64,000 nucleotides of DNA from Paenibacillus guangzhouensis. GTDB lineage: Bacteria > Bacillota > Bacilli > Paenibacillales > Paenibacillaceae. Below the pieces are notes generated by a model. It was not told the origin of the DNA, did not search any database, and saw nothing but the letters and a program-made list of their open reading frames with translations. Of this stretch, positions 1 through 64,000 are shown one piece after another. The translations under genes were made by a program, and so were the position numbers. The stretch covers positions 620,001-684,000 of the forward strand of contig NZ_CP045293.1 in assembly GCF_009363075.1 (NCBI RefSeq), in the 5' to 3' direction. Every line of letters begins with the position of its first letter. The first letter of the stretch is position 1.

Positions 1-623
1 GCGGCTTCTTGTTTGTCACGGTTCGCAATTGCTTCGGCAATGGCCGGATGGAACGGGAACGTATCTTGGAACAAGCTCTGCTGGCCGAGCGGCGCTGATT
101 CCCAGAACGTATCGAATAATGTGGATAAGGATGTAATGATGCTCTGCAGGACCGTATTGCGGGATGCTTCGTAGATCGTCTGGTGAAAATTTTTGTCAGC
201 GAGATTCGTAATCGGGCCATCGGGATTGTTCTTAATCTCGTCCAAGTAACGCATCATCCGTTCGATTTGCTCTTCGGTCGCATATTCGGTTGCGAGTTCA
301 ACCGCCAGACCTTCGAGTGCCCTGCGAACTTGGCAAGCTTGTAGGAGAAGCGTCTTCTCGTTGCTGACATCAATTTTGGTCGAGAATCGGTAAGAGGAAG
401 GATCATCGACATAGACGCCTTTACCATTGTACATCTTGACGAATTCCATGGCCTCGAGCGCGCGGAGCGCTTCGCGAATCGATGTGCGGCTCACGTCGAG
501 CAGCTTGCTCATCTCCTCCAGCGAAGGGAGCTTGTCTCCTTTTTGCATGCCGTTCTCTTGGATGTAGTTCACGATTTCTTGCGCAGCGATTTCGTGCAGC
601 TGCATTTTTTTAATCTTCTGCAA
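1..623 (-). CDS. FadR-subfamily GntR transcriptional regulator (partial, 3' end outside window)
   Basis: The gene reads leftward off the window edge, so only about 207 N-terminal residues are visible. Residues ~8-75 form a GntR winged helix-turn-helix (KLPSLEEMSKLLDVSRTSIR, then EALRALEAM). This is followed by a helical FCD ligand-binding domain, with the family's spaced Asp/His residues visible in LADKNFHQTIYEAS and PFHPAIAEAI. I chose the TTG at 623 because AAGGAGG sits 8 nt upstream; an in-frame ATG at 605 would lose that ribosome binding site. FadR-type regulators usually repress sugar-acid, lactate or amino-acid catabolic genes in response to a small acid, but the target gene is not visible here. 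It is divergent from ada. The family call is confident; the ligand is unknown. Confidence 0.88.
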   Translation of the reverse strand, partial: MQKIKKMQLHEIAAQEIVNYIQENGMQKGDKLPSLEEMSKLLDVSRTSIREALRALEAMEFVKMYNGKGVYVDDPSSYRFSTKIDVSNEKTLLLQACQVRRALEGLAVELATEYATEEQIERMMRYLDEIKNNPDGPITNLADKNFHQTIYEASRNTVLQSIITSLSTLFDTFWESAPLGQQSLFQDTFPFHPAIAEAIANRDKQEA

Positions 624-673
624 GGAATGATCCTCCTTATCTAGTAAGCTGTCATACTGTATTATAGCCCCAA

Positions 674-702
674 TGTTACAAGGAAAATATATGCATGTCA
701 AA
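674..702 (-). promoter_or_regulatory. Candidate sigma-A promoter of the gntR-type gene
   Basis: On the minus strand a perfect TTGACA (702-697) is followed after 17 bp by TAACAT (679-674). A better -10 match, TATAAT (666-661), lies just downstream but lacks a good -35. Either could be used. Confidence 0.4.
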
Positions 703-743
703 TTGCTGCCTGATTTTCGGTTACGGCACTTCCCGGTTATGGC

Positions 744-749
744 TATAAT
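744..749 (+). promoter_or_regulatory. Candidate -10 element of ada
   Basis: A perfect TATAAT lies 33 bp upstream of the ada start codon. The hexamer 17 bp upstream (TTACGG, 721-726) is a poor -35, which would fit a promoter needing an activator such as methylated Ada itself. That last point is inference. Confidence 0.45.
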
Positions 750-781
750 TAGGATAACAACACATAGTAGGGAGTGCTGGT

Positions 782-1837
782 ATGATACCGACGTCGCGAT
801 ACGGCGAATACTATAAGGCTTTGATCGAGAAAAATTCGGAGTATGAGGGCGTATTTTATGTAGGCGTCAAGTCAACCGGGGTATTCTGCCGCCCGACTTG
901 TCCCGCACGGAAACCGAAGTTCGAGAACTGCGAATTCTATGAGACGGCGAAGGAGGCGCTGCTGGCATCGTTCCGACCCTGCCAACGCTGCCGACCCTTA
1001 TCCCATCCGAATCAAGTATCAGACGTTGTCCGCCAGCTCGTGGAAGCGGTGGAACAGAACCCGGAGAAGCGGTGGAAGACTCAAGATTTTCGGAATCTCT
1101 CGATGGATGAATCAACTGCACGACGGCAGTTCAAGAAACGCTTCGGCATGACGTTCATCGAATATGCGCGCTCCCGTCGGATGGGACTTGCGCTCAAGCA
1201 TATCAAGGCAGGGACCTCAGTCATTGATACCCAGCTCGCATCAGGTTATGAATCCAGCAGCGGCTTTCGCGACGCGTTCTCGCGTATCATGGGCGCAGCG
1301 CCGACGATGCTGGATGAGAGCAAGGTGCTAAAGGCCGCTTGGATCGATACGAAGCTTGGTCCGATGGTTGCGATTGCAGATGAGCATGAGTTATATTTAT
1401 TGGAATTTGTGGATCGTCGGGGCTTGGAACGTGAGGTAGAGCGGCTGCGATTGCGGACGAAATCAGCGATCATTCCTGGTACGACGAAGCCGATTCAATC
1501 GATTGAGGAAGAATTGACGCAGTACTTTGATGGCAAACTGAAGTCGTTCAAGACGCCGCTGCATCTGATCGGATCTCCGTTCCAACAGAGCGTGTGGAAT
1601 CAACTGGTGCAGATTCCGCCCGGAGAGACGCGCTCTTATTCGGATCTCGCCGTATCGCTTGGCAGACCGACGGCTTTCCGGGCCGTGGCTCAGGCTAATG
1701 GAGCGAATCAGCTGGCCATCGTGATTCCTTGTCACCGTGTCATTAACGCGAATGGCGAATTGGGCGGATATGGCGGCGGATTGTCGCGCAAAAATTGGCT
1801 GCTCCAGCATGAGAAGACAATTGCGTACGAAGGATAG
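782..1837 (+). CDS. ada: Bifunctional Ada: methylphosphotriester-DNA methyltransferase / AraC activator / O6-methylguanine-DNA methyltransferase
   Basis: Cytosolic DNA-alkylation repair protein and transcriptional activator. Residues ~1-80 are the Ada zinc domain with four Cys at 36, 40, 67 and 70 (FCRPTC ... RPCQRC). In E. coli Ada the first of these accepts methyl groups from phosphotriesters. Residues ~85-180 are an AraC-type helix-turn-helix. Residues ~185-351 are the O6-alkylguanine transferase, with the suicide cysteine in PCHRV (Cys317) and the downstream GGYGGG loop. The 351-residue length matches E. coli Ada (354), so the full three-part fusion is present; Bacillus subtilis instead splits it into AdaA and AdaB. 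The ATG has GGGAG 7 nt upstream. It stands alone, followed by a terminator, and is probably self-activated after methylation, as known for the family. Confidence 0.95.
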   Translation: MIPTSRYGEYYKALIEKNSEYEGVFYVGVKSTGVFCRPTCPARKPKFENCEFYETAKEALLASFRPCQRCRPLSHPNQVSDVVRQLVEAVEQNPEKRWKTQDFRNLSMDESTARRQFKKRFGMTFIEYARSRRMGLALKHIKAGTSVIDTQLASGYESSSGFRDAFSRIMGAAPTMLDESKVLKAAWIDTKLGPMVAIADEHELYLLEFVDRRGLEREVERLRLRTKSAIIPGTTKPIQSIEEELTQYFDGKLKSFKTPLHLIGSPFQQSVWNQLVQIPPGETRSYSDLAVSLGRPTAFRAVAQANGANQLAIVIPCHRVINANGELGGYGGGLSRKNWLLQHEKTIAYEG

Positions 1838-1871
1838 GTTCGTAGGAGAAGCGCAGCTGCGTTAAGGAATG

Positions 1872-1903
1872 AAAGGGCAACCTGGTGATCGGGTTGCCCT
1901 TTT
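1872..1903 (+). terminator. Rho-independent terminator of ada
   Basis: Inverted repeat AAGGGCAACC / GGTTGCCCTT with an 8-9 nt loop, ending in T4. It lies between the convergent ada and PocR-type genes and may serve both. Confidence 0.8.
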
Positions 1904-1923
1904 CTGCTTGAATGATTCGGTTG

Positions 1924-2967
1924 TTACTCCGTGGCCTTGTTCTTATACACGGTGCGATAGACGGCGGGCGTCAAGTTCTCGAATTTCTTGAAGGTTTTGA
2001 TGAAGTACCCGGCATCGCAGAATCCGAGTTCATCACTGATCTGATTCACGGCGAGATCGGAGGTTTCGAGCAGCTGCTTGGCCCATTCGATTTTGAGTCT
2101 CGCCGTGAAGACGGAGAAGTTCTCGCCCGTCTCCCTCGTGAACATCCGGCTGAAGTAGCTCGGACTCATATGGCAGCGTTGTGCCATCCCTTGCAGGGTG
2201 AAGTTCTCGCTTTTGTGGGCATAGAGATAATCGAACGCCGGTTGCAGCGCCGCATTGGTGGCATGAAAGGTCTGGGATGCGGAATGTCTGACTTTGGTCT
2301 CGATCAACGCGCTGGACAGCTCATGCTGAATGGCTTGAATATTGCGATACGTACGCTCCGCGGTGTTCAGTGGTTCCAAGGCAGGGTCTGCCTCGAGCGC
2401 CAGAGCTTTTTTGTACATATCGATCGTAGCATTCTTATGAATCGCCTCTTCGACGATATAGGTGCACAAGTGGAACAGCATATCCGCGATCGTCGTCACC
2501 TCTTCGTAAGACAGGACAGGCAGCGCAAGGTAATCTTCCTTCAAATGCTTGAATTTATTGTTCGTCTCCGCATTCGATGGACGAGATACGATTCGCTCCA
2601 GCAGAGGGGCATCTTCGTCTCGCAGCTTGATCTGACCCGCCATAATCGCGCCGATGTATTGGTTATCGATAATGATAGGGATCGCGATGTCCAGAATATC
2701 GAAATGACAGCGATAAATATAAGGTTTATTTAGCCGAACGGCTTCAAGACCGCCGCGCGCATCGCATTTCTGGCAATATTGCGCGAGTGAGGGATCTTGT
2801 CGAACGCCTTGGCAGAAGGATTGGCAGTAGCTGTGCTTGGTCACGGGGATCCCTTTGTAATCGACGGTGATGATCGCCATTTTGGTTACCAGAGAGAGCG
2901 AGTCCTGCAGCTTATGCCATTTGTCCATATCAATGATGCGTTCGAGATCGTAGCGTGATTTTACCAT
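1924..2967 (-). CDS. PocR-domain AraC-family transcriptional regulator
   Basis: A 347-residue regulator. Residues ~10-170 form a PocR-type sensory domain with its conserved cysteine pattern (CQSFCQG ... YCQKCDARGG) and the IAIPIIIDNQYIGAIMAGQ core. The last ~100 residues carry two AraC helix-turn-helix motifs (TLQGMAQRCHMSPSYFSRMF and VNQISDELGFCDAGYFIKTF). PocR domains are known or predicted to sense small hydrocarbon derivatives such as propanediol or glycerol-related compounds. The reading frame can extend to a TTG at 2991, but the ATG at 2967 has AAAGGGAG 11 nt upstream while the TTG has none. It is divergent from the YesM-type kinase across a shared intergenic region, so cross-control is possible. 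The gldA/dhaKL genes 23 kb away are conceivable targets. The family call is secure; ligand and targets are unknown. Confidence 0.88.
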   Translation of the reverse strand: MVKSRYDLERIIDMDKWHKLQDSLSLVTKMAIITVDYKGIPVTKHSYCQSFCQGVRQDPSLAQYCQKCDARGGLEAVRLNKPYIYRCHFDILDIAIPIIIDNQYIGAIMAGQIKLRDEDAPLLERIVSRPSNAETNNKFKHLKEDYLALPVLSYEEVTTIADMLFHLCTYIVEEAIHKNATIDMYKKALALEADPALEPLNTAERTYRNIQAIQHELSSALIETKVRHSASQTFHATNAALQPAFDYLYAHKSENFTLQGMAQRCHMSPSYFSRMFTRETGENFSVFTARLKIEWAKQLLETSDLAVNQISDELGFCDAGYFIKTFKKFENLTPAVYRTVYKNKATE

Positions 2968-3002
2968 GATCGTGTGTTCTCCCTTTGCCAATGGATATAT
3001 TC

Positions 3003-3031
3003 ATCATAGTCGACTTTCATAAGCAAGTAAA
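3003..3031 (-). promoter_or_regulatory. Candidate promoter of the PocR-type regulator gene
   Basis: On the minus strand TTTACT (3031-3026), a 17-bp spacer and TATGAT (3008-3003) lie 36 bp upstream of the ATG at 2967. Confidence 0.5.
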
Positions 3032-3090
3032 TTGATCGTTGTGAAGGTATGATTGAATCGTAGATAGAAGGATTATTTTATGTGATTAAC

Positions 3091-3150
3091 GAAAAATATC
3101 ATGTAACCACAAAAAATATCATTAAAACGATCTCTCTAAATTTTTATACT
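3091..3150 (+). promoter_or_regulatory. Regulon element D: two TATCAT half-sites 20 bp apart plus -10, upstream of the YesM-type kinase
   Basis: TATCAT occurs at 3097-3102 and again at 3117-3122, each in the context AAAAATATCAT. A -10 hexamer TATACT sits at 3145-3150, exactly 28 bp after the start of the second half-site. The hexamer 17 bp upstream of the -10 is TTAAAA, a poor -35, as expected for an activator-dependent promoter. The same spacing recurs at 6692, 10171 and 19432. AraC-family activators typically bind direct repeats about 20-21 bp apart. This one would autoregulate the two-component operon. Confidence 0.7.
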
Positions 3151-3272
3151 GTACTTAGCAAAATAGATCGCCCTGCTCTAGTGTTCAATTGAAGGCGATC
3201 TTCTTCGTTATATAGTTTGTTATTGAAGTAACAATGACCAGATAATAATTTGCTTCCGTATGGAGGGTGTCC

Positions 3273-5039
3273 ATGTTCAAACAAAAAGACAGAGAGATTA
3301 CGATACATTTTATTAGAACATTTGTATTGATTATCATTATTCCATTCATCTTATTTATTAATATTTTCTATAAATACTATTCCACCTCATTAATTCATAA
3401 GTCCATTGATCAAATGGATCAGCAGTTGGATGTCGCGTCTAAAAATATGAACTCTGAGCTGAAACGAGCCTCCCTTACCATCGCTACAATCGCGAATGTA
3501 AATGACCACACAATTCTAGATGCCGTCTCCGCGTGGAGCAAAAGCTCAAGCTCGGTAGAGAAAATTCAACTTGCGCGTGAAATTGACTCCTACTTAAATA
3601 TTATCTCGAATTATAGCAATGAGATCGTCAGTGTTATTTTTACACTAAAGAGTGGAGGATACTATTATTTCAAAAACCCCCCAACGATATCCGATTCTTC
3701 CATTCGCAATCTGCCATGGTATCAAGAAGCGCTGAGGAAAAGCGGTGGAGCGGCCATCATTGTTGATAGCCTGAACGGTATTACTTCAAATAAGCAGGAC
3801 ATGTTTACCTTATTGCTTCATCCGGATCAGTCGCTCGAATCAGAGATTGAGATGGTTTATTTGATTACCCACGCCTCTCTGCCAGATTACATTCATAAGA
3901 ATCCAGAAATTGAACAATTCATGATGGATCGAAATGGTCATCGAATTGTGAATCAGAACAATCATAATAAGGTAGATCCAGAAATTTTAATGGAAGTATC
4001 GAGCATGATGAAGAAACCATCTCATGATCGTGACAAGGATTATACCTTTATTAATATCAATGGCGTAAATAAGCTTATTAAGCTGTATTCGTTCGAGAAG
4101 TCAGATTGGATTATCGTTAATGTGTTGGATGAGAACATGGTTACGAGGGAAGCAAATCAATTTTTAAAGATATCTATCATCTTCATATTTTGTAGTTTTG
4201 TTTTATTTTTATTGTTTATATTTAGTTTTTTTCGAAATATACTTAGCCCGTTGCAGAACCTCATTCGAGCGATGAGAAAAGTGGAGACAGGTGATTTTAT
4301 GACGGAGGTAAAGGCAGACGGAAGAGGTGAGATTAAGCGGCTGGGTTATTCCTTCAATCGCATGGTTTCTCAGATCAGAGATCTTATGCAGGAACGTGAT
4401 TTGAAGGAACGAGCGCGCAGCCAGGCTGAAATCGAAGCTTTGCAATCACAGATTAATCCGCACTTCTTATCGAATACATTGAATTCCGTTCGGCTTATGG
4501 CCATGATTGCGAAGACAGACAATATTCGTAAAATCATTGAGAGCCTGTCAGCGCTTCTGACGCATGTATTTCGCGCGCCGAACTCGCTAGCTCCGATCGG
4601 TCAGGAGATCAAAGTACTAGAGTCCTACGTACATATTATGCAGGTTCGTTATGGAGGCAAGCTTAATATTCAATTTCATGTTGATGATACCCTTTTGAAT
4701 TACAATATGCCCAAAATGCTGCTTCAGCCGATTCTTGAAAATGCCATTTTTCATGGACTTGATCAACAAAATATGAATGAGCTTATTGAGGTGAACGCGA
4801 TTCGGCATGAGCATGGCGTATGCTTTACCATCACGGATTATGGCAAAGGAATGACAGACGAGCAAATTAGGGGATTGCTGCAGCAGGGTGAAAAATACGA
4901 GCGTGGCACTTTTAGTGGGATAGGCGTATATAACGTGTTACAACGAATCGAGCTGAATTATGGTCATCCATACGGTTTAAAAATTGATAGCAAGTTAGGT
5001 GGAGGAACTACCGTTACGATTCTGCTGCCATTGGTATGA
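3273..5039 (+). CDS. YesM-like sensor histidine kinase
   Basis: Membrane sensor kinase of 588 residues, His-kinase/LytS-YesM family. Membrane helices are at ~13-33 and ~298-320, enclosing a ~265-residue extracellular sensor region (probably Cache-like). A HAMP linker follows (~320-372), then a coiled region and the phosphoacceptor motif QINPHFLSNTLN with His397; family members usually have Tyr where this has Ser. The C-terminal ATPase domain shows the N box (LQPILENAIFHGL, ~486) and a GxG-type G2 region near the end. The frame can open at GTG 3267, but GGAGG at 3262-3266 is only correctly spaced (6 nt) for the ATG at 3273. The response regulator follows 31 bp later. In this family the kinase senses an extracellular sugar or the loaded binding protein; here the neighbours point to oligosaccharides. 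Confidence 0.92.
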   Translation: MFKQKDREITIHFIRTFVLIIIIPFILFINIFYKYYSTSLIHKSIDQMDQQLDVASKNMNSELKRASLTIATIANVNDHTILDAVSAWSKSSSSVEKIQLAREIDSYLNIISNYSNEIVSVIFTLKSGGYYYFKNPPTISDSSIRNLPWYQEALRKSGGAAIIVDSLNGITSNKQDMFTLLLHPDQSLESEIEMVYLITHASLPDYIHKNPEIEQFMMDRNGHRIVNQNNHNKVDPEILMEVSSMMKKPSHDRDKDYTFININGVNKLIKLYSFEKSDWIIVNVLDENMVTREANQFLKISIIFIFCSFVLFLLFIFSFFRNILSPLQNLIRAMRKVETGDFMTEVKADGRGEIKRLGYSFNRMVSQIRDLMQERDLKERARSQAEIEALQSQINPHFLSNTLNSVRLMAMIAKTDNIRKIIESLSALLTHVFRAPNSLAPIGQEIKVLESYVHIMQVRYGGKLNIQFHVDDTLLNYNMPKMLLQPILENAIFHGLDQQNMNELIEVNAIRHEHGVCFTITDYGKGMTDEQIRGLLQQGEKYERGTFSGIGVYNVLQRIELNYGHPYGLKIDSKLGGGTTVTILLPLV

Positions 5040-5070
5040 ACATGATCTTTTCATGGAAAGGACGAACCGT

Positions 5071-6687
5071 ATGATGAATGTGATGATCGTAGAAGACGAG
5101 ACGATTATGAGATTGGCACTATCTACGCTGATTGAATGGGAGTCGAACGGATTTCGAATTGTATATGAGGCGAGTAATGGCTATCAAGCACTTCAATATA
5201 TCAAGGAAAACCGAGAGATTGACATTGTCATTACAGATTTGAAGATGCCTGTGATGGATGGTTTAGAGCTGATTGATGAGCTTAACCAGTTGAAAGGAAC
5301 ATCTCCGCATGTCGTCATTTTAAGTGCGTATGATGACTTTGAATATGTAAGGAAGGCATTTAAGCGGGGAATTCATGACTACATTCTTAAATCGGAGATG
5401 GATCCGAATGTTGTTCTGGATCTCTTGCATCGGATCAAACACGATTGTGAAGTTGAACAGACGAAGTCAATACAATCGAGTGAAATCCGTCATGGGGAAC
5501 GGATAAGGCTGAAACAGCAGACCATTCGGGAATGGCTTGAAATTGGCGTGAATGCACCGTTCGATCCTTTGATGCTGGAGGATCTGAATATGAGGCTGGA
5601 AGGGTTCTACATGACCGTCTCCTTGATTCGAGTAGAGGGCTTTGCTGAAGTGCAGGAGCGGTATGGTTCGGCAATTGGGGAGTTTGTAAGTTCAGTAGTC
5701 AAGTCTATCGATCAGGTGCTTGCGGAGGCAGGGACTGGTGAAGTTATTAGCTGGAACACGTATGAGTACGCGGTGCTGTTATCGTTTCGAACGAGTAGTT
5801 TATTGTATGTGCGGCAGAATCTATCGCAGATCATGGATCAAATTATCTTTGTACTGAAGGAGTACATCAATATTCAAGTGACGATCGGCGTAAGCGAGTT
5901 GTGCGAAGAGCTAAAGCAACTCCCGGAATTTTATCTTCAAGCTCGAAAAAATGCTGATTTACGCTTTGTTATTAATAAGCATCGAATTATTTACCCAGAG
6001 GATGCCATACATTTCTTGAAGCAGTCGGGGGAGACCTTGATCGGGAAAGAGCAAGCCTTGCTGAATGCATTGCGAGAGGGCGATGAGCAGAAGGCGCTGC
6101 AAGAACTGGACCACATGTTTGTACGGATTAAGCGTTCGGCTTCCATGGGAAATGAGGTACTGCGTACGCGGTATATGGAGCTCTTAATGATATTGGTAAA
6201 GTTCATGTTTGATAACGGTTACGCAAATAATCACGAGCTGAATAAGATCGAGGACGTCTATCAAATGGCCTGGCAGATCGACTCAGCCGATCGTCTGCAA
6301 GCAAGGATATTAAATGTAGCTCAGCAGCTTCTTCAAGAGATCGATAAGAAGGCGGGTCAGATGAATCGGGTTGTGGCTATAGCACAAGCATATATTATGG
6401 AACATTATGATGAAGAGATTACGCTTGGGCGAGTAAGCGAGATCGTACATTTAAGTGAAAGTCATTTCAGCACATTGTTCTCGAAGGCAGTTGGAGAGAC
6501 GTTTAAGGAATTTGTTACAAAAGTGCGTATGGAAAAGGCTATGGAGAGCATGAAGAAGGAGCCTTATCTCAAGATATACGAGATTGCAGAGCGTACAGGA
6601 TATGCGAGTACGGAGCACTTTAGCCGAGTGTTTAAGAAGGCGACGGGCATGAGTCCAAATCAGTACATAAGGTCGGTTGCCAAATAG
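5071..6687 (+). CDS. YesN-like response regulator with AraC-type DNA-binding domain
   Basis: A 538-residue partner of the preceding kinase. Residues 1-120 are a receiver domain with acidic residues in IVEDE, phosphoacceptor Asp56 (ITDLKMP) and Lys107 (LKS). The middle ~300 residues are the variable region typical of long YesN-type regulators. Residues ~435-535 carry the AraC double helix-turn-helix (ITLGRVSEIVHLSESHFSTL and IYEIAERTGYASTEHFSRVF). The frame is open from 4999 but I chose ATG 5071, which has GGAAAGGA 8 nt upstream and starts right before the conserved MNVMIVEDE. It is the best candidate for binding the four repeated promoter elements in this locus. No terminator separates it from the binding-protein gene. 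Confidence 0.93.
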   Translation: MMNVMIVEDETIMRLALSTLIEWESNGFRIVYEASNGYQALQYIKENREIDIVITDLKMPVMDGLELIDELNQLKGTSPHVVILSAYDDFEYVRKAFKRGIHDYILKSEMDPNVVLDLLHRIKHDCEVEQTKSIQSSEIRHGERIRLKQQTIREWLEIGVNAPFDPLMLEDLNMRLEGFYMTVSLIRVEGFAEVQERYGSAIGEFVSSVVKSIDQVLAEAGTGEVISWNTYEYAVLLSFRTSSLLYVRQNLSQIMDQIIFVLKEYINIQVTIGVSELCEELKQLPEFYLQARKNADLRFVINKHRIIYPEDAIHFLKQSGETLIGKEQALLNALREGDEQKALQELDHMFVRIKRSASMGNEVLRTRYMELLMILVKFMFDNGYANNHELNKIEDVYQMAWQIDSADRLQARILNVAQQLLQEIDKKAGQMNRVVAIAQAYIMEHYDEEITLGRVSEIVHLSESHFSTLFSKAVGETFKEFVTKVRMEKAMESMKKEPYLKIYEIAERTGYASTEHFSRVFKKATGMSPNQYIRSVAK

Positions 6688-6691
6688 CCTA

Positions 6692-6751
6692 AAACTATAT
6701 CATGATTTCGAATGATTTATCATTCTGACCGCTTAACGGAAGGGCTATGAT
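6692..6751 (+). promoter_or_regulatory. Regulon element C upstream of the solute-binding protein gene
   Basis: TATCAT at 6698-6703 and TATCAT at 6718-6723 are exactly 20 bp apart. TATGAT at 6746-6751 is the -10, exactly 28 bp after the start of the second half-site. It aligns base for base with the element at 10171 (TATCATGA/GATCATGA, TC.AA, TCATT, TATGAT). It would start transcription about 45 bp before the start codon of the binding-protein gene. Confidence 0.7.
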
Positions 6752-6805
6752 AGAAACAGCAAATGAGCAATAGCTTATATCCAATAAGTATAGGAGGAAT
6801 GTTAT

Positions 6806-8152
6806 ATGCAACAGGTTCGACCACGGATGACACGCATATTATGTACGCTCATGATCACAGCCTTAATGGTACCCTTATTCTCCGCATGTGGATCGAAAGA
6901 GAAATCAGACGTCGAGAAGGAGCAATCCGCTCAGCCGGCTACGCAGCAGGAGCAGAAAGTTGAAGAGAAGGAACCCGTCACGTTAAAGTTCCCGATCTGG
7001 TCCACGATTACGGAGGATTTATTCAACAAGCTGGATCTTGTAAACGAATACAAAAAGGAACATCCGAATGTCACGATTGAATTGGAGCTGTTAAAGGATA
7101 CAGAGTATGAAAATACGATGAAGATCCGGAATTCAGCGAACGAATTGCCGGATATTCTGCCTTTGAAATCGGCTTGGTTGATTAATTTCAAAGATAATAT
7201 TTTGCCGCTGGATGACTTGGATGCAGCCAAGAACAATATGTTCGCAGCTGATTTTAAGGTGAATGATCATATCTATGGTGTACCCGAAAGCCAATTCAAT
7301 GAGTTCGTATGGTATCGGAAGAGTGTGTTCCAGGAATACGGACTTGAGATTCCAAAGACTTGGGGAGAGTTCGTAACGGCTGCTAAAAAGATTAAAGACG
7401 GCGGCAAATATATTCCTATTGCGATGGGCGGAAAAGATGCATGGCCGGATTATCCTTTTAACGAATTTATGCCTTCGCTTGTAGCGGGTGATGGGGATTA
7501 CTGGTCAACAATGGCTACGATCGATGAACCGTTCACGAAAGGCCAGGCCTACTATGATGCTTATGCCAAAATCCAAGAGCTGTACGATGCAAAGGTGATG
7601 GGTCCAGATCCGCTCGGTATTGGCTTTGATCAATCCAAGTTGATGTTTGCTTCCAAGCAGGCGGCGATGATTGGGCTTGGTCAATGGTTCGGCAGCGATT
7701 TGAAATCGATGAAGGATGTAGATATGAATGATGTAGGTGCCTTCTTGTTGCCGGTTCGTGATTCCGAAAGTGATCCGTTTAATACGATTTCGATGGTCGA
7801 TACGTTCTTTACGATTCCAAAAACGTCGAAGTACCCAGAGGAAGCAAAAGAATTCATTAACTGGTTCTTCAGTGATGCATGGTATTCCAAATATTTGACC
7901 GAGGCTCAACTTCAATCGACGGTGAAGGATGTGAAGATTGATCTAGGTCCAATGTTCAAGGGTGCTTTTGACATGTCCAATCTAAATTATGTGTTGTATA
8001 AAGGCGGCAGTGAGGATTATAAGAAGATTGAATCGGCAATCAAGTTCGATGTGAAGAAAATGGGTCAGGACATGATGGCAGGCAAGGATTTCAATAAGAT
8101 GATGCAGGAAATGAATAACAGCTGGAAAAATGCCCGTTCCAAATTAAAATAA
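6806..8152 (+). CDS. ABC transporter extracellular solute-binding lipoprotein (family 1, sugar type)
   Basis: A 448-residue lipoprotein that should capture an oligosaccharide outside the membrane. The N terminus has a basic start, a hydrophobic stretch and the lipobox LFSAC with Cys28, followed by a charged, Gln/Lys/Glu-rich tether. The mature part has the family 1 binding-protein layout, including the WYRKSVFQEYGLEIPKTWGE region typical of maltose/oligosaccharide-binding proteins. The start has AGGAGG upstream (6792-6797). The two permease genes follow after a strong hairpin, which would favour excess production of the binding protein. The true ligand cannot be read from sequence; neighbouring GH2, GH43 and GH101 enzymes suggest glycan fragments. 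Confidence 0.93.
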   Translation: MQQVRPRMTRILCTLMITALMVPLFSACGSKEKSDVEKEQSAQPATQQEQKVEEKEPVTLKFPIWSTITEDLFNKLDLVNEYKKEHPNVTIELELLKDTEYENTMKIRNSANELPDILPLKSAWLINFKDNILPLDDLDAAKNNMFAADFKVNDHIYGVPESQFNEFVWYRKSVFQEYGLEIPKTWGEFVTAAKKIKDGGKYIPIAMGGKDAWPDYPFNEFMPSLVAGDGDYWSTMATIDEPFTKGQAYYDAYAKIQELYDAKVMGPDPLGIGFDQSKLMFASKQAAMIGLGQWFGSDLKSMKDVDMNDVGAFLLPVRDSESDPFNTISMVDTFFTIPKTSKYPEEAKEFINWFFSDAWYSKYLTEAQLQSTVKDVKIDLGPMFKGAFDMSNLNYVLYKGGSEDYKKIESAIKFDVKKMGQDMMAGKDFNKMMQEMNNSWKNARSKLK

Positions 8153-8177
8153 ATCTCAATTTGATAGTTGAGTAATG

Positions 8178-8217
8178 AGGAAGGTGGCTGCCATTTGGAT
8201 TAGCCACCTTCCTTATA
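8178..8217 (+). terminator. Hairpin between binding protein and permease genes (partial terminator)
   Basis: A perfect 12-bp stem, AGGAAGGTGGCT / AGCCACCTTCCT, with a 12-nt loop. It is followed by TATATA rather than a long T run, so it probably reduces rather than stops read-through, or stabilises the upstream message. Confidence 0.7.
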
Positions 8218-8239
8218 TATAAGGACTGGAGGGGTAGAA

Positions 8240-9130
8240 ATGAGAACGGTTTCTATGCAAAGAAACATACTGTTATTCAGCTTTTTGTTTGTTCCTGTAT
8301 TGCTGTTATTGATGTTCGTGCTGTACCCGTTGTTCGAACTTATTCGATTAAGTTTTACCGATTGGAATGGCATGGATGCGAAGCAAGTTTACATTGGGTT
8401 CGACAATTACATGAAGATGTTTACCGATTCATCCGATGTATGGCTGTCCCTTCGCAATAACGGATTCTATTTCCTCTTTCATTTGATTATGATTCCGCTT
8501 GAATTAGCGGTTGCGGTTGTGTTGGACAGTAAGATTCGTGCCAATAAGTTTTTTAAGACCGTCGTATTTATGCCTTACATTATCAATGGGGTAGCGATTT
8601 CGTATATGTTTGCCTTCTTTTATAGTCCTATCAATGGGGGGTTAAATGGCATTCTTGAGGTGTTGGGGCTTGAGTCGCTCATACAGAATTGGCTCACGGA
8701 TGAATCCATCGTGAACCTTAGCTTGGTGTTTGTATCGATCTGGCGATTCTCAGGGTTCCATATCATCTTATTCTTGGCGGGTTTGCAATCGATCCCTCAG
8801 GATCAATTCGAGGCAGCTAAAATCGATGGCGCGAGCAGCATCCAGAATTTCTGGTATATTATTGTTCCTGGTGTGAAAAAGGTGTTAGAGGTTCTTTTGT
8901 TCTTAAATGTCGTTGGGGCGCTGCAAGTGTTCGATATTCCATATATTATGACACAGGGCGGCCCGGGTCATGCGAGCAGTACATTCACATTATATACCTT
9001 GGAGACGGCCTTCAAATTTAATAACTTCGGTATGGCTTCCGCGATGGGGATTACGATGTTAGTTCTCATTATTGTCCTGAATAGTGTACAGAAGAGGCTG
9101 TTCAACCTGAAGGGAGTGGATGAGGAATGA
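8240..9130 (+). CDS. ABC transporter permease, MalF/UgpA-like
   Basis: A 296-residue inner-membrane permease with about six hydrophobic segments. It carries the EAA loop contacting the ATPase (EAAKIDGASSIQNFWYIIVP, ~193-212). The length and N-terminal LYPLFELIRLSFTDW are typical of the CUT1 sugar-importer family. The start has GGAGGGG 6-8 nt upstream. The stop overlaps the next permease start by 4 nt (ATGA), indicating translational coupling and a heterodimeric channel. Confidence 0.94.
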   Translation: MRTVSMQRNILLFSFLFVPVLLLLMFVLYPLFELIRLSFTDWNGMDAKQVYIGFDNYMKMFTDSSDVWLSLRNNGFYFLFHLIMIPLELAVAVVLDSKIRANKFFKTVVFMPYIINGVAISYMFAFFYSPINGGLNGILEVLGLESLIQNWLTDESIVNLSLVFVSIWRFSGFHIILFLAGLQSIPQDQFEAAKIDGASSIQNFWYIIVPGVKKVLEVLLFLNVVGALQVFDIPYIMTQGGPGHASSTFTLYTLETAFKFNNFGMASAMGITMLVLIIVLNSVQKRLFNLKGVDEE

Positions 9131-9963
9131 CGCCTCGATTGGGAGTAGCTGTGAAGAAGCTCGCCGTGTATGTTATACTCATTGCGATTTGTCTGATGAT
9201 CTTCATTCCTTTACTCATCACGTTATTCGCTTCGTTCAAAACGTCGATGGAGATTGGTTCGGAATTTTCGCTGAAGCCGCCTGGAAGTTTTGATTTCGAT
9301 AACTATAGCGTGGTATTGGAGAAAGGGAAGTTTCTGCAGGGGTTTGGGAATTCGATGTTCCTGGTTGCAGTCAGTGTCGTCATTAATGCTTTATTAGGAA
9401 CGATGACAGCCTATGCGATTAATCGATTTGATTTTCGCTTGAAGAAGATCATTCTTGGTCTCTTCGTAGCCGGAATGATCATGCCTGGTATGATTACTGA
9501 AATTTCACGGTTTACGGTCATTAAAAATCTCGGACTGTATAATACCATCTGGGCTCCGATCGTGATTTATGCAGCAGCCAATTTAGTTCAGCTCTACATT
9601 TATACACAGTTCATCAACGGGATACCGAAAGAATTGGATGAGAGTGCCATGCTCGATGGATGCTCATACTTTGCAGTCTTCAATAAAATGATTTTCCCAC
9701 TTCTGCTGCCGGCAACGGCAACACTTGGGATAATAAAAGCAGTCGATGTGATGAACGATATGTATGTTCCATACCTGTACATGCCATCAAGCACACTACG
9801 AACGTTGACGACGACCTTGATGTATTTCAGCAGTTCAAAGTTTGGGAGTTGGGACTATTTAAGTGCTGCAATTATATTGGTCATGTTGCCGACGCTTGTG
9901 ATTTACCTGCTGTTTTCAAAGTATATTTTCAAAGGAATCGTTGCAGGTGCCGTAAAAGGGTAA
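9127..9963 (+). CDS. ABC transporter permease, MalG/UgpE-like
   Basis: A 278-residue second permease of the CUT1-type importer, with about six membrane segments. The EAA-type loop is present (ELDESAMLDGCSYFAVFNKM, ~176-195). The first residue of the motif is Asp rather than the more usual Glu-Ala-Ala form, as is common in MalG-like partners. It overlaps the upstream permease by 4 nt and is followed by a terminator. No ATP-binding subunit is encoded nearby, so a shared MsmX/UgpC-type ATPase is inferred to power the importer. Confidence 0.94.
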   Translation: MTPRLGVAVKKLAVYVILIAICLMIFIPLLITLFASFKTSMEIGSEFSLKPPGSFDFDNYSVVLEKGKFLQGFGNSMFLVAVSVVINALLGTMTAYAINRFDFRLKKIILGLFVAGMIMPGMITEISRFTVIKNLGLYNTIWAPIVIYAAANLVQLYIYTQFINGIPKELDESAMLDGCSYFAVFNKMIFPLLLPATATLGIIKAVDVMNDMYVPYLYMPSSTLRTLTTTLMYFSSSKFGSWDYLSAAIILVMLPTLVIYLLFSKYIFKGIVAGAVKG

Positions 9964-9982
9964 CATTAGGATCCCTGTATTC

Positions 9983-10026
9983 AAGAAACGGATAGCGTCT
10001 ATGAAGGACGGTATCCGTTTCTTTTT
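9983..10026 (+). terminator. Rho-independent terminator of the transporter operon
   Basis: Perfect 12-bp stem AAGAAACGGATA / TATCCGTTTCTT with a T-rich tail. Confidence 0.88.
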
Positions 10027-10170
10027 ATAAAGTAAAAACGAGATACAAAAGTCTTGAAAGGATATAAACTGCATTTCAGTCCTATTTATAGAACATAGAC
10101 GCAATTTAAGGAGCATTTTGCTGAAGGTGGATATGAATTCACCTTTTTTTGTTGTTGCCGGAACGATCGG

Positions 10171-10230
10171 AAAATAGATCATGAAATCCAAATTATCGTC
10201 ATTTAGTTATTGGCGGCAGCAGGGTATGAT
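10171..10230 (+). promoter_or_regulatory. Regulon element A upstream of the GH2-GH43 operon
   Basis: Half-sites GATCAT (10177-10182) and CGTCAT (10197-10202) are 20 bp apart. The -10 TATGAT at 10225-10230 lies 28 bp after the start of the second half-site. The 60-bp block is very similar to the one at 19432 (for example ATTATCGTCATT and TTGGCGG are shared) and has the same register as those at 3091 and 6692. The rest of 9964-10445 holds a terminator, this promoter and a ~210-nt leader with no convincing gene. Confidence 0.7.
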
Positions 10231-10301
10231 GAAACCAAAATACTCGATTTATTCGCGATCTTTATGTTCCTTCCTTTATATACTTCCACTCAATTTCTTT
10301 T

Positions 10302-10315
10302 AGCAAGCGCTTTCT
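10302..10315. promoter_or_regulatory. cre-like site (CcpA) in the GH2 leader
   Basis: Read on the minus strand it is AGAAAGCGCTTGCT, two mismatches from TGWAAGCGNTWNCA, both at the ends. It lies about 65 bp after the predicted transcription start, a roadblock-type position. Confidence 0.45.
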
Positions 10316-10388
10316 TCCAATGATTTATTCATTTATTCGCATCCTAACCTTGGAGGTGATGTCATATAAGACCTTAGTTAGATGGGCC

Positions 10389-10407
10389 AGAGGCCGCCAC
10401 GGCCTCT
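10389..10407 (+). other. Hairpin in the GH2 leader
   Basis: Perfect 7-bp stem AGAGGCC / GGCCTCT with a 5-nt loop, 38 nt before the start codon. No T run follows, so it is not a terminator. It could stabilise the message or affect translation. Confidence 0.5.
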
Positions 10408-10445
10408 TCAAAGCTATCGTCTATTATATTTTAAAGAGGTGTACG

Positions 10446-13400
10446 ATGAAGAGAATAACTTTATGGCTTGTCATCTTCTCCTTTATAATCGGAATGGAAA
10501 ATTCAAGTACAGCCGTTTACGCACAGCAAAGCAGTACCGTTCAGACAACGGAGCATACCAATGGCAGAACCGTTTTGAATTTCAATAGCGACTGGGGATT
10601 CTACAGAGGTGATTTAGCGGGTTCAGAGGCTATTGACTTTGATGATCAGGCATTTGCCAATGTAACGATTCCGCACACGATGAGACTGGAGAAGAAACAT
10701 GCCAATGGCGGTAAGGCCGTATATCAAGGAATTGGTTGGTACAGACGTTATTTTACGGTTGACGAGATGTACAGAGGAAATACGATCAATATTGACTATG
10801 AAGGTGTCATGACGGACAGTGACATCTATTTGAATGGAGAAAAAATATATACGCGCAATGGCGGCTATGTCGGATTTTCTATAGATATTACGGATAAGGT
10901 GAAATTTGGCGAAACCAATGTGTTAGCAGTAAGGGTATCTAGCATTGACAGTCCGGATACGCCGCCAGGAAAGCCAGTAGCTAATCTCGATTTCCATTAC
11001 TACGGCGGGATTTATAGAGATGTAACCATACGAATCACAAATCCGCTGCATATTTCAGATGCATTGCAGGCTGATACAACAGCTAGCGGCGGAGTTTTCG
11101 TGACTTATCCCGAAGTGAGCCGAGCTTCTGCCAAAGTGAATGTAAAAACCCATGTCGTTAACAAGAATAATACATCGGTAGATACGAAAGTCGTAAGTAA
11201 GATTGTAGACAAGGAAGGGAATACAGTTGCTCAGGGTGAAGCTGAAGCGGCAAGGATACCAGCAGGTGGAGATAAACAGTTTAATCAGGATTTGACGGTA
11301 ACCAATCCGAATTTATGGCATCCAGATACGCCTTATCTCTATTCTTTAGTCAGTGAAGTATACAACGGGTCAACTTTAGTCGATTCGGTTATGACAAAGA
11401 TCGGCATTAGAACGATTGCGTACAAGGCAGACGGCTTCTATATCAATGGTGAACGATTATATTTGCGCGGAGCCAATCGTCATCAAGCCTATCAGAATAT
11501 TGGAGATGCTGCCCCTAATTCAATGCAGTATCGTGATGCCATGCAAATCAAGGAAAATGGATTTAATGCGGTTCGTGCGACACATTATCCTAATGATCCG
11601 GCTTTTCTAGATGCAGCGGATGAACTAGGGTTATTGGTGATTGAATGTCAACCTGGCTGGCAGAACTTCACGAGAACGCAAAAGTTCTATGATCTCACAT
11701 TAAGAGATACACGAGAAATGATCCGACGCGACAGAAATAGACCATCCGTCATCCTATGGGAAACTTCACTGAACGAGACGGGCTACTCTGCCCAATGGGC
11801 TAAAGAAGCAACGGATATCGCTCATGCTGAATACCCTGGCAATCAGATGTATACCGCGGCTGATCATGGGCTTCAGGGATCTTACTATGATGTGAACTAC
11901 AAAGTCGTGGATACGAATTGGGATGCTAACCCTAGCAAATGGACGGATTTTGATCCCAACAAGCCATTTTTCACACGTGAATGGGGAGATTTTGAGGAAT
12001 CCAGTAAGGCGCTCAGAAAAGAAGGCGAAGGCGCAATGAATACGCAGATTTTGACGCGTCAGAGATATTTGAATGGCGATGGTTACTCGGACTGGGGCGG
12101 CCTCGATGCAAATGACCGAATAGGAGGTTACTTCTTATGGAGTTGGAATGACTACGCGCGAGGATCCACAACGAAGACCTTAGGAAGCGGAACCGTCGAT
12201 ATCGATCGATACGAAAAATATGATTACTACTGGTTGCAATCCATGCAATCGGCTAGAAATTCGGTTGTTGGTCCAATGGTGTTTATCGCAAGCACATATT
12301 CGCAGGCCTCAAGCCTAAATATCAATGTATTCAGTAACAGCGACAGTGTGAAGCTATATCAGAATAACGTATTGGTGAAAGAACTGACAAGGGAAGAGGC
12401 CCTGAACTCCGTTCCAAACATCGCAAAAAAAGGCGGCAGCCCCATTTTTACATTTACATTAGATAAGTTTGCGGCTGGTGAGCTTAGAGCCGAAGCGGTT
12501 TTAGATGGGAAAGTTGTGAAAACGCATACCGTGAGAACGCCAGGTCAAGCTGCTGGAATCGAAATTGAAGTTCGTGACAGAGGCATAACGCCAGTAGCAG
12601 ATGGTTCAGATGTCATTCCTGTATACTTCAAAGTCGTGGATGCACAGGGAATTGTCGTACCGAACTACGACGGTAAGATTCAAATTTCTGTAACAGGTGA
12701 AGGGGAACTCGTCGGCAAAAATATTGAAAGAATCGGTGTGGAAGAACAAAGTGTAGAAGGCGGTATCGGCTTTGCATTTGTAAGAACTACAGACGTTAGT
12801 GGAAATATCAATATTCATGCTGTAGCAGAAGGGCTTCAAGCGGGAGACAAGACGGTAAGTACAGTCCCTTACGAAGGAAAGTTTGCCCCTGACGGACAGC
12901 ATCGGCCATGGGTTGGCGGCGTTGAAAAGCTAGAAACGATAGAACAGACCTATAAAAATATCGCAATCGGTAAACCTGTGACAAGTTCTTCTGAACAATC
13001 GGGTAACTTTGCAAAGCATGCAGTGGATAACGACGAAGGTACAAGATGGTGTGCGAGTGGAGCATCCTTACCGCAGTGGATTCAGGTTGATTTACAGAAG
13101 AGCAGCGCTATAGCTGGGTTCCAGGTGATGTGGGAGCGAAGTACAAATGCTTACAAGTACTTTATAGAAGTGTCGGAAGATGGTGTCCAGTGGAAAAAAG
13201 TGATGGATAGAACATCCAATACGACACCTAACGGATATGAAGAAACGCAGTTGACAGAGACAAAAGGGAGATATGTCAGATTAACAATTGTGGATCGGAT
13301 TACCAATGGAGATTGGGCGTCTTTATATGAATTTAAAATCATCCCTTCGGACAATGAAGAACCAGGTGACATCATTACGGATGCGAAAATTGAAGCCATT

Positions 13401-14879
13401 ACATCATCTTCTGCAAGTGAAGCTGACAGAGGTACGGATAAGCTTAGAGATGGTATAACGACGATCGGAACAGGCTGGTTGTCTAAGGAACTCACTTTTC
13501 CACAATCCGTTACCGTCAAATTCAACAAACCTCAGTCGGTTGTTGGAAGTCGTATTTACTGGGAGAAGGACAGTAACTGGTACACGTATGATTTAGAAGT
13601 ATCTGCGGATGGTCGCATATGGCAGAAGGCACTCGATAATCGCTATGTCGGCGGACAGCACTTCACACCTGAAAAATTTGCTAAGTCATTTGACAACATC
13701 AAATATGCTCGTGTAACGATCAAGGTCATCACGGCTGGCGGCGGGTTCAGAATTGGGATGGCCGAATTGATCTTATATGGGAAAGATTATGTGGAACCAG
13801 AGAAGAATGAGTATGACTATGTTAGCGATCTGGAATGGGTGTCGGCACACAGTGATTATTATGCGGTTCTTAAGGATAAACCACAGTATGGCGGTTCGAC
13901 CCTTGACTTGAACGCTGCAGCAGGAGTTAAGACCTTTGCCAAAGGATTATCAGCAGATACAAATTCAGAAGTCGTCTACCGTGTAGACGGACGTGGGTAT
14001 ACAAGATTTCAAGCCTATATAGGAATTGACAAGAAAGCCCCTAAAATGGGTGGAGAAGCGATCTTTAAAGTGTATAAAGATAATGAACTAATCTATACAA
14101 GTCCTGTCAAGATGAGAGACGACAACTGTGAATTTATTGATCTTGATATCACAGGAGCCAAGCAGATGAAGCTTATTGCTGAATGGCACAACAATCCTGC
14201 TAATCCTGAAGCAAGGTACAATACGCATGTGGACTGGGCAGATGCCAAATTCATCTATGGCGCAGCGGTAACAACACCGTCCGGCTCCATCTCGGCGCCA
14301 GTTACAGTGACAGCTGGCCGAGCGTTCAACGTGCAAGTCGGCCTCAGCAGTGTAACGCAAGAGGTATATGCGCAGGATCTATCGGTAGATTTCGATCCGG
14401 GTACGTTCGAGTTTTTGTCTGCGAGCTCTCTCATTCCGGGGGTTAGCATCATCGATAAGAAGACGACGCCGGATGGCAAGCTGCGGTTCATCGTCGCAAG
14501 CACTGGTTCAGGCTATGCCGTAACCGGCACGAGGAATGTCCTTGAACTAACGTTCAGAGCGAAGGAAGTCGCTGAAGCGAGAGTCAATCGTGTCATCTCG
14601 CTGACGAAAGTTATGATTTCTGATGCAGAAGGTGTTGAGACGACCTTAGGAAATGCGAGCTCCACCGTACAAGTGGTGAAGGAGCAACCGCCGGTTGCAA
14701 CAGGCGATTTGAACGTCGACGGCAAAGTAACGATCGGTGACCTTGCGGTAGCTGCTGCGAACTATGGCGCAACGAAGGATAGCCCGAACTGGAGTAAGCT
14801 GCGAATGGCTGACTTTGACAACAACGGCGTCATTGATATCAGTGACTTGGCGGCGATCGCGCGGAAGATTATTCAATAA
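10446..14879 (+). CDS. Secreted modular GH2 beta-galactosidase-like enzyme with cohesin and dockerin
   Basis: A 1477-residue extracellular enzyme. Order: signal peptide (~1-26, ending AVYAQ); GH2 sugar-binding jelly roll (~40-200, ending FHYYGGIYRDV); Ig-like domain (~205-310); GH2 barrel (~310-600) with acid/base Glu in WETSLNE (~443) and nucleophile Glu in FTREWGD (~511); a linker region; two F5/8-type-C sugar-binding domains (~836-972 and ~981-1115); an NPCBM-like domain (~1118-1272); a cohesin-like domain (~1277-1415); and a type I dockerin (~1420-1477) with calcium loops DLNVDGKVTIGD and DFDNNGVIDISD. I chose ATG 10446 because it begins a proper signal peptide and has AGAGG 6 nt upstream. 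An in-frame ATG at 10359 has a Shine-Dalgarno sequence only 2 nt away and would bury the signal peptide. The GH43 gene follows 47 bp later. GH2 also includes mannosidases and glucuronidases, so specificity is open. Confidence 0.9.
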   Translation: MKRITLWLVIFSFIIGMENSSTAVYAQQSSTVQTTEHTNGRTVLNFNSDWGFYRGDLAGSEAIDFDDQAFANVTIPHTMRLEKKHANGGKAVYQGIGWYRRYFTVDEMYRGNTINIDYEGVMTDSDIYLNGEKIYTRNGGYVGFSIDITDKVKFGETNVLAVRVSSIDSPDTPPGKPVANLDFHYYGGIYRDVTIRITNPLHISDALQADTTASGGVFVTYPEVSRASAKVNVKTHVVNKNNTSVDTKVVSKIVDKEGNTVAQGEAEAARIPAGGDKQFNQDLTVTNPNLWHPDTPYLYSLVSEVYNGSTLVDSVMTKIGIRTIAYKADGFYINGERLYLRGANRHQAYQNIGDAAPNSMQYRDAMQIKENGFNAVRATHYPNDPAFLDAADELGLLVIECQPGWQNFTRTQKFYDLTLRDTREMIRRDRNRPSVILWETSLNETGYSAQWAKEATDIAHAEYPGNQMYTAADHGLQGSYYDVNYKVVDTNWDANPSKWTDFDPNKPFFTREWGDFEESSKALRKEGEGAMNTQILTRQRYLNGDGYSDWGGLDANDRIGGYFLWSWNDYARGSTTKTLGSGTVDIDRYEKYDYYWLQSMQSARNSVVGPMVFIASTYSQASSLNINVFSNSDSVKLYQNNVLVKELTREEALNSVPNIAKKGGSPIFTFTLDKFAAGELRAEAVLDGKVVKTHTVRTPGQAAGIEIEVRDRGITPVADGSDVIPVYFKVVDAQGIVVPNYDGKIQISVTGEGELVGKNIERIGVEEQSVEGGIGFAFVRTTDVSGNINIHAVAEGLQAGDKTVSTVPYEGKFAPDGQHRPWVGGVEKLETIEQTYKNIAIGKPVTSSSEQSGNFAKHAVDNDEGTRWCASGASLPQWIQVDLQKSSAIAGFQVMWERSTNAYKYFIEVSEDGVQWKKVMDRTSNTTPNGYEETQLTETKGRYVRLTIVDRITNGDWASLYEFKIIPSDNEEPGDIITDAKIEAITSSSASEADRGTDKLRDGITTIGTGWLSKELTFPQSVTVKFNKPQSVVGSRIYWEKDSNWYTYDLEVSADGRIWQKALDNRYVGGQHFTPEKFAKSFDNIKYARVTIKVITAGGGFRIGMAELILYGKDYVEPEKNEYDYVSDLEWVSAHSDYYAVLKDKPQYGGSTLDLNAAAGVKTFAKGLSADTNSEVVYRVDGRGYTRFQAYIGIDKKAPKMGGEAIFKVYKDNELIYTSPVKMRDDNCEFIDLDITGAKQMKLIAEWHNNPANPEARYNTHVDWADAKFIYGAAVTTPSGSISAPVTVTAGRAFNVQVGLSSVTQEVYAQDLSVDFDPGTFEFLSASSLIPGVSIIDKKTTPDGKLRFIVASTGSGYAVTGTRNVLELTFRAKEVAEARVNRVISLTKVMISDAEGVETTLGNASSTVQVVKEQPPVATGDLNVDGKVTIGDLAVAAANYGATKDSPNWSKLRMADFDNNGVIDISDLAAIARKIIQ
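14275..14879 (+). repeat. Cohesin-dockerin cassette, copy 1 (GH2 gene)
   Basis: The 3' ~600 bp of the GH2 gene are closely repeated at 18760-19357 and 24775-25375. Long blocks are the same apart from scattered changes, for example around TATGCGCAGGATCTATCGGT and GGAAATGCGAGCTC. Conservation here is far higher than in the upstream modules. Confidence 0.85.
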
Positions 14880-14926
14880 TGCATTAACGTTAATGTAATT
14901 ATTCCGTTTCAAGGAGGAAATTTAAT

Positions 14927-17900
14927 ATGTCTAATACAAGGCAAAGAGCAAGGAAAGCGATGATACTGGCCGTACTCATTGCATTGTTTGCCAATTTCCC
15001 AACCTATGCGAGAGCTGCAGACAATGGAAATGGTACATACACAAATCCGATCATGTGGGGGGATTATCCGGATAATGACGTGATCCGGGTGGGAGACACC
15101 TATTATATGTCATCGACGAGTATGCACCTCTTCCCCGGAAGCCCAATTATGAGTTCCAAAGATTTGGTCAATTGGAAATATGAAAGCTACGCTGTTGATA
15201 GAATGGTAGGAGACATGTACGACCTGAAGAATGGGCAGAATGCTTACGACGAAGGTCCGTGGGCAACCAGCTTAAGGTATCATAACGGTAAATTCTACTT
15301 GCTGTACAACATTAATCGAGATGCGGCATACGTAAGCATTGCCAATAGTGCACAAGGTCCGTGGACGATTTACAAGTTAGAAGATGAACTCTACGATCCC
15401 GGTCTATTTTTTGACGATAATGGTAAGGTGTACGTTGTGCATGGTCAAGGTCAACTCTACCTAAGCGAAATGAAAATTGTAAATGAAGCAACAGGTCAAC
15501 TTTCGATTATTTCTAAGAGAGCCCCCGGTGCATCAAGAAATGGAAAGATGATCTACGACTATAAGGGTGGTTATTATAACGAAGGATCACATGCTTATAA
15601 AATTGGAGAATACTATTACATCTTAAGTACGCCGACCTGGAATAAAGGCTCGAAGAAGGAAATAGCGATTCGAACAAAAGACTTGGCGAACGGCCCTTAT
15701 GAAGTAAAGGATATTATGACCAGCTTTATGAATTTTACCGGCAATGGCATACACCAGGGAGGGATTGTAGATGTTCCTCAGGGTGAAGGCAAGGAAGCAG
15801 AATGGTGGTCGGTCATATTCCAGGATCGCGGCAAGCTGGGGCGTGTTCCAACATTGCAGCCGGTGCAGTGGAAAGATGGATGGCCGTATATGGGAGAGCT
15901 GGATGGAGAAAAAGCGGTCGTTACGTTTAAGAAACCTAATATCCCAGGTTTGAGCACAACGGAACCGAAGGCACCTGCAACAACCGATGATTTCAACAGC
16001 AGCGCGTTAGGCTTGCAATGGCAGTGGAATCACAATCCTGACAATGACAAGTGGAGTCTTGCGGAAAGACCGGGATATATTAGACTTAAGACATCCAGTG
16101 TAGCCACTACGCTGGCCTATGCAAGAAATACACTGACGCAGAGAATCATTGGTCCGGATTGTATAGGAACTGTCAAGATGGACATCAGCCATATGGCTGA
16201 CGGCGATCAGGCTGGGTTGTCTGTCATCCAACGAGATTCTAATTTCATTGGCATAAAGAATGAAGATGGAAAGAAGAGAATCGTAGTGCAAGACTTATGG
16301 AACGAACAGGCATCCATTGATCTTCCCAAAAGAACTTCGAATATCTGGTTTAGAGCTGAAACTCCAAGATTTGAGTACAGAACGGAATTCTCATACAGCT
16401 TAGATGGAGCTAACTTCACTAGATTGGGCGGAAGATATGACATGCGTTATGGAACCTATGTTGGGATGAGGTTTGGTATTTTCAATTATGCAACAAAAGA
16501 CCTTGGCGGATATATTGATGTCGATTCATTTGACCTGACAACGACGGAAAACCAAGGGAATGTATTCGGGATAGATAAGAAGATGGATGCTGAACGTTAT
16601 GATGATCAAAATTATGTTACGGATAAAAATCTTACGATCAACGCAAAAACAGAGTGGACCCATGATGATGTGAACAACGGTTATGACCAAAGTATAGCGA
16701 ATATCAAGAACGGCGACTGGCTGCGTTACGATCAAGTAGATTTTGGTGATGGTGCGGCCAAATGGTTCAACGCAAGAGTAGCAAGTCATAAAACGAGCGG
16801 TACAATCGAGGTTAAGCTAGCTGATGCACAAGGCAATCCAGCTGAAACGATTGCAACACTGCAAATTCCAAATACCGGTGATTTGAATACGTATGTTAAT
16901 GCGAAGGTAGAGCTTTCAAGAAAAGTCACCGGCAAGCAAAAGATTTTTCTCGTATTTAACGGTGCGGATAAGGAAATAAGCAAGCTCAACTGGTTTATGT
17001 TCGGGTCAGGCGATTATCCAGCGATTGCAGCAGTTCCAACTCATGTTCAAGTGGGTTCAACAAAGAGCTCAACGATCGATATCGCATGGGATGCCGTATC
17101 CGGCGCATTACAGTATGATATCAAGATTAACAATAAGATCATAAGCAATGCGACAAGCTCATTTTCGGAAACAGGCTTACTTCCTGGAGCAACGTATACC
17201 GTACAGGTTCGATCCAAGAACTTTGCGGGGTTCAGTGAATGGAGTGAGGGTATAAAAATAACAACCAAAGCTGACCCGGAAATGATTCCTTCCAGTGGCA
17301 TGACGGTAACTGCTTCAAGTGAAGAAACGCAAGCCGAAGATAATAAGGCAGCAAATGTCTTAGATGGAAACTTAGATACGATCTGGCATACCAAATGGAG
17401 CGGTGGAAATACGCCTCCTCATACATTGGATTTCAACTTAGGACAGACGTATGACGTATATAAGCTGAAATATACACCAAGACAGTCCGGTGGAGATAAC
17501 GGTGTTGTAACCAAATACAACATCTACACAAGTATGGATGGAGTAAACTACACCTTGGTCAAGGAAAATGGAACATTTGTAAATGATTCCACGCCAAAGA
17601 CAGTAACATTTAGACCCACTCAGGCTCATTACCTGAGATTTGAAGTATTGGCTGGTCATAATGGCTTCGGTTCTGCTGCCGAAATGAACCTTTATCAAAA
17701 TGCAGACTCCATACCGGCCGTGTCTGGCAACAAGCCAGCTGCTGCAAGCAGTGAACAAGCAGGTTATGAAGCTTCTAAGGCTAACGATGGCGATCTAGCT
17801 ACCGCATGGAAAGCTGCAGTTCAAGATACTATGAAGACGTGGACAGTAGACTTGGAAGAAAAGTATGATTTGACAGGGATCGAGCTTGAATGGGCTACTG

Positions 17901-19357
17901 AAAACGCAAGCAAGTATAAGGTTGAAGTGTCAAGCGATAACAAGGTGTGGACGCGTGCCGTTGACAGAACGGTAGATACAGTATCCAGCAAGATTAAAAA
18001 AGACAACGTTTCAAGTAATGCAGTAAGGTATGTCAAGGTAACCTTTACGGAAGGGATCGCTACCATTGATGAAATTAGAATTCGCGGTACCAAGAGCGTA
18101 ATCATCCCGGAATCTAACAACATTGTATTAAACAAACCTGTTGTTTCTGACAGCCAGCAGAGCAGCAATCCCGCATCCGCAGGTAACGATGGGGATGAGT
18201 CGACGCGTTGGTGTGTGGCGGATGATAAGCATCCACATTACTGGCAGGTGAATCTCGGTGGAAAATATGATTTAACGGGTTCAAAGGTCATATTTGAGAA
18301 AGCCGGTAAGGCGATGATGTATAAGATTGAGGTTTCAAGTGACGCTGCAACTTGGACGACAGTGGTTGACCATATGAATAACACGAGCAACACGGAACAA
18401 GTCAGAACAGATAACTGGACGGCGAAGGGCGTAGAATATATCAAGGTCACAGTTATGGGATACCCGGATCTATGGGGAGGTTTCCGCGAGTTCGAAGCGT
18501 ACGGTGCTAAATCGCCATTAGTGGATACAATAGCGCTGAAAACAGCGATCGAAGCTGCTCAAGTCAAAGTGGATCATGCCGCCGTTGGCAATCAGCCAGG
18601 ACAATATCCGCAAGCAGCCGTTGATGCATTAAAAGCAGCGATTGCAGCAGCACAAAGCGTTGTCGGTACGGCAACCACACAAGCAGAAGTGACAGCAGCG
18701 ATCGAAGCGCTTCAAGCCGCAGTTCAAACCTTCGATAAGGCCGCAACAGCTGCATCGTCCGGCTCCATCTTGGCGCCAGCTACAGTGACAGCTGGCAAAG
18801 CGTTCAACGTGCAAGTCGGTCTCAGCGGCGTAACGCAAGGGGTTTATGCGCAGGATCTATCGGTCGAGTTCGATCCGGCTAAGCTCGAGTTCTTGTCTGC
18901 GAAATCCCTCATGCAAGGAGTTAGTATCATTGATAAGAAGACGACAGCGGATGGCAAGCTGCGGTTCATCGTCGCGAGTGTTGGTTCAGGAAACGCCGTA
19001 ACAGGTACGAAGAATGTCCTGGAACTGACGTTCAAAGCGAAGGAAGTAGCGGAAGCGGCGGTAAATAGTGTCATCTCGTTAACGAAGGTCATGATTTCGG
19101 ATGCCGAAGGAGCAGAGATGACCATCGGAAATGCGAGCTCCACCGTACAAGTGGTGAAGGAGCAGCCACCGGTTCCATCAGGCGACTTGAATGGTGACGG
19201 CAAAGTAACGATCGGTGACCTTGCAATTGCTGCTGCGAACTATGGTGCAACCAAGGATAGCCCGAACTGGAGTAAGCTGCAAATGGCTGACTTTGACAAG
19301 AATGGCGTCATTGATATCAGCGACTTGGCGGCGATTGCGCAGAAGATTATTCAATAA
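14927..19357 (+). CDS. Secreted modular GH43 glycosidase (xylosidase/arabinofuranosidase type) with cohesin and dockerin
   Basis: A 1476-residue extracellular enzyme. Order: signal peptide (~1-31, YARAA); GH43 beta-propeller (~32-340) starting NPIMWGDYPDNDVIRVGD with the catalytic Asp and general-acid Glu in YNEGSHAYKIG; beta-xylosidase C-terminal ConA-like domain (~350-540, LQWQWNHNPDNDKWSLAERP); CBM6-like (~548-695); fibronectin III (~703-783); three F5/8-type-C domains (~788-925, 930-1060, 1062-1197); a FIVAR helical domain (~1200-1275); cohesin-like (~1278-1413); and type I dockerin (~1418-1476). The start follows AAGGAGG. It is the second gene of the GH2 operon and ends in a terminator. 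The GH43 plus ConA-like pairing is typical of beta-xylosidases and arabinofuranosidases, but the actual linkage cleaved cannot be read from the sequence. Confidence 0.9.
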   Translation: MSNTRQRARKAMILAVLIALFANFPTYARAADNGNGTYTNPIMWGDYPDNDVIRVGDTYYMSSTSMHLFPGSPIMSSKDLVNWKYESYAVDRMVGDMYDLKNGQNAYDEGPWATSLRYHNGKFYLLYNINRDAAYVSIANSAQGPWTIYKLEDELYDPGLFFDDNGKVYVVHGQGQLYLSEMKIVNEATGQLSIISKRAPGASRNGKMIYDYKGGYYNEGSHAYKIGEYYYILSTPTWNKGSKKEIAIRTKDLANGPYEVKDIMTSFMNFTGNGIHQGGIVDVPQGEGKEAEWWSVIFQDRGKLGRVPTLQPVQWKDGWPYMGELDGEKAVVTFKKPNIPGLSTTEPKAPATTDDFNSSALGLQWQWNHNPDNDKWSLAERPGYIRLKTSSVATTLAYARNTLTQRIIGPDCIGTVKMDISHMADGDQAGLSVIQRDSNFIGIKNEDGKKRIVVQDLWNEQASIDLPKRTSNIWFRAETPRFEYRTEFSYSLDGANFTRLGGRYDMRYGTYVGMRFGIFNYATKDLGGYIDVDSFDLTTTENQGNVFGIDKKMDAERYDDQNYVTDKNLTINAKTEWTHDDVNNGYDQSIANIKNGDWLRYDQVDFGDGAAKWFNARVASHKTSGTIEVKLADAQGNPAETIATLQIPNTGDLNTYVNAKVELSRKVTGKQKIFLVFNGADKEISKLNWFMFGSGDYPAIAAVPTHVQVGSTKSSTIDIAWDAVSGALQYDIKINNKIISNATSSFSETGLLPGATYTVQVRSKNFAGFSEWSEGIKITTKADPEMIPSSGMTVTASSEETQAEDNKAANVLDGNLDTIWHTKWSGGNTPPHTLDFNLGQTYDVYKLKYTPRQSGGDNGVVTKYNIYTSMDGVNYTLVKENGTFVNDSTPKTVTFRPTQAHYLRFEVLAGHNGFGSAAEMNLYQNADSIPAVSGNKPAAASSEQAGYEASKANDGDLATAWKAAVQDTMKTWTVDLEEKYDLTGIELEWATENASKYKVEVSSDNKVWTRAVDRTVDTVSSKIKKDNVSSNAVRYVKVTFTEGIATIDEIRIRGTKSVIIPESNNIVLNKPVVSDSQQSSNPASAGNDGDESTRWCVADDKHPHYWQVNLGGKYDLTGSKVIFEKAGKAMMYKIEVSSDAATWTTVVDHMNNTSNTEQVRTDNWTAKGVEYIKVTVMGYPDLWGGFREFEAYGAKSPLVDTIALKTAIEAAQVKVDHAAVGNQPGQYPQAAVDALKAAIAAAQSVVGTATTQAEVTAAIEALQAAVQTFDKAATAASSGSILAPATVTAGKAFNVQVGLSGVTQGVYAQDLSVEFDPAKLEFLSAKSLMQGVSIIDKKTTADGKLRFIVASVGSGNAVTGTKNVLELTFKAKEVAEAAVNSVISLTKVMISDAEGAEMTIGNASSTVQVVKEQPPVPSGDLNGDGKVTIGDLAIAAANYGATKDSPNWSKLQMADFDKNGVIDISDLAAIAQKIIQ
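18525..18750 (+). repeat. FIVAR-domain repeat, copy 1 (GH43 gene)
   Basis: Encodes the alanine/glutamine-rich helical FIVAR domain. It is closely repeated, with near-identical stretches, at 24540-24770 in the GH101 gene (shared blocks include CAATATCCGCAAGCAGCCGT). Confidence 0.8.
18760..19357 (+). repeat. Cohesin-dockerin cassette, copy 2 (GH43 gene)
   Basis: Second copy of the ~600-bp 3' cassette. It is most like copy 3; for example the block around 18845-18905 is almost unchanged at 24861-24926. Confidence 0.85.
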
Positions 19358-19364
19358 AGAGTTG

Positions 19365-19400
19365 AGAGCAGCCTGAGGGGATCTTGGGCTGCTCTATTTT
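19365..19400 (+). terminator. Rho-independent terminator after the GH2-GH43 operon
   Basis: Stem AGAGCAGCC / GGCTGCTCT with a 13-nt loop and a T-rich tail (ATTTTC). Confidence 0.8.
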
Positions 19401-19431
19401 CAGTGCTTAAGAATCAATTTGGGCTTACCGT

Positions 19432-19491
19432 AAAATAGATCAAGAAATCAAAATTATCGTCATTAACCTCTCATTGGCGGGAGAGTAAGAT
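19432..19491 (+). promoter_or_regulatory. Regulon element B upstream of the GH101 gene
   Basis: Half-sites GATCAA (19438-19443) and CGTCAT (19458-19463) are 20 bp apart. The -10 TAAGAT (19486-19491) is 28 bp after the start of the second half-site. It shares most bases with the element at 10171 over 60 bp. The 402-bp gap 19358-19759 holds a terminator, this promoter, a cre-like site and a ~255-nt leader with no convincing gene. Confidence 0.68.
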
Positions 19492-19642
19492 GTAACCATA
19501 CATAATTTTGTAATCCTTCCTAAGAATCCTTCCACGAATTTATATTTCATCAGGGGATAGAGAACTGCGCCCCGACATTACATGTTCAACAAGTGACTTA
19601 CTTCACCTATAAGACCAAAAGCAAGGGGATTGACAGTAAAAT

Positions 19643-19656
19643 TGTAAGCGGTTTCC
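19643..19656. promoter_or_regulatory. cre-like site (CcpA) in the GH101 leader
   Basis: TGTAAGCGGTTTCC differs from TGWAAGCGNTWNCA only at the last base. It lies about 140 bp after the predicted transcription start, so repression would act as a roadblock to elongation. Confidence 0.55.
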
Positions 19657-19759
19657 CATTGTTTAACTCAAAGGAGGTGATGCTGATCGATGGCAATTGC
19701 ACGAAAGATCAATTAGGAGTGATTGGCAAGTCATAGATTGAACTCGAAGGAGGATGAAA

Positions 19760-22700
19760 ATGTCACTGTCTAAAGTCATTAGAAACTTAGCACTCGTGGT
19801 AGCCTCTGTACAAATGATTAGTATTACGATTCCTGCATTTTCAGGAACTGCGGATGCTGCAGCTTATGATGGAATCATAGAATCCAATCAAATGAAAGTT
19901 CAAGTCGATCAGAAATTCCCAAGAATCATCAAGTATGAGTTAAATAATAAAGTGTTGAATGGCTCGGAAGATGTATTAGACAAAATAAGAATCAACGGTA
20001 AAGACTACGTACCCAAAGTAGAATACATGGAAAGTGCAAATGAAGCGGATTATACGCTTACGATTAGCGAATTGAATGTAGTTCTGAAAGTATCCATTAC
20101 TGTAAAAGACAATACGCTTGACTTTTTAGTAACAGATGTGAAAGAAAATGGCGCAGCAAGAATACATACCATTGAATTTCCAGACCATAGCTTGGTTTCG
20201 GTGAGAAGTACAGAAGGGGGTGCCAAATTCGCCGGTTCCCGAATGGAAACTGCTGTATATAAAAAAGGCGATGTGTACCAGGATGTATCGGGAACGCCTG
20301 CCGTAGATAGCACGCCAAAAAACTATATGTACGCGTTTGTTAATAATGATGCATTAGCAGCGGGTGTCTGGTCAAATGCATATGGTGATACCAATCAAGA
20401 TGCAGACAATGATAATCACCGTATTGTAAAGCAGACGATGAAGAAAACGGATTACTCTCGTACGGCTTTATGGAGTGCATCATGGGTATACCGTGGGAAT
20501 AGCATGCCAAATGATATAACGGAGCCCTTACCACATACGAAAGTCGTGATCACAGAGGACGCAAATGCGGATACAAAAGTGGATTGGCAGGATGCAGCCG
20601 TTGCATACCGCGATATCATGAACAATCCCGTAGGCAGCGATCGGATGTCTGAACTTGTTGTTCACCGGATCCCAATGAACTTTGGCAGTCAGGCAACTAA
20701 CCCTTTCTTGAAGACATTAGATGAAACAAAGCGAATCTATCAATCGACAGACGGGCTAGGACAGTGGGTGGAGTTAAAGGGGTATCAAGCAGAAGGGCAC
20801 GACTCCTCACATCCGGATTACGGCGGACATATCGGTGTACGGCAGGGCGGACAGAAGGATATGGATACGCTCGTAAGAGAAGCGCAGAAATATAATGCTT
20901 TTATGGGTGTACATATTAGCGGTACAGGTGCTCACCCGGAAGCCAAGGCTTTTGATGATCAATTAGTTAATGTCAACAAAGGCGGCTGGGACTGGCTTGA
21001 CCAATCTTATGACTTCGATGATCCGACTTACCGTAGAGAAGTCACCACCGGAAATCGTAAGAATCGGTTGCAGATGTTAAAGGACGATGCTCCGACGCTT
21101 GATTTTATTTATGCGGATGCATGGTATGAACAGGGCTTTAATGGAAGAAGATTTGCTAGTGAAGTGAATGCTATGGGTTGGACGCTTACGACGGAGTTTC
21201 CCAACGTACTAGAGGATGAAGCGGTGTGGAATCACTGGTCCGTTGACTATGATTACGGCGGAAAGAGCACCAAAGGTTATAGCAGTGACATTGCAAGATT
21301 TGTGCGTAATCACCAAAAAGATACTTGGATTGTTCGTCATCCGATCCTTGGCGGTACGGAGGCGAATGATGCGGAAGGATGGCAGGGTAGAGTAGATTAC
21401 GATGAAATGATCAATATTGTATTCAAAACAAATCTGCCAACAAAATATCTACAAAGTTTCCCTATGACGAAGTACGACGTCAATAACAATGTAGGGCGCG
21501 TTGAATTCGAAGGAAATGTCGTCGCACAGCGAACAGCAGATGGGAAAAGAACTTTCACGAAAGATGGCAAGAAGCTGCTAGAAGAAAATGTGACGATTAC
21601 GAAAGCAACGGAAGGCGGCAACACGTACGATAAGGTTACGTACTCCAACCTCAAATATTTGTTGCCATGGTCGCCAAATGCCGAAAAGACCAAAAATGAA
21701 CTAGCTAGCGCTGAAGAAAAGTTGTACCACTACAATGAAAATGGCGGATCAACGACATGGGAACTCCCAACAAGCTGGAACAATGTATCAACTGTAAAGT
21801 TGTACACTTTAACAGATACAGGGAAGAAAGATGAAAAGGTATTAAACGTCGTAAATGGCAAAATTACGATTGAAAATGCAGCAGCAAAACAAGCTTACGT
21901 TGTTTACAAAGGGGACGTTACACCAAAGGTTGAAGAGATAAATTGGGGATTTGCGATGCCTGCTAAGGATCCAAGTTTCAACAGCGGGAAGCTGGATCAC
22001 TGGAATGTAAAGAGCGGAGCAGCAACCGTAGAACGTAACCCTCGTGGACAGTATGAATTAGTCGTCAAAGAAAATGCGGAAGAAACGGTACTAGAGACTG
22101 GGTTATCAGGATTGAAACCGGGAACCTACTCCGCATCTATATATGTTCAAGTAGGAAATACACCAAACAGTACAAATGCTAGTGATCCCAACACAGCAGG
22201 AAATGCAAAACGTAAAACGACGATTGGTGTGAAAGATTACGCCGGAGCAGACATCACGAACTATACGGAGAGTTCACCGCTTAAGAACTATATCTCAGCT
22301 GACTCCAAGCACAGCACCAATATGCAGAGAATGAGAGTCGTTTTTGATGTAGCCGCAGGACAGGATACAGCAATATTGTATTTGAAAGTAGCTCCAGGAA
22401 CAGCGGCTGTAACCTTTGACGATGTTCGTGCTGTACCTACGAAGCGAGTTGTACCTCAATCTCCAGAGGTAGTCGTAGCTGAAGATTTTGAGAATGTGGA
22501 CCAAGGTTTGACGCCATTTGTTATCGCAGATGCTGACGGCGTAAGTGATCCACGTACGCACCTATCTGAATTACACGCGCCATACACGCAAAAAGGATGG
22601 AATGGCAACCAAACGGATGACGTATTAAACGGCAACTGGTCCATTAAGACCCATAAATCTGGTGGCGGTCTTATTATGAGAACATTACCGCAGACGTTAA

Positions 22701-25375
22701 GATTCGATAAAGGAACAACATACGAAGTAACTTTCAAATATGAGAGCCAGTTCGATAAGAAGATTAACTTCGTTGTAGGCAACGGCACGAAGGAAGTGTT
22801 GAATGTACCGATGCCGCAGGCCACCGTTCCTACGCCGTTTACGGTTAAATTTACAGCAAGCACTGAAGATTTCTGGATCGGAACAAGAAATACGGTTGGC
22901 AGTTCGGCAGGGGACTTCATCCTTGATGATCTAGTTGTGAAAGAAGCGAAGGATGCTACCATCGAACCGCCGCAAATTTCGCCTGTTGACTTAACGATTA
23001 TCCCTGTAGATGGGATCAGAGCAAGTGCAACGGGTTATCAAGAAGGTGATAACCCTGAAAATGTTCTTGATGGAAACACAGGTTCACTCTGGCACACAGC
23101 TTGGGATGGAAGCGATAAATTACCACAATCCATTACGCTAGATTTAGGTAAAGCTTACAATGCAAACAGAGTAGATGTTACACCAAGACAGCAGACGAAT
23201 AGTAGCGGTGTAGCGAATGGTAATGGCTTTATTACAAAATATGAATTATATGTGAAGGTTGCAGATGCTCAAGATTTTGTGAAAGTTGCAGATGGAACAT
23301 GGGAAAAGACGATTGCAACGAAACAAATTGCTATTGATAGTTCAAAGCCAATCACTCATGTGAAGTTAACAGCATTAGAAGGGATTAATGGTTGGGCGAG
23401 TGTCGCTGAGATGAGAGTGGCTCAACAAGCTCCTTCCATCACTGGACCAAAGACAGTAGAAGTCAGCACGACAGCTGGCATGCATCCGGAAATGCCTTCA
23501 ACAGTAAAGGCAACAATGAGCAATGGCACCGTCATGGAATTGCCAGTTCAATGGCCAGCCATTGCCCCTTCCAAATATGCTGAAGTAGGAACCTTTGAAG
23601 TTATAGGTCACATTAATGGCGCTCAGGATGCTGCGATTACAGCGACCGTAACCGTAACAGCCAGCGGAGAAGTAGAGATCGTAGATGCCAAAGTGATGAA
23701 TGTTTACACTTCGGTAGGAACTGCACCTGTTATGCCTGAAAAAGCTAAAATGGTCACTTCAAACGGTACAGTGATCCAAGTGCCAGTCACTTGGGAGACA
23801 ATTGCTAAAGATCGGTATAGCCAAGCTGGATCCTTCAGCGTAACGGGAACTGTAACGGGATCTACGATCAAAGCGCAGGCTATTGTTATTGTGACAGATA
23901 GCCAAGCCACAATTCGAGAAATTCCAGAAATAAAAATGAACACATTTATTGGTACCAAACCGCTTTTACCCAATACGATTGAAGTCACCATGAGCGATAA
24001 TTCAAAGCGATTTGTAGCTGTGACGTGGGATTCTATAAAGGATGAGCAGATCAGCAAAGCAGGTCAGTTTAATGTAAATGGTACGATTGAAGGTACGGAT
24101 AAGAAAGCCGTTGCCGTCATCACCGTCAAAGAAGATCCGAACATTGCATTGAAGAAACCTGCTACGGCAAGCAGTCAGCAGACTGGCAATACGGCAGCGA
24201 TGGGTAACGATGGTCAAACATCAACGCGCTGGTGCGTAAGTGATCCCAAAACGGAGCATTGGTGGAAGGTTGACCTCGGAGCACAATACGATGTTACGAG
24301 TTCTAAGATTACTTGGGAATCCGCATCAAGTACGCTGAAGTATAGAATCGAAGTATCTTCTGACGGCGTAACATGGCAAAAGACGGTGGATAAGTGGGAT
24401 ACACCAGTGACTGAAAGTGTTACAGCAGATACTTGGTCAGCTGAAAAAGTTAAATTTATTCGGGTGACAGCTCTAGGTGTAGGAACTACTTGGGCAGGGT
24501 TCCGTGAGTTTGAAGCGTACGGCGTTAAATCACCGGTCGTGGATACAATTGCGCTAAAGGGAGCCATCACGGCAGCTCAAGTCAAAGTTGATGGAGCCGT
24601 CGTAGGCAATCAACCAGGACAATATCCGCAAGCAGCCGTCGATGCATTGAAAGCAGCGATCGCAACGGCGCAACGTGTTGTCGATACAGCAGCAACACAA
24701 GCAGAAGTGACAGCAGCGATCGAGGCGCTTCAAGCCGCGGTCAAAACTTTCGATGATGCCGCAACAGCTGCGTCGTCCGGTTCCATCTCGGCGCCAGCTA
24801 CAGTGACAGCTGGCCAAGAGTTCAACGTGCAAGTCGGCCTCAAAGGCGTAACGCAAGGGGTATATGCGCAGGATCTATCGGTCGAGTTCGATCCGGCTAA
24901 GCTCGAGTTCTTGTCTGCGAAATCCCTTATTCATGGAGTTAGCATCATCGATAAGAAGACAACGCCGGATGGCAAGCTGCGGTTCATCGTCGCAAGCGAG
25001 GGTCCAGGCCATGCGGTAACCGGCACGAAGAATGTTCTTGAACTGACATTCAAAGCGAAGGAAGTAGCAGAAACGTCGGTAAATAGTGCCATCTCGTTAA
25101 CGAAGGTCATGATTTCGGATGCTGAAGGAGCAGAGATGACGATCGGAAATGCGAGCTCTACCGTACAAGTAGTGAAGGAGCAACTGCCAGTTGCGACGGG
25201 CGACTTGAATGGCGACGGCAAAGTCACGATCGGTGACCTTGCGATTGCTGCTGCGAACTATGGCGCAACGAAGGATAGTCCGAACTGGAGTAAGCTGCGA
25301 ATGGCTGACTTTGACAAGAATGGCGTCATTGATATCAGCGACTTGGCGGCGATTGCGCAGAAGATTATTCAATAA
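19760..25375 (+). CDS. Secreted modular GH101-type endo-alpha-N-acetylgalactosaminidase with cohesin and dockerin
   Basis: An 1871-residue extracellular enzyme. Order: signal peptide (~1-34); N-terminal mutarotase-like beta-sandwich (~35-280); GH101 barrel (~290-640) with the nucleophile position in FIYADAW (Asp ~452), a likely acid/base Glu in LTTEFP (~479) and the family signature FVRNHQKDTW ... GWQGRVDYDEM; beta-sandwich and CBM-like modules (~730-1075); F5/8-type-C (~1080-1220); three Ig-like Big_4 repeats (~1227-1457); second F5/8-type-C (~1460-1588); FIVAR (~1592-1670); cohesin-like (~1673-1808); and type I dockerin (~1813-1871). GGAGG at 19749-19753 fits the ATG at 19760 (6 nt), not the in-frame ATG at 19754. 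Characterised GH101 enzymes release Gal-beta-1,3-GalNAc from Ser/Thr of mucin-type glycoproteins. Motif changes here make a shifted specificity possible. Confidence 0.87.
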   Translation: MSLSKVIRNLALVVASVQMISITIPAFSGTADAAAYDGIIESNQMKVQVDQKFPRIIKYELNNKVLNGSEDVLDKIRINGKDYVPKVEYMESANEADYTLTISELNVVLKVSITVKDNTLDFLVTDVKENGAARIHTIEFPDHSLVSVRSTEGGAKFAGSRMETAVYKKGDVYQDVSGTPAVDSTPKNYMYAFVNNDALAAGVWSNAYGDTNQDADNDNHRIVKQTMKKTDYSRTALWSASWVYRGNSMPNDITEPLPHTKVVITEDANADTKVDWQDAAVAYRDIMNNPVGSDRMSELVVHRIPMNFGSQATNPFLKTLDETKRIYQSTDGLGQWVELKGYQAEGHDSSHPDYGGHIGVRQGGQKDMDTLVREAQKYNAFMGVHISGTGAHPEAKAFDDQLVNVNKGGWDWLDQSYDFDDPTYRREVTTGNRKNRLQMLKDDAPTLDFIYADAWYEQGFNGRRFASEVNAMGWTLTTEFPNVLEDEAVWNHWSVDYDYGGKSTKGYSSDIARFVRNHQKDTWIVRHPILGGTEANDAEGWQGRVDYDEMINIVFKTNLPTKYLQSFPMTKYDVNNNVGRVEFEGNVVAQRTADGKRTFTKDGKKLLEENVTITKATEGGNTYDKVTYSNLKYLLPWSPNAEKTKNELASAEEKLYHYNENGGSTTWELPTSWNNVSTVKLYTLTDTGKKDEKVLNVVNGKITIENAAAKQAYVVYKGDVTPKVEEINWGFAMPAKDPSFNSGKLDHWNVKSGAATVERNPRGQYELVVKENAEETVLETGLSGLKPGTYSASIYVQVGNTPNSTNASDPNTAGNAKRKTTIGVKDYAGADITNYTESSPLKNYISADSKHSTNMQRMRVVFDVAAGQDTAILYLKVAPGTAAVTFDDVRAVPTKRVVPQSPEVVVAEDFENVDQGLTPFVIADADGVSDPRTHLSELHAPYTQKGWNGNQTDDVLNGNWSIKTHKSGGGLIMRTLPQTLRFDKGTTYEVTFKYESQFDKKINFVVGNGTKEVLNVPMPQATVPTPFTVKFTASTEDFWIGTRNTVGSSAGDFILDDLVVKEAKDATIEPPQISPVDLTIIPVDGIRASATGYQEGDNPENVLDGNTGSLWHTAWDGSDKLPQSITLDLGKAYNANRVDVTPRQQTNSSGVANGNGFITKYELYVKVADAQDFVKVADGTWEKTIATKQIAIDSSKPITHVKLTALEGINGWASVAEMRVAQQAPSITGPKTVEVSTTAGMHPEMPSTVKATMSNGTVMELPVQWPAIAPSKYAEVGTFEVIGHINGAQDAAITATVTVTASGEVEIVDAKVMNVYTSVGTAPVMPEKAKMVTSNGTVIQVPVTWETIAKDRYSQAGSFSVTGTVTGSTIKAQAIVIVTDSQATIREIPEIKMNTFIGTKPLLPNTIEVTMSDNSKRFVAVTWDSIKDEQISKAGQFNVNGTIEGTDKKAVAVITVKEDPNIALKKPATASSQQTGNTAAMGNDGQTSTRWCVSDPKTEHWWKVDLGAQYDVTSSKITWESASSTLKYRIEVSSDGVTWQKTVDKWDTPVTESVTADTWSAEKVKFIRVTALGVGTTWAGFREFEAYGVKSPVVDTIALKGAITAAQVKVDGAVVGNQPGQYPQAAVDALKAAIATAQRVVDTAATQAEVTAAIEALQAAVKTFDDAATAASSGSISAPATVTAGQEFNVQVGLKGVTQGVYAQDLSVEFDPAKLEFLSAKSLIHGVSIIDKKTTPDGKLRFIVASEGPGHAVTGTKNVLELTFKAKEVAETSVNSAISLTKVMISDAEGAEMTIGNASSTVQVVKEQLPVATGDLNGDGKVTIGDLAIAAANYGATKDSPNWSKLRMADFDKNGVIDISDLAAIAQKIIQ
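24540..24770 (+). repeat. FIVAR-domain repeat, copy 2 (GH101 gene)
   Basis: Second copy of the FIVAR segment described at 18525. A more diverged FIVAR domain lies in the GH84 gene at ~40345-40560. Confidence 0.8.
24775..25375 (+). repeat. Cohesin-dockerin cassette, copy 3 (GH101 gene)
   Basis: Third copy of the ~600-bp 3' cassette. The protein versions of all three are nearly the same across the whole cohesin and dockerin, whereas the GH84 version at 39935-40758 is clearly diverged. Confidence 0.85.
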
Positions 25376-25413
25376 TGCAGTAAATAGGAATTCATACTGG
25401 GATAGCAGGTTCG

Positions 25414-25452
25414 AAGAAGATCGTCAGCACTCGTGCAGGCGATCTTCTTTAT
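25414..25452 (+). terminator. Rho-independent terminator after the GH101 gene
   Basis: Stem AAGAAGATCG / CGATCTTCTT with a 16-nt loop, followed by a short T-rich tail. The rest of 25376-25681 contains only this, a cre-like site and the gldA promoter. Confidence 0.8.
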
Positions 25453-25590
25453 TCGTGTTGCTATTCTAAAAGAAATTGAAAATTTAATGTACGCATAAGA
25501 CGTCGAGTTTACATCATCTATGATTCGATTTCTTCAATAAACAGGACAAGATTCTACGATTCTGCAACAAAATGACAAAATAATTCGATC

Positions 25591-25604
25591 TGAAAACGCT
25601 TGAA
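25591..25604. promoter_or_regulatory. cre-like site upstream of gldA
   Basis: TGAAAACGCTTGAA has one mismatch to the relaxed cre consensus TGWAANCGNTWNCA. It lies 41 bp upstream of the -10 hexamer TATAAT (25645-25650), so CcpA could modulate glycerol/dihydroxyacetone metabolism. Confidence 0.45.
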
Positions 25605-25644
25605 TTCGCGCGGATCCTTCCATGTATCTCCTGAAGCATACGAC

Positions 25645-25650
25645 TATAAT
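25645..25650 (+). promoter_or_regulatory. -10 element of gldA-dhaKL
   Basis: Perfect TATAAT 32 bp upstream of the gldA ATG. No good -35 is visible 16-18 bp upstream, suggesting activator dependence. Confidence 0.5.
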
Positions 25651-25681
25651 AGAGCTATATTCAGCTAGGGAGGAATTCGAT

Positions 25682-26818
25682 ATGAGAAGAGCGTTTATTA
25701 GCCCAACGAAGTATGTGCAAGGGGAAAATGAGCTCCTGAACCTGGGGTACTTTGTACGGACATTTGGCGAATCCGCCTTATTGATCGCCCATCCAGATGA
25801 TGTTGCGCGTGTGAAGGACAAGCTCGCCGCTACAAGCGACAAATATCAAATCAAGTTCATTGAAAGCGGTTTCCACGGTGAGTGTTCACGGCAGGAAGTC
25901 GAGCGTCTGCAAGCCTTGGCGAAGGAGCATCAATGCGCTTGCACGATCGGATTAGGCGGAGGCAAAGCGATTGATACGGCGAAATGTGTCGCCGAAGGCC
26001 ATGCGCTGATTATCGTGCCGACGATTGCCGCGACGGATGCGCCAACCAGTCATTCGGCCGTGCTGTATACACCGGAAGGCGCGTTCGATGACTATGCTTA
26101 TTTCAAGCAGAGTCCAAGCGTGGTCATGATCGATACGACGGTCATCGCGAATGCGCCGACACGCTTCCTCGTTGCGGGCATGGGGGATGCGCTATCGACA
26201 TATTTCGAAGCGAGAGCGACAGCGAGGTCATTCTCGAATGTGAATGCGGGTCTGCCTTGCGGCGTACGTGAAGGAGCATGCGGTGATGCGAAAGGCACGA
26301 AGACGGCCTTGGCGTTAGCCAAGCTATGCTATGAGACATTGCTGGAGGATGGCGTGAAAGCTAAGCTGTCCTGCGATCAGAACGTCGTGACGACAGCGCT
26401 GGAGAATATTGTTGAGACGAATATTTTGCTATCAGGTCTTGGGTTCGAGAGCGGCGGGCTTGCGGCAGCCCATGCCATTCATAACGGATTAACGGTGTTG
26501 GAGGGCACACATCATTACTACCATGGGGAAAAAGTAGCCTTCAGTACGCTCGCGCAATTGGTGCTCGAAAATGCGGATCAAAGTGAAATCGACGAGGTGC
26601 TCGGGTTCTGCGCGTCGGTAGGACTACCTATATGTCTTGCGGATATTGGTGTGGACGCGGTGACGCAGCAGGAATTGCTGCAGGTGGCCGAGAAAGCATG
26701 TATTGCGGAAGAATCCATCCACTCGATGCCATTCCCGATTACGGTGGAAGCGGTAGCGGCGGCGATCCGAGTGGCAGATCAGATAGGGTGTGAATATCGA
26801 CGGAATCGAGGCGAATAA
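25682..26818 (+). CDS. gldA: Glycerol dehydrogenase (iron/zinc-containing alcohol dehydrogenase family)
   Basis: A 378-residue cytosolic NAD-dependent enzyme that interconverts glycerol and dihydroxyacetone. It shows the NAD-binding GLGGGKAIDTAK motif (~91-102), the GldA signature IAATDAPTSHSAVLYT, and metal ligands: Asp in GMGDALSTYFEA and His in AAHAIHNGL and HHYYHGEK. The length fits GldA (about 370). The ATG at 25682 has GGAGG upstream (25669-25673), although the frame is open from 25622. The kinase gene begins 1 bp after its stop, so the pair turns glycerol into dihydroxyacetone phosphate. Other members of the family use different polyols, but the flanking dihydroxyacetone kinase supports the glycerol call. 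Confidence 0.92.
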   Translation: MRRAFISPTKYVQGENELLNLGYFVRTFGESALLIAHPDDVARVKDKLAATSDKYQIKFIESGFHGECSRQEVERLQALAKEHQCACTIGLGGGKAIDTAKCVAEGHALIIVPTIAATDAPTSHSAVLYTPEGAFDDYAYFKQSPSVVMIDTTVIANAPTRFLVAGMGDALSTYFEARATARSFSNVNAGLPCGVREGACGDAKGTKTALALAKLCYETLLEDGVKAKLSCDQNVVTTALENIVETNILLSGLGFESGGLAAAHAIHNGLTVLEGTHHYYHGEKVAFSTLAQLVLENADQSEIDEVLGFCASVGLPICLADIGVDAVTQQELLQVAEKACIAEESIHSMPFPITVEAVAAAIRVADQIGCEYRRNRGE

Positions 26819-26819
26819 C

Positions 26820-28583
26820 ATGAAGAAAATTATCAACGAGCCCGAGACGCTTGTCCGGGAAATGTGCAACGGATTGGTGCTAGCGCATCCGAGTCTTGCG
26901 TTCGACAGCAAATATAAGATCATCTCGAAGAAGGCATTGAACCGTGAAAAGGTGGCACTGATTAGCGGGGGAGGCAGTGGGCATGAACCTGCGCATGCAG
27001 GCTTCGTCGGGAGAGGCATGCTCGATGTTGCGGTCTGCGGAGATGTGTTCGCTTCACCATCGCAGATCCAAGTCTATCAAGCGATCCGGAACTCGGCGAG
27101 CAGCCAAGGGACGCTGCTAATCATCAAGAACTACAGCGGCGACATCATGAACTTCAAGAACGCAGCGCATCTCGCGGGCGAAGATGGTATTGAGGTGGAC
27201 TACGTCAAAGTCGACGACGATATTGCCGTGGAAGACAGCCTCTATACTGTAGGTCGAAGAGGGGTGGCTGGGACCGTTCTCGTGCATAAAGTGGCTGGTG
27301 CAGCGGCGGAAGCGGGTCTATCTTTGCAGGAAGTAAAGGCGGCGGCACAGCATGCAATCGATAACGTCAGAAGTATTGGGTTTGCGTATACTTCTTGTAC
27401 CGTTCCGGCCAAAGGCACGCCGACCTTTCAACTAGATGCGGGAGAGATGGAATACGGCGTCGGGATTCACGGGGAACCGGGGATCCGTCGCGAACGGATT
27501 ATCTCCGCGGATGAGCTGGCACAGCGAATGGTAAATGCGCTGGTTGAGAATTTGCAAATAAATGAGGCTGCTAATGAGGAAGTAGCGGTTCTCATTAATG
27601 GGTTTGGGGCGACGCCGCTGCAAGAATTGTACTTACTTAATAATTCGGTAATGCGTGAGTTGACGGCGAAGGGCGTGAAGATCTACAAAGGGTTCGTCGG
27701 CAACTATATGACGAGTATCGATATGGCGGGGGCTTCCGTGACGTTGATGAAGCTGGATGCGACCTTGAAGCAGTGGTTAGCGGCGCCTTGCGATACACCT
27801 GCGTTAAGCGTTCGTGAGCCGTTTGAACCGGTAGAATATGTGGAAGTGGTGCATCGTTCTTCTTCAAGCGATGTGGAGGTCTCTTATAAGAATGAGACGG
27901 ACCCTGCTTGGGCGACGATTTCAGATAACAAGCTTTCTCTTCAAAATATGGTGTACCTCATTGATCAGATGAGCGAGATCATCATTACGAATGAAGTGCC
28001 ATTCTGTGAGTTGGATGCCCACGCAGGCGATGGAGACTTCGGTATGAGCGTTGCCAAAGGATTTAAGCAGCTGAAGGCAGAATGGAAGGACATCTTGGCG
28101 AACAACAGCTGCAGTATTGGCAGCTTCTTGGATGCCTGTTCGCTTGTCATTATGGAGCATTGTGGTGGCGCATCCGGTCCAATCTGGGGATCAGGCTTCC
28201 GGGCTGCGAGCAGGTTGGCAGGAGATAGAGAATCCTTATCGATCGAGGAATTCGCCGACATGATGGCAGCCGTCGTGACTGGCATTCAAGATACAGGTGC
28301 TCGTTCTTTTGGCCGCGGCGCCGTCGTGGGCGATAAGACATTGATCGATGCGCTCGTTCCGTATGCGGAATCGTGGAGGGAGAGCGTAAGCCAAGGCGAC
28401 GATCTGAAGACCGCGTCGACCAAAGCGGCCGAAGCTGCGGTGCAGGGCGCGAAGCATACCGAGTCGATTGTGGCGCGGATGGGACGCGCCGGGACGGTAG
28501 GCGAGCGCAGCATCGGTTACCCGGATGCGGGGGCTTATGCACTGGGAGTGATTTTCACGGAGCTGGCGCGGGTGATTCGGTAG
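26820..28583 (+). CDS. dhaKL: ATP-type dihydroxyacetone kinase, fused DhaK-DhaL
   Basis: A 587-residue cytosolic kinase making dihydroxyacetone phosphate. The N-terminal ~330 residues are DhaK: GGGSGHEPAHAGF forms the substrate pocket, and the His in YGVGIHGEPG matches the His that binds dihydroxyacetone as a hemiaminal. The C-terminal ~200 residues are DhaL with the Mg-ADP motif DAHAGDGDFG and the GGASGPIWGSGF loop. Having both parts on one chain is the ATP-dependent layout; the PTS-type splits them and needs DhaM. I chose ATG 26820, one base after the gldA stop, with GAGGCG upstream. The pair forms a short glycerol/dihydroxyacetone operon. Confidence 0.93.
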   Translation: MKKIINEPETLVREMCNGLVLAHPSLAFDSKYKIISKKALNREKVALISGGGSGHEPAHAGFVGRGMLDVAVCGDVFASPSQIQVYQAIRNSASSQGTLLIIKNYSGDIMNFKNAAHLAGEDGIEVDYVKVDDDIAVEDSLYTVGRRGVAGTVLVHKVAGAAAEAGLSLQEVKAAAQHAIDNVRSIGFAYTSCTVPAKGTPTFQLDAGEMEYGVGIHGEPGIRRERIISADELAQRMVNALVENLQINEAANEEVAVLINGFGATPLQELYLLNNSVMRELTAKGVKIYKGFVGNYMTSIDMAGASVTLMKLDATLKQWLAAPCDTPALSVREPFEPVEYVEVVHRSSSSDVEVSYKNETDPAWATISDNKLSLQNMVYLIDQMSEIIITNEVPFCELDAHAGDGDFGMSVAKGFKQLKAEWKDILANNSCSIGSFLDACSLVIMEHCGGASGPIWGSGFRAASRLAGDRESLSIEEFADMMAAVVTGIQDTGARSFGRGAVVGDKTLIDALVPYAESWRESVSQGDDLKTASTKAAEAAVQGAKHTESIVARMGRAGTVGERSIGYPDAGAYALGVIFTELARVIR

Positions 28584-28605
28584 CAGCGCGTATTGCATCG
28601 AACGG

Positions 28606-28650
28606 AAAAAACAAAGAACCTTGCTGATTCAGCAAGGTTCTTTGTTTTGT
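28606..28650. terminator. Bidirectional terminator between dhaKL and the SLH protein gene
   Basis: Near-perfect 20-bp stem, starting ACAAAGAACCTTGCT and its complement, with a GATTC loop. It has an A run on the left and a T run on the right, so it works in both directions. Confidence 0.93.
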
Positions 28651-28651
28651 A

Positions 28652-31600
28652 TTATTTTTTGGCTAGTAGGTTCAAGATGACTTTGGCTGCTTCTGCGCGC
28701 GTCGCATGCTGCTTCGGCGCGAATGTCTGCGCATTCGTTCCTTGCAGCAATTGGATTGCTACCGCTTGATCGATCGCGGACTGCGCCCAGCTGCTGGCTT
28801 GCGAACGATCTGAGAACGAAGCTGCAGCAGCAGCTTGTAGTTCTTGCTTCGTCATGTTCCGGTACGCTTGGGTTACGATGACAGCCATTTCTTCCCGCGT
28901 GATTGCTTGGTTCGGCCCGAACTGCTCGGCGCTTAACCCACGGACAATTCCATGCTCGACACCTGCCGCGACTGCATCCGCATACCAAGATGCAGCTGGG
29001 ACGTCTTTAAACGTTGGTGTCGTCGACGCTGTGAGATGCAGCGCGTTCACGAGGAATTGAACGAATTCCGCTCGCGTAATTTCACGGCTAGGTGCGAACT
29101 GATCCGCCGTGAATCCTTTTGCGATTTGTTTTGCTGTTAATTCCCGAATCGCCTGGTAGGCCCAGTGCGAAGCAGGAACGTCAGAGAACGTCTTATTAAA
29201 CTTAAGGACGCCGTATTTGCCGCTGTGCGTAAGCTCTGCGACGAGTTTATCCCCGTTGAGCTTTCCGCCGACATACGTAGGTCCGTTGCTACCGTCCATT
29301 CCATAGATGCCGATGATCTCGCGGTCGGAGGCATCGGTCACGTTGAGTATGACCTTGATAGGTGTACTGAACTGCTTAAGCGGCAGTTCTCTGCCATTCG
29401 ATGTGATGCTGAGGCCAAGTTCAACGATTTGGCCGGCTTGCGTCATTTGGCTTTGCCATGGTTTCAGAAGCGCCGCGGCCGCCTCTTGCGTTACAGGTTT
29501 GAGAGTTACCTTTACCTTCACATCTTTTGTATCAGCCATATTTACGAGCCCGGCTAGCTCTTTCAGGACGCTGGAAGGAATTTCAACGTCACCGTTCGGC
29601 GTGCGAATGACGAGCGTGTTACTGCCGACGGTGCTGGTGATGCTGCTTGGCAGCTGAATTTGCGTCGTGTCCTTGGATGATACGTTAATCTCAACTTTTC
29701 CGTTCACAGCTTGCGGAACATTGGCGCTCGCGATGTCGACGATGTCTTTATTTTCTTGATTCGCATCCGGCTTTGCTGGAACGGCTCCACCTGGCAATGC
29801 TGGAGCACCACCGCCTCCACCACCGCCACCTGGGTTACCGCCACCATTGTTGCCCCCACCTGTGCCTGGACTTGGACCTGTACTGCCACCATTGTCGCCT
29901 CCGCCTGGGTTCGTGTTAGGGTCACGGATCTCAAATGTCTTAGAAAGCTCGATGCTCTCACGCGGTCCTGTCGGCAATTGATAGGTTAGCGTGTAGTTTC
30001 CCGGCTTGATGTCGGACGGGAGGGTGATGTTGAAATAGTCAAGATATTCATTGTTTTCTTGCTCCACGATTACTTTGCCGCTGCGATCTTTTACGGTAAT
30101 GATCGGGAAGACCTGGTTCACTCGATCAAATTGTCCGTCATAAGGTTTAATGACGCTGACGGCAGGGCCGTCTAGCGAACGGGCAGAGAATGAATTGAAG
30201 TACTCTCGGTATACACCAAGGGAAGTTAAGGTAAAGTCTCTGCTGGTAAGATGAACTAAAGAGCTTACACTGTATTGATTCTTCTCATCCTTATGTATAT
30301 TGAAGTATTCTAATGATTTTTGAACGATGTCGTTCGAAAGCTTAAGTTCTGTTTCTTGTTGAATATCGATTGGACTTGGTTGTTCCCAAGTATAAGACCA
30401 AGGTGTTTCATATGGGCGAGATTCTTTCGTAATGAACCCATAACGTCGTTCTCCCGGATTGGTGTACAAGGTATTATACGGCATATCGCTGATCAAACCT
30501 GTACTCATATCGAAGAAAGCATCAATCGACGTCGAAGATTTTTCAGTTTGGATCGTGATGGGTACCGCTGCTTTTTGCTCATTTTCAAAAGAAAATTCGA
30601 CTTTCTTTGAACCATTGCTGTGAATGGGTTTCGTCAAATGATAAATTGCACGTTCACTATGATAGATCGATTGGGCGAGGATATCTTTCGCATCGGTAAC
30701 CAACTTACTGCGGTTCATAATACTGAATTTATATGATACATTTGGAATGCTTATCGAATATACTAGACTCGAAAAAGGAGCGTCCGCTGTCTGCGAGTAA
30801 GTGGTTAATTGTGAAGAAGCTTCTATTTTTCTCATCTGAAGCAATTCTTGGCCTTTAATAGCGAGTTGTTTGTAATACAAGTCTCCACTTGATAATCGCA
30901 TCACAAGATGTACGACATAATCACTGTTGGGCTTAATCCCGTTAGGAACCATTAATTTATTATTTTTGATTGACGCATAAGAGGTGTAGATGTAATTGGG
31001 ACCTTTGTCCGTGTTGATAATTTCGCCAATTTCTCCTTTATTCATTTCATCATCGTTTACAAAGTTTTCTCCTGCAGGGGCTTGAATAGGGATTTCCGCT
31101 AAGGTACCGGCAGTTTGCTCTGCAATGAAGGTCGTATCCATCGATAATTCTAGCAGGTCTGCCGGGAATAATTGTTTCTCTAGTCTGACCCGATACTCCG
31201 ATCCTTTGGTCAAGTTCGTATTCAATTGGAACTGATATAGATTCGATCGAACGGGGCTCCCTAGTTTATTGCCTTGCAGATCATATAGCTGATATTCCAC
31301 AGCTTCCGAACCAGGTACAGAATTAACATTCACGGTAGGCTCAGGCTGGGATGCCGACGAAAAGATCATTTGATTCGTATGGATATCTTCAATATACGAG
31401 ACATTCAGATTGTTTGAAGGGTTCTGATACTGGATAAGCACCCTGTTCTCATACCATTGATGTTGATAGATGTTCCCTTGCATTTTAATTTTCTCAGGGA
31501 GTTGTACATTTGAGTTTACATCATAGTATCCATAGATAAAGTAACGATAACCATTTTTCTCAACGACGTAGTCGATGCTGGCTTTCGAACCTTTCTGAAT

Positions 31601-33487
31601 GTAATATTTACTTGCATAAATGGATTCGGTATCAATACCTTCGTCAATCGATATCGTTCCTATTAAGCTGGGTGGTAAAGTGATCTCGGCTAGATCCGTA
31701 AAAGGATGTACCGACAGTGTACTGTCAGATAGCCGGAGTTGGTCTCGACGATCATAATAGCCTGTCTTCTGCATTGAATTATAAAAGTTAAATTGCATGT
31801 CAACAGACGGAGCTTCTGTCGCAATATAAAGCTGGCGAATCCCCTGCTTTGTTTGCTGAATATCACGTGAGAAGGAAATAGTTAATGGCGCATGTTGGTC
31901 ATCATAGAGAATCAATCCGATTTGTTCTTTATCAGCTGCTATTTGTGTATTCGGGTTGATATGTAATGAACGTAGCTCCTTGGATGTGAAGGTGAGCTCA
32001 CCTTCATTGCTAGCAGTAAAAATACGATGATAAATGATTGGGCTGCCGTCTTCCGATTTCGCTTGAATCAGCAATTGATACTGTTTGCCGTTCAATAAAT
32101 AGGCATGAGGTATAAAAGAGATGCCGTCTTGAATCGTGTTTTGAAATATTTTTTCAAGGTTTTCATCGAAGAAAAAGTCCGTCTTTTTCATTTCATACAA
32201 CTCGACCGTCCCGTTTTGAAGGGGCTGTCCTTTTTCGTTCTGAACAGAGACAGGCAGGCCGCCAATTTCATTACTTTGTATTCGCAGAGCATTCGATTTC
32301 CCTTGGATGAGCGTCCCATTCATATTGAAGGTCACTTCAGCGGTATAGTCGCCGGATACTAAAGATTCAGTCGGTGTTCCTACAATGTTATTCGGAATGT
32401 TGAATCGAATATCTTGTAAGTTCACGTCTTGTAGTCCATGCTTGATGTTTACTTGGAACTGCGAGCGCAGAGGGTATATACTATCGAAACTAAACTTTCC
32501 TCTTTGTAAGATCGGAACAATTGTAAATGATTTTTGAGTTTGATTGTAATTGAAAAATGGGATGATCAACTGCGTCGTGTCGGTAGCAAAGGCGAGCTTT
32601 TCCCCAGGTATCACGTTACCATTAAAGTTCCAAGTCATACCTTTTTGTTGATTGTCAGCCATAACTGGCGTAGTTACTTGAATATTTTGTTTTCCGCCAG
32701 TAAATTTCAGTTCGTTTAATGCATTAAACATGGATTGATGATGGCGTTCCGTGCTTGTGATGTTAATTTCACTGACGTTCGGTGGAAGCGTTAATGAAGC
32801 GGCGTTATTCTTCTCAGCCTGAAAATCATAATAGACGGATTCGCTGACGGAGGAGATGTCTTTCATAGGGAGTTCCTTTTGAACATGGTATCCGATTCCG
32901 TTATTCGATTCCGTCAGTTGCACTTGCATGTTGCGAGGAGAAGTGATGAGACTGTTAGTGCTCGCTGCCGGAATTTTAAAGGATTGATCATTGGCATGAG
33001 GCACCATGATGTCATAAGTGATTCTAGCATCACTATTAGCAGAGAATGCTTGCGAACGGGGTTGAATCAGTTTGCGGTCAGCATCTAAATTCCACAGACC
33101 GAGGGTCAACAGCTCGCTTCCTGATAGTTCTTGATTGTCATAATAGAAGAGTCGGGATTGTGTGACAGGATCCTTATACTGCATTAAGAGTTGAACCAGG
33201 TATTGAACGTTGGGTTCAATGAAGTTGTTATTAAGATTGAACGTACTTGTTCCTTGAAGATCAAGTGTGTTTTGTACAATCGGAGCATCCACACGATTGA
33301 TGCGTAGACTCCCGTTCAGTACGTCAACATCAGGTAGCAGTTCGACTGTCAATAAGCCTGCCCCGCCCCCCGTAACCTGAGCTGCCCCTGCATCCTGCGC
33401 AAAAGCCGAACTTGGCAGAACAAGGCTAATCATTAAACACATTATTAAAATCATTCGAAACGCTCTTGAACCATGATTGCGAATCAT
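28652..33487 (-). CDS. Giant surface protein with three C-terminal SLH domains
   Basis: A 1611-residue secreted protein. The signal peptide (~1-31, SSAFAQ) is followed by ~1150 residues of beta-rich sequence that I do not recognise as any enzyme. Then comes a glycine/proline/asparagine linker (GGGDNGGSTGP ... GGGGGGGGAPALPG), a ~190-residue domain often found just before SLH repeats, and three SLH domains (FSDVPASHWAYQAI, FKDVPAASWYADAV, FSDRSQASSWAQSA). SLH domains bind pyruvylated secondary cell-wall polymer, so the protein is wall-attached. AGGAGG at the start fits ATG 33487 (6 nt) better than the ATG at 33493 that it touches. It carries no cohesin or dockerin. It is transcribed alone, convergent with dhaKL. 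Adhesion or wall structure are possible roles; none is proven. Confidence 0.85.
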   Translation of the reverse strand: MIRNHGSRAFRMILIMCLMISLVLPSSAFAQDAGAAQVTGGGAGLLTVELLPDVDVLNGSLRINRVDAPIVQNTLDLQGTSTFNLNNNFIEPNVQYLVQLLMQYKDPVTQSRLFYYDNQELSGSELLTLGLWNLDADRKLIQPRSQAFSANSDARITYDIMVPHANDQSFKIPAASTNSLITSPRNMQVQLTESNNGIGYHVQKELPMKDISSVSESVYYDFQAEKNNAASLTLPPNVSEINITSTERHHQSMFNALNELKFTGGKQNIQVTTPVMADNQQKGMTWNFNGNVIPGEKLAFATDTTQLIIPFFNYNQTQKSFTIVPILQRGKFSFDSIYPLRSQFQVNIKHGLQDVNLQDIRFNIPNNIVGTPTESLVSGDYTAEVTFNMNGTLIQGKSNALRIQSNEIGGLPVSVQNEKGQPLQNGTVELYEMKKTDFFFDENLEKIFQNTIQDGISFIPHAYLLNGKQYQLLIQAKSEDGSPIIYHRIFTASNEGELTFTSKELRSLHINPNTQIAADKEQIGLILYDDQHAPLTISFSRDIQQTKQGIRQLYIATEAPSVDMQFNFYNSMQKTGYYDRRDQLRLSDSTLSVHPFTDLAEITLPPSLIGTISIDEGIDTESIYASKYYIQKGSKASIDYVVEKNGYRYFIYGYYDVNSNVQLPEKIKMQGNIYQHQWYENRVLIQYQNPSNNLNVSYIEDIHTNQMIFSSASQPEPTVNVNSVPGSEAVEYQLYDLQGNKLGSPVRSNLYQFQLNTNLTKGSEYRVRLEKQLFPADLLELSMDTTFIAEQTAGTLAEIPIQAPAGENFVNDDEMNKGEIGEIINTDKGPNYIYTSYASIKNNKLMVPNGIKPNSDYVVHLVMRLSSGDLYYKQLAIKGQELLQMRKIEASSQLTTYSQTADAPFSSLVYSISIPNVSYKFSIMNRSKLVTDAKDILAQSIYHSERAIYHLTKPIHSNGSKKVEFSFENEQKAAVPITIQTEKSSTSIDAFFDMSTGLISDMPYNTLYTNPGERRYGFITKESRPYETPWSYTWEQPSPIDIQQETELKLSNDIVQKSLEYFNIHKDEKNQYSVSSLVHLTSRDFTLTSLGVYREYFNSFSARSLDGPAVSVIKPYDGQFDRVNQVFPIITVKDRSGKVIVEQENNEYLDYFNITLPSDIKPGNYTLTYQLPTGPRESIELSKTFEIRDPNTNPGGGDNGGSTGPSPGTGGGNNGGGNPGGGGGGGGAPALPGGAVPAKPDANQENKDIVDIASANVPQAVNGKVEINVSSKDTTQIQLPSSITSTVGSNTLVIRTPNGDVEIPSSVLKELAGLVNMADTKDVKVKVTLKPVTQEAAAALLKPWQSQMTQAGQIVELGLSITSNGRELPLKQFSTPIKVILNVTDASDREIIGIYGMDGSNGPTYVGGKLNGDKLVAELTHSGKYGVLKFNKTFSDVPASHWAYQAIRELTAKQIAKGFTADQFAPSREITRAEFVQFLVNALHLTASTTPTFKDVPAASWYADAVAAGVEHGIVRGLSAEQFGPNQAITREEMAVIVTQAYRNMTKQELQAAAAASFSDRSQASSWAQSAIDQAVAIQLLQGTNAQTFAPKQHATRAEAAKVILNLLAKK

Positions 33488-33521
33488 TTCCATCCTCCTA
33501 ATTTTTTATCATGCGAGGGAT

Positions 33522-33530
33522 ATTATACCA
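33522..33530 (-). promoter_or_regulatory. Extended -10 promoter of the SLH protein gene
   Basis: Minus-strand TGGTATAAT forms an extended -10 (TGnTATAAT), 34 bp before the start codon. No strong -35 is visible, as is common with extended -10 promoters. Confidence 0.55.
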
Positions 33531-33568
33531 ATTTTGAAGATGGTTCGATATACTTATTTTGGTAGAAC

Positions 33569-33574
33569 TATAAT
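33569..33574 (+). promoter_or_regulatory. Candidate -10 for the Gfo/Idh/MocA oxidoreductase gene
   Basis: Perfect TATAAT 134 bp upstream of the start codon. The -35 region is weak. The remaining leader shows nothing recognisable. Confidence 0.35.
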
Positions 33575-33708
33575 AAGATTTGTTAAAGGTGACGCCTTGA
33601 GCCAATTTTTTATGAAAACGCTATATTACCCATTAAATTATGCTAGAATCATGGGTAGAAAAAATGTGATATAAGTCGCATTTGCCAATTGGCAGAGGGG
33701 GAAGTCGC

Positions 33709-34791
33709 ATGGAAAAGAAAAAACTACGCGTAGGGATTATCGGCGCCGGCAGTATCGGCGCCATACATGCCGAAGCATATCAATCGCTTGCAGAGAGCGA
33801 AGTGCTTGCGATTACGGATGTTCATCTTCCGCTGGCACAGAAGGTTGCGAATACATATGGGATTGAACAGGTCTATGAACGGATGGAAGACCTGCTAGAT
33901 GATGAGCGCATTGATGCCGTCGTCGTTGCGGTACCGAATAAATTCCATGAATCGATTGCCGTCGCGGCGCTTGAGAAAGGCAAGCATGTCATGATCGAGA
34001 AGCCGCTCGCGATCGATACGGCAGGTGCACGTAATATCGTGAAGGCACAGCGGACATCGGGCAAAGTTGTCATGATCCCGCACCAGCTGCGCTGGGATGC
34101 CACAGCACTTGCGGTGAAAGAAGAAGCGGCCAAGGGTTCGCTGGGTGACATTTATTATGCGAAGACAGGCTGGTTCCGCAGAAAGAGTATTCCAGGCTGG
34201 GGCTCATGGTTCACCCAATCCGCATTATCCGGCGGCGGCCCGCTTATCGATGTCGGAGTTCATATGCTGGATTTAGCGATCTATCTGATGGGCAATCCGA
34301 AGCCGGTCTCCGTCTTTGCAACGACCTATGCGGCATTCGGTGAACGCAAGCTGGGTATTGGCAGCTGGGGAACGCCGAACTGGGAAGGGACGTTTGACGT
34401 AGAGGATCTTGCCACGGCGCTGATTAAATTCGATAACGGCGCATCATTGCAGCTCGAAGTTAGCTGGGCGGCACACACGGTTGCAGAAGGCAACGTATCC
34501 TTCCTGCACCTGATGGGAACAGAAGGCGGCGCAGTCATCCAAGGCAATAAAGGGAAATTCCTGATGGAACGCTTCAACCGCACAGCCGATATTGAGATCG
34601 CGGTCCCGACGCAGGCCGAAGATTCCCGCGTGCTGCTGAATCGTCATTTCATCGATTGCATTGAGCGTGGAACGGAACCGATGACCAGCGCTTATAGTGG
34701 ATTAACGAATCTAGCAATCATTGAAGCCATCTATGAATCGGGCAAAACGGGCAAGCAGGTCGATGTGAATATAGATGGAGAGCTAGCGTAG
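33709..34791 (+). CDS. Gfo/Idh/MocA-family NAD(P)-dependent oxidoreductase
   Basis: A 360-residue cytosolic sugar or sugar-alcohol dehydrogenase. The N terminus is a Rossmann fold with GIIGAGSIGAIHAEAY (~8-23), the family motif EKPLAID (~98-104) containing the catalytic-site Lys, and the C-terminal substrate domain with GGGPLIDVGVHMLDLAIYL (Asp and His of the active site). The frame is open from 33682, but ATG 33709 has AGAGGGGGAAG upstream and starts just before the dinucleotide motif. It appears monocistronic. Members oxidise myo-inositol, glucose, galactose or rarer sugars; the substrate cannot be assigned from sequence. Confidence 0.92.
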   Translation: MEKKKLRVGIIGAGSIGAIHAEAYQSLAESEVLAITDVHLPLAQKVANTYGIEQVYERMEDLLDDERIDAVVVAVPNKFHESIAVAALEKGKHVMIEKPLAIDTAGARNIVKAQRTSGKVVMIPHQLRWDATALAVKEEAAKGSLGDIYYAKTGWFRRKSIPGWGSWFTQSALSGGGPLIDVGVHMLDLAIYLMGNPKPVSVFATTYAAFGERKLGIGSWGTPNWEGTFDVEDLATALIKFDNGASLQLEVSWAAHTVAEGNVSFLHLMGTEGGAVIQGNKGKFLMERFNRTADIEIAVPTQAEDSRVLLNRHFIDCIERGTEPMTSAYSGLTNLAIIEAIYESGKTGKQVDVNIDGELA

Positions 34792-34796
34792 GACAA

Positions 34797-34848
34797 GAAG
34801 CTGTTCTGAGAGTCATCTTATTTGACTTTTGGGGCAGTCTTTTTTATT
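34797..34848 (+). terminator. Probable terminator after the oxidoreductase gene
   Basis: Imperfect inverted repeat with GU pairs, from GCTGTTCTGAGAGTCA to TGACTTTTGGGGCAGTCT, followed by TTTTTT. Confidence 0.6.
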
Positions 34849-34981
34849 TGGCTTTTCCAGCAAATAGTGTTGTCTGTAATATTAATTGCGCAGGCTTTAT
34901 AAGCCTTAAGAATTTTACCATTCCATTTAACGCATAATATAGCAGAATCATTCATTCTTTTGACTAAAGGAGTATTAGTTG

Positions 34982-35845
34982 ATGCCTCTTCAGAACATTA
35001 ACGGGACCATGCTGTATTACGAAGTATCCGGTCAAGGCATTCCGATCGTGTTTATCCATCCACCGCTGTTGACTAGCGCGAATTTCAAATACCAACAGGA
35101 ATATTTGTCACATCAGTTTCAAGTGATCACTTTCGACATTCGCGGGCATGGAAGAAGCCATGCTTCCCCCGTTCCGATCACCTATGAACTAATTGCTCAA
35201 GATATTATTCAATTATTAGATCATCTGCAGATTCAACAAGCTTTTGTAACGGGGTATTCTACCGGCGGATCTGTGGCATTAAAAGCGATGCTTGATTATC
35301 CGGACCGTTTTGCTGGGGGCATTCTTATCAGTGCGATGTCAGAAGCAAGTGATATGAAGCTTCGTAGTCGCATCAAGATTGCGATGGGTCTATCTGCTTG
35401 GAACCCAACGCTTCGACTCTTGATGTGGGGGATTGCGTGGGGGAATTCCGACCAGATCAATACATTTAGGTATCTATTAAGTGAATCGCGAAGAGGCACG
35501 ATCCAGAATATTCATGAGTATTACCAATATAGTCTGAATTACAGCTGCACGGATCAGCTTGCGAGGATCAGCTCTCCTGTCTTAATGCTATATGGAGCAA
35601 AAGACAAAGACTATGAACGCTACCGTAAAATACTGCAGCATCATCTTAGGCAATGGAAGCTGGTGATATTGCAGCAAGAAAATCATCAGCTCCCAACAAA
35701 AGCGGCTGCCGAGATCAATCGTGCAATTAAAGCCTGGATATTAGAAGAGGATCACCAAAAGCTTGCGGAAAAAACAACCACCTCGTATACGAGTCATACG
35801 GCGACAATCCCCCAGGAAGATACTTCGGTTGATAATCATGTATAA
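34982..35845 (+). CDS. Alpha/beta-fold hydrolase
   Basis: A 287-residue cytosolic hydrolase. Visible features are the oxyanion/HPPLL region (~22-27), FDIRGHGRS after strand 4, the nucleophile elbow GYSTGG (Ser ~94), the Asp in MLYGAKDKDYE and the catalytic His in QQENHQLP. The last ~30 residues are polar and probably disordered. The codon before it (TTG 34979) could also start translation, but ATG 34982 is 9 nt after AAAGGAG. It is a single gene with its own downstream hairpin. The family covers esterases, haloperoxidases and lactonases, so the substrate is unknown. Confidence 0.88.
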   Translation: MPLQNINGTMLYYEVSGQGIPIVFIHPPLLTSANFKYQQEYLSHQFQVITFDIRGHGRSHASPVPITYELIAQDIIQLLDHLQIQQAFVTGYSTGGSVALKAMLDYPDRFAGGILISAMSEASDMKLRSRIKIAMGLSAWNPTLRLLMWGIAWGNSDQINTFRYLLSESRRGTIQNIHEYYQYSLNYSCTDQLARISSPVLMLYGAKDKDYERYRKILQHHLRQWKLVILQQENHQLPTKAAAEINRAIKAWILEEDHQKLAEKTTTSYTSHTATIPQEDTSVDNHV

Positions 35846-35878
35846 GATATGAATTCGTCCAGCTTGGACATTAGAATT

Positions 35879-35930
35879 CCTTTTGGTTGACAGTGAAGGA
35901 GACTTCATGCTGTTGGCCGAAGGGTTTTTC
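35879..35930 (+). terminator. Terminator after the alpha/beta hydrolase gene
   Basis: Long imperfect stem, from CCTTTTGGTTGACAGTGAAG to CTTCATGCTGTTGGCCGAAG with GU pairs, GAGA loop and TTTTTC tail. Confidence 0.7.
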
Positions 35931-35975
35931 TCATTAACTGTATTTGATTAAAGCCGACGATAAAATGTCGTATTA

Positions 35976-36004
35976 TTGGGTTAACATGCTGTATTCGATA
36001 TAAT
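35976..36004 (+). promoter_or_regulatory. Promoter of the metallophosphoesterase gene
   Basis: TTGGGT (35976-35981), 17-bp spacer and a perfect TATAAT (35999-36004). The predicted start site is near 36011, which overlaps the cre-like site at 36013. Confidence 0.6.
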
Positions 36005-36012
36005 AAAATGAG

Positions 36013-36026
36013 TGTAAGCGTCACCA
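36013..36026. promoter_or_regulatory. cre-like site at the metallophosphoesterase start site
   Basis: TGTAAGCGTCACCA has one mismatch to TGWAAGCGNTWNCA. Its position immediately after the -10 would let CcpA block initiation. Confidence 0.5.
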
Positions 36027-36082
36027 TGCTGATCACCTTTATCAAATTTGGGGGTGAGCATTCAGGAGGAGAGTGTAAGAGG

Positions 36083-37252
36083 ATGAAACCGCATATGAGC
36101 TTTCAAGTGATGTCAGACACGCATGTTGCTGAAGATCCGAGCCATGTCAATTCTATCAACTTCGATCAAGCGCTTAAGGATATTTTGAAGACGGCACCGG
36201 ACAGTGACGGCATTATGCATGTGGGCGATGTGACCGACAGTGGTCATCCAGGGCAATTCAAGACGATGGCATCCATTTGGGAGCGCAATAAAGCAGGATT
36301 GCCGCCCGTGTATTTTACGACGGGCAACCATGATGTTCGCTGGGCTGATTTTGAGGAGAGGATGGCAAGCTTCCGAAATGCGACGGGCATCGATCAGTTG
36401 TATTATGATGTATGGATTAAAGGCTATCATTTTATTTTCCTAGGAACAGAGAAGCCGTTGAAAGATTGCGCCTACCTCTCTGCAGACCAGCTCGCTTGGT
36501 TTGATATGAAAATAGCGGAGAACTCAGCGCCAGACAAGCCGATTTTTATTTTCGTGCACGAGCCGATGATGAACACGGTTGCCGGTGCGCAGACGCGGAA
36601 CGGTTGGCATGGCATTCGGCAGGATCGTGAATTGAAAACCATTCTATCGAAGTATCCGCAATCAATCCTATTTACAGGGCATACCCATTGGGAGCTGGGT
36701 TCGAAGGATACGATCTATAACGCCAAATACGCTACCCTATTCAATGTTCCGTCGGTAGCTTATTTGTGGACGGATGAAGATGCGTACAAGGACGGATCGC
36801 AGGGCTACTACGTGGATGTGTACGACGATCATGTGCTGGTCAAAGGCCGGGATTTTGCGAACGGATCATGGATTAGCGAAGCGACGTACCGCATTCCGAT
36901 GCCACCGCAAATTCCTGTCGTCGATCCGAAGACAGACCCGGATATGACTCTCGGCAACCCGACGATGCAGCTAGATAAGCGTCATTATCTCGTAGGGGAG
37001 CCGATTCACGTTACATACGCGGGTTCCTTGAATAAGGATGCGTTCGGTATATTCCCGAGAGGAGCCGTGCCGAATGAAGTTCGCCAGATTGAGCCTCTGG
37101 CATTCATCCTGACGAATACGGTTCAGCAGCCGGACGGGATGTTGACATTCGAACACCTAACGCTTCCTCCGGGGGAATATGACATGATTTATCTAGGGGA
37201 GACGATGCATGTAGAATTGACACGGTTGCCGTTTGAGGTTACGGCGGGATAA
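36083..37252 (+). CDS. Calcineurin-like metallophosphoesterase
   Basis: A 389-residue phosphoesterase. The dinuclear-metal motifs are in order: SDTH (~11-14), HVGDVTDSGH (~46-55), TGNHDVRW, HEP and GHTHWELG. The C-terminal ~120 residues are beta-rich and possibly an Ig-like domain. The frame opens at 36008, but I prefer ATG 36083, which is 11 nt after AGGAGGAG and begins just before the first metal motif. No signal peptide is visible, so it is probably cytosolic. Many relatives act on phosphodiesters or nucleotides; the substrate is not predictable. A cre-like site suggests carbon-source control. Confidence 0.87.
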   Translation: MKPHMSFQVMSDTHVAEDPSHVNSINFDQALKDILKTAPDSDGIMHVGDVTDSGHPGQFKTMASIWERNKAGLPPVYFTTGNHDVRWADFEERMASFRNATGIDQLYYDVWIKGYHFIFLGTEKPLKDCAYLSADQLAWFDMKIAENSAPDKPIFIFVHEPMMNTVAGAQTRNGWHGIRQDRELKTILSKYPQSILFTGHTHWELGSKDTIYNAKYATLFNVPSVAYLWTDEDAYKDGSQGYYVDVYDDHVLVKGRDFANGSWISEATYRIPMPPQIPVVDPKTDPDMTLGNPTMQLDKRHYLVGEPIHVTYAGSLNKDAFGIFPRGAVPNEVRQIEPLAFILTNTVQQPDGMLTFEHLTLPPGEYDMIYLGETMHVELTRLPFEVTAG

Positions 37253-37326
37253 TTGTAAATCGATAAGAACCTTTGTCGAATGTCTTGCAATGGATTCAAA
37301 TCTTGATTACTTTAACATTGAAGACT

Positions 37327-37339
37327 GTAAGCGTTACAT
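37327..37339. promoter_or_regulatory. cre-like palindrome upstream of the GH84 gene
   Basis: TGTAAGCGTTACA is a perfect 13-bp palindrome with a cre core. It lies 240 bp before the GH84 start and upstream of a terminator-like hairpin. A promoter could not be placed with confidence in 37253-37578. Confidence 0.45.
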
Positions 37340-37443
37340 TTTTTCGGTGCATCGTCTTGGATCTTAGGTTTCGATGATGAAGTGGGATTGCGACATATCG
37401 ATAACGAATACGCCTATCCAAGCGTGTAACCGGATGAAGCCGG

Positions 37444-37483
37444 GCACGAGCTTAAAGAGGTCACTCTTTGGTTCGTGCTTTTT
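37444..37483 (+). terminator. Terminator between the metallophosphoesterase and GH84 genes
   Basis: Stem GCACGAGCTTAAAGAG / CTCTTTGGTTCGTGC with a GTCA loop and TTTTT. It ends the upstream transcript, or, if the GH84 promoter lies upstream near 37300, it would act as an attenuator. The rest of the 326-bp gap shows no gene. Confidence 0.75.
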
Positions 37484-37578
37484 GCGTTTGCCGTGACGTG
37501 GAAAGGGGGGAGAATAAGCGCATCCTAGATCACTCATGATGGCAGGTCATAATGAATTGATAGAGAGGTGCTCTGTTC

Positions 37579-40500
37579 ATGAACGTACCCTTGTTCCATG
37601 TGAAGATGCGTAGGCCTAATCAAAGTTCCTGTACGCTGTCTTTCGTGCTTGCTCTTGCGCTTGCGATTCCGATGTTCACCCTGCATGCTTCACCGGCCTC
37701 TGCTGCAGATGTTGTCCAAGTGCCTGATATTTCTCCGATTCCGCAATCGATTCAATCTATAGGTGAGGGATTCGTCATTCCGTCTGAGGTAGGACTAGTT
37801 ACCGGCAGCGGATCTGATCCTGCGGCGGTTCAGCTCGTCGAGGAAACGCTCAGGAAGGCGGGCGTGCAGGAGTTAAAACGTGTCCAGGATACAGCGACGC
37901 CTAGTTCTCCTGTTAATGTCTGGGTCGGGGGTCCGTCAGAGAATCAAGCGACGTCAGCAGCCCTGCAATCCATTGGCGCCTCGGGACCAGATGATCTAAA
38001 GGATGAAGGATATGTTCTAGCTTCGGGTATGGACGCATCAGGCAAGAAAAAAATTGTGCTGGCGGGGAAGACGTCATTAGGCACATTCTACGCGGCACAA
38101 ACGCTCCGTCAGCTCATTACAGCGAAGGATGGTGCTTACCGGATACCGTCCGTATCGATTCGCGATTGGCCGAAAATGGCTTGGCGCGGTTCAATTGAAG
38201 GCTTCTATGGCGATCCTTGGTCGCACCAAGATCGGCTTCGTCAGATTGACTTCTATGGCGAGCAGAAAATGAACATGTATATCTATGCCCCGAAGGATGA
38301 CCCTTATCATCGGGACAAATGGCGTGAGGCGTATCCAGCGGCAAAGGTGGCAGAAATCGGGGAGCTCGTTCAACGCGCGAAGCAGAATCATGTGGAGTTT
38401 GTCTTTGCCATCTCACCAGGTAATAGTGTCTGCTTCTCGGATGATACAGATTTCAGAGCGCTGACGACTAAAGCACAAGCGATGTGGGATCTTGGGATCC
38501 GTTCTTTTGCAATCTTTTTAGATGACATTGATAAGACCTTGCGGTGTAATGCGGATAAGACTAAATTCAACAGTGATACGAATCCAGTCGCCGCGGCCCA
38601 AGCGTTCCTGTTGAATCGCTTCAAGACAGAATTCATTGACAAGCACGAAGGTGCGCATCGCCTGATCACGGTGCCTACGGATTATGCGAATATTACGGCA
38701 ACGGCGTACATTAACCGCTTCGCAGCTTTGGTGGATCCAAGCATTATCGTGCAATGGACGGGGTCGGCTGTCGTTCCTGCAGGCATTTCGGCATCGGATG
38801 CAGATAAGGCAAATGCGATCTATAAGCATGATCTATTGATCTGGGATAACTTCCCGGTGAACGATTACGCAAGGGATCGGTTGTATCTTGGCCCATTGTA
38901 CAATCGGGATGCTGGTCTCGCGGATCACGGCATTATCGGCCTGACGACGAATCCAATGAATGAAGCGGAAGCATCCAAAATTGCAATTTTCACCATTGCC
39001 GATTATTTGTGGAATCCTGCGAAATATAATCCGGAGACATCATGGCAGCTGAGTCTGAAGCGCTTTGGCGGAGAGGTTGCCGACGCCCTTCGTATTTTCG
39101 CAGAGAATAATTATTCCTCGCCTCTGAACGCTAAGGAATCGCTCACGATCAAACCGCAGATCGATAATCTATGGACGGTCTTCATTGGAGGCGGCAGCAT
39201 TACCAACGCGGCGAACCAGCTTGTTGCAGAATTTACGAAGCTGCAGCAGGCGCCAGCGACGCTTCGCAGCGGACTCCATAATCCGGATTTTATCGATGAG
39301 ACCAAGGAATATCTGAATAAATATGAGCTGTACGGCCAAGCGGGGATCGAAGCGACGCAAATGCTGTTATCTCAGAAACGGAACAACAAGCAGCAGTCGG
39401 CTGCTCACCGTACAGCATTGAACAATGTAAGAACGCAGATCAATGCGATTACCAAAGCAAAAGTAAACCAAGTATTCGAGGACTTTATGTCACGAGCGAT
39501 TCGCGAGAATGATACGTGGCTCGGCGTCGGCACCTCCAAACCGTTCCCGATTACGACGATGGGCACCTATCAGACGAATACGCCAGACAAAATGCTCGAT
39601 GGCAACCTCAATACGTACTTCTGGAGCAATAACTCCCCGGCGATCAATGACGTGATTGGCGTGGATTTGAATGAAGTGCGCAACATTTCCAATGTCCAAG
39701 TCTTGATGAGCAAAAGTGGCAGCGTCAACGACTATGTCCATCATGGCATTCTAGAATATTCGGTAGATGGTGCAAACTGGACGCAACTTGCGACGTTGGA
39801 GGAGAAATCGGAGATTAATGTTCCAGTTGATCAACAGAAGGCGAGATTCGTTCGCATTCGCGTCACGGGCACACAGGAATACTGGGTTATTGTACGCGAA
39901 TTTATCGTGACCTCGACGGCGATTCCGAAAGTACCAACGACTGTTCTTGGGGGAGACGATACGGTTCAGAGTGACAAGGAATTCACAATCCAGCTTGGTA
40001 TTGAAAACGTTACGCAGAGCGTATATGCCCAAGACTTGACGATGAATTATGATGCGAATGTGATGGAGTTCGTATCAGCCAAGTCGCTGGAAGACGGGGT
40101 GAATCTCCTCCAGACAGGCAAGGATACTCCAGGGAAGCTGCGTTTTATTCTGGCGAGCGAAGGCCCGGGCCATGCAGTTACAGGTGATAAGCAGCTGTTG
40201 GAACTGACTTTCAAAGCGAAAAAAGTATCGCAAGTAACGGAAGGGAAGCTGTCCATTAGCCAAGCGACATTAGGTGACCAGTTGGGTGCGGAATCAAACA
40301 TTGCGGTGTCATCAATGGAGGTTGAGGTCAATCCTGCTCCAGTGGATAAAACAGAGCTTAATAACATGATTCGCACAGCACAAGCTGTATACGATGCAGC
40401 GGTTGAAGGTACGCAAATCGGTCAGTACCCAGCAGGATCGAAGGCGAAATTGCTCACAGCCATTCAGGCGGCTCAAGCAGTTGCGAATCAGTCCAATGCG

Positions 40501-40761
40501 ACGGTAAGTCAAGTATCTGCGGCGATCCAAGCTCTTCAGCAGGCGATTGACACCTTCAAAGCTTCTGTAATCACGACGAAGCCAGGCGATATCAATGGTG
40601 ATGGCAAGGTCAGCATCGGTGATCTGGCGATGGTGGCAGCGCACTATGGCAAGACTTCATCCAGCTCGGATTGGGCACAGGTGAAGAAGATGGATGTCAA
40701 TGGCGACAATGTGATCGATATTAAGGACCTTGCTGCTATCGCTTCGAAAATTATAGAATAA
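37579..40761 (+). CDS. Secreted modular GH84 beta-N-acetylglucosaminidase with cohesin, FIVAR and dockerin
   Basis: A 1060-residue extracellular enzyme. Order: signal peptide (~1-42, SPASAAD); GH20/84-type N-terminal alpha/beta domain (~55-190); GH84 barrel (~195-490), opening RGSIEGFYGDPWSHQDRL and carrying the catalytic Asp-Asp pair in IFLDDID (~314-315); a helical region (~500-640); F5/8-type-C (~660-778); cohesin-like (~786-920); FIVAR (~922-995); and type I dockerin (~1001-1060) with loops DINGDGKVSIGD and DVNGDNVIDIKD. GH84 enzymes remove beta-linked GlcNAc using the substrate acetamido group, with this Asp pair. The nearest known architectures are the Clostridium perfringens mu-toxins and NagJ. 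It has its own terminator and stands apart from the other three glycosidases, and here cohesin precedes FIVAR. The start has AGAGAGGTG upstream. Confidence 0.92.
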   Translation: MNVPLFHVKMRRPNQSSCTLSFVLALALAIPMFTLHASPASAADVVQVPDISPIPQSIQSIGEGFVIPSEVGLVTGSGSDPAAVQLVEETLRKAGVQELKRVQDTATPSSPVNVWVGGPSENQATSAALQSIGASGPDDLKDEGYVLASGMDASGKKKIVLAGKTSLGTFYAAQTLRQLITAKDGAYRIPSVSIRDWPKMAWRGSIEGFYGDPWSHQDRLRQIDFYGEQKMNMYIYAPKDDPYHRDKWREAYPAAKVAEIGELVQRAKQNHVEFVFAISPGNSVCFSDDTDFRALTTKAQAMWDLGIRSFAIFLDDIDKTLRCNADKTKFNSDTNPVAAAQAFLLNRFKTEFIDKHEGAHRLITVPTDYANITATAYINRFAALVDPSIIVQWTGSAVVPAGISASDADKANAIYKHDLLIWDNFPVNDYARDRLYLGPLYNRDAGLADHGIIGLTTNPMNEAEASKIAIFTIADYLWNPAKYNPETSWQLSLKRFGGEVADALRIFAENNYSSPLNAKESLTIKPQIDNLWTVFIGGGSITNAANQLVAEFTKLQQAPATLRSGLHNPDFIDETKEYLNKYELYGQAGIEATQMLLSQKRNNKQQSAAHRTALNNVRTQINAITKAKVNQVFEDFMSRAIRENDTWLGVGTSKPFPITTMGTYQTNTPDKMLDGNLNTYFWSNNSPAINDVIGVDLNEVRNISNVQVLMSKSGSVNDYVHHGILEYSVDGANWTQLATLEEKSEINVPVDQQKARFVRIRVTGTQEYWVIVREFIVTSTAIPKVPTTVLGGDDTVQSDKEFTIQLGIENVTQSVYAQDLTMNYDANVMEFVSAKSLEDGVNLLQTGKDTPGKLRFILASEGPGHAVTGDKQLLELTFKAKKVSQVTEGKLSISQATLGDQLGAESNIAVSSMEVEVNPAPVDKTELNNMIRTAQAVYDAAVEGTQIGQYPAGSKAKLLTAIQAAQAVANQSNATVSQVSAAIQALQQAIDTFKASVITTKPGDINGDGKVSIGDLAMVAAHYGKTSSSSDWAQVKKMDVNGDNVIDIKDLAAIASKIIE

Positions 40762-40784
40762 GCTAAAATCGATAACTTGCGATA

Positions 40785-40837
40785 AAGCCGGCCTTAGGCA
40801 GCTTGATATGCTGCTTAAGTGTCGGCTTCTCGTTTTT
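40785..40837 (+). terminator. Terminator of the GH84 gene
   Basis: Stem AAGCCGGCCTTAGGCAGC / GCTGCTTAAGTGTCGGCTT followed by CTCGTTTTT. Confidence 0.8.
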
Positions 40838-40904
40838 GCGTGTACATATTTTGTTCATATCCTTCTGTTATGCTAGTCGTTGCATATTCTCTGAAGGAAT
40901 GGTG

Positions 40905-41561
40905 ATGGAAATGAAGCTACATATCTATGGAAAAATGGTGTATATGGCAAGTCTAATGATCGCATTGATCTGGGTAGGAGGTTGCAGCAGCGTCGCCGAA
41001 TCCCCGGAGCAACCCTTAGCATTTAATCAGGCCTCTGATGGACAATCCGGCCCGGACGGACCGCATCGTAGTGGCATGTTCCAGAAGGCGCCGGATCAGC
41101 CTGACCGCAATGCAGATGTCATGGCCAAAGTGGTCGCCGTGGAAGGAACGGACATTACAATACAGCGTTCCAAGATGGACCCCGGCGCAAGGATGGGCGG
41201 TGGACAGCGGAGTCAAGGCAATGGTGAGGAGGGCCGGCAAGCGCCGGCGCAATCAAGCGGCGACGGCGGCGAAGCAGCCGACAAGCGACGGGTGGGAGGC
41301 GGCGGACGAGAAATGCAGTTCAACGAAGAGAAACAGCATATTCAAATCCCTGAGGGAACGCCAATCTATACGATGAGTTGGACGGATGGCACAATGGCAT
41401 ACAAGCAACTCACGGTGAAGGAGCTCAAGGCAGACGATGTGATCACAGTATGGATAAATCCGGATGCGCAAGAACAAGCCTCGTATGTGACCGTTCGTAG
41501 TGGAGGGACAGGATTCCCGCCAATGAACAAAGGAACTGAATCGTCCTCTTCGACGCAATAA
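40905..41561 (+). CDS. Small secreted lipoprotein of unknown function
   Basis: A 218-residue predicted lipoprotein. A short hydrophobic segment ends in the lipobox VGGC (Cys ~24). It is followed by a hydrophilic tail rich in Gly, Gln, Glu and Arg (GGGQRSQGNGEEGRQ). Around residues 70-85 the segment AKVVAVEGTDITIQ, together with the C-terminal TVKELKADDVITVWI, resembles a small beta-barrel fold. I do not recognise a named family. The frame is open much further upstream, but ATG 40905 with AAGGA 6 nt before it gives a clean signal sequence. It is monocistronic between two terminators. Confidence 0.7.
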   Translation: MEMKLHIYGKMVYMASLMIALIWVGGCSSVAESPEQPLAFNQASDGQSGPDGPHRSGMFQKAPDQPDRNADVMAKVVAVEGTDITIQRSKMDPGARMGGGQRSQGNGEEGRQAPAQSSGDGGEAADKRRVGGGGREMQFNEEKQHIQIPEGTPIYTMSWTDGTMAYKQLTVKELKADDVITVWINPDAQEQASYVTVRSGGTGFPPMNKGTESSSSTQ

Positions 41562-41566
41562 CAGAC

Positions 41567-41620
41567 AAAAAGCCGACCATGGACAGCGTAAGCGGCTGAG
41601 CCCATAGTCGGCTTTTATTT
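41567..41620. terminator. Bidirectional terminator between lipoprotein and nitroreductase genes
   Basis: Stem AAAAAGCCGACCATGG / CCATAGTCGGCTTTTA with an A run before and T-rich sequence after; it serves the two convergent genes. Confidence 0.88.
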
Positions 41621-41640
41621 TAACGTTGTTGATCGTCGTA

Positions 41641-42240
41641 TTAGTTGAATACTTTCACACGGCTGTCAAGCGGTTGGAACTGCTTCTCGCCCACTTCGCC
41701 AACCGGTTTGCCGAATGGCATTTGAGCAACCAATTGCCAGCTTGCAGGAATGTTCCATTCTTGCTGTACTTGCTCATCGATCAATGGGTTGTAGTGTTGA
41801 AGCGATGCGCCGAAGCCTTCTGCTTCGAGTGCTGTCCAGATCACAAGCTGCAGCATGCCGTTCGATTGTTGCGCCCATGTAGGGAAACGGTCTGCGTAGG
41901 CTGCGAAGTTGCTCTGAAGTCCTTCGATCACCGTGTTGTCTTCGAAGTACAATACTGTGCCATAACCGCTGCGGAAAGATTCCATTTTTTGTGCAGTTGG
42001 CTCGAATTGATCCGCAGGCACGATTTTACGAAGGGTTTCTTTTGTCAGATCCCACAATTTATTGTGCTGCTCGTTCAAGAGAACAACGACGCGAGCGCTT
42101 TGGGAGTTGAACGAAGACGGTGTATGTTTTACCGCAAATTCAACGATTTCTTGTATACGTGCATCGGATACGACCGCTTCTTTCGAGATGCCGTATACGG
42201 AACGTCTGTTTTCAATGGCTTGCAATAATGTTTGTGTCAT
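41641..42240 (-). CDS. Nitroreductase-family FMN oxidoreductase
   Basis: A 199-residue cytosolic flavoenzyme. The N-terminal ENRRSVYGI motif contacts the FMN phosphate, and HTPSSFNSQSARVVVL and GFGASLQHYNPLID are typical of the short, HBN-type nitroreductases. They reduce nitro compounds or quinones with NAD(P)H as homodimers. The frame can begin at TTG 42249, but AAAGGAA is properly spaced (9 nt) for ATG 42240. A strong promoter lies upstream on the same strand. The physiological substrate is unknown; redox or xenobiotic stress roles are common in the family. Confidence 0.92.
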   Translation of the reverse strand: MTQTLLQAIENRRSVYGISKEAVVSDARIQEIVEFAVKHTPSSFNSQSARVVVLLNEQHNKLWDLTKETLRKIVPADQFEPTAQKMESFRSGYGTVLYFEDNTVIEGLQSNFAAYADRFPTWAQQSNGMLQLVIWTALEAEGFGASLQHYNPLIDEQVQQEWNIPASWQLVAQMPFGKPVGEVGEKQFQPLDSRVKVFN

Positions 42241-42305
42241 GATTTTCAATTCCTTTCGATTCGTTAATATATTTTTGTTTGTTACTTTATTAATTCCATG
42301 TACTT

Positions 42306-42334
42306 AGTATAGTTGCGATAAAAAATAAAGTCAA
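42306..42334 (-). promoter_or_regulatory. Strong sigma-A promoter of the nitroreductase gene
   Basis: Minus strand TTGACT (42334-42329), exactly 17 bp, TATACT (42311-42306). Flanking DNA is very AT-rich and could hold a repressor site. The rest of 42241-42511 shows no gene. Confidence 0.8.
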
Positions 42335-42511
42335 TATATTTTTTGTTGTTATTTTTGCGGTGCAGCACAAAGAATAGTGTCTGCGGAAATTCTCTACCTA
42401 TACATGAGCACGAAAGGGACAGTATAGGAACGGTGGCACAATCCGCGAGAGAAGTGTATGCTTATGAATATCTTGAAATGAATCTAACCTATACATAAAG
42501 GAGCGATCGAA

Positions 42512-43408
42512 GTGAAATATCGTAGATTAGGCAAGACAGAGTTAAATGTATCCGTGGTCGGTCTGGGTACATGGCAGTTCGGAGGCGAGTGGGGGCAGCA
42601 GTTCACGCAGGATGAAGTCGATGCGATTTTGGATCAAGGAAAAGAGTTAGGTATTAATCTTATTGATACAGCAGAATGTTATGGCGACCATCTCTCGGAG
42701 CAGTTCATCGGGAACTACATTGCACGCCGTAATCGTGAGGATTGGATCATTGCCACGAAGTTCGGGCATCATTTCCATGAGCGCTTCACACGTACTGATT
42801 CATATGGTGCGGATGATGTCGTGAAGCAGCTTGACGCTTCCCTCAAGGCGCTGCAGACAGAATATATTGACCTTTATCAGTTCCATTCCGGTCCCGATGC
42901 AGCATTCGATAACGATGCGCTCTGGACGGTGCTCGATAAGCAGATTCAAGCGGGTAAGATCAGACATCTGGGAACATCCATCGGCAGCAATGATAACCTG
43001 CATCAGACGGCTGCTTCATCGCAAGTGAATTCACAGGCGATTCAAGTGGTGTACAACCGTCTTGACCGTACGCCGGAGAATCGGGTATTCCCGTCATGCC
43101 AAGAACAGGATCTCGGCGTGCTGGCGCGTGTACCGCTCGCGAGTGGCTATTTGAGCGGCAAATACAAGCCAGGGGCGGTATTTGATGCAACGGATGTACG
43201 TCACCGTCATGATGCGGATTTGGTTAGACGCAAGCTCGAAGAAGTCGAGCGTATTCAGAAGGAAGAGGTGCCGGAAGGCGTAGATATGGCGAAGTGGGCG
43301 CTAGCATGGTGCTTGAAGCATCCAGCGGTCACGGCTGTCATCCCTGGATGCAAGAACCCGGCGCAGGTGATTGCGAATGCGAGCGCAGTAGACCTCGTCG
43401 AAGGTTAA
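42512..43408 (+). CDS. Aldo/keto reductase
   Basis: A 298-residue cytosolic NADPH-dependent reductase with a (beta/alpha)8 barrel. The catalytic tetrad is visible: Asp in NLIDTAECYGD, Tyr in the same motif, Lys in ATKFG and His in YQFHSG. The length is typical. The start is GTG with AAAGGAG 8 nt upstream. It is monocistronic, divergent from the nitroreductase gene and followed by a terminator. Substrates in this family range from sugars to aromatic aldehydes, so the role remains open. Confidence 0.92.
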   Translation: MKYRRLGKTELNVSVVGLGTWQFGGEWGQQFTQDEVDAILDQGKELGINLIDTAECYGDHLSEQFIGNYIARRNREDWIIATKFGHHFHERFTRTDSYGADDVVKQLDASLKALQTEYIDLYQFHSGPDAAFDNDALWTVLDKQIQAGKIRHLGTSIGSNDNLHQTAASSQVNSQAIQVVYNRLDRTPENRVFPSCQEQDLGVLARVPLASGYLSGKYKPGAVFDATDVRHRHDADLVRRKLEEVERIQKEEVPEGVDMAKWALAWCLKHPAVTAVIPGCKNPAQVIANASAVDLVEG

Positions 43409-43433
43409 TTCCTTCATACCATCGTAAGAATAG

Positions 43434-43480
43434 AGCTAGCCCGATCGTCACGTTGTTGATCGTTCGGGTTAGCTTTTTTC
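43434..43480 (+). terminator. Terminator of the aldo/keto reductase gene
   Basis: Imperfect stem AGCTAGCCCGATCG / CGTTCGGGTTAGCT followed by TTTTTT. Confidence 0.85.
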
Positions 43481-43599
43481 ATGCGCCTGCATGGTCATTC
43501 TTACAATATCGTAAGGTGGAATGCATAGTCAGATGCGGAGGGTTATGTTATATTTCTGAATAGTAAAAAATAGGAACTTGGATAAGGAGAATTGTTACA

Positions 43600-44855
43600 A
43601 TGATTCACACACGAGAGTCTGCTCGTCCGCCACGACGTTGGCTAAATCCAGTGAATTCGGTCGTGTTGACCCAATTCATGAGCGCTTTCTCCGATAATTT
43701 GAACTTCTTCATCATTATCGGCATGCTGAAGCGGCAAGGCTTAGAGAATCCAGATCAAGCCGTCACTTACATACAGATTGGTTTTCTCGCGGTGTTCCTC
43801 ATCTTGGCGCCGTTCGTCGGTTCCTTCGCGGATCGCAATGCCAAATCCAGCGTACTCATGGTCGGTAATCTATTCAAAGCAGCGGCTATTCTGCTGCTCA
43901 TTTTCGGGCTTCATCCAATCCTCTGTTATGCCATTCTCGGAATTGGAGCTGTGATCTACTCTCCAGCGAAATACGGGATCCTAACCGAACTCACCTCCAC
44001 CGAGGAGGAGCTGCTTCGCGCAAATTCGAAGGTGGAAGGTACGACCATACTGGCGATTCTCTTAGGTACGGTGATCGGCGGTTTCCTTGCTGAGTATTCA
44101 GATCTTCTGGGTTTAATTACTTGCTTTGTCGTCTATGGGCTGTCCTTTGCGCTAACGTTCCTTATTCCGAAGCATCCGGGAAATTCGCAAATTCAGTACA
44201 TGGCCGCAGCCAAACGTTTCTTTCAAGACACACGTACGTTGTTCCGGCATCCGCAAGCTCAATTTTCACTTATTGCGACAGGGGCGTTCTGGCTGACAGC
44301 TGCTGTGCTTCGGATTGCGCTTGTCGCTTGGATTCCAGCGAATCTGGGCATCACGAATACCGATCAGCAATCGATGATTATCGGCAGTACTGCGATTGGC
44401 GTTGTTCTCGGTTCGGTGCTCATGCCCAAATTGATTCCGGCAGGCAAGATGTATTTATCCTATTATTTCGGGTTCCTGATGGTGTTCTGCGTACTGATTA
44501 CAGCTTTTATGCACAATATCATCCTCTCCGTCATCATGTTGTTCTTCATCGGGGTATTCGGGGGATCTTCCTCATTCCGATGAATACGATTTTGCAGACG
44601 GTTGGCAAAGATTTAGTCGGCGCAGGCAAGACAATTGCCGTTCAGAATCTGGTTGAGAATTCCTTAACGATCATTGGGCTATTTATTTATCTATACTTAA
44701 GCACTAGGGTGCCGATTCAAGCAGCTGTCATCGGAATGGGCGTAATCTTACTGGTCTTTATTCTTATCCTGCTGCCTAAGCTCGCCTCGCTTCGGCGGTT
44801 TAATCCTGATGAATATCTTCATGGTTCGCATAACCAGACCTCGAATAACTCATAA
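43600..44855 (+). pseudogene. lplT: LplT-like MFS transporter, interrupted by a one-base frameshift
   Basis: Two overlapping frames together encode a ~418-residue major facilitator protein of the LplT (lysophospholipid transporter) type. The first frame runs from ATG 43600 and stops at 44583 after GVFGGSSSFR. The second frame carries on with GIFLIPMNTILQTVGKDLVG and ends at 44855. Continuity is restored if the run of five G at 44560-44564 had six, which would give FGGIFLIPMNT. The 3' part still looks like intact coding sequence with membrane segments, so the lesion is recent, a phase-variable tract, or a sequencing error. LplT moves lysophospholipids across the inner membrane in Gram-negatives; the Gram-positive role is less clear. 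The start follows AAGGAG. Confidence 0.82.
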
Positions 44856-44908
44856 TGTAATTGTTGGTGCAGTATGCAGCAGGTTGAGGAAGTCTGGAGG
44901 GATGAATC

Positions 44909-45259
44909 GTGCAGTTTCTTTGGGCCTTTGTTATTGGGGGTCTGATCTGCGTGATCGGGCAATTAATGTTTGATGTGTTCAAATTAACGCCTGCACACAC
45001 GATGACGACACTTGTCGTTGTAGGCGCTGTCCTGGATGGATTTGGCTTGTATGAACCATTGATTGATTTTGCAGGCGCAGGGGCGACCGTACCGATTACT
45101 AGCTTTGGTAACGCCCTTGTTCACGGTGCCCTAACGGAGCTGAAACGAGACGGGTGGGTAGGTGTAATCACGGGGATATTCGAAGTCACTAGTGCAGGAA
45201 TATCGTCTGCGATTATATTTTCGTTTCTCGCCTCGCTCTTCGTGAAGCCTAAAGGCTGA
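44909..45259 (+). CDS. spoVAE: Stage V sporulation protein AE (SpoVAE/AEB)
   Basis: A 116-residue membrane protein, nearly the exact length of Bacillus subtilis SpoVAEB. It matches in motifs such as KLTPAHTMTTLVVVGAVLDG, GLYEPLIDFAGAGATVPITS and GIFEVTSAGIS. SpoVA proteins form the spore inner-membrane channel that moves dipicolinic acid and calcium. The start is GTG with GGAGG 8 nt upstream. It is usually next to spoVAC and spoVAD; here neither is in the window, so this is a separate locus or a paralog. It marks the host as a spore-former. Confidence 0.93.
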   Translation: MQFLWAFVIGGLICVIGQLMFDVFKLTPAHTMTTLVVVGAVLDGFGLYEPLIDFAGAGATVPITSFGNALVHGALTELKRDGWVGVITGIFEVTSAGISSAIIFSFLASLFVKPKG

Positions 45260-45277
45260 GGGGCATGGAGTGTTATG

Positions 45278-45335
45278 AAATAGGCAAAGAGATGTGATGA
45301 AATATTCGTCACTACGCTCTTTGTCTATTTTTTTG
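45278..45335 (+). terminator. Terminator after spoVAE
   Basis: Stem AAATAGGCAAAGAG / CTCTTTGTCTATTT, with an inner GTGATGA/TCGTCAC arm and a T7 tail. Confidence 0.88.
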
Positions 45336-45479
45336 TTCATCTGCAAAAAAAAGTCTTCATCTTTTTTTGTGGGAAACAACACATAACGCTGTAAAACTCT
45401 ACTATATACGCCTTATTATTCATCAGGTAAAATATATGAAATGGAATATTTTATCAGATGATGAAGGGGTTGTTGCGCC

Positions 45480-46433
45480 ATGAATATGAACTCGTATACG
45501 CACTCGATTTCAGCGATTCAGACCCAGCTTGAAGGATGCATCCTTGGCAAGAGCCTAGAGATTAAGCTGCTCCTTACAGCTGTGTTAGCAGGAGGGCACG
45601 TGCTTGTAGAAGATGTGCCGGGTACAGGCAAAACACAATTAATCAAAGCCCTAGCCAAAACCTTACATGGCCAATTCAGACGCATTCAATGCCATCCGGA
45701 TCTACTCCCTAGCGATATTACAGGCGTATCGATCTTCCACCCGGGTGAGGAACAATTCGTATTCCGCAATGGTCCGGTGTTCACGAATATATTACTGGTA
45801 GATGAAATTAACCGTGCGACGACGAAAACGCAGTCTGCCCTTCTCGAAGCGATGGAAGAAAGGTATGTGACCGTTGACGGTGAGAGTTATGCGCTGCCAC
45901 AGCCGTTCATGCTCTTTGCGACGCAGAATCCCATCGAATTTGATGGGACCTATATGCTGCCGGAAGCGCAATTGGATCGGTTTATGATGCGTATATCGCT
46001 CGGCTACCCAGATGCAGCGACAGAGAAGCAGTTGCTGTATTCCCATCAATATGGACAACCCATTGATACCGTAGAGAGCGTTACGGATCTCGAGCAATTA
46101 TCGGCCATGCAAGCGGAAGTTCGCAATGTGCATATCGATCCTGCAGTCGGTGACTATTTGGTTCAGATTGTGCGGAAGACCAGAGATCATGCACTGTCAT
46201 TACTTGGCGCAAGTCCAAGGGCGTCGGTATCTTTCATGTCAGCGGCAAAAGCATTCGCATTCCTGCATGGCCGCGATTACGTACTCCCGGATGATCTGAA
46301 GCAGCTTGCGCCGTATATTCTTGCACACCGCATCACCCTTCGTCCTGAAGCGCGTATGGAAGGGGTGTCGCCGCAATCTTTTATCGAACAAGTCTTGAAG
46401 CAGGTGGATGCTCCCATAAGAATGGAGCGATGA
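45480..46433 (+). CDS. MoxR-family AAA+ ATPase
   Basis: A 317-residue cytosolic ATPase. Walker A is GTGKTQL (~42-48), Walker B LLVDEINRA, sensor 1 is ATQNPIEFDG, and the arginine-containing LPEAQLDRFM follows. The C-terminal lid is typical of MoxR. Such ATPases act as chaperones for metal or VWA-domain partners and are found in one operon with DUF58 and transglutaminase genes, exactly as here. The next gene begins 4 bp after its stop. Its client is not known. Confidence 0.93.
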   Translation: MNMNSYTHSISAIQTQLEGCILGKSLEIKLLLTAVLAGGHVLVEDVPGTGKTQLIKALAKTLHGQFRRIQCHPDLLPSDITGVSIFHPGEEQFVFRNGPVFTNILLVDEINRATTKTQSALLEAMEERYVTVDGESYALPQPFMLFATQNPIEFDGTYMLPEAQLDRFMMRISLGYPDAATEKQLLYSHQYGQPIDTVESVTDLEQLSAMQAEVRNVHIDPAVGDYLVQIVRKTRDHALSLLGASPRASVSFMSAAKAFAFLHGRDYVLPDDLKQLAPYILAHRITLRPEARMEGVSPQSFIEQVLKQVDAPIRMER

Positions 46434-46436
46434 GGC

Positions 46437-47735
46437 ATGCGCATGAAGCCATTTGCGTCTCGGTTGAAGCTCCGGCCTAGCGGGAAGTCAGGATACTCGC
46501 TTCGGTTCTGGATGATCGTCACGATGTGGTGTGTTTGTCTGCTCTTCTTTCTCTTTCAAGGGGGCAAGACCTCCTTCATGCTGCTCGCCATGATGACCCT
46601 CTTATGTCTCTATCTGTTGATTGGCAGGTGGAGCGGGATATCGAAATCGACGGGGAAACGTGAGCTGCTCTATGAGGGCGAGCATCGATTAGTGTTTCAT
46701 GCAGGCGATTCGATTGAGGCCAAACTAACGATTAAAGTTCAACCGATCGGGATTACACCTTATGTGCTGCTTCGTGATCAATTGGTCCGAAGACATGGGG
46801 AGACGAGAACGTTCGAATCACTTGTACTTCCGGATTGGAACCGTCAGTGTGTCATGCGATATCCATTATCGAATCTGCGGCGAGGGTTCTATAGCTTCGG
46901 CGAATCGGAGTGTGCGATGGAAGATGTTATTGGATTGTTCCAGCATAAAGGCGCAATTACGGTACCAACGCAGTTCTCCGTGCTCCCCCACACGATTCGG
47001 ATTCCCAAGTGGAAAATATTCGATGCCAGAGAGCAAGGTTTTGGCCGAAATGCTTTTATTCAGCGATCGACAAGAGAGACGACCCAAATTAATGGCGTGC
47101 GGGAATACATCTATGGCGACCGGATATCACGCATTCATTGGAATGCGACGGCGAAAACAGGGCACTGGAAGTCCAAAGAATTCGAGCGCGAATCGTTGCC
47201 TTCCATGATGTTGATTCTCGATCGGACGCAGCGGCATTACTATACGGAGGCGCAATTCGAGCTTGCGATTTCAGTGGCGGCTTCACTGCTGGCCTACGGG
47301 CGAGAACGGCACATTCCAATAGGACTCATTTCCCTTGGCAAAACCGCAGAAGCATTTGATGCAGGCAGTTCAGCGCATCACCACAAGCTGATGGGCGATC
47401 ATCTCATGGAGACAGAAGCGGATGGCTACCAAGATATGAGTGTCCGATTGCAGCAGATGGGGGCGAAATCGGTTCACGGGAGTTTCTATGTATTGATCAG
47501 TCCAAATGCGAATGACAAGGTCTTGAGGCTCTTTAGCTTCCTTCAGCAGAAGCAGATGGGTGTGAGCCATATTCACTTGGCAGACCCGGACGGCACATCG
47601 CAAGACAACTGGAGTGCTTTTCTCATGTCCAGAGGCATTCCAGCGTATTCGATTCGTCAATTGCAAGAACTTCCTGTGGTGTTAGGAGGGTGGGCTAATG
47701 GGCAAGTGGCTGCCAGTATTATTTCGAAATCTTAG
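46437..47735 (+). CDS. DUF58 domain-containing membrane protein
   Basis: A 432-residue protein. Two hydrophobic segments lie at ~22-60, followed by a cytosolic part with the DUF58 signature EYIYGDRISRIHWNATAKTG (~222-241) and a VWA-like fold after it. ATG 46437 lies just after the MoxR stop; ATG 46443 is an alternative. It overlaps the downstream transglutaminase gene by 38 bp. In the MoxR/DUF58/transglutaminase operon type it probably works with the ATPase in envelope assembly or stress, but the biochemical role is unproven. Confidence 0.9.
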   Translation: MRMKPFASRLKLRPSGKSGYSLRFWMIVTMWCVCLLFFLFQGGKTSFMLLAMMTLLCLYLLIGRWSGISKSTGKRELLYEGEHRLVFHAGDSIEAKLTIKVQPIGITPYVLLRDQLVRRHGETRTFESLVLPDWNRQCVMRYPLSNLRRGFYSFGESECAMEDVIGLFQHKGAITVPTQFSVLPHTIRIPKWKIFDAREQGFGRNAFIQRSTRETTQINGVREYIYGDRISRIHWNATAKTGHWKSKEFERESLPSMMLILDRTQRHYYTEAQFELAISVAASLLAYGRERHIPIGLISLGKTAEAFDAGSSAHHHKLMGDHLMETEADGYQDMSVRLQQMGAKSVHGSFYVLISPNANDKVLRLFSFLQQKQMGVSHIHLADPDGTSQDNWSAFLMSRGIPAYSIRQLQELPVVLGGWANGQVAASIISKS

Positions 47736-49920
47736 AACCGATGGACTTCATCAACTCATGATGCTGTATGCGGCAGCCATGCTGTGGCAATGGACCGAGC
47801 CCTTAGAGACGATTTGGTGGGAGGAGACGATGGAGATTGTTCGCCTGACGCTGATCAGTGCGGTAGTGATCCATTTCTTCATCCCACTTCGTCTGTGGAT
47901 TCGACGAGTGCTGATCGTTCTGGTTATGCTGCTGATTCATTACCAGGTGCTGCGCGCCTATCATTTGTACGCTGCAACGTCCGAACATGCGCTGGAGAAT
48001 ACCGTTGAGTTTGCCAAGAGCATGTTTCCTTATATCCTATTTGCGCTTGGCGCATGGGTCTTGCTGGAATTCATGATGGGATGGGTGCGCAGCCGCGTGC
48101 GGATCGTGGCGCTTATCGTCCTCCAGATGATAGGACTTGCTATTCTGGATTCGTTCACGACTATGAACTTATGGCTTGCTGCTGCCTGGACGATGCTGCT
48201 CGGACTTGCTTGGTTAATTACGGCGCATTGTGTGGTGCTAAGGGACAAGTATCCCGAGGGATGGCGGCATTTGGCGTCCTATCCGCTGCGACTGATCACG
48301 ACAGTCGGGCTTCTGCTCTCGATTATTTTCTTGGTTGGGATCAGCATGCCTTCGACGGCGCCGCTGGTAACAGACCCTTACACTCTATGGAAGACTTGGA
48401 AGGGCGAAGCGGTGCCGGTGTTCTATAACGCGAAGGATGGGGAGAAAATTCAGGTCGGCATCTATCGGTCGGGGTATGGCCGGGATGATAGTGAACTCGG
48501 CAGCGGGTTTACTTTTGACTATAGTAATGTCATGCAGATCACGACGAATCGGAAGAGCTATTGGCGCGGCGAGACGCGGTCGATCTATACCGGAAAAGGC
48601 TGGGAGCTTCCGCCTGAGAAGAATCGCGGTGACCTCAACTTCGTCACGTTAAATCAGCCTTTAGACTCTAAGGGCGTCAAGTTCTCCAAGGGCATCGAGT
48701 TGACGGCGACGGTAACCGTAACAAGGGCCGAGCCTTATCCGGTCTTGTTCGGCGCCTATCCTATCCGTCAGGTCAGCGCGATCGGCGGGGAAGGAAACAT
48801 GTCGAACCTGCGCTGGGATTCGAATACGTCAACCTTGACCTGGGCTGAGACCGCAGCGCCAACGTATCCGAAGCAATATACGATCGTATCGCAGATCCCG
48901 GAGATCGATGAACAGGAACTGCGCCGTGTCTCCGCGATGGAGAGAACTTCGTTACCGACGGATCTCGTGGATGATCTAAAGCTGCCGAATGAACTTCCTC
49001 GTCGTGTCCATGATTTAGCGCAGTCGATTACGAAGGGGTTAAGCAATGATTACGATAGAGTGAGCGCATTGAAAACGTACCTAACGACGAGCGGCTTGAA
49101 GTATACGAACGAACCTGATTTAACGTGGAAAATGAGCAACGATTTCGTCGACAGTTTCTTGTTTGAAATCAAAGAAGGGTATTGTGATTACTTCTCGACC
49201 TCGCTCGTCGTGATGACAAGATCGCTCGGGATCCCAGCGAGATGGGTGAAAGGTTATATGACTGGTGCCAAAGCGGGTCCGCGACCCGATCAGATGTCCT
49301 CTTATGCCATGCAAGAGGAAATGCAGCGTGAAGAAGGGACCTATTATATCAGCAACGCGGATGCCCATTCCTGGGCAGAGGTTTACTTCGAAGGGTATGG
49401 CTGGGTCCCTTTTGAGGCAACGCCAGGCTTTTCTATTCCGGTAGCGTCTCCGCAGGCAGAACAAGAAGCGTCTACCCTGCCAATCCAAGCAGACGAGACC
49501 TTGAAGAACGAAGTAACGAATTCAGGCAAGCCAGCTGAGGTTTCACCGCTCATGATTTATGGTGCAATATCCATCGTCCTGATCTTTGCGCTGTGGTTCC
49601 TCGTTTGGAAATATCGGTTATTAGGGACAATCTGGTGGCGGGCGATGCTTGCAGGCCGCAGGCCGTCCAGCGGCCAGAAGCTCGTCGTGCTAACTGAGCA
49701 TTGGATTCGATATTGCAGACGTAAAGGACTTCGCCGTGAAGATCATGAGACGCTGCGCGAGAGCATCACAAGGTGGGAGCAGGAGATGGAGGGCCTGCGT
49801 GGGTCTTGGAACGTTCTGCTCGCATTGTTCGAACAAACGATGTACAGTACGAAGCAGGTGACCGAACAGGATTGGTTCCGGGCGCAGCTGGAGATGAAGA
49901 AGCTTATGGAACGTTTATAA
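47698..49920 (+). CDS. Membrane transglutaminase-like protein (DUF3488/TgpA type)
   Basis: A 740-residue membrane protein. About five to six membrane segments occupy ~1-220; an extracellular part carries a transglutaminase fold, with Cys496 in GYCDYFST and His557 in AHSWAEV. The third catalytic position is in PFEATPG, where many relatives have Asp and Gram-positive members often have Glu. A further membrane segment lies at ~620-640, and the tail is cytosolic. The start has AGGAGG 7-8 nt upstream and lies inside the DUF58 gene. It is the last gene of the MoxR operon, ending at a terminator. Whether it crosslinks or cleaves is unknown. Confidence 0.92.
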   Translation: MGKWLPVLFRNLRTDGLHQLMMLYAAAMLWQWTEPLETIWWEETMEIVRLTLISAVVIHFFIPLRLWIRRVLIVLVMLLIHYQVLRAYHLYAATSEHALENTVEFAKSMFPYILFALGAWVLLEFMMGWVRSRVRIVALIVLQMIGLAILDSFTTMNLWLAAAWTMLLGLAWLITAHCVVLRDKYPEGWRHLASYPLRLITTVGLLLSIIFLVGISMPSTAPLVTDPYTLWKTWKGEAVPVFYNAKDGEKIQVGIYRSGYGRDDSELGSGFTFDYSNVMQITTNRKSYWRGETRSIYTGKGWELPPEKNRGDLNFVTLNQPLDSKGVKFSKGIELTATVTVTRAEPYPVLFGAYPIRQVSAIGGEGNMSNLRWDSNTSTLTWAETAAPTYPKQYTIVSQIPEIDEQELRRVSAMERTSLPTDLVDDLKLPNELPRRVHDLAQSITKGLSNDYDRVSALKTYLTTSGLKYTNEPDLTWKMSNDFVDSFLFEIKEGYCDYFSTSLVVMTRSLGIPARWVKGYMTGAKAGPRPDQMSSYAMQEEMQREEGTYYISNADAHSWAEVYFEGYGWVPFEATPGFSIPVASPQAEQEASTLPIQADETLKNEVTNSGKPAEVSPLMIYGAISIVLIFALWFLVWKYRLLGTIWWRAMLAGRRPSSGQKLVVLTEHWIRYCRRKGLRREDHETLRESITRWEQEMEGLRGSWNVLLALFEQTMYSTKQVTEQDWFRAQLEMKKLMERL

Positions 49921-49933
49921 ATGAAGCAGAATC

Positions 49934-49973
49934 TTGCCGCTCGTCGTTCATTCGATTCGGGCGGCAATTTTTT
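49934..49973 (+). terminator. Terminator of the MoxR-DUF58-transglutaminase operon
   Basis: Stem TTGCCGC / GCGGCAA followed by TTTTTT. It lies inside the apparent 5' extension of the yqeG frame, which argues that yqeG starts further downstream. Confidence 0.85.
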
Positions 49974-50001
49974 GCACGAAAAACAAAGAATATGGTATAG
50001 T
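49972..50001 (+). promoter_or_regulatory. Promoter of the yqeG-yqeM cluster
   Basis: TTGCAC (49972-49977), 18-bp spacer and an extended -10, TGGTATAGT (TATAGT at 49996-50001), 27 bp upstream of the TTG start of yqeG. Confidence 0.65.
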
Positions 50002-50028
50002 TTGTCGTATGAAACAGAGGTGACGTAT

Positions 50029-50553
50029 TTGTTAGAGAAGTTTATACCTAAGCTTCGGGTAAACACCGTATACGATATTGATCTTAAGTCGTTATACGCG
50101 AAGGGGTATCGAGGAATCATTACCGATTTGGATAATACGCTTGTTGGGGCGAAGGAGCCGTCCGCGACGCCAGAGTTGATCATATGGCTCGAGGGTGCGA
50201 AGGAGATCGGGTTTCAGATTATCATTGTATCCAATAATGATGAAGGACGGGTATCCAAATTTACGAATCCCCTCCAGATCCCGTTCGTGCATGCAGCACG
50301 CAAACCAAGGATCAGACCTTTCCAGAGAGCGCTGACGTTGATGAAACTATCGGCAGCGCAGACGATTGTAATTGGTGACCAGATGATGACAGATGTGCTC
50401 GGTGGAAATCGATCGGGCTTGTTTACCATTTTGGTAAGTCCGATTGCGATTCATGATGAAGGAGTCATGACGCGATTTAATCGGCGGATGGAAAAGTTGA
50501 TATTACGAAGATTACGGAACAAGGGCCTTTGGCACGAGGAGGAGAAGCAATGA
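50029..50553 (+). CDS. yqeG: YqeG, HAD-superfamily phosphatase (subfamily IIIA)
   Basis: A 174-residue cytosolic protein. HAD motif I is DLDNTLV (~33-39), motif II is in IIVSNN, and motif IV is VIGDQMMTDVLGGN. The frame is open from 49921, but I chose TTG 50029: GAGG is 8 nt upstream, the length then matches Bacillus subtilis YqeG (~172), and a terminator plus promoter lie in the extension. It overlaps yqeH by 4 nt (ATGA). A phosphatase role is inferred from the family; the physiological substrate is unknown. Confidence 0.93.
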   Translation: MLEKFIPKLRVNTVYDIDLKSLYAKGYRGIITDLDNTLVGAKEPSATPELIIWLEGAKEIGFQIIIVSNNDEGRVSKFTNPLQIPFVHAARKPRIRPFQRALTLMKLSAAQTIVIGDQMMTDVLGGNRSGLFTILVSPIAIHDEGVMTRFNRRMEKLILRRLRNKGLWHEEEKQ

Positions 50554-51686
50554 CAGAACAACAACGAGAGCAGGGCGCGGTAACCTCGTGCGAAGGCTGC
50601 GGAGTGAAATTACAGACAGAACGGCCGGAAGTACCGGGATATATCCCACAGCAGGCATTGGAACGGGAACCCGTCATATGTCAGCGCTGCTTCCGGATTA
50701 AAAATTATAATGATGCGGCATCCGTGACGCTCGAGCAAGATGATTTTCTTCGTCTATTGAGTCAAGTAGGCGCATCGAAGAATGAAGCGCTTGTGATTCA
50801 TATCGTTGATTTGTTTGACTTTGACGGCAGCTTGATCTCAAGCCTGCAGCGGTTCGTTGGTAACAATCCCGTGTTGCTCGTCGTGAATAAGATCGACTTG
50901 TTGCCAATTGTAACGAACTGGAACCGATTAACGAACTGGGTGCAGAAACGGGCCAAGGAGCATGGTATCAAAGTCATCGATGTCGTCTTATGCAGCGCCA
51001 AGAAGAATCAAGGCTTCGAACGATTGATTGATAAAGTGGCGGAATATCGTCGCGGTCGCGATATCTACGTCGTCGGTGCGACCAATGTGGGGAAATCTAC
51101 GCTTATTAATCGTTTGATTCGTGATTATAGCGATATGGAACGGGAATTAACGACTTCACGGTTCCCGGGGACTACACTGGATCTCGTGAAAATTCCGCTT
51201 GATGACGGGAAATTCATTATTGATACGCCAGGGATTGTGTATCCGTCACGTCTTACAGAGCTCGTGAATCGCAAAGATTTGGGCGCGATCATGCCTGACA
51301 GGCCGCTTAAGCCGACTGTATTCCAGCTTAATGAAGGTCAGACGTTGTTCTTCGGCGCCATGGCACGATTTGATTTCGTCCAAGGGGAACGCCAATCCTT
51401 TACCTGCTTCGTGTCGAATGGATTGAAGATTCATCGTACGAAGCTGGAGCGGGCGGATGAATTGTATTCGGAGCATCGCGGCGTCATGCTTGCCCCGCCG
51501 AATCAGGAGCACATCGACGATCTGCCGGCATGGTCCAAACATGAGATTCGCGTGGCGAAAGGCAGCAAGATGGATCTATTTATTTCCGGTCTAGGCTGGA
51601 TTAAAGTAAACTCCGATGCAGGCGCGCTAGTGAATATTCATGCACCGAAGGGTGTTAAGGTTCTCTCGCGTGATGCAATGATCTAA
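50550..51686 (+). CDS. yqeH: YqeH, circularly permuted GTPase in 30S ribosome assembly
   Basis: A 378-residue cytosolic GTPase. An N-terminal zinc finger (CEGCG ... CQRCF) is followed by G motifs in permuted order: NKID (G4), SAKK (G5), GATNVGKST (G1), then DTPG (G3). Known YqeH/RbgB-like proteins are needed for 16S rRNA and 30S subunit maturation. The frame is open from 50529, but ATG 50550 has GGAGGAG upstream and gives the ATGA overlap with yqeG. Confidence 0.96.
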   Translation: MTEQQREQGAVTSCEGCGVKLQTERPEVPGYIPQQALEREPVICQRCFRIKNYNDAASVTLEQDDFLRLLSQVGASKNEALVIHIVDLFDFDGSLISSLQRFVGNNPVLLVVNKIDLLPIVTNWNRLTNWVQKRAKEHGIKVIDVVLCSAKKNQGFERLIDKVAEYRRGRDIYVVGATNVGKSTLINRLIRDYSDMERELTTSRFPGTTLDLVKIPLDDGKFIIDTPGIVYPSRLTELVNRKDLGAIMPDRPLKPTVFQLNEGQTLFFGAMARFDFVQGERQSFTCFVSNGLKIHRTKLERADELYSEHRGVMLAPPNQEHIDDLPAWSKHEIRVAKGSKMDLFISGLGWIKVNSDAGALVNIHAPKGVKVLSRDAMI

Positions 51687-51743
51687 AAATAATGGGACTC
51701 AGGCGGCCTGAAATGCCGCTTCGTTAGAGGAGAGACGGAATCA

Positions 51744-52607
51744 ATGGGGGATCATCTCATCAATCGAATAAGCAGTGAAACCATGCTGCTCGGGGTTATT
51801 GGCGATCCCATTCGTCAATCCAAATCCCCGCTTATGCATAACAGCGCCCTTCAAGCTGTTGGATTGGATGGCATCTATACTGCAATGCATGTCCTGCCTG
51901 ACAGGCTGGAGGATGCCATCCGCGGTGTGCGTGCGTTGGGTTATCGTGGGATTAACGTCACCATTCCTCACAAGCTGGATGTCATTCCATTATTAGATGA
52001 AGTGGATGAAGGAGCGCGGGTTATTGGCGCGGTGAATACAATAGTCAATGACAATGGGAAGCTGATCGGCTATAATACGGACGGGATTGGTTATGTCAGA
52101 TCGCTTCGGGAGGAAGCAGAATCTAATTTGCGAGGTAAGCGAATATTAGTCATTGGCGCAGGCGGTGCTGCTCGCGGAATCGTCTATGCCTTGTCACAAG
52201 AATTACCTGAGGTAATCTGGATTACGAATCGAACGGTCGAACGAGCCGAAGAATTAGCAGCAGATTTACAGCCATATGGGAATATTCGCGCGATTGAACT
52301 AGGACTTGTCCCAGAGATTCGCTCCGATGTCGACATCGTCATTAATACAACGTCGGTTGGCATGTACCCGCATGTGGATGCATCACCGCTTGCTCTAGAA
52401 GGATTCCGCACAGATCTAATCGTTAGCGACCTGATTTATAATCCGCTTGAGACGGCCATTTTACGAGAGGCTCGGTTACGCGGCAGTCGTACACATTGCG
52501 GACTTGGGATGTTCGTCTATCAAGGGGCTTATGCATTTGAATACTGGACAGGTCAGGCTGCGCCTGTCGAAGTGATGCGGCAAACTGTGCTGCAATCCCT
52601 AACGTAA
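51744..52607 (+). CDS. aroE: Shikimate dehydrogenase
   Basis: A 287-residue cytosolic NADP enzyme, reducing 3-dehydroshikimate to shikimate in aromatic amino-acid synthesis. Substrate residues are in GDPIRQSKSPLMHN (~19-32), the catalytic Lys in VTIPHKLD, Asp in GYNTDGIG, the nucleotide loop is GAGGAARG and the NRT motif follows. The start has GAGGAGA upstream. It lies 57 bp after yqeH in the conserved cluster. Confidence 0.96.
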   Translation: MGDHLINRISSETMLLGVIGDPIRQSKSPLMHNSALQAVGLDGIYTAMHVLPDRLEDAIRGVRALGYRGINVTIPHKLDVIPLLDEVDEGARVIGAVNTIVNDNGKLIGYNTDGIGYVRSLREEAESNLRGKRILVIGAGGAARGIVYALSQELPEVIWITNRTVERAEELAADLQPYGNIRAIELGLVPEIRSDVDIVINTTSVGMYPHVDASPLALEGFRTDLIVSDLIYNPLETAILREARLRGSRTHCGLGMFVYQGAYAFEYWTGQAAPVEVMRQTVLQSLT

Positions 52608-52646
52608 GAAGCAGCTCAAAGTTAAAATTGGAGGTTTATCATACGC

Positions 52647-52937
52647 ATGTTAACAGGAAAACAAAAACGCTATTTACGCTCGCTCGCCCATCATTTGAAC
52701 CCGATTTTTCAAGTCGGTAAAGGCGGCGTTAACGATCAATTGATCCGCCATATTGATGAAGCGATTGAGACGCGTGAACTGATTAAAATATCGATCTTGA
52801 ACAATAACATGGATGATCGTGATGAAGTTGCTCGTGATCTTGCCGAGGGTTCAAATTCGGAGCTCGTGCAAGTGATTGGGAAGACGATTGTCTTGTATAA
52901 GGAATCCCGCGAACATAAGCAAATCGAGCTTCCTTAA
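52647..52937 (+). CDS. yhbY: YhbY-family ribosome assembly RNA-binding protein
   Basis: A 96-residue protein made of a single CRS1-YhbY domain. It has the signature VGKGGVNDQLIRHIDEAIET (~27-46) and LTGKQKRYLRSLAHHLNP at the N terminus. It binds pre-50S or pre-30S RNA in related bacteria. The equivalent gene in Bacillus subtilis is yqeI. GGAGG lies 12 nt upstream, a rather long spacing. Confidence 0.95.
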   Translation: MLTGKQKRYLRSLAHHLNPIFQVGKGGVNDQLIRHIDEAIETRELIKISILNNNMDDRDEVARDLAEGSNSELVQVIGKTIVLYKESREHKQIELP

Positions 52938-52964
52938 GGCTCTGGAATAGAGGCGACAAGTCAC

Positions 52965-53561
52965 ATGGTGAAGGTCGGTTTATTTGGGGGGACATTCGAT
53001 CCCATTCATATCGGACATTTACTCTTGGCAGAACATGCATGTGAAGCCTTGGCATTCGACGCCGTATGGTTCATGCCTGCGGCAGATCCGCCGCACAAGT
53101 CTCGTCAGCCTCTCGCGACGGGTGTGCAGCGGCTAGAGATGATCCGACTTGCGATTGAAGGAAATGCATTATTTCATGTCACGGATATCGAAATGGAGCG
53201 CGGGGGCGTATCCTATACGATCGATACGATTGAAGAATTGCAGCGGAGATTCCCGGATCATGCATTTTCGTTCTTGATGGGGGCCGATATGGTGAATTAT
53301 TTGCCGAAGTGGCACCGGATTGATGAACTCGCCGAACGCATTAACTTTGTTGGCGTGGGCAGGCCTGGAACGACCTTGCAGCTCGATCATCTTCCTGCGC
53401 ATATTCGAGATCAAGTGACGATGCTGGAGGTGCCGCTATTCGAATTGTCAAGCACGACGATTCGCGAGCGCGTCAGCGAAGACAAGTCGATTCGGTACCG
53501 GGTGCCGGATCGCGTTCATGAATTCATTCAAAGGAATGATCTATATGAATCGAAGCCGTGA
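52965..53561 (+). CDS. nadD: Nicotinate-nucleotide adenylyltransferase
   Basis: A 198-residue cytosolic enzyme making deamido-NAD from nicotinate mononucleotide and ATP. The nucleotidyltransferase motif GGTFDPIHIGHL (~8-19) and the second motif SSTTIRERV near the end are present. The length is typical. The 3' end overlaps the start of yqeK by 17 bp. Confidence 0.97.
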   Translation: MVKVGLFGGTFDPIHIGHLLLAEHACEALAFDAVWFMPAADPPHKSRQPLATGVQRLEMIRLAIEGNALFHVTDIEMERGGVSYTIDTIEELQRRFPDHAFSFLMGADMVNYLPKWHRIDELAERINFVGVGRPGTTLQLDHLPAHIRDQVTMLEVPLFELSSTTIRERVSEDKSIRYRVPDRVHEFIQRNDLYESKP

Positions 53562-54117
53562 GGCCATTATTGAAGCGGTACGTGGACAAATGCCGGAGAA
53601 GCGCTGGGCGCATACGTTAGGCGTGATGCAGACTTCAATCGAGTTAGCGGAGCGATTCGGAGGAGATCCGGTTCGCGCAGAGCTCGCAGCCATCTTGCAT
53701 GATGTGGCCAAATATTGGTCGACGGATCGGATGGAACGCATCATCATCGACGAGCAGCTGCCTGCGATACTCCTGGAACATGATAAGCAGCTATGGCATG
53801 CGCCAGTAGGCGCCGTGGTAGCTGAGCAAGAGTTCGGCATCACCGATATCGAGGTGCTTGATGCGATTCGTTATCACACATCCGGCCGTGTACAGATGAC
53901 GTTAATGGATAAAATCGTCTGCCTTGCAGACTATATCGAACCTGGAAGAGATTTTCCAGGGGTGAATAATATTCGTCAGTTAGCCAACCATAGCTTAGAA
54001 GAAGGCTTAATTGCCGGATTCGACTCGACGATAGAACTATTGGTATCCAGAAAAAAACGGATTTTCCCGCTCACGATTGATGCGAGAAATGATTTAATTC
54101 AACAATTGGGAGGTTGA
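53545..54117 (+). CDS. yqeK: YqeK, HD-domain Ap4A hydrolase
   Basis: A 190-residue HD-superfamily phosphohydrolase. Metal ligands are visible in RWAHTLGV (His), ILHDVAK (His-Asp) and the late YHTSG region. YqeK proteins are known to hydrolyse diadenosine tetraphosphate symmetrically. The start ATG 53545 has AAGGA 9 nt upstream. The longer frame from 53518 lacks this and would overlap nadD further. Confidence 0.94.
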   Translation: MNRSREAIIEAVRGQMPEKRWAHTLGVMQTSIELAERFGGDPVRAELAAILHDVAKYWSTDRMERIIIDEQLPAILLEHDKQLWHAPVGAVVAEQEFGITDIEVLDAIRYHTSGRVQMTLMDKIVCLADYIEPGRDFPGVNNIRQLANHSLEEGLIAGFDSTIELLVSRKKRIFPLTIDARNDLIQQLGG

Positions 54118-54120
54118 CGC

Positions 54121-54465
54121 ATGCCCGTTCAATCCAAAGAAATATTAAACCTCGCCGTTGCTGCGGCAGAAGATAAAAAAGCGATGAATATCGTCGCACT
54201 TGATTTACAAGGCATTTCCTTGATTGCTGATTATTTTGTGATTTGCCATGGTAATTCCGATACCCAAGTGAACGCCATCATGACAGAAATTCGCAAGCGC
54301 GTTCAAGAAAAAGGAGGCATTATTCGCGGTATTGAAGGGACTGACACTGCACGCTGGGTGCTGATGGATCTTGGCGATGTTATCGTGCATATTTTCCACC
54401 GTGATGAACGTGAATACTATAACATCGAACGTCTTTGGTCGGATGCGAAAGTTGTGAATCTATGA
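54121..54465 (+). CDS. rsfS: Ribosomal silencing factor RsfS
   Basis: A 114-residue protein of the RsfS/Iojap family, with the motifs IADYFVICHGNSDTQVNAI and WVLMDLGDVIVHIFHRDERE. It binds ribosomal protein L14 and blocks subunit joining in nutrient-poor conditions. It has GGGAGG upstream and starts 3 bp after yqeK. It overlaps the next gene by 4 nt. Confidence 0.96.
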   Translation: MPVQSKEILNLAVAAAEDKKAMNIVALDLQGISLIADYFVICHGNSDTQVNAIMTEIRKRVQEKGGIIRGIEGTDTARWVLMDLGDVIVHIFHRDEREYYNIERLWSDAKVVNL

Positions 54466-55373
54466 GTCTAATTGCAGGAACGATCAATCATTTACCAATC
54501 GACCGTGAGGTTTCGCCTTACGGCTTTTTTCTAACGAATGGGGAGCAGGATGTTCTCCTTCACTATTCCGAGATTATCGGCAAAGTAGAACCGGGGATGA
54601 TCGTTGAGGTCTTCATATTCTACGATACAGAAGATCGATTGGCTGCGACCATGAAGAAACCTTATCTGACGCTTGGCGATATGGCGATGCTGGAAGTTGC
54701 TGATGTTCATCCAAGACTTGGATGTTTCCTCGAGATGGGACTTGGTCGTCAGCTGCTGCTGCCGATTCGTGAGCTTCCCGAGCTTAAAGAGCTGCATCCG
54801 AAAGTTGGCGATAAAGTGTTCGTCATCATGGAGCATGACAAGCAAGGCCGCTTGAGAGCGAAGCTTGCTGGCGAACGGGAACTCGCGCCGCTTGCGTTTC
54901 ATGCGCCGAGCTCTTGGCTCAATCAATGGGTAGAAGGTACCGTCTACAAGACGCTTCAAATGGGAACATTCGTCCTCGTCGACGGGGGTGTGCTTGGTTT
55001 TGGCGCGATCGGTATGATTCATAGCTCGGAGCGTCTGCAAATGCTTCGACTTGGTGAACGTGTGAAAGCGAGGGTCAGCTTCGTCCGTGAGGATGGCCGT
55101 GTGAATCTCTCCATGGCAGCGCGCAAAGAAGTTGGACGTGATCAAGATGCGGATCGTCTCCTAGCGTTCTTGAAGGAACGTCCGAATGGCGCAATGCCTT
55201 ATTCCGATCAGACCCCACCGGACATTATCAAGCAGCGGTTCGGCATTAGCAAGGCAGCATTCAAGCGGGCGCTTGGCAAGTTGATGCGGGAAGGCCTTAT
55301 CACGCAGAAAGACAATTGGACGCATTTGAAGCCTGCCGATAACGCATCACCGTCCGATTCGGAGTCCAAATGA
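54462..55373 (+). CDS. cvfB: CvfB-like S1-domain RNA-binding protein
   Basis: A 303-residue protein with S1-type beta-barrels (around 1-65, 65-135 and 150-215; the third shows WVEGTVYKTLQMGTFVLVDG) and a C-terminal winged helix (KQRFGISKAAFKRALGKLMR). This is the CvfB/YitL layout. Known relatives affect virulence or RNA handling. ATG 54462 overlaps the rsfS stop (ATGA), which is preferred over the upstream in-frame ATG at 54435. It is inserted between rsfS and yqeM here, whereas in Bacillus it lies elsewhere. Confidence 0.92.
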   Translation: MSLIAGTINHLPIDREVSPYGFFLTNGEQDVLLHYSEIIGKVEPGMIVEVFIFYDTEDRLAATMKKPYLTLGDMAMLEVADVHPRLGCFLEMGLGRQLLLPIRELPELKELHPKVGDKVFVIMEHDKQGRLRAKLAGERELAPLAFHAPSSWLNQWVEGTVYKTLQMGTFVLVDGGVLGFGAIGMIHSSERLQMLRLGERVKARVSFVREDGRVNLSMAARKEVGRDQDADRLLAFLKERPNGAMPYSDQTPPDIIKQRFGISKAAFKRALGKLMREGLITQKDNWTHLKPADNASPSDSESK

Positions 55374-56152
55374 CGACCTCTTATGCCCAATTCGCCTATG
55401 TCTATGATGAACTGATGGCGGACATGCCTTACCCGGAATGGTTGGCATTTGCACGTGAAGCATGGGCGCGGTACGGTAAGCCGAAGACGATCGTGGATCT
55501 AGGCTGCGGGACGGGAAGCCTGATGATTCCGCTCGCAAGCGAAGGGTATCACGTCACAGGGATCGATCTTTCGTCAGATATGCTCGCCGTAGCTCAGCAG
55601 AAGCTTGAGAGCTCCGTGGTGGGCAGCCGCTTGCTTCGCGAAGGTAAGGTTCGGCTAATCGAGCAAGATATGCGAGAGTTCGAGTTGCCTGGGCCAGTCG
55701 ATTCCGTGATTTCCTTTTGCGATTGTCTGAATTATCTGCTGGAAGAGGAGGATATCCTTCAGACGATGCAGCGCGCCTATGCATCGATCAAGCCAGGTGG
55801 AACTTTTATCTTCGATGTCCACCATCCGCGGCAGTTCGAGCAGTATGAAGCGGAGCAGCCGTTCATCTATAATGAAGACAACGTCGCTTATTTATGGACT
55901 TGCGATCTCGATACCGAGCGGTGCGAAATCGAGCATCATCTTACGATTTTTGCGCGTCAGGCTGAGGCTTCCGCGAAGCAGGATCTCTTCCAACGTTTTG
56001 AAGAGGTACATATCGAACGGGCGTATGATCCATCTTGGATCACGGAGCAGCTTCAGGCCGTTGGATTTAAGGAAGTGCATTTGTTCGGGGACTTTACGTG
56101 GGAAGCGCCGGATGAGGAGACAGGACGCCTGTTCTATATCGCGGTGAAATAG
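55370..56152 (+). CDS. yqeM: YqeM, class I SAM-dependent methyltransferase
   Basis: A 260-residue cytosolic methyltransferase. The SAM motif is VDLGCGTGSLMIPLA (~42-56), motif II is in GIDLSSDMLAVA, and IISFCDCLNYL is similar to other YqeM proteins. It overlaps cvfB by 4 nt. The substrate is unknown. It is the last gene of the operon before the leuS T-box promoter. Confidence 0.93.
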   Translation: MTTSYAQFAYVYDELMADMPYPEWLAFAREAWARYGKPKTIVDLGCGTGSLMIPLASEGYHVTGIDLSSDMLAVAQQKLESSVVGSRLLREGKVRLIEQDMREFELPGPVDSVISFCDCLNYLLEEEDILQTMQRAYASIKPGGTFIFDVHHPRQFEQYEAEQPFIYNEDNVAYLWTCDLDTERCEIEHHLTIFARQAEASAKQDLFQRFEEVHIERAYDPSWITEQLQAVGFKEVHLFGDFTWEAPDEETGRLFYIAVK

Positions 56153-56162
56153 CGGAGCAGCC

Positions 56163-56192
56163 TTGACATATGCGATGTCCTTTTTTTATAAT
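56163..56192 (+). promoter_or_regulatory. Promoter of the leuS T-box leader
   Basis: Perfect TTGACA (56163-56168), 18-bp spacer and perfect TATAAT (56187-56192). Predicted start near 56199. Confidence 0.85.
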
Positions 56193-56199
56193 GCAAAGA

Positions 56200-56492
56200 A
56201 GGTATATGTAGTAGGATATAGAAGACTATGAAGAGGAATATACGTTTTTGATCGAAGTCTGTCAGAGAGTCGGCGGGTGGTGCAAGCCGATGGTTCGTCA
56301 AAATCTACTCGCCTCTGAGTCATACGATCAACTCCGGTAACCGGATCAAATCGTATCGTCTGGCCCGCGTTAAGGGCATCGAGGGAGCACTCGGCAAAGC
56401 ATGCCAAGGGCTAACTAGGGTGGTACCACGGGAGATTCGCCTCTCGTCCCTAGCGACATTTTTTCGCTATGGATGAGGGGTTTTTTAATGCA
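56200..56492 (+). promoter_or_regulatory. T-box leader controlling leuS
   Basis: Roughly 290-nt leader. The T-box sequence AGGGTGGTACCACG is at 56417-56430; its bulge pairs with the free acceptor end of uncharged tRNA. Stem I lies at ~56225-56345, with a CTC (Leu) codon candidate in AAAATCTACTCGCC near 56305. Uncharged tRNA-Leu should stabilise the antiterminator and let leuS be transcribed. It fills most of the gap between yqeM and leuS. Confidence 0.92.
56440..56487 (+). terminator. T-box intrinsic terminator
   Basis: Stem CCTCTCGTCCCTAGCGA / TCGCTATGGATGAGGGG with T6. Its left arm competes with the T-box antiterminator. Confidence 0.88.
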
Positions 56493-56561
56493 ACTGGAAG
56501 GATATGTTTCCGGGTTGCTCATTGCAAATTGCGCTAGTTACTGTAGGAGGATGAAGGATTT

Positions 56562-59003
56562 ATGACACAAGAGATTCAGCAATCACAAGGGTATAACCCG
56601 TTCCTGATCGAGCCGAAATGGCAGAAGTTCTGGGACGAGAACAAGACGTTCAAGACCGTCGACGATTCCAGCAAGAAGAAATTCTACGCGCTGGATATGT
56701 TCCCCTATCCGTCGGGTGCAGGGCTTCACGTAGGTCATCCGGAAGGCTACACCGCAACGGATATCGTGTCGCGTTATAAGCGCATGCAAGGGTATAACGT
56801 TCTTCATCCGATGGGATGGGATGCGTTCGGCTTGCCGGCAGAGCAGCATGCCTTGAATACGGGTGAGCATCCACGCGATATTACGGTGAAGAATATTAAT
56901 AACTTCCGCCGCCAGATTAAGTCGCTAGGCTTCTCGTATGATTGGGATCGCGAGATCAGCACGACGGATCCAGAGTATTACAAATGGACCCAGTGGATTT
57001 TCATCCAGTTGTACAAGATGGGCTTAGCTTATGTTGCTGAAGTGCCGGTGAACTGGTGTGAAGAACTCGGAACGGTGCTGTCGAACGAAGAAGTCATCGA
57101 TGGCAAAAGCGAACGTGGCGGATTCCCGGTTATTCGTAAACCGATGCGTCAATGGATGCTGAAGATTACGGCTTATGCGGATCGTCTGTTAGATGATCTA
57201 GAAGAGCTGGACTGGGCAGAGAGCATCAAAGATATGCAGCGTAACTGGATCGGTAAATCCAAGGGTGCAGAAGTGAACTTTGCAATCGATGGTCACGAGG
57301 GCCAATTGACGGTCTTCACGACGCGTCCAGATACGTTGTTCGGTGCTACTTATTGCGTGCTTGCACCTGAGCATGAGCTGGTTGCTGCGATTACGACAGC
57401 AGAACAAGCGGATGCAGTGAAGGCTTATCAAGATAAAGCGGCGCATAAGAGCGATCTGGAGCGTACGGATCTTGCGAAAGAGAAGACGGGCGTATTTACG
57501 GGCGCGTATGCGATTAACCCTGTAAATGGCGTGAAAGTGCCAATCTGGATCGCCGACTATGTACTTGCGGGTTACGGTTCCGGTGCAATTATGGCAGTTC
57601 CTGCACATGATGAGCGCGATTGGGAATTCGCGAAAACATTCGGCCTGCCGATTATTGAAGTCGTAGAGGGCGGAAATGTTCAGGAAGAGGCTTATGCGGG
57701 GGAAGGCGCTCACATTAACTCTGGATTCCTTGATGGCATGAACAAAGAAGATGCGATGGCCAAGATGATCGAGTGGCTTGAAGCGAACGGCAAAGGACAA
57801 GGTAAAACCACGTACCGTCTACGCGACTGGTTGTTCAGCCGTCAACGTTATTGGGGCGAGCCGATTCCGGTCATCCATCTGGAAGATGGCACGATGAAGA
57901 CGATCCCTGAGGATCAGTTGCCGCTGCTTCTACCGGACGTGGAGAATATCAAACCATCGGGTACAGGTGAATCGCCGCTTGCGAATGTAACGGAGTGGGT
58001 GAATACGGTTGACCCAGAGACAGGCATGAAGGCTCGCCGTGAGACGAACACGATGCCGCAATGGGCGGGCAGCTGCTGGTATTACCTACGTTTCATCGAT
58101 CCGAAGAACAATGATGAGCTGTGCGCGAAAGACAAGCAACAAGCTTGGCTTCCGGTAGACTTGTACATCGGCGGTGCAGAGCATGCGGTGCTTCACTTGT
58201 TGTACGCACGTTTCTGGCATAAGGTTCTCTATGATCTAGGGATCGTAGAAACGAAGGAACCATTCCATAAGCTTGTTAACCAAGGGATGATCCTTGGAAC
58301 GAATAATGAGAAAATGAGCAAATCCCGCGGGAATGTTATCAATCCGGACGAGATTGTGAATGAATTCGGTGCAGATACACTTCGTATGTATGAAATGTTC
58401 ATGGGACCGCTTGAAGCGACGAAGCCATGGAATACGAGCGGCGTTGAAGGTTCATATCGCTTCCTAGCTCGCGTATGGCGTCTAATGATTACGGATGACG
58501 GTCAACTGAATCCGAAGATCGTCGATGGCGAAGGCAGCGAATCCTTCAAGCGCACATGGCATCGCACCGTGAAGAAGGTAACCGAGGATTTCGAAGGGTT
58601 ACGCTTCAACACGGCGATCAGCCAATTGATGATTTTCATTAATGATGCATACAAAGCCGAAGAGCTTCCGCGCCAAGCGATGGAGAACTTCATCCAAATG
58701 CTGTCCCCACTTGCACCGCATATGGCGGAAGAGCTATGGGAGCGGTTCGGACATTCCGGCAGCATCTCTTACGTGGCATGGCCAACGTATGACGAAGCAT
58801 TGACCGTTGATGCAGAGGTTGAAATTGTCGTTCAAGTGAACGGTAAAATTGTCGAGCGTATCATGATCGGCAAAGATCTAGATGAAGCAGGCATGCAGGC
58901 CAAAGCCATGGATCAAGCAAGTGTTCAAGCAGCGATGGCTGGCAAATCTGTTCGTAAAGTGATCGCGGTTAAAGGCAAGCTCGTTAATATTGTCGTCGGT
59001 TAA
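56562..59003 (+). CDS. leuS: Leucyl-tRNA synthetase
   Basis: An 813-residue class I synthetase charging tRNA-Leu. The HIGH-type motif is in [15 protein letters not shown] (~46-60), the CP1 editing domain follows ([19 protein letters not shown] and the [16 protein letters not shown] motif), and the KMSKS loop is [10 protein letters not shown] (~581-590). The length fits bacterial LeuRS. It has AGGAGG upstream. The last 20 bp overlap the convergent comER gene. Controlled by the T-box leader. Confidence 0.98.
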
Positions 59004-59829
59004 CCTCTGGCAGGTGAAAGAGCTCATTTAGTTTATCGAGATCTTCATTGTACTTGTCATGCGTGGTGCGGATCAGTTGATGGAATACGCCTTGCATCTC
59101 TTGGTCGAGCAGACGGATCGCTTCGGCAGTTATGCCGCCGGGAACGGATACTCGCTCCTGAACTTGTTCAGGGGTGAGTCCGCCTTCGGTGAGCAGCTTG
59201 CCGGTGCCAAGGATCATCTCGCTGACGAGACAGGTTGCTTGCTCGCGGTCAATTCCTGTCATCTCAACTGCCGCATCAATCCATTTTTTTACGAAAAAAG
59301 CAATGAAGGCCGGTCCGCAGCTGGAGAAATCCGAAGTCACCCGTGTGTTATGTTCCTCAATCAGCACAGGGCGACTAATGGATTGCAGTAAATCTTCCAG
59401 GAGCAGCCGGTCTTCTCCTTTAATGCGACTACCATACATACACAATGTAGCACCGCTAAGTACGGAATTCGTGATGCTCGGTATGATTTTGGCGATCTTA
59501 CATCGCAGATGATCTTCGAGATGTCGAATTTGTACCGGACTCGTAATGGAGACAAGAATTTGATGATCGGTGACCACCGATTCAATCTCTTCTGTGACTC
59601 TCTTAAATTGCGACGGTTTAACGCATAGAAATATCATGTCGCTCCCAATCACCGTCTCGGTATTGGTGCTGGCAATCTGTAACCCCGGATATTGAGAAGC
59701 CAATTGATGAACCTTCTGCATGGTTCGATTACTGGCGATAATTTGCCCCGGTTCAAGTGCACCGGATTCAATGAACGATTCGATCAGCGTCTTGCCCATA
59801 CTCCCCGTTCCGATGAATCCTACTTTCAT
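58984..59829 (-). CDS. comER: ComER, pyrroline-5-carboxylate reductase-like protein
   Basis: A 281-residue protein of the ProC family. An N-terminal Rossmann motif ([17 protein letters not shown]) and the C-terminal [16 protein letters not shown] region match ProC. The position divergent from comEA-comEB-comEC is that of ComER, which is transcribed opposite to comE in Bacillus. Its role in competence is unclear and it may be a true reductase. ATG 59829 has GGAGG upstream; the longer frame to 59862 is less likely. Its last 20 bp overlap the 3' end of leuS on the other strand. Confidence 0.9.
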
Positions 59830-59893
59830 CCCGATTCCTCCTTTATGCCATTCCTTAAGCACAACATTATCTCACCACAATAGAATTTTATAA

Positions 59894-59912
59894 GTTTCGT
59901 TAGAAACGAAAC
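59894..59912. promoter_or_regulatory. Perfect inverted repeat between comER and comEA
   Basis: GTTTCGTT-AGA-AACGAAAC, a perfect 8-bp repeat around a 3-nt centre. It has the size and shape of a dimeric repressor site and lies 65 bp upstream of the comER start. It could also be a simple hairpin. Confidence 0.45.
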
Positions 59913-60060
59913 ACCCATATTCTGTTTGGCGATAAAACCTACCTCTAAACGCGGTCGCTCATCATTGAATAAGCCCCGAAAGAGGTTTTCTCACAATATA
60001 TGCAACACAGTTTGACCAACATGCGAGTTTTATTGAATATTTAATGAAGAAGGTGAATGA

Positions 60061-60579
60061 ATGGAACCGTACGGACAACCCGTATCAGGCCCAAAAAGTT
60101 GGATTTTGTTCAGTTGTGTATGCATTGGTGTATGTATACTCGTATTTGCGTGGATACATTCGACATCTATCACAGGGATTCCAGGCTGGACGAAGCTGAA
60201 TGAGCCGATGGCCCAAGCACTCGCTGTCGAACCTCCGAAACCGGATGTCAGACCTGTGAGCGCGTCAGGACAAGCTGTGCAAGAGACGCAGAAGCCCAAA
60301 GCTGCCGCATCGACGATACCAGAACCGGTAACAAGTTCGGGAAGTGCAAATGCTACAGCAGCGGAAGTCTCGCATAACGATACATCAGGCCTGATTCATA
60401 TTAACACGGCGACGATGGAGCAGCTCATGGAGCTACCGGGGATTGGTGAGAGTAAAGCGAAGGCGATTATCGCATATCGTGAGCAGCACGGGAAGTTCAG
60501 CACGATCGAAGGTCTGCGCAAGGTGAAGGGAATCGGACCGAAGATCTATGCGAAGATGCAGTCGAAGCTCGCGCTCTAA
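60061..60579 (+). CDS. comEA: ComEA, DNA-binding competence protein (short form)
   Basis: A 172-residue membrane-anchored DNA receptor for transformation. One membrane segment (~14-33) is followed by a ~75-residue Pro/Ala/Ser-rich linker and a C-terminal double helix-hairpin-helix (INTATMEQLMELPGIGESKA and LRKVKGIGPKIYAKM). The SLBB-type domain that ComEA of Bacillus has between membrane and HhH parts is not visible, which explains the shorter length (Bacillus ~205). The ATG follows GAAGGTGA. It is the first gene of the comE group. Confidence 0.93.
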   Translation: MEPYGQPVSGPKSWILFSCVCIGVCILVFAWIHSTSITGIPGWTKLNEPMAQALAVEPPKPDVRPVSASGQAVQETQKPKAAASTIPEPVTSSGSANATAAEVSHNDTSGLIHINTATMEQLMELPGIGESKAKAIIAYREQHGKFSTIEGLRKVKGIGPKIYAKMQSKLAL

Positions 60580-60634
60580 TCTTGTGTTCTGAGCGATCTG
60601 TCATCGAATGGAATTATACACGCGTCTCAAAAAA

Positions 60635-60643
60635 TGCTACAAT
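60635..60643 (+). promoter_or_regulatory. Possible extended -10 promoter upstream of comEB
   Basis: TGCTACAAT matches the extended -10 pattern (TGn + TACAAT), 36 bp upstream of comEB. The -35 (TTATAC) is weak. It may allow comEB-comEC transcription independently of comEA. Confidence 0.4.
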
Positions 60644-60679
60644 GATCCCATATGAATAGCTGCTGGAGATGAGACGAAC

Positions 60680-61186
60680 ATGCGTAAAGATTGGGACACC
60701 TATTTTATGGATATTGCTTATATGGTATCAACCCGCTCCCGCTGTCCAAGGCGCCATGTCGGTGCCGTACTGGTGCAAGGGAAGAAGTTACTCGGCACGG
60801 CTTATAACGGGGCTCCGATGGGTGTACCTGATTGCGAAGAAGCCGGATGTATGATTGCGGAAGAATACGAACTGAAAATGGTCGACGGCCGTGAAGAGAT
60901 GATCAAGAAGCAGCGCTGCGTACGGACCATTCATGCCGAGCAGAATCTGCTATTGTTCACGGATCGGATTGATCGCGAAGGTTCTGTTGTCTATGTGACC
61001 GATCAGCCTTGCTGGACCTGTGCGAATATGCTGGCGAACAGTGGTGTTGTCGAAATCGTATATCACCGCCCGTATCCAAAGGATAGTGAGAAGGTAATCA
61101 CGATGATGAAGACGAAAGGTATTGTATTCCGACATTTGGCGGGCTATCAGCCGCCGCAGGATACGATTATGCAAGTATCCAATTAA
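60680..61186 (+). CDS. comEB: ComEB, dCMP deaminase-family protein
   Basis: A 168-residue cytosolic zinc enzyme. The catalytic motif is HAE (~92-94) and the zinc ligands are in QPCWTCANML. The Arg/Cys-rich N terminus (RSRCPRRHVGAVLV) is typical of dCMP deaminases, which make dUMP for thymidylate synthesis. It is known to be dispensable for DNA uptake although it is located in the comE operon. Confidence 0.94.
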   Translation: MRKDWDTYFMDIAYMVSTRSRCPRRHVGAVLVQGKKLLGTAYNGAPMGVPDCEEAGCMIAEEYELKMVDGREEMIKKQRCVRTIHAEQNLLLFTDRIDREGSVVYVTDQPCWTCANMLANSGVVEIVYHRPYPKDSEKVITMMKTKGIVFRHLAGYQPPQDTIMQVSN

Positions 61187-61209
61187 CTCGAAAAGTTATT
61201 ATGAGGAAG

Positions 61210-61264
61210 AACCTCTATTCATCCTCCTGAGTGAGATCAGGCGGGATGGGTAGAGGTTTTTTTG
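61210..61264 (+). terminator. Terminator-like hairpin between comEB and comEC
   Basis: Stem AACCTCTATTCATCC...TGA / TCA...GGATGGGTAGAGGTT with T7. It would lower comEC expression relative to comEB. Confidence 0.8.
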
Positions 61265-61289
61265 TCGTATACAGAAAGGATGAATAAAT

Positions 61290-63878
61290 ATGATCGATCG
61301 ACGCCCACTCGTCGGGCTCGTCAGCTGCTTCGTGCTCGGTACAGGATTCGCAAGTATGTGGCAAGGAACTTTACTCATGATGATTGGTTGCGGGGTGCTG
61401 TTCATCGGCATCCCGCTTCTTCTATGGATGCGGGCCGCTTCAGTGAGACTGGCAATGCTCTGCGGTGCAGCGGTCATCTTCGGCATACTGAATTATTGGT
61501 GGGCTGATCAGCGGAATACGAGTCAGATTACCGAAATGATTGGACAGGCAGGTATAGAAGCAGCAGCGCTAGAAGCTGTGCAAGGGACAGGCATTATTGA
61601 TTCGAAGGTAGAAGTGGATGGAGATCGGGTAAGCTTTGTTCTTCGATTACATCAGCTGTCCGTTGGCGGGAAGCTGGACCAACAGGCATTATCGGAGAGG
61701 GTGATGGTTCAGGTCCAATTGACGGAGCAGACACAGCAGACTGCAGCCGGCTTGTGGCAGCGCGGGGATACCTTACGTATGACAGGATCGCTCAGTCTTC
61801 CAGCCGTCGCACGAAACTTCGATAGCTTCGACTATCGTGCGTATCTTCGGCTGAAACGTATCCATTACACCCTTCGTGCCAAAGGGCTCGCTTCTATTCA
61901 AGTCGCATCGGCTTCTGGATGGAATGAGCAGACGCTGCTGCGAATCAATGATAAGCTGCGAGAACAATTAGGGAATCAAATGTCGGGCATCTTCGCCCCA
62001 CCGCATGATGGCTATATGAAAGGTCTGGTCATCGGAGATAGTGGGGACCTTGATCCTGAGAAATTTCGTGATTTCTCGAAGCTTGGGCTTACGCATATTC
62101 TCGCGATATCGGGAACTCATGTCGCCGTCTATGTCGGGTTCTTCTTGTGGCTGTTCCGGCGTCTTCGTCTAACGAGAGAGACAAGCCTTCTTATTGTTAT
62201 TGGCCTTATCCCTCCCTATGTATTGCTCTCAGGTGCTTCGCCGTCCGTTATTCGTGCGGGAATCATGGCGATGATCTCGCTCTATGCGCTCCGGCGGCAA
62301 TGGCTTAAGGATGGATTGCACATTCTAAGTCTCGCAGCATTCTTGATGCTGCTCTGGAATCCGTATCAAGTGCTGGATGTAAGCTTCCAGCTTTCCTTTA
62401 TTGTCACTGCTGGACTGATCTTATGGGTTCCGCCACTGCAGCGATTGCTGCCCATCAGGTCGAAGGCGATCGCGAGCCTCGTGTCGATTACTTGTGTCGC
62501 CCAGATTGTATCGTTTCCAGTAACCATCTATTATTTCAACCAAGTGTCATGGCTCTCATTGATCGCTAATTTTGTGCTCGTTCCCTTCATTAGTCTGATC
62601 ATCTTACCGCTTGGGACATTCGCTCTAGCGGGGAGTTACATTCATATTGCCGCTGCAAAAGTTCTCGTATGGCCGACGGAATGGTTAAATGGGTGGACGT
62701 TTCAATTGATCGAGTGGCTCAATGCTTCGAGGCATTTTATTATGACTTGGCCCACGCCACCGGTGTGGTGGATTGTGGTCTATTATGGGCTTATTGGGCT
62801 TGGATTCGCTCATCTCAACAAGATGTCATTAACGGCTGTTCAAAGGACACCGGCGCAGGCCGTGTCCGAAGAAGAGACAGTACCTCTGACGTCGTCCGAA
62901 TCGTTGTCCAAGCGTCTTCACCCAAACAGGATCGCATTACGCACAATTTTGCTGCGCACTTCATATTTTATCGCGATCGCCTTGATTCTTGTCTATGCAT
63001 ACCAACCAATGCTCTTGAATCGGGAAGGTAATGTTCAATTTATTGATGTCGGACAAGGAGACAGTATTCTGATTCGGACGCCGTCTGGGAAGATAATGCT
63101 GATCGATGGCGGAGGAACGGTACGGTTCAATAAACCAGCAGATCGCTGGAAGGCTAGACAGGATCCTTATGAGGTAGGCCGTAAGACCTTGGTCCCGTTG
63201 TTGAAGCAGAGAGGGGTTCAGCAGATCGATGTATTAATCATGACGCATGAAGATCAAGACCATGCTGGAGGACTGCAAGCAGTAATAGAAGAAATTCCTG
63301 TTCATGCTTTTGTATTTAATGGTACGCTGAAGGAAAATCAACCGATCTCGAAGCTGTTCCGGACCGCAATTGCATTAGGTATTCCACTCTATGCTGCTGG
63401 TGAACCCGCCTCGTTGCGTATGGATGATGAGACGTCGCTTACATTCCTGTCTCCCTCCGCAACATTCATGAATAATGCGCGTATAACGAAGATGGATGAA
63501 CAAAACGATGCGTCTGTCGCCTTCCTATTACATATCAAACAATCTACTTTTTTATTTACAGGCGATATGGGCGTTAACGTTGAGCAGGAGATTCTGGATC
63601 GATTGGGCTTAGAGCAAGGGGGATCCCAGCGAATCGACGTCCTTAAGGTTGCACATCACGGCAGCAAGACATCATCCTCTGACGCATGGCTTCAGTTCTG
63701 GAGGCCGCAAGCGGCAGTCATTTCCGTCGGAGAGAAGAATTTGTACGGACACCCGAGCCCGATCGTGATGGAACGATTGCAGGCGAACCGCATTCAAGTG
63801 TTTCGTACGGATCAACAAGGTGAGATTCAGATGAAAGTGACAAATGTGGGGATTCAAGTTCGGCAGAAGAATCCATAG
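61290..63878 (+). CDS. comEC: ComEC, DNA-uptake channel with metallo-beta-lactamase domain
   Basis: An 862-residue polytopic membrane protein forming the channel for single-stranded DNA during transformation. N-terminal membrane segments and the DUF4131 region lie at ~1-210, the Competence domain is at ~220-490 (GLTHILAISGTHVAVYVGF), and a C-terminal metallo-beta-lactamase fold is at ~580-862. That fold shows DVGQGDSILI (~585), THEDQDHAGG (metal-binding HxDxDH form) and KVAHHGSKTS. GAAAGGA lies upstream of ATG 61290. The final 122 bp of the window (63879-64000) show no gene I can support. Confidence 0.95.
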   Translation: MIDRRPLVGLVSCFVLGTGFASMWQGTLLMMIGCGVLFIGIPLLLWMRAASVRLAMLCGAAVIFGILNYWWADQRNTSQITEMIGQAGIEAAALEAVQGTGIIDSKVEVDGDRVSFVLRLHQLSVGGKLDQQALSERVMVQVQLTEQTQQTAAGLWQRGDTLRMTGSLSLPAVARNFDSFDYRAYLRLKRIHYTLRAKGLASIQVASASGWNEQTLLRINDKLREQLGNQMSGIFAPPHDGYMKGLVIGDSGDLDPEKFRDFSKLGLTHILAISGTHVAVYVGFFLWLFRRLRLTRETSLLIVIGLIPPYVLLSGASPSVIRAGIMAMISLYALRRQWLKDGLHILSLAAFLMLLWNPYQVLDVSFQLSFIVTAGLILWVPPLQRLLPIRSKAIASLVSITCVAQIVSFPVTIYYFNQVSWLSLIANFVLVPFISLIILPLGTFALAGSYIHIAAAKVLVWPTEWLNGWTFQLIEWLNASRHFIMTWPTPPVWWIVVYYGLIGLGFAHLNKMSLTAVQRTPAQAVSEEETVPLTSSESLSKRLHPNRIALRTILLRTSYFIAIALILVYAYQPMLLNREGNVQFIDVGQGDSILIRTPSGKIMLIDGGGTVRFNKPADRWKARQDPYEVGRKTLVPLLKQRGVQQIDVLIMTHEDQDHAGGLQAVIEEIPVHAFVFNGTLKENQPISKLFRTAIALGIPLYAAGEPASLRMDDETSLTFLSPSATFMNNARITKMDEQNDASVAFLLHIKQSTFLFTGDMGVNVEQEILDRLGLEQGGSQRIDVLKVAHHGSKTSSSDAWLQFWRPQAAVISVGEKNLYGHPSPIVMERLQANRIQVFRTDQQGEIQMKVTNVGIQVRQKNP

Positions 63879-64000
63879 GAAAGTGGTCGTGCCTATCATT
63901 TTCTGATATCCTTAGACAAGACTCTAGTCGTCATCTCGTGACGAAATGAAGATTACCAAATTTTTATGAAGAAATATCGAAGCAACATTGCAACAAATTG

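What the first reader, a model, noticed from the sequence alone, without database searches (positions are those of the whole stretch)
3091..19491. Four promoters share one precisely spaced element: an apparent autoregulated YesMN regulon
Blocks at 3091, 6692, 10171 and 19432 share the same geometry. Half-site 1 and half-site 2 are exactly 20 bp apart (TATCAT/TATCAT, TATCAT/TATCAT, GATCAT/CGTCAT, GATCAA/CGTCAT). A -10 hexamer (TATACT, TATGAT, TATGAT, TAAGAT) lies exactly 28 bp after the start of the second half-site in all four. All four have poor -35 regions next to half-site 2. They precede the YesM-type kinase, the binding protein, the GH2-GH43 operon and the GH101 gene, i.e. the transcription units of one functional locus. 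AraC-type proteins typically bind direct repeats about two helical turns apart, so the local YesN-like regulator is the prime candidate. The PocR-type AraC protein encoded beside element D is an alternative binder.
Basis: partly seen in the sequence, partly recalled or inferred. Interest (0 to 1): 0.85.

Follow-up and report, generated by a model that had tools for sequence, protein, structure and literature searches.

The report
Shared switch for sugar-harvesting genes
Four promoters in a soil bacterium's glycan-degradation gene cluster carry the same precisely spaced DNA element, which was found in sampled relatives only where the neighbouring YesMN sensor-regulator genes were found too, so it is very probably the landing site of that regulator; this is a well-supported new example of a known type of gene control.

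Summary
Comparative genomics shows a real conserved element. A pattern built from it matches 8 of 394 family genomes (reversed-pattern control 0 in all); all 8 are among the 9 in which a close YesN orthologue was found. The element follows its target genes even where gene order has changed: 37 of 44 PWM sites lie within 480 bp upstream of an orthologous target, the other 7 being in one rearranged genome; the -10 is at +28 in 38 of 44. In the home genome one further strong site was found, 2.2 Mb away, before a second ABC importer. The PocR-type alternative is disfavoured, and its gene lies beside the first element, not the fourth. Best reading: a tandem AraC-type activator site overlapping the -35 region, bound by the local YesN, with an element before yesM in 7 of 9 genomes. 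Binding and transcription starts are untested. The kind is known (AraC-type two-component activators on tandem repeats); motif and regulon are a new member.

The parts
3097..3122 (+). Element A, tandem half-sites (3097-3102, 3117-3122), before the YesM-type kinase gene
   Evidence: Direct reading; site upstream of YesM in 7 of 9 YesN+ genomes
3145..3150 (+). -10 hexamer TATACT of promoter A; weak -35 TTAAAA at 3122-3127 overlaps half-site 2
3267..5039 (+). YesM-type histidine kinase (HAMP, His_kinase, HATPase_c)
   Evidence: Pfam
4999..6687 (+). YesN-type response regulator (REC plus AraC-type HTH), proposed binder; most orthologues align only from residue 16-18, so the real start may be near 5047-5050
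   Evidence: Pfam; orthologues; HTH 87-96% identical to that of 8 other genomes
6698..6723 (+). Element B, before the ABC solute-binding protein gene
   Evidence: site begins 108-109 bp before the start of the SBP match in 9 of 9 SBP orthologues read
6746..6751 (+). -10 hexamer TATGAT of promoter B
6806..9963 (+). ABC importer: solute-binding protein (6806-8152) and two permeases (8240-9130, 9127-9963)
   Evidence: Pfam
10123..10146 (+). Terminator-like hairpin between the transporter operon and promoter C
   Evidence: consensus scan only; 16 found, 13.3 +/- 3.4 expected
10177..10202 (+). Element C, before the GH2-GH43 pair
10225..10230 (+). -10 hexamer TATGAT of promoter C
10320..19357 (+). 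GH2 (10320-14879) and GH43 (14927-19357) glycosidases, 47 bp apart, one presumed operon; GH43 has no element of its own
   Evidence: Pfam
19365..19395 (+). Terminator-like hairpin between GH43 and promoter D
   Evidence: consensus scan only
19438..19463 (+). Element D, before the GH101 gene
19486..19491 (+). -10 hexamer TAAGAT of promoter D; weak -35 TTAACC at 19463-19468
19754..25375 (+). GH101 endo-alpha-N-acetylgalactosaminidase with dockerin
   Evidence: Pfam
1924..2991 (-). PocR-type AraC regulator, divergent from YesM; considered and disfavoured as binder
   Evidence: Pfam; distribution

Best explanation
Each element is a tandem operator for an AraC-type activator. Two copies of a half-site (cores ATCAWG and RTCATT) lie 20 bp, about two helical turns, apart, so two regulator monomers can sit on the same face of the DNA, and the downstream copy overlaps the weak -35 region, 28 bp before a housekeeping-type -10. 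The binder is most likely the YesN-type response regulator encoded at 4999-6687. Proposed working: YesM senses an extracellular glycan signal and phosphorylates YesN; YesN occupies the repeats and recruits RNA polymerase to promoters that are poor on their own. This switches on the binding protein and permeases, the GH2, GH43 and GH101 enzymes, a remote second importer, and in most genomes yesMN itself (positive feedback). Shown here: the geometry, its conservation, its restriction in this sample to genomes where YesN was found, and its movement with transcription units. Inferred: that YesN binds it, activation rather than repression, phosphorylation, and the substrate (perhaps mucin-type O-glycan or another galactose-containing glycan).
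For: Geometry exact in 4 of 4 window sites. YesN orthologue (E <= 1e-80) in 9 of 394 family genomes; GH-type pattern with up to 3 mismatches in 8 of 394, all among those 9, reversed-pattern control 0 in all 394. The ninth, G220, has no close GH101, and its yesM and SBP promoters carry A- and B-type sites. PWM hits in the fetched loci: 44, none on the opposite strand, none inside a + strand ORF of 120 aa or more. 37 of 44 lie within 480 bp upstream of an orthologous target. The element follows transcription units: in G227 and G256 the SBP operon lies behind the GH genes and keeps its element; the permease genes carry none in the 8 genomes where one search placed them. TANNNT at +28 in 38 of 44, at most 3 of 44 at any other offset from 20 to 39. 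Self-similarity of the profile is highest at a 20-bp shift, 0.498, next 0.425 (shifts 12-29). YesN HTH is 87-96% identical, linker 77-82%, REC 85-94%. GH101 homologues occur in 24 genomes without a YesN hit, none of which has the pattern.
Against: No binding, expression or transcription-start data. Co-occurrence cannot by itself separate YesN from other products of the same locus. In the 394-genome YesN search only the 3 best first-look candidates per genome were scored, so a YesN could be missed; for G001 the absence was checked with 150 scored. The HTH is no more conserved than the REC domain. No element before yesM in G352 and G193, and the one in G194 is weak and lacks a -10. Six of 44 sites lack TANNNT at +28; two of those have it one base off. 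Some GH genes have no element of their own: GH2 in G002 and G352, GH43 in the window and G194, GH101 in G352 and a second copy in G256; most follow another gene of the set closely and may be in its operon. The genomes are related, so they are not independent trials.
Confidence: 0.87

Rival explanations
1. The same elements are bound by a different regulator that travels with the locus or is encoded elsewhere, such as the PocR-type AraC protein at 1924-2991.
For: The PocR gene is divergent from yesM and next to element A; AraC proteins commonly bind tandem sites (recalled). Genes 52-93% identical to it occur in 6 of the 9 other genomes searched.
Against: No PocR match at E <= 1e-40 in G193, G194 and G352, which have the element (in G352 150 of 201 candidates were scored), and an 81% identical one in G001, where no strong element was found; in G002 it lies on another contig. 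I did not test every transcription factor of the nine genomes.
Confidence: 0.08
2. The fifth site and its importer are controlled by the second YesMN pair (YesN2/YesM2) encoded behind that importer, and the similarity is due to a shared ancestral motif.
For: YesN2/YesM2 lie directly downstream of the importer in the home genome.
Against: In G002 (C3 copy) and G194 the importer has the element, but no YesN2 match over 40% identity was found in the 18 kb fetched. YesN does not match the fifth locus at E <= 1e-20, so the two regulators are distant. No second element over 20 bits in the 19-kb fifth locus.
Confidence: 0.1
3. The resemblance is shared descent of promoter DNA by duplication, not selection on an operator.
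For: D, the fifth site and most C-type sites of other genomes are alike well beyond the half-sites, including part of the spacer and the stretch after -10.
Against: A and B types share with C/D little beyond the half-site cores, spacing and -10, and all three types keep these positions across three genera.
Confidence: 0.04
4. An alternative sigma factor promoter rather than an activator site.
For: Fixed distance to -10 and a recurring TTAAC at the -35 position.
Against: The upstream half-site core, 20 bp further, is almost as conserved as the downstream one; -10 hexamers fit TANNNT of the housekeeping type.
Confidence: 0.03

Closest known systems
AraC-type two-component regulons of Caldicellulosiruptor bescii (PMC8579813; passages read)
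   Same: AraC-family two-component regulators beside carbohydrate transporter genes; sites predicted by comparative genomics as tandem repeats with large spacers upstream of promoter elements, hence taken as activators
   Different: Another lineage and plant polysaccharide substrates; I did not see its motif logos, and no YesN of this clade is named in the passages read
XydS/XydR of Clostridium cellulolyticum (PMC3572039; discussion part 1 and passages read)
   Same: Kinase plus AraC-type response regulator controlling a cluster of cellulosomal (xyl-doc) enzymes and one unlinked gene
   Different: Only a table of shared short sequences, no settled consensus; the authors report no autoregulation and no site upstream of xydS, whereas here a tandem site precedes yesM in 7 of 9 genomes
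Pneumococcal TCS07 (YesMN) host-glycan regulon (PMC7075642 passages; PMC11034029 section 17 and passages)
   Same: YesMN-type system controlling glycan-degrading enzymes and an ABC importer
   Different: N-glycan genes rather than GH101; its candidate motif CTWWWWWWAG-N39-60-TSS does not resemble this one
AraC/RhaS-type promoters with a site overlapping -35 (recalled, no paper read)
   Same: Tandem half-sites about two turns apart with the proximal one overlapping -35
   Different: Regulators with a ligand-binding rather than a phospho-receiver domain; different half-site sequence

Membership tests
YesMN-type two-component system (His_kinase plus AraC-type response regulator) | Kinase with PF06580 His_kinase, HATPase_c and HAMP | tested here: met
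   window 3267-5039
YesMN-type two-component system (His_kinase plus AraC-type response regulator) | Response regulator with REC and C-terminal AraC-type HTH | tested here: met
   window 4999-6687; best solved chains for the HTH are response regulators 6swi and 3lsg
YesMN-type two-component system (His_kinase plus AraC-type response regulator) | Genomic link to an ABC sugar importer and glycosidases | tested here: met
AraC-type activator operator overlapping -35 | Tandem direct repeat about two helical turns apart | tested here: met
   20 bp
AraC-type activator operator overlapping -35 | Proximal half-site at a fixed place overlapping -35, with a -10 | tested here: met
   -10 at +28 in 38 of 44 sites
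AraC-type activator operator overlapping -35 | Regulator binds it and activates transcription | not testable with these tools
   Needs footprinting and expression data
Autoregulated two-component system | Candidate own operator upstream of the kinase-regulator operon | tested here: met
   Element A; present in 7 of 9 genomes, absent in G352 and G193, weak in G194
Autoregulated two-component system | Regulator acts on its own promoter | not testable with these tools
   Needs expression data

The most novel reading that the evidence does not exclude
One YesMN system runs a split regulon: the local O-glycan-type locus, its own genes, and an importer operon 2.2 Mb away that sits next to a second, only distantly related YesMN pair, so that two sensor systems converge on one importer and couple two glycan diets.
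Probability: 0.45. Interest if true: 0.5.

Novelty: new member of a known kind. Interest (0 to 1): 0.42.

Why it matters
Paenibacillaceae genomes hold many YesMN-like regulators (199-231 first-look candidates for this YesN in each of the three genomes of the genus, most of them unscored) and, as far as I know, few have a known binding site. In ten answered searches of an open-access library I saw no paper giving this motif; I saw listings, and passages or sections of five papers. Here regulator, operator and target list can be proposed together from sequence, with a clean prediction for the home genome (five promoters) that one RNA-seq or footprinting experiment could settle. The same route could assign operators to other YesN clades.

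Tried and rejected
PocR as binder: disfavoured on distribution. RNA element: no Rfam family reaches its gathering score anywhere in the window. YesN2 as binder of the fifth site: disfavoured. The first own-genome pattern was mis-spaced by one base and returned nothing; the corrected one worked. The generic promoter scan was uninformative, 45 found against 36.8 +/- 6.0 expected. The weak own-genome pattern hit at C1:6014548 (3 mismatches) does not appear in the model search; I treat it as chance; the stretch around it was fetched but not studied. No protein was folded. Of the 113 model hits in ten genomes, the 69 weaker than E = 3.2e-7 were not followed, except that two of them are the G194 yesM site (E 0.001) and the degenerate G002 GH43 site (E 0.005) already in the PWM set. 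The model search had one YesN-negative genome only (G001).
Full report
WHAT IS THERE. The four blocks read exactly as reported. Half-site starts are 3097/3117, 6698/6718, 10177/10197 and 19438/19458, each pair 20 bp apart, and the -10 hexamers start at 3145, 6746, 10225 and 19486, each 28 bp after the second half-site. A pattern with this geometry, written from the four sites, matches these four positions on the + strand of the window and nothing on the - strand. A test that does not assume the pattern: in 330 bp upstream of each of the four genes, the best shared 29-mer star score is 64, against a mean of 52.0, standard deviation 1.2 and maximum 57 in 200 shuffles.

THE GENES. Element A precedes a YesM-type kinase gene, followed by a response regulator with an AraC-type HTH; B precedes a solute-binding protein and two permeases; C precedes GH2 and GH43, which are 47 bp apart; D precedes GH101. 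Terminator-like hairpins lie between the permeases and C and between GH43 and D (that scan finds 16 such sites where 13.3 are expected, so this is weak support). The PocR-type AraC gene at 1924-2991 is beside A, not D.

GENOME-WIDE SPECIFICITY. The window is 64 kb of a 6.95-Mb genome. A relaxed C/D-like pattern with up to 3 mismatches gives five hits and none for the reversed-pattern control: A, C, D, one strong new site at C1:2832897-2832926 (-) and one weak site; B has too many mismatches to it. A sequence-only model of 25 sites gives five hits at E <= 3.2e-7 in the own genome, then nothing until E = 0.46; in G001, a same-genus genome without a YesN hit, the best is 0.014. All five own sites were in the training set, so the information lies in the absence of others, and that is limited by the search scoring only 150 first-look candidates per genome. 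Over the ten genomes 44 hits reach E <= 3.2e-7, then there is a gap to 0.001.

COMPARATIVE FOOTPRINT. A close YesN orthologue (E <= 1e-80) was found in 9 of 394 genomes of the family (three candidates scored per genome). The GH-type pattern occurs in 8 of the same 394, all among the 9, with no control match in any. If genomes were independent the chance would be about 7e-16; they are related, so this number is only indicative. The ninth genome, G220, has no close GH101 and carries A- and B-type sites before yesM and the binding protein.

A PWM from the four window sites, iterated over the fetched loci (one locus without good hits dropped), finds 44 sites over 20 bits, none on the opposite strand, none inside a + strand ORF of 120 aa or more. 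Thirty-seven lie within 480 bp upstream of a tblastn match to YesM, the binding protein, GH2, GH43, GH101 or the remote permease. The other seven are all in G193: two lie 967 bp before GH2 on what look like two copies of one contig, and five have no target match close downstream; at one of these places a 15-residue piece matching the end of YesN is followed by a B-type and a C-type site in tandem, a rearrangement scar. Before the binding-protein gene the site starts 108-109 bp upstream in 9 of 9 orthologues read. Where order has changed the element goes with the transcription unit: in G227 and G256 the transporter lies behind the GH genes and keeps its element; in the window GH43 follows GH2 closely and has none, whereas in G227 and G002 GH43 has its own. 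TANNNT stands at +28 in 38 of 44; no other offset from 20 to 39 exceeds 3.

THE ELEMENT IN DETAIL. In 41 unique sites over 25 bits the two cores ATCA and TCATT are nearly or fully invariant, with a second conserved patch (AATC) 7 bp after the first core begins and an A-rich box just upstream. Self-similarity is highest at a 20-bp shift. The end of the second core forms a TT-starting hexamer 17 bp from the -10, so half-site 2 overlaps the -35. This is the layout expected of an AraC-type activator that contacts RNA polymerase (recalled).

WHO BINDS. YesN is favoured: the element's range matches its range, and its HTH is 87-96% identical in eight other genomes against 77-82% for the linker; the REC domain is as conserved, 85-94%, so this is not specific evidence. 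PocR is disfavoured: no match at E <= 1e-40 in three motif-bearing genomes and an 81% match in one where no strong element was found. Target-type genes alone do not bring the element: 24 genomes without a YesN hit hold a GH101 homologue (E <= 1e-120) and none has the pattern; those homologues are only 37-51% identical, so this control is loose. Five genomes without a YesN hit hold the remote importer's binding protein and none has the pattern; among YesN+ genomes three of five copies have the element. The counts are small.

THE REMOTE SITE. The fifth site precedes two permeases and a binding protein, followed in the home genome by a second YesN/YesM pair. In G002 (C3 copy) and G194 the importer has the element, but no YesN2 match over 40% identity was found in the 18 kb read. 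So the first YesN is the simpler binder, and the home importer may answer to two systems.

AGAINST. No element upstream of yesM in G352 or G193, and a weak one without -10 in G194; six of 44 sites without TANNNT at +28; nothing shown biochemically. Several GH genes have no element of their own (GH2 in G002 and G352; GH43 in the window and G194; GH101 in G352 and a second copy in G256); most follow another gene of the set closely. The substrate is a guess from GH101, a GH2 whose N-terminal 860 residues are closest to beta-galactosidases and a GH43 whose N-terminal 558 residues are closest to a bifunctional GH43-CE protein and to arabinofuranosidase or xylosidase chains.

COMPARISON. Comparative-genomic AraC-type two-component regulons with tandem-repeat sites upstream of promoters are described for Caldicellulosiruptor (PMC8579813, passages). 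XydS/R of Clostridium cellulolyticum controls linked and unlinked genes but is reported not to regulate itself (PMC3572039, discussion part 1 and passages). Pneumococcal TCS07 is a YesMN host-glycan system with a different candidate motif (PMC7075642 passages; PMC11034029 section 17 and passages). A review of hemicellulase regulation (PMC10766802, passages) does not mention YesN or Paenibacillus. The system is therefore a new, well-supported member of a known kind.

Noticed in passing
window 10320-14879, 14927-19357, 37579-40761: GH2, GH43 and GH84 proteins each carry a cohesin and a dockerin in one chain (FIVAR in GH84, below cut-off in GH43). GH2 and GH43 orthologues in G352, G227 and G194 (and GH2 in G256) align only up to about residue 1272-1357, so the cohesin-dockerin tail differs there.
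   Followed up: partly
window 37579-40761: The GH84 enzyme has the same cohesin-dockerin build as the regulon enzymes, but the PWM scan found no site over 9 bits before it.
   Followed up: partly
L032:3300-3560: In G193 a 15-residue piece matching the end of YesN is followed by a B-type and a C-type element in tandem, with a GH35 gene further on: a rearrangement scar.
   Followed up: partly
window 19450-19510 and the fifth site in L019: In most C/D-type promoters the spacer (GGCGGGAGAG) and the stretch after -10 (like GTAAACATAA) are also conserved, unlike in A and B types; reason unknown.
   Followed up: no
G000:C1:2538781-2541351: A second GH101 paralogue (40% identical) in the same genome; neither the pattern nor the model search reported an element near it.
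   Followed up: no
window 4999-5050: The listed GTG start of YesN may be too early; most orthologues align only from residue 16-18.
   Followed up: no
window 28652-33493: A 1613-aa protein with three S-layer homology stretches and no other Pfam match at E <= 0.001.
   Followed up: no
G193:C34:168093-168154: A further GH-type site with a degenerate first half-site, found by the model (E 1.1e-8) but under the PWM threshold; its gene was not identified.
   Followed up: partly
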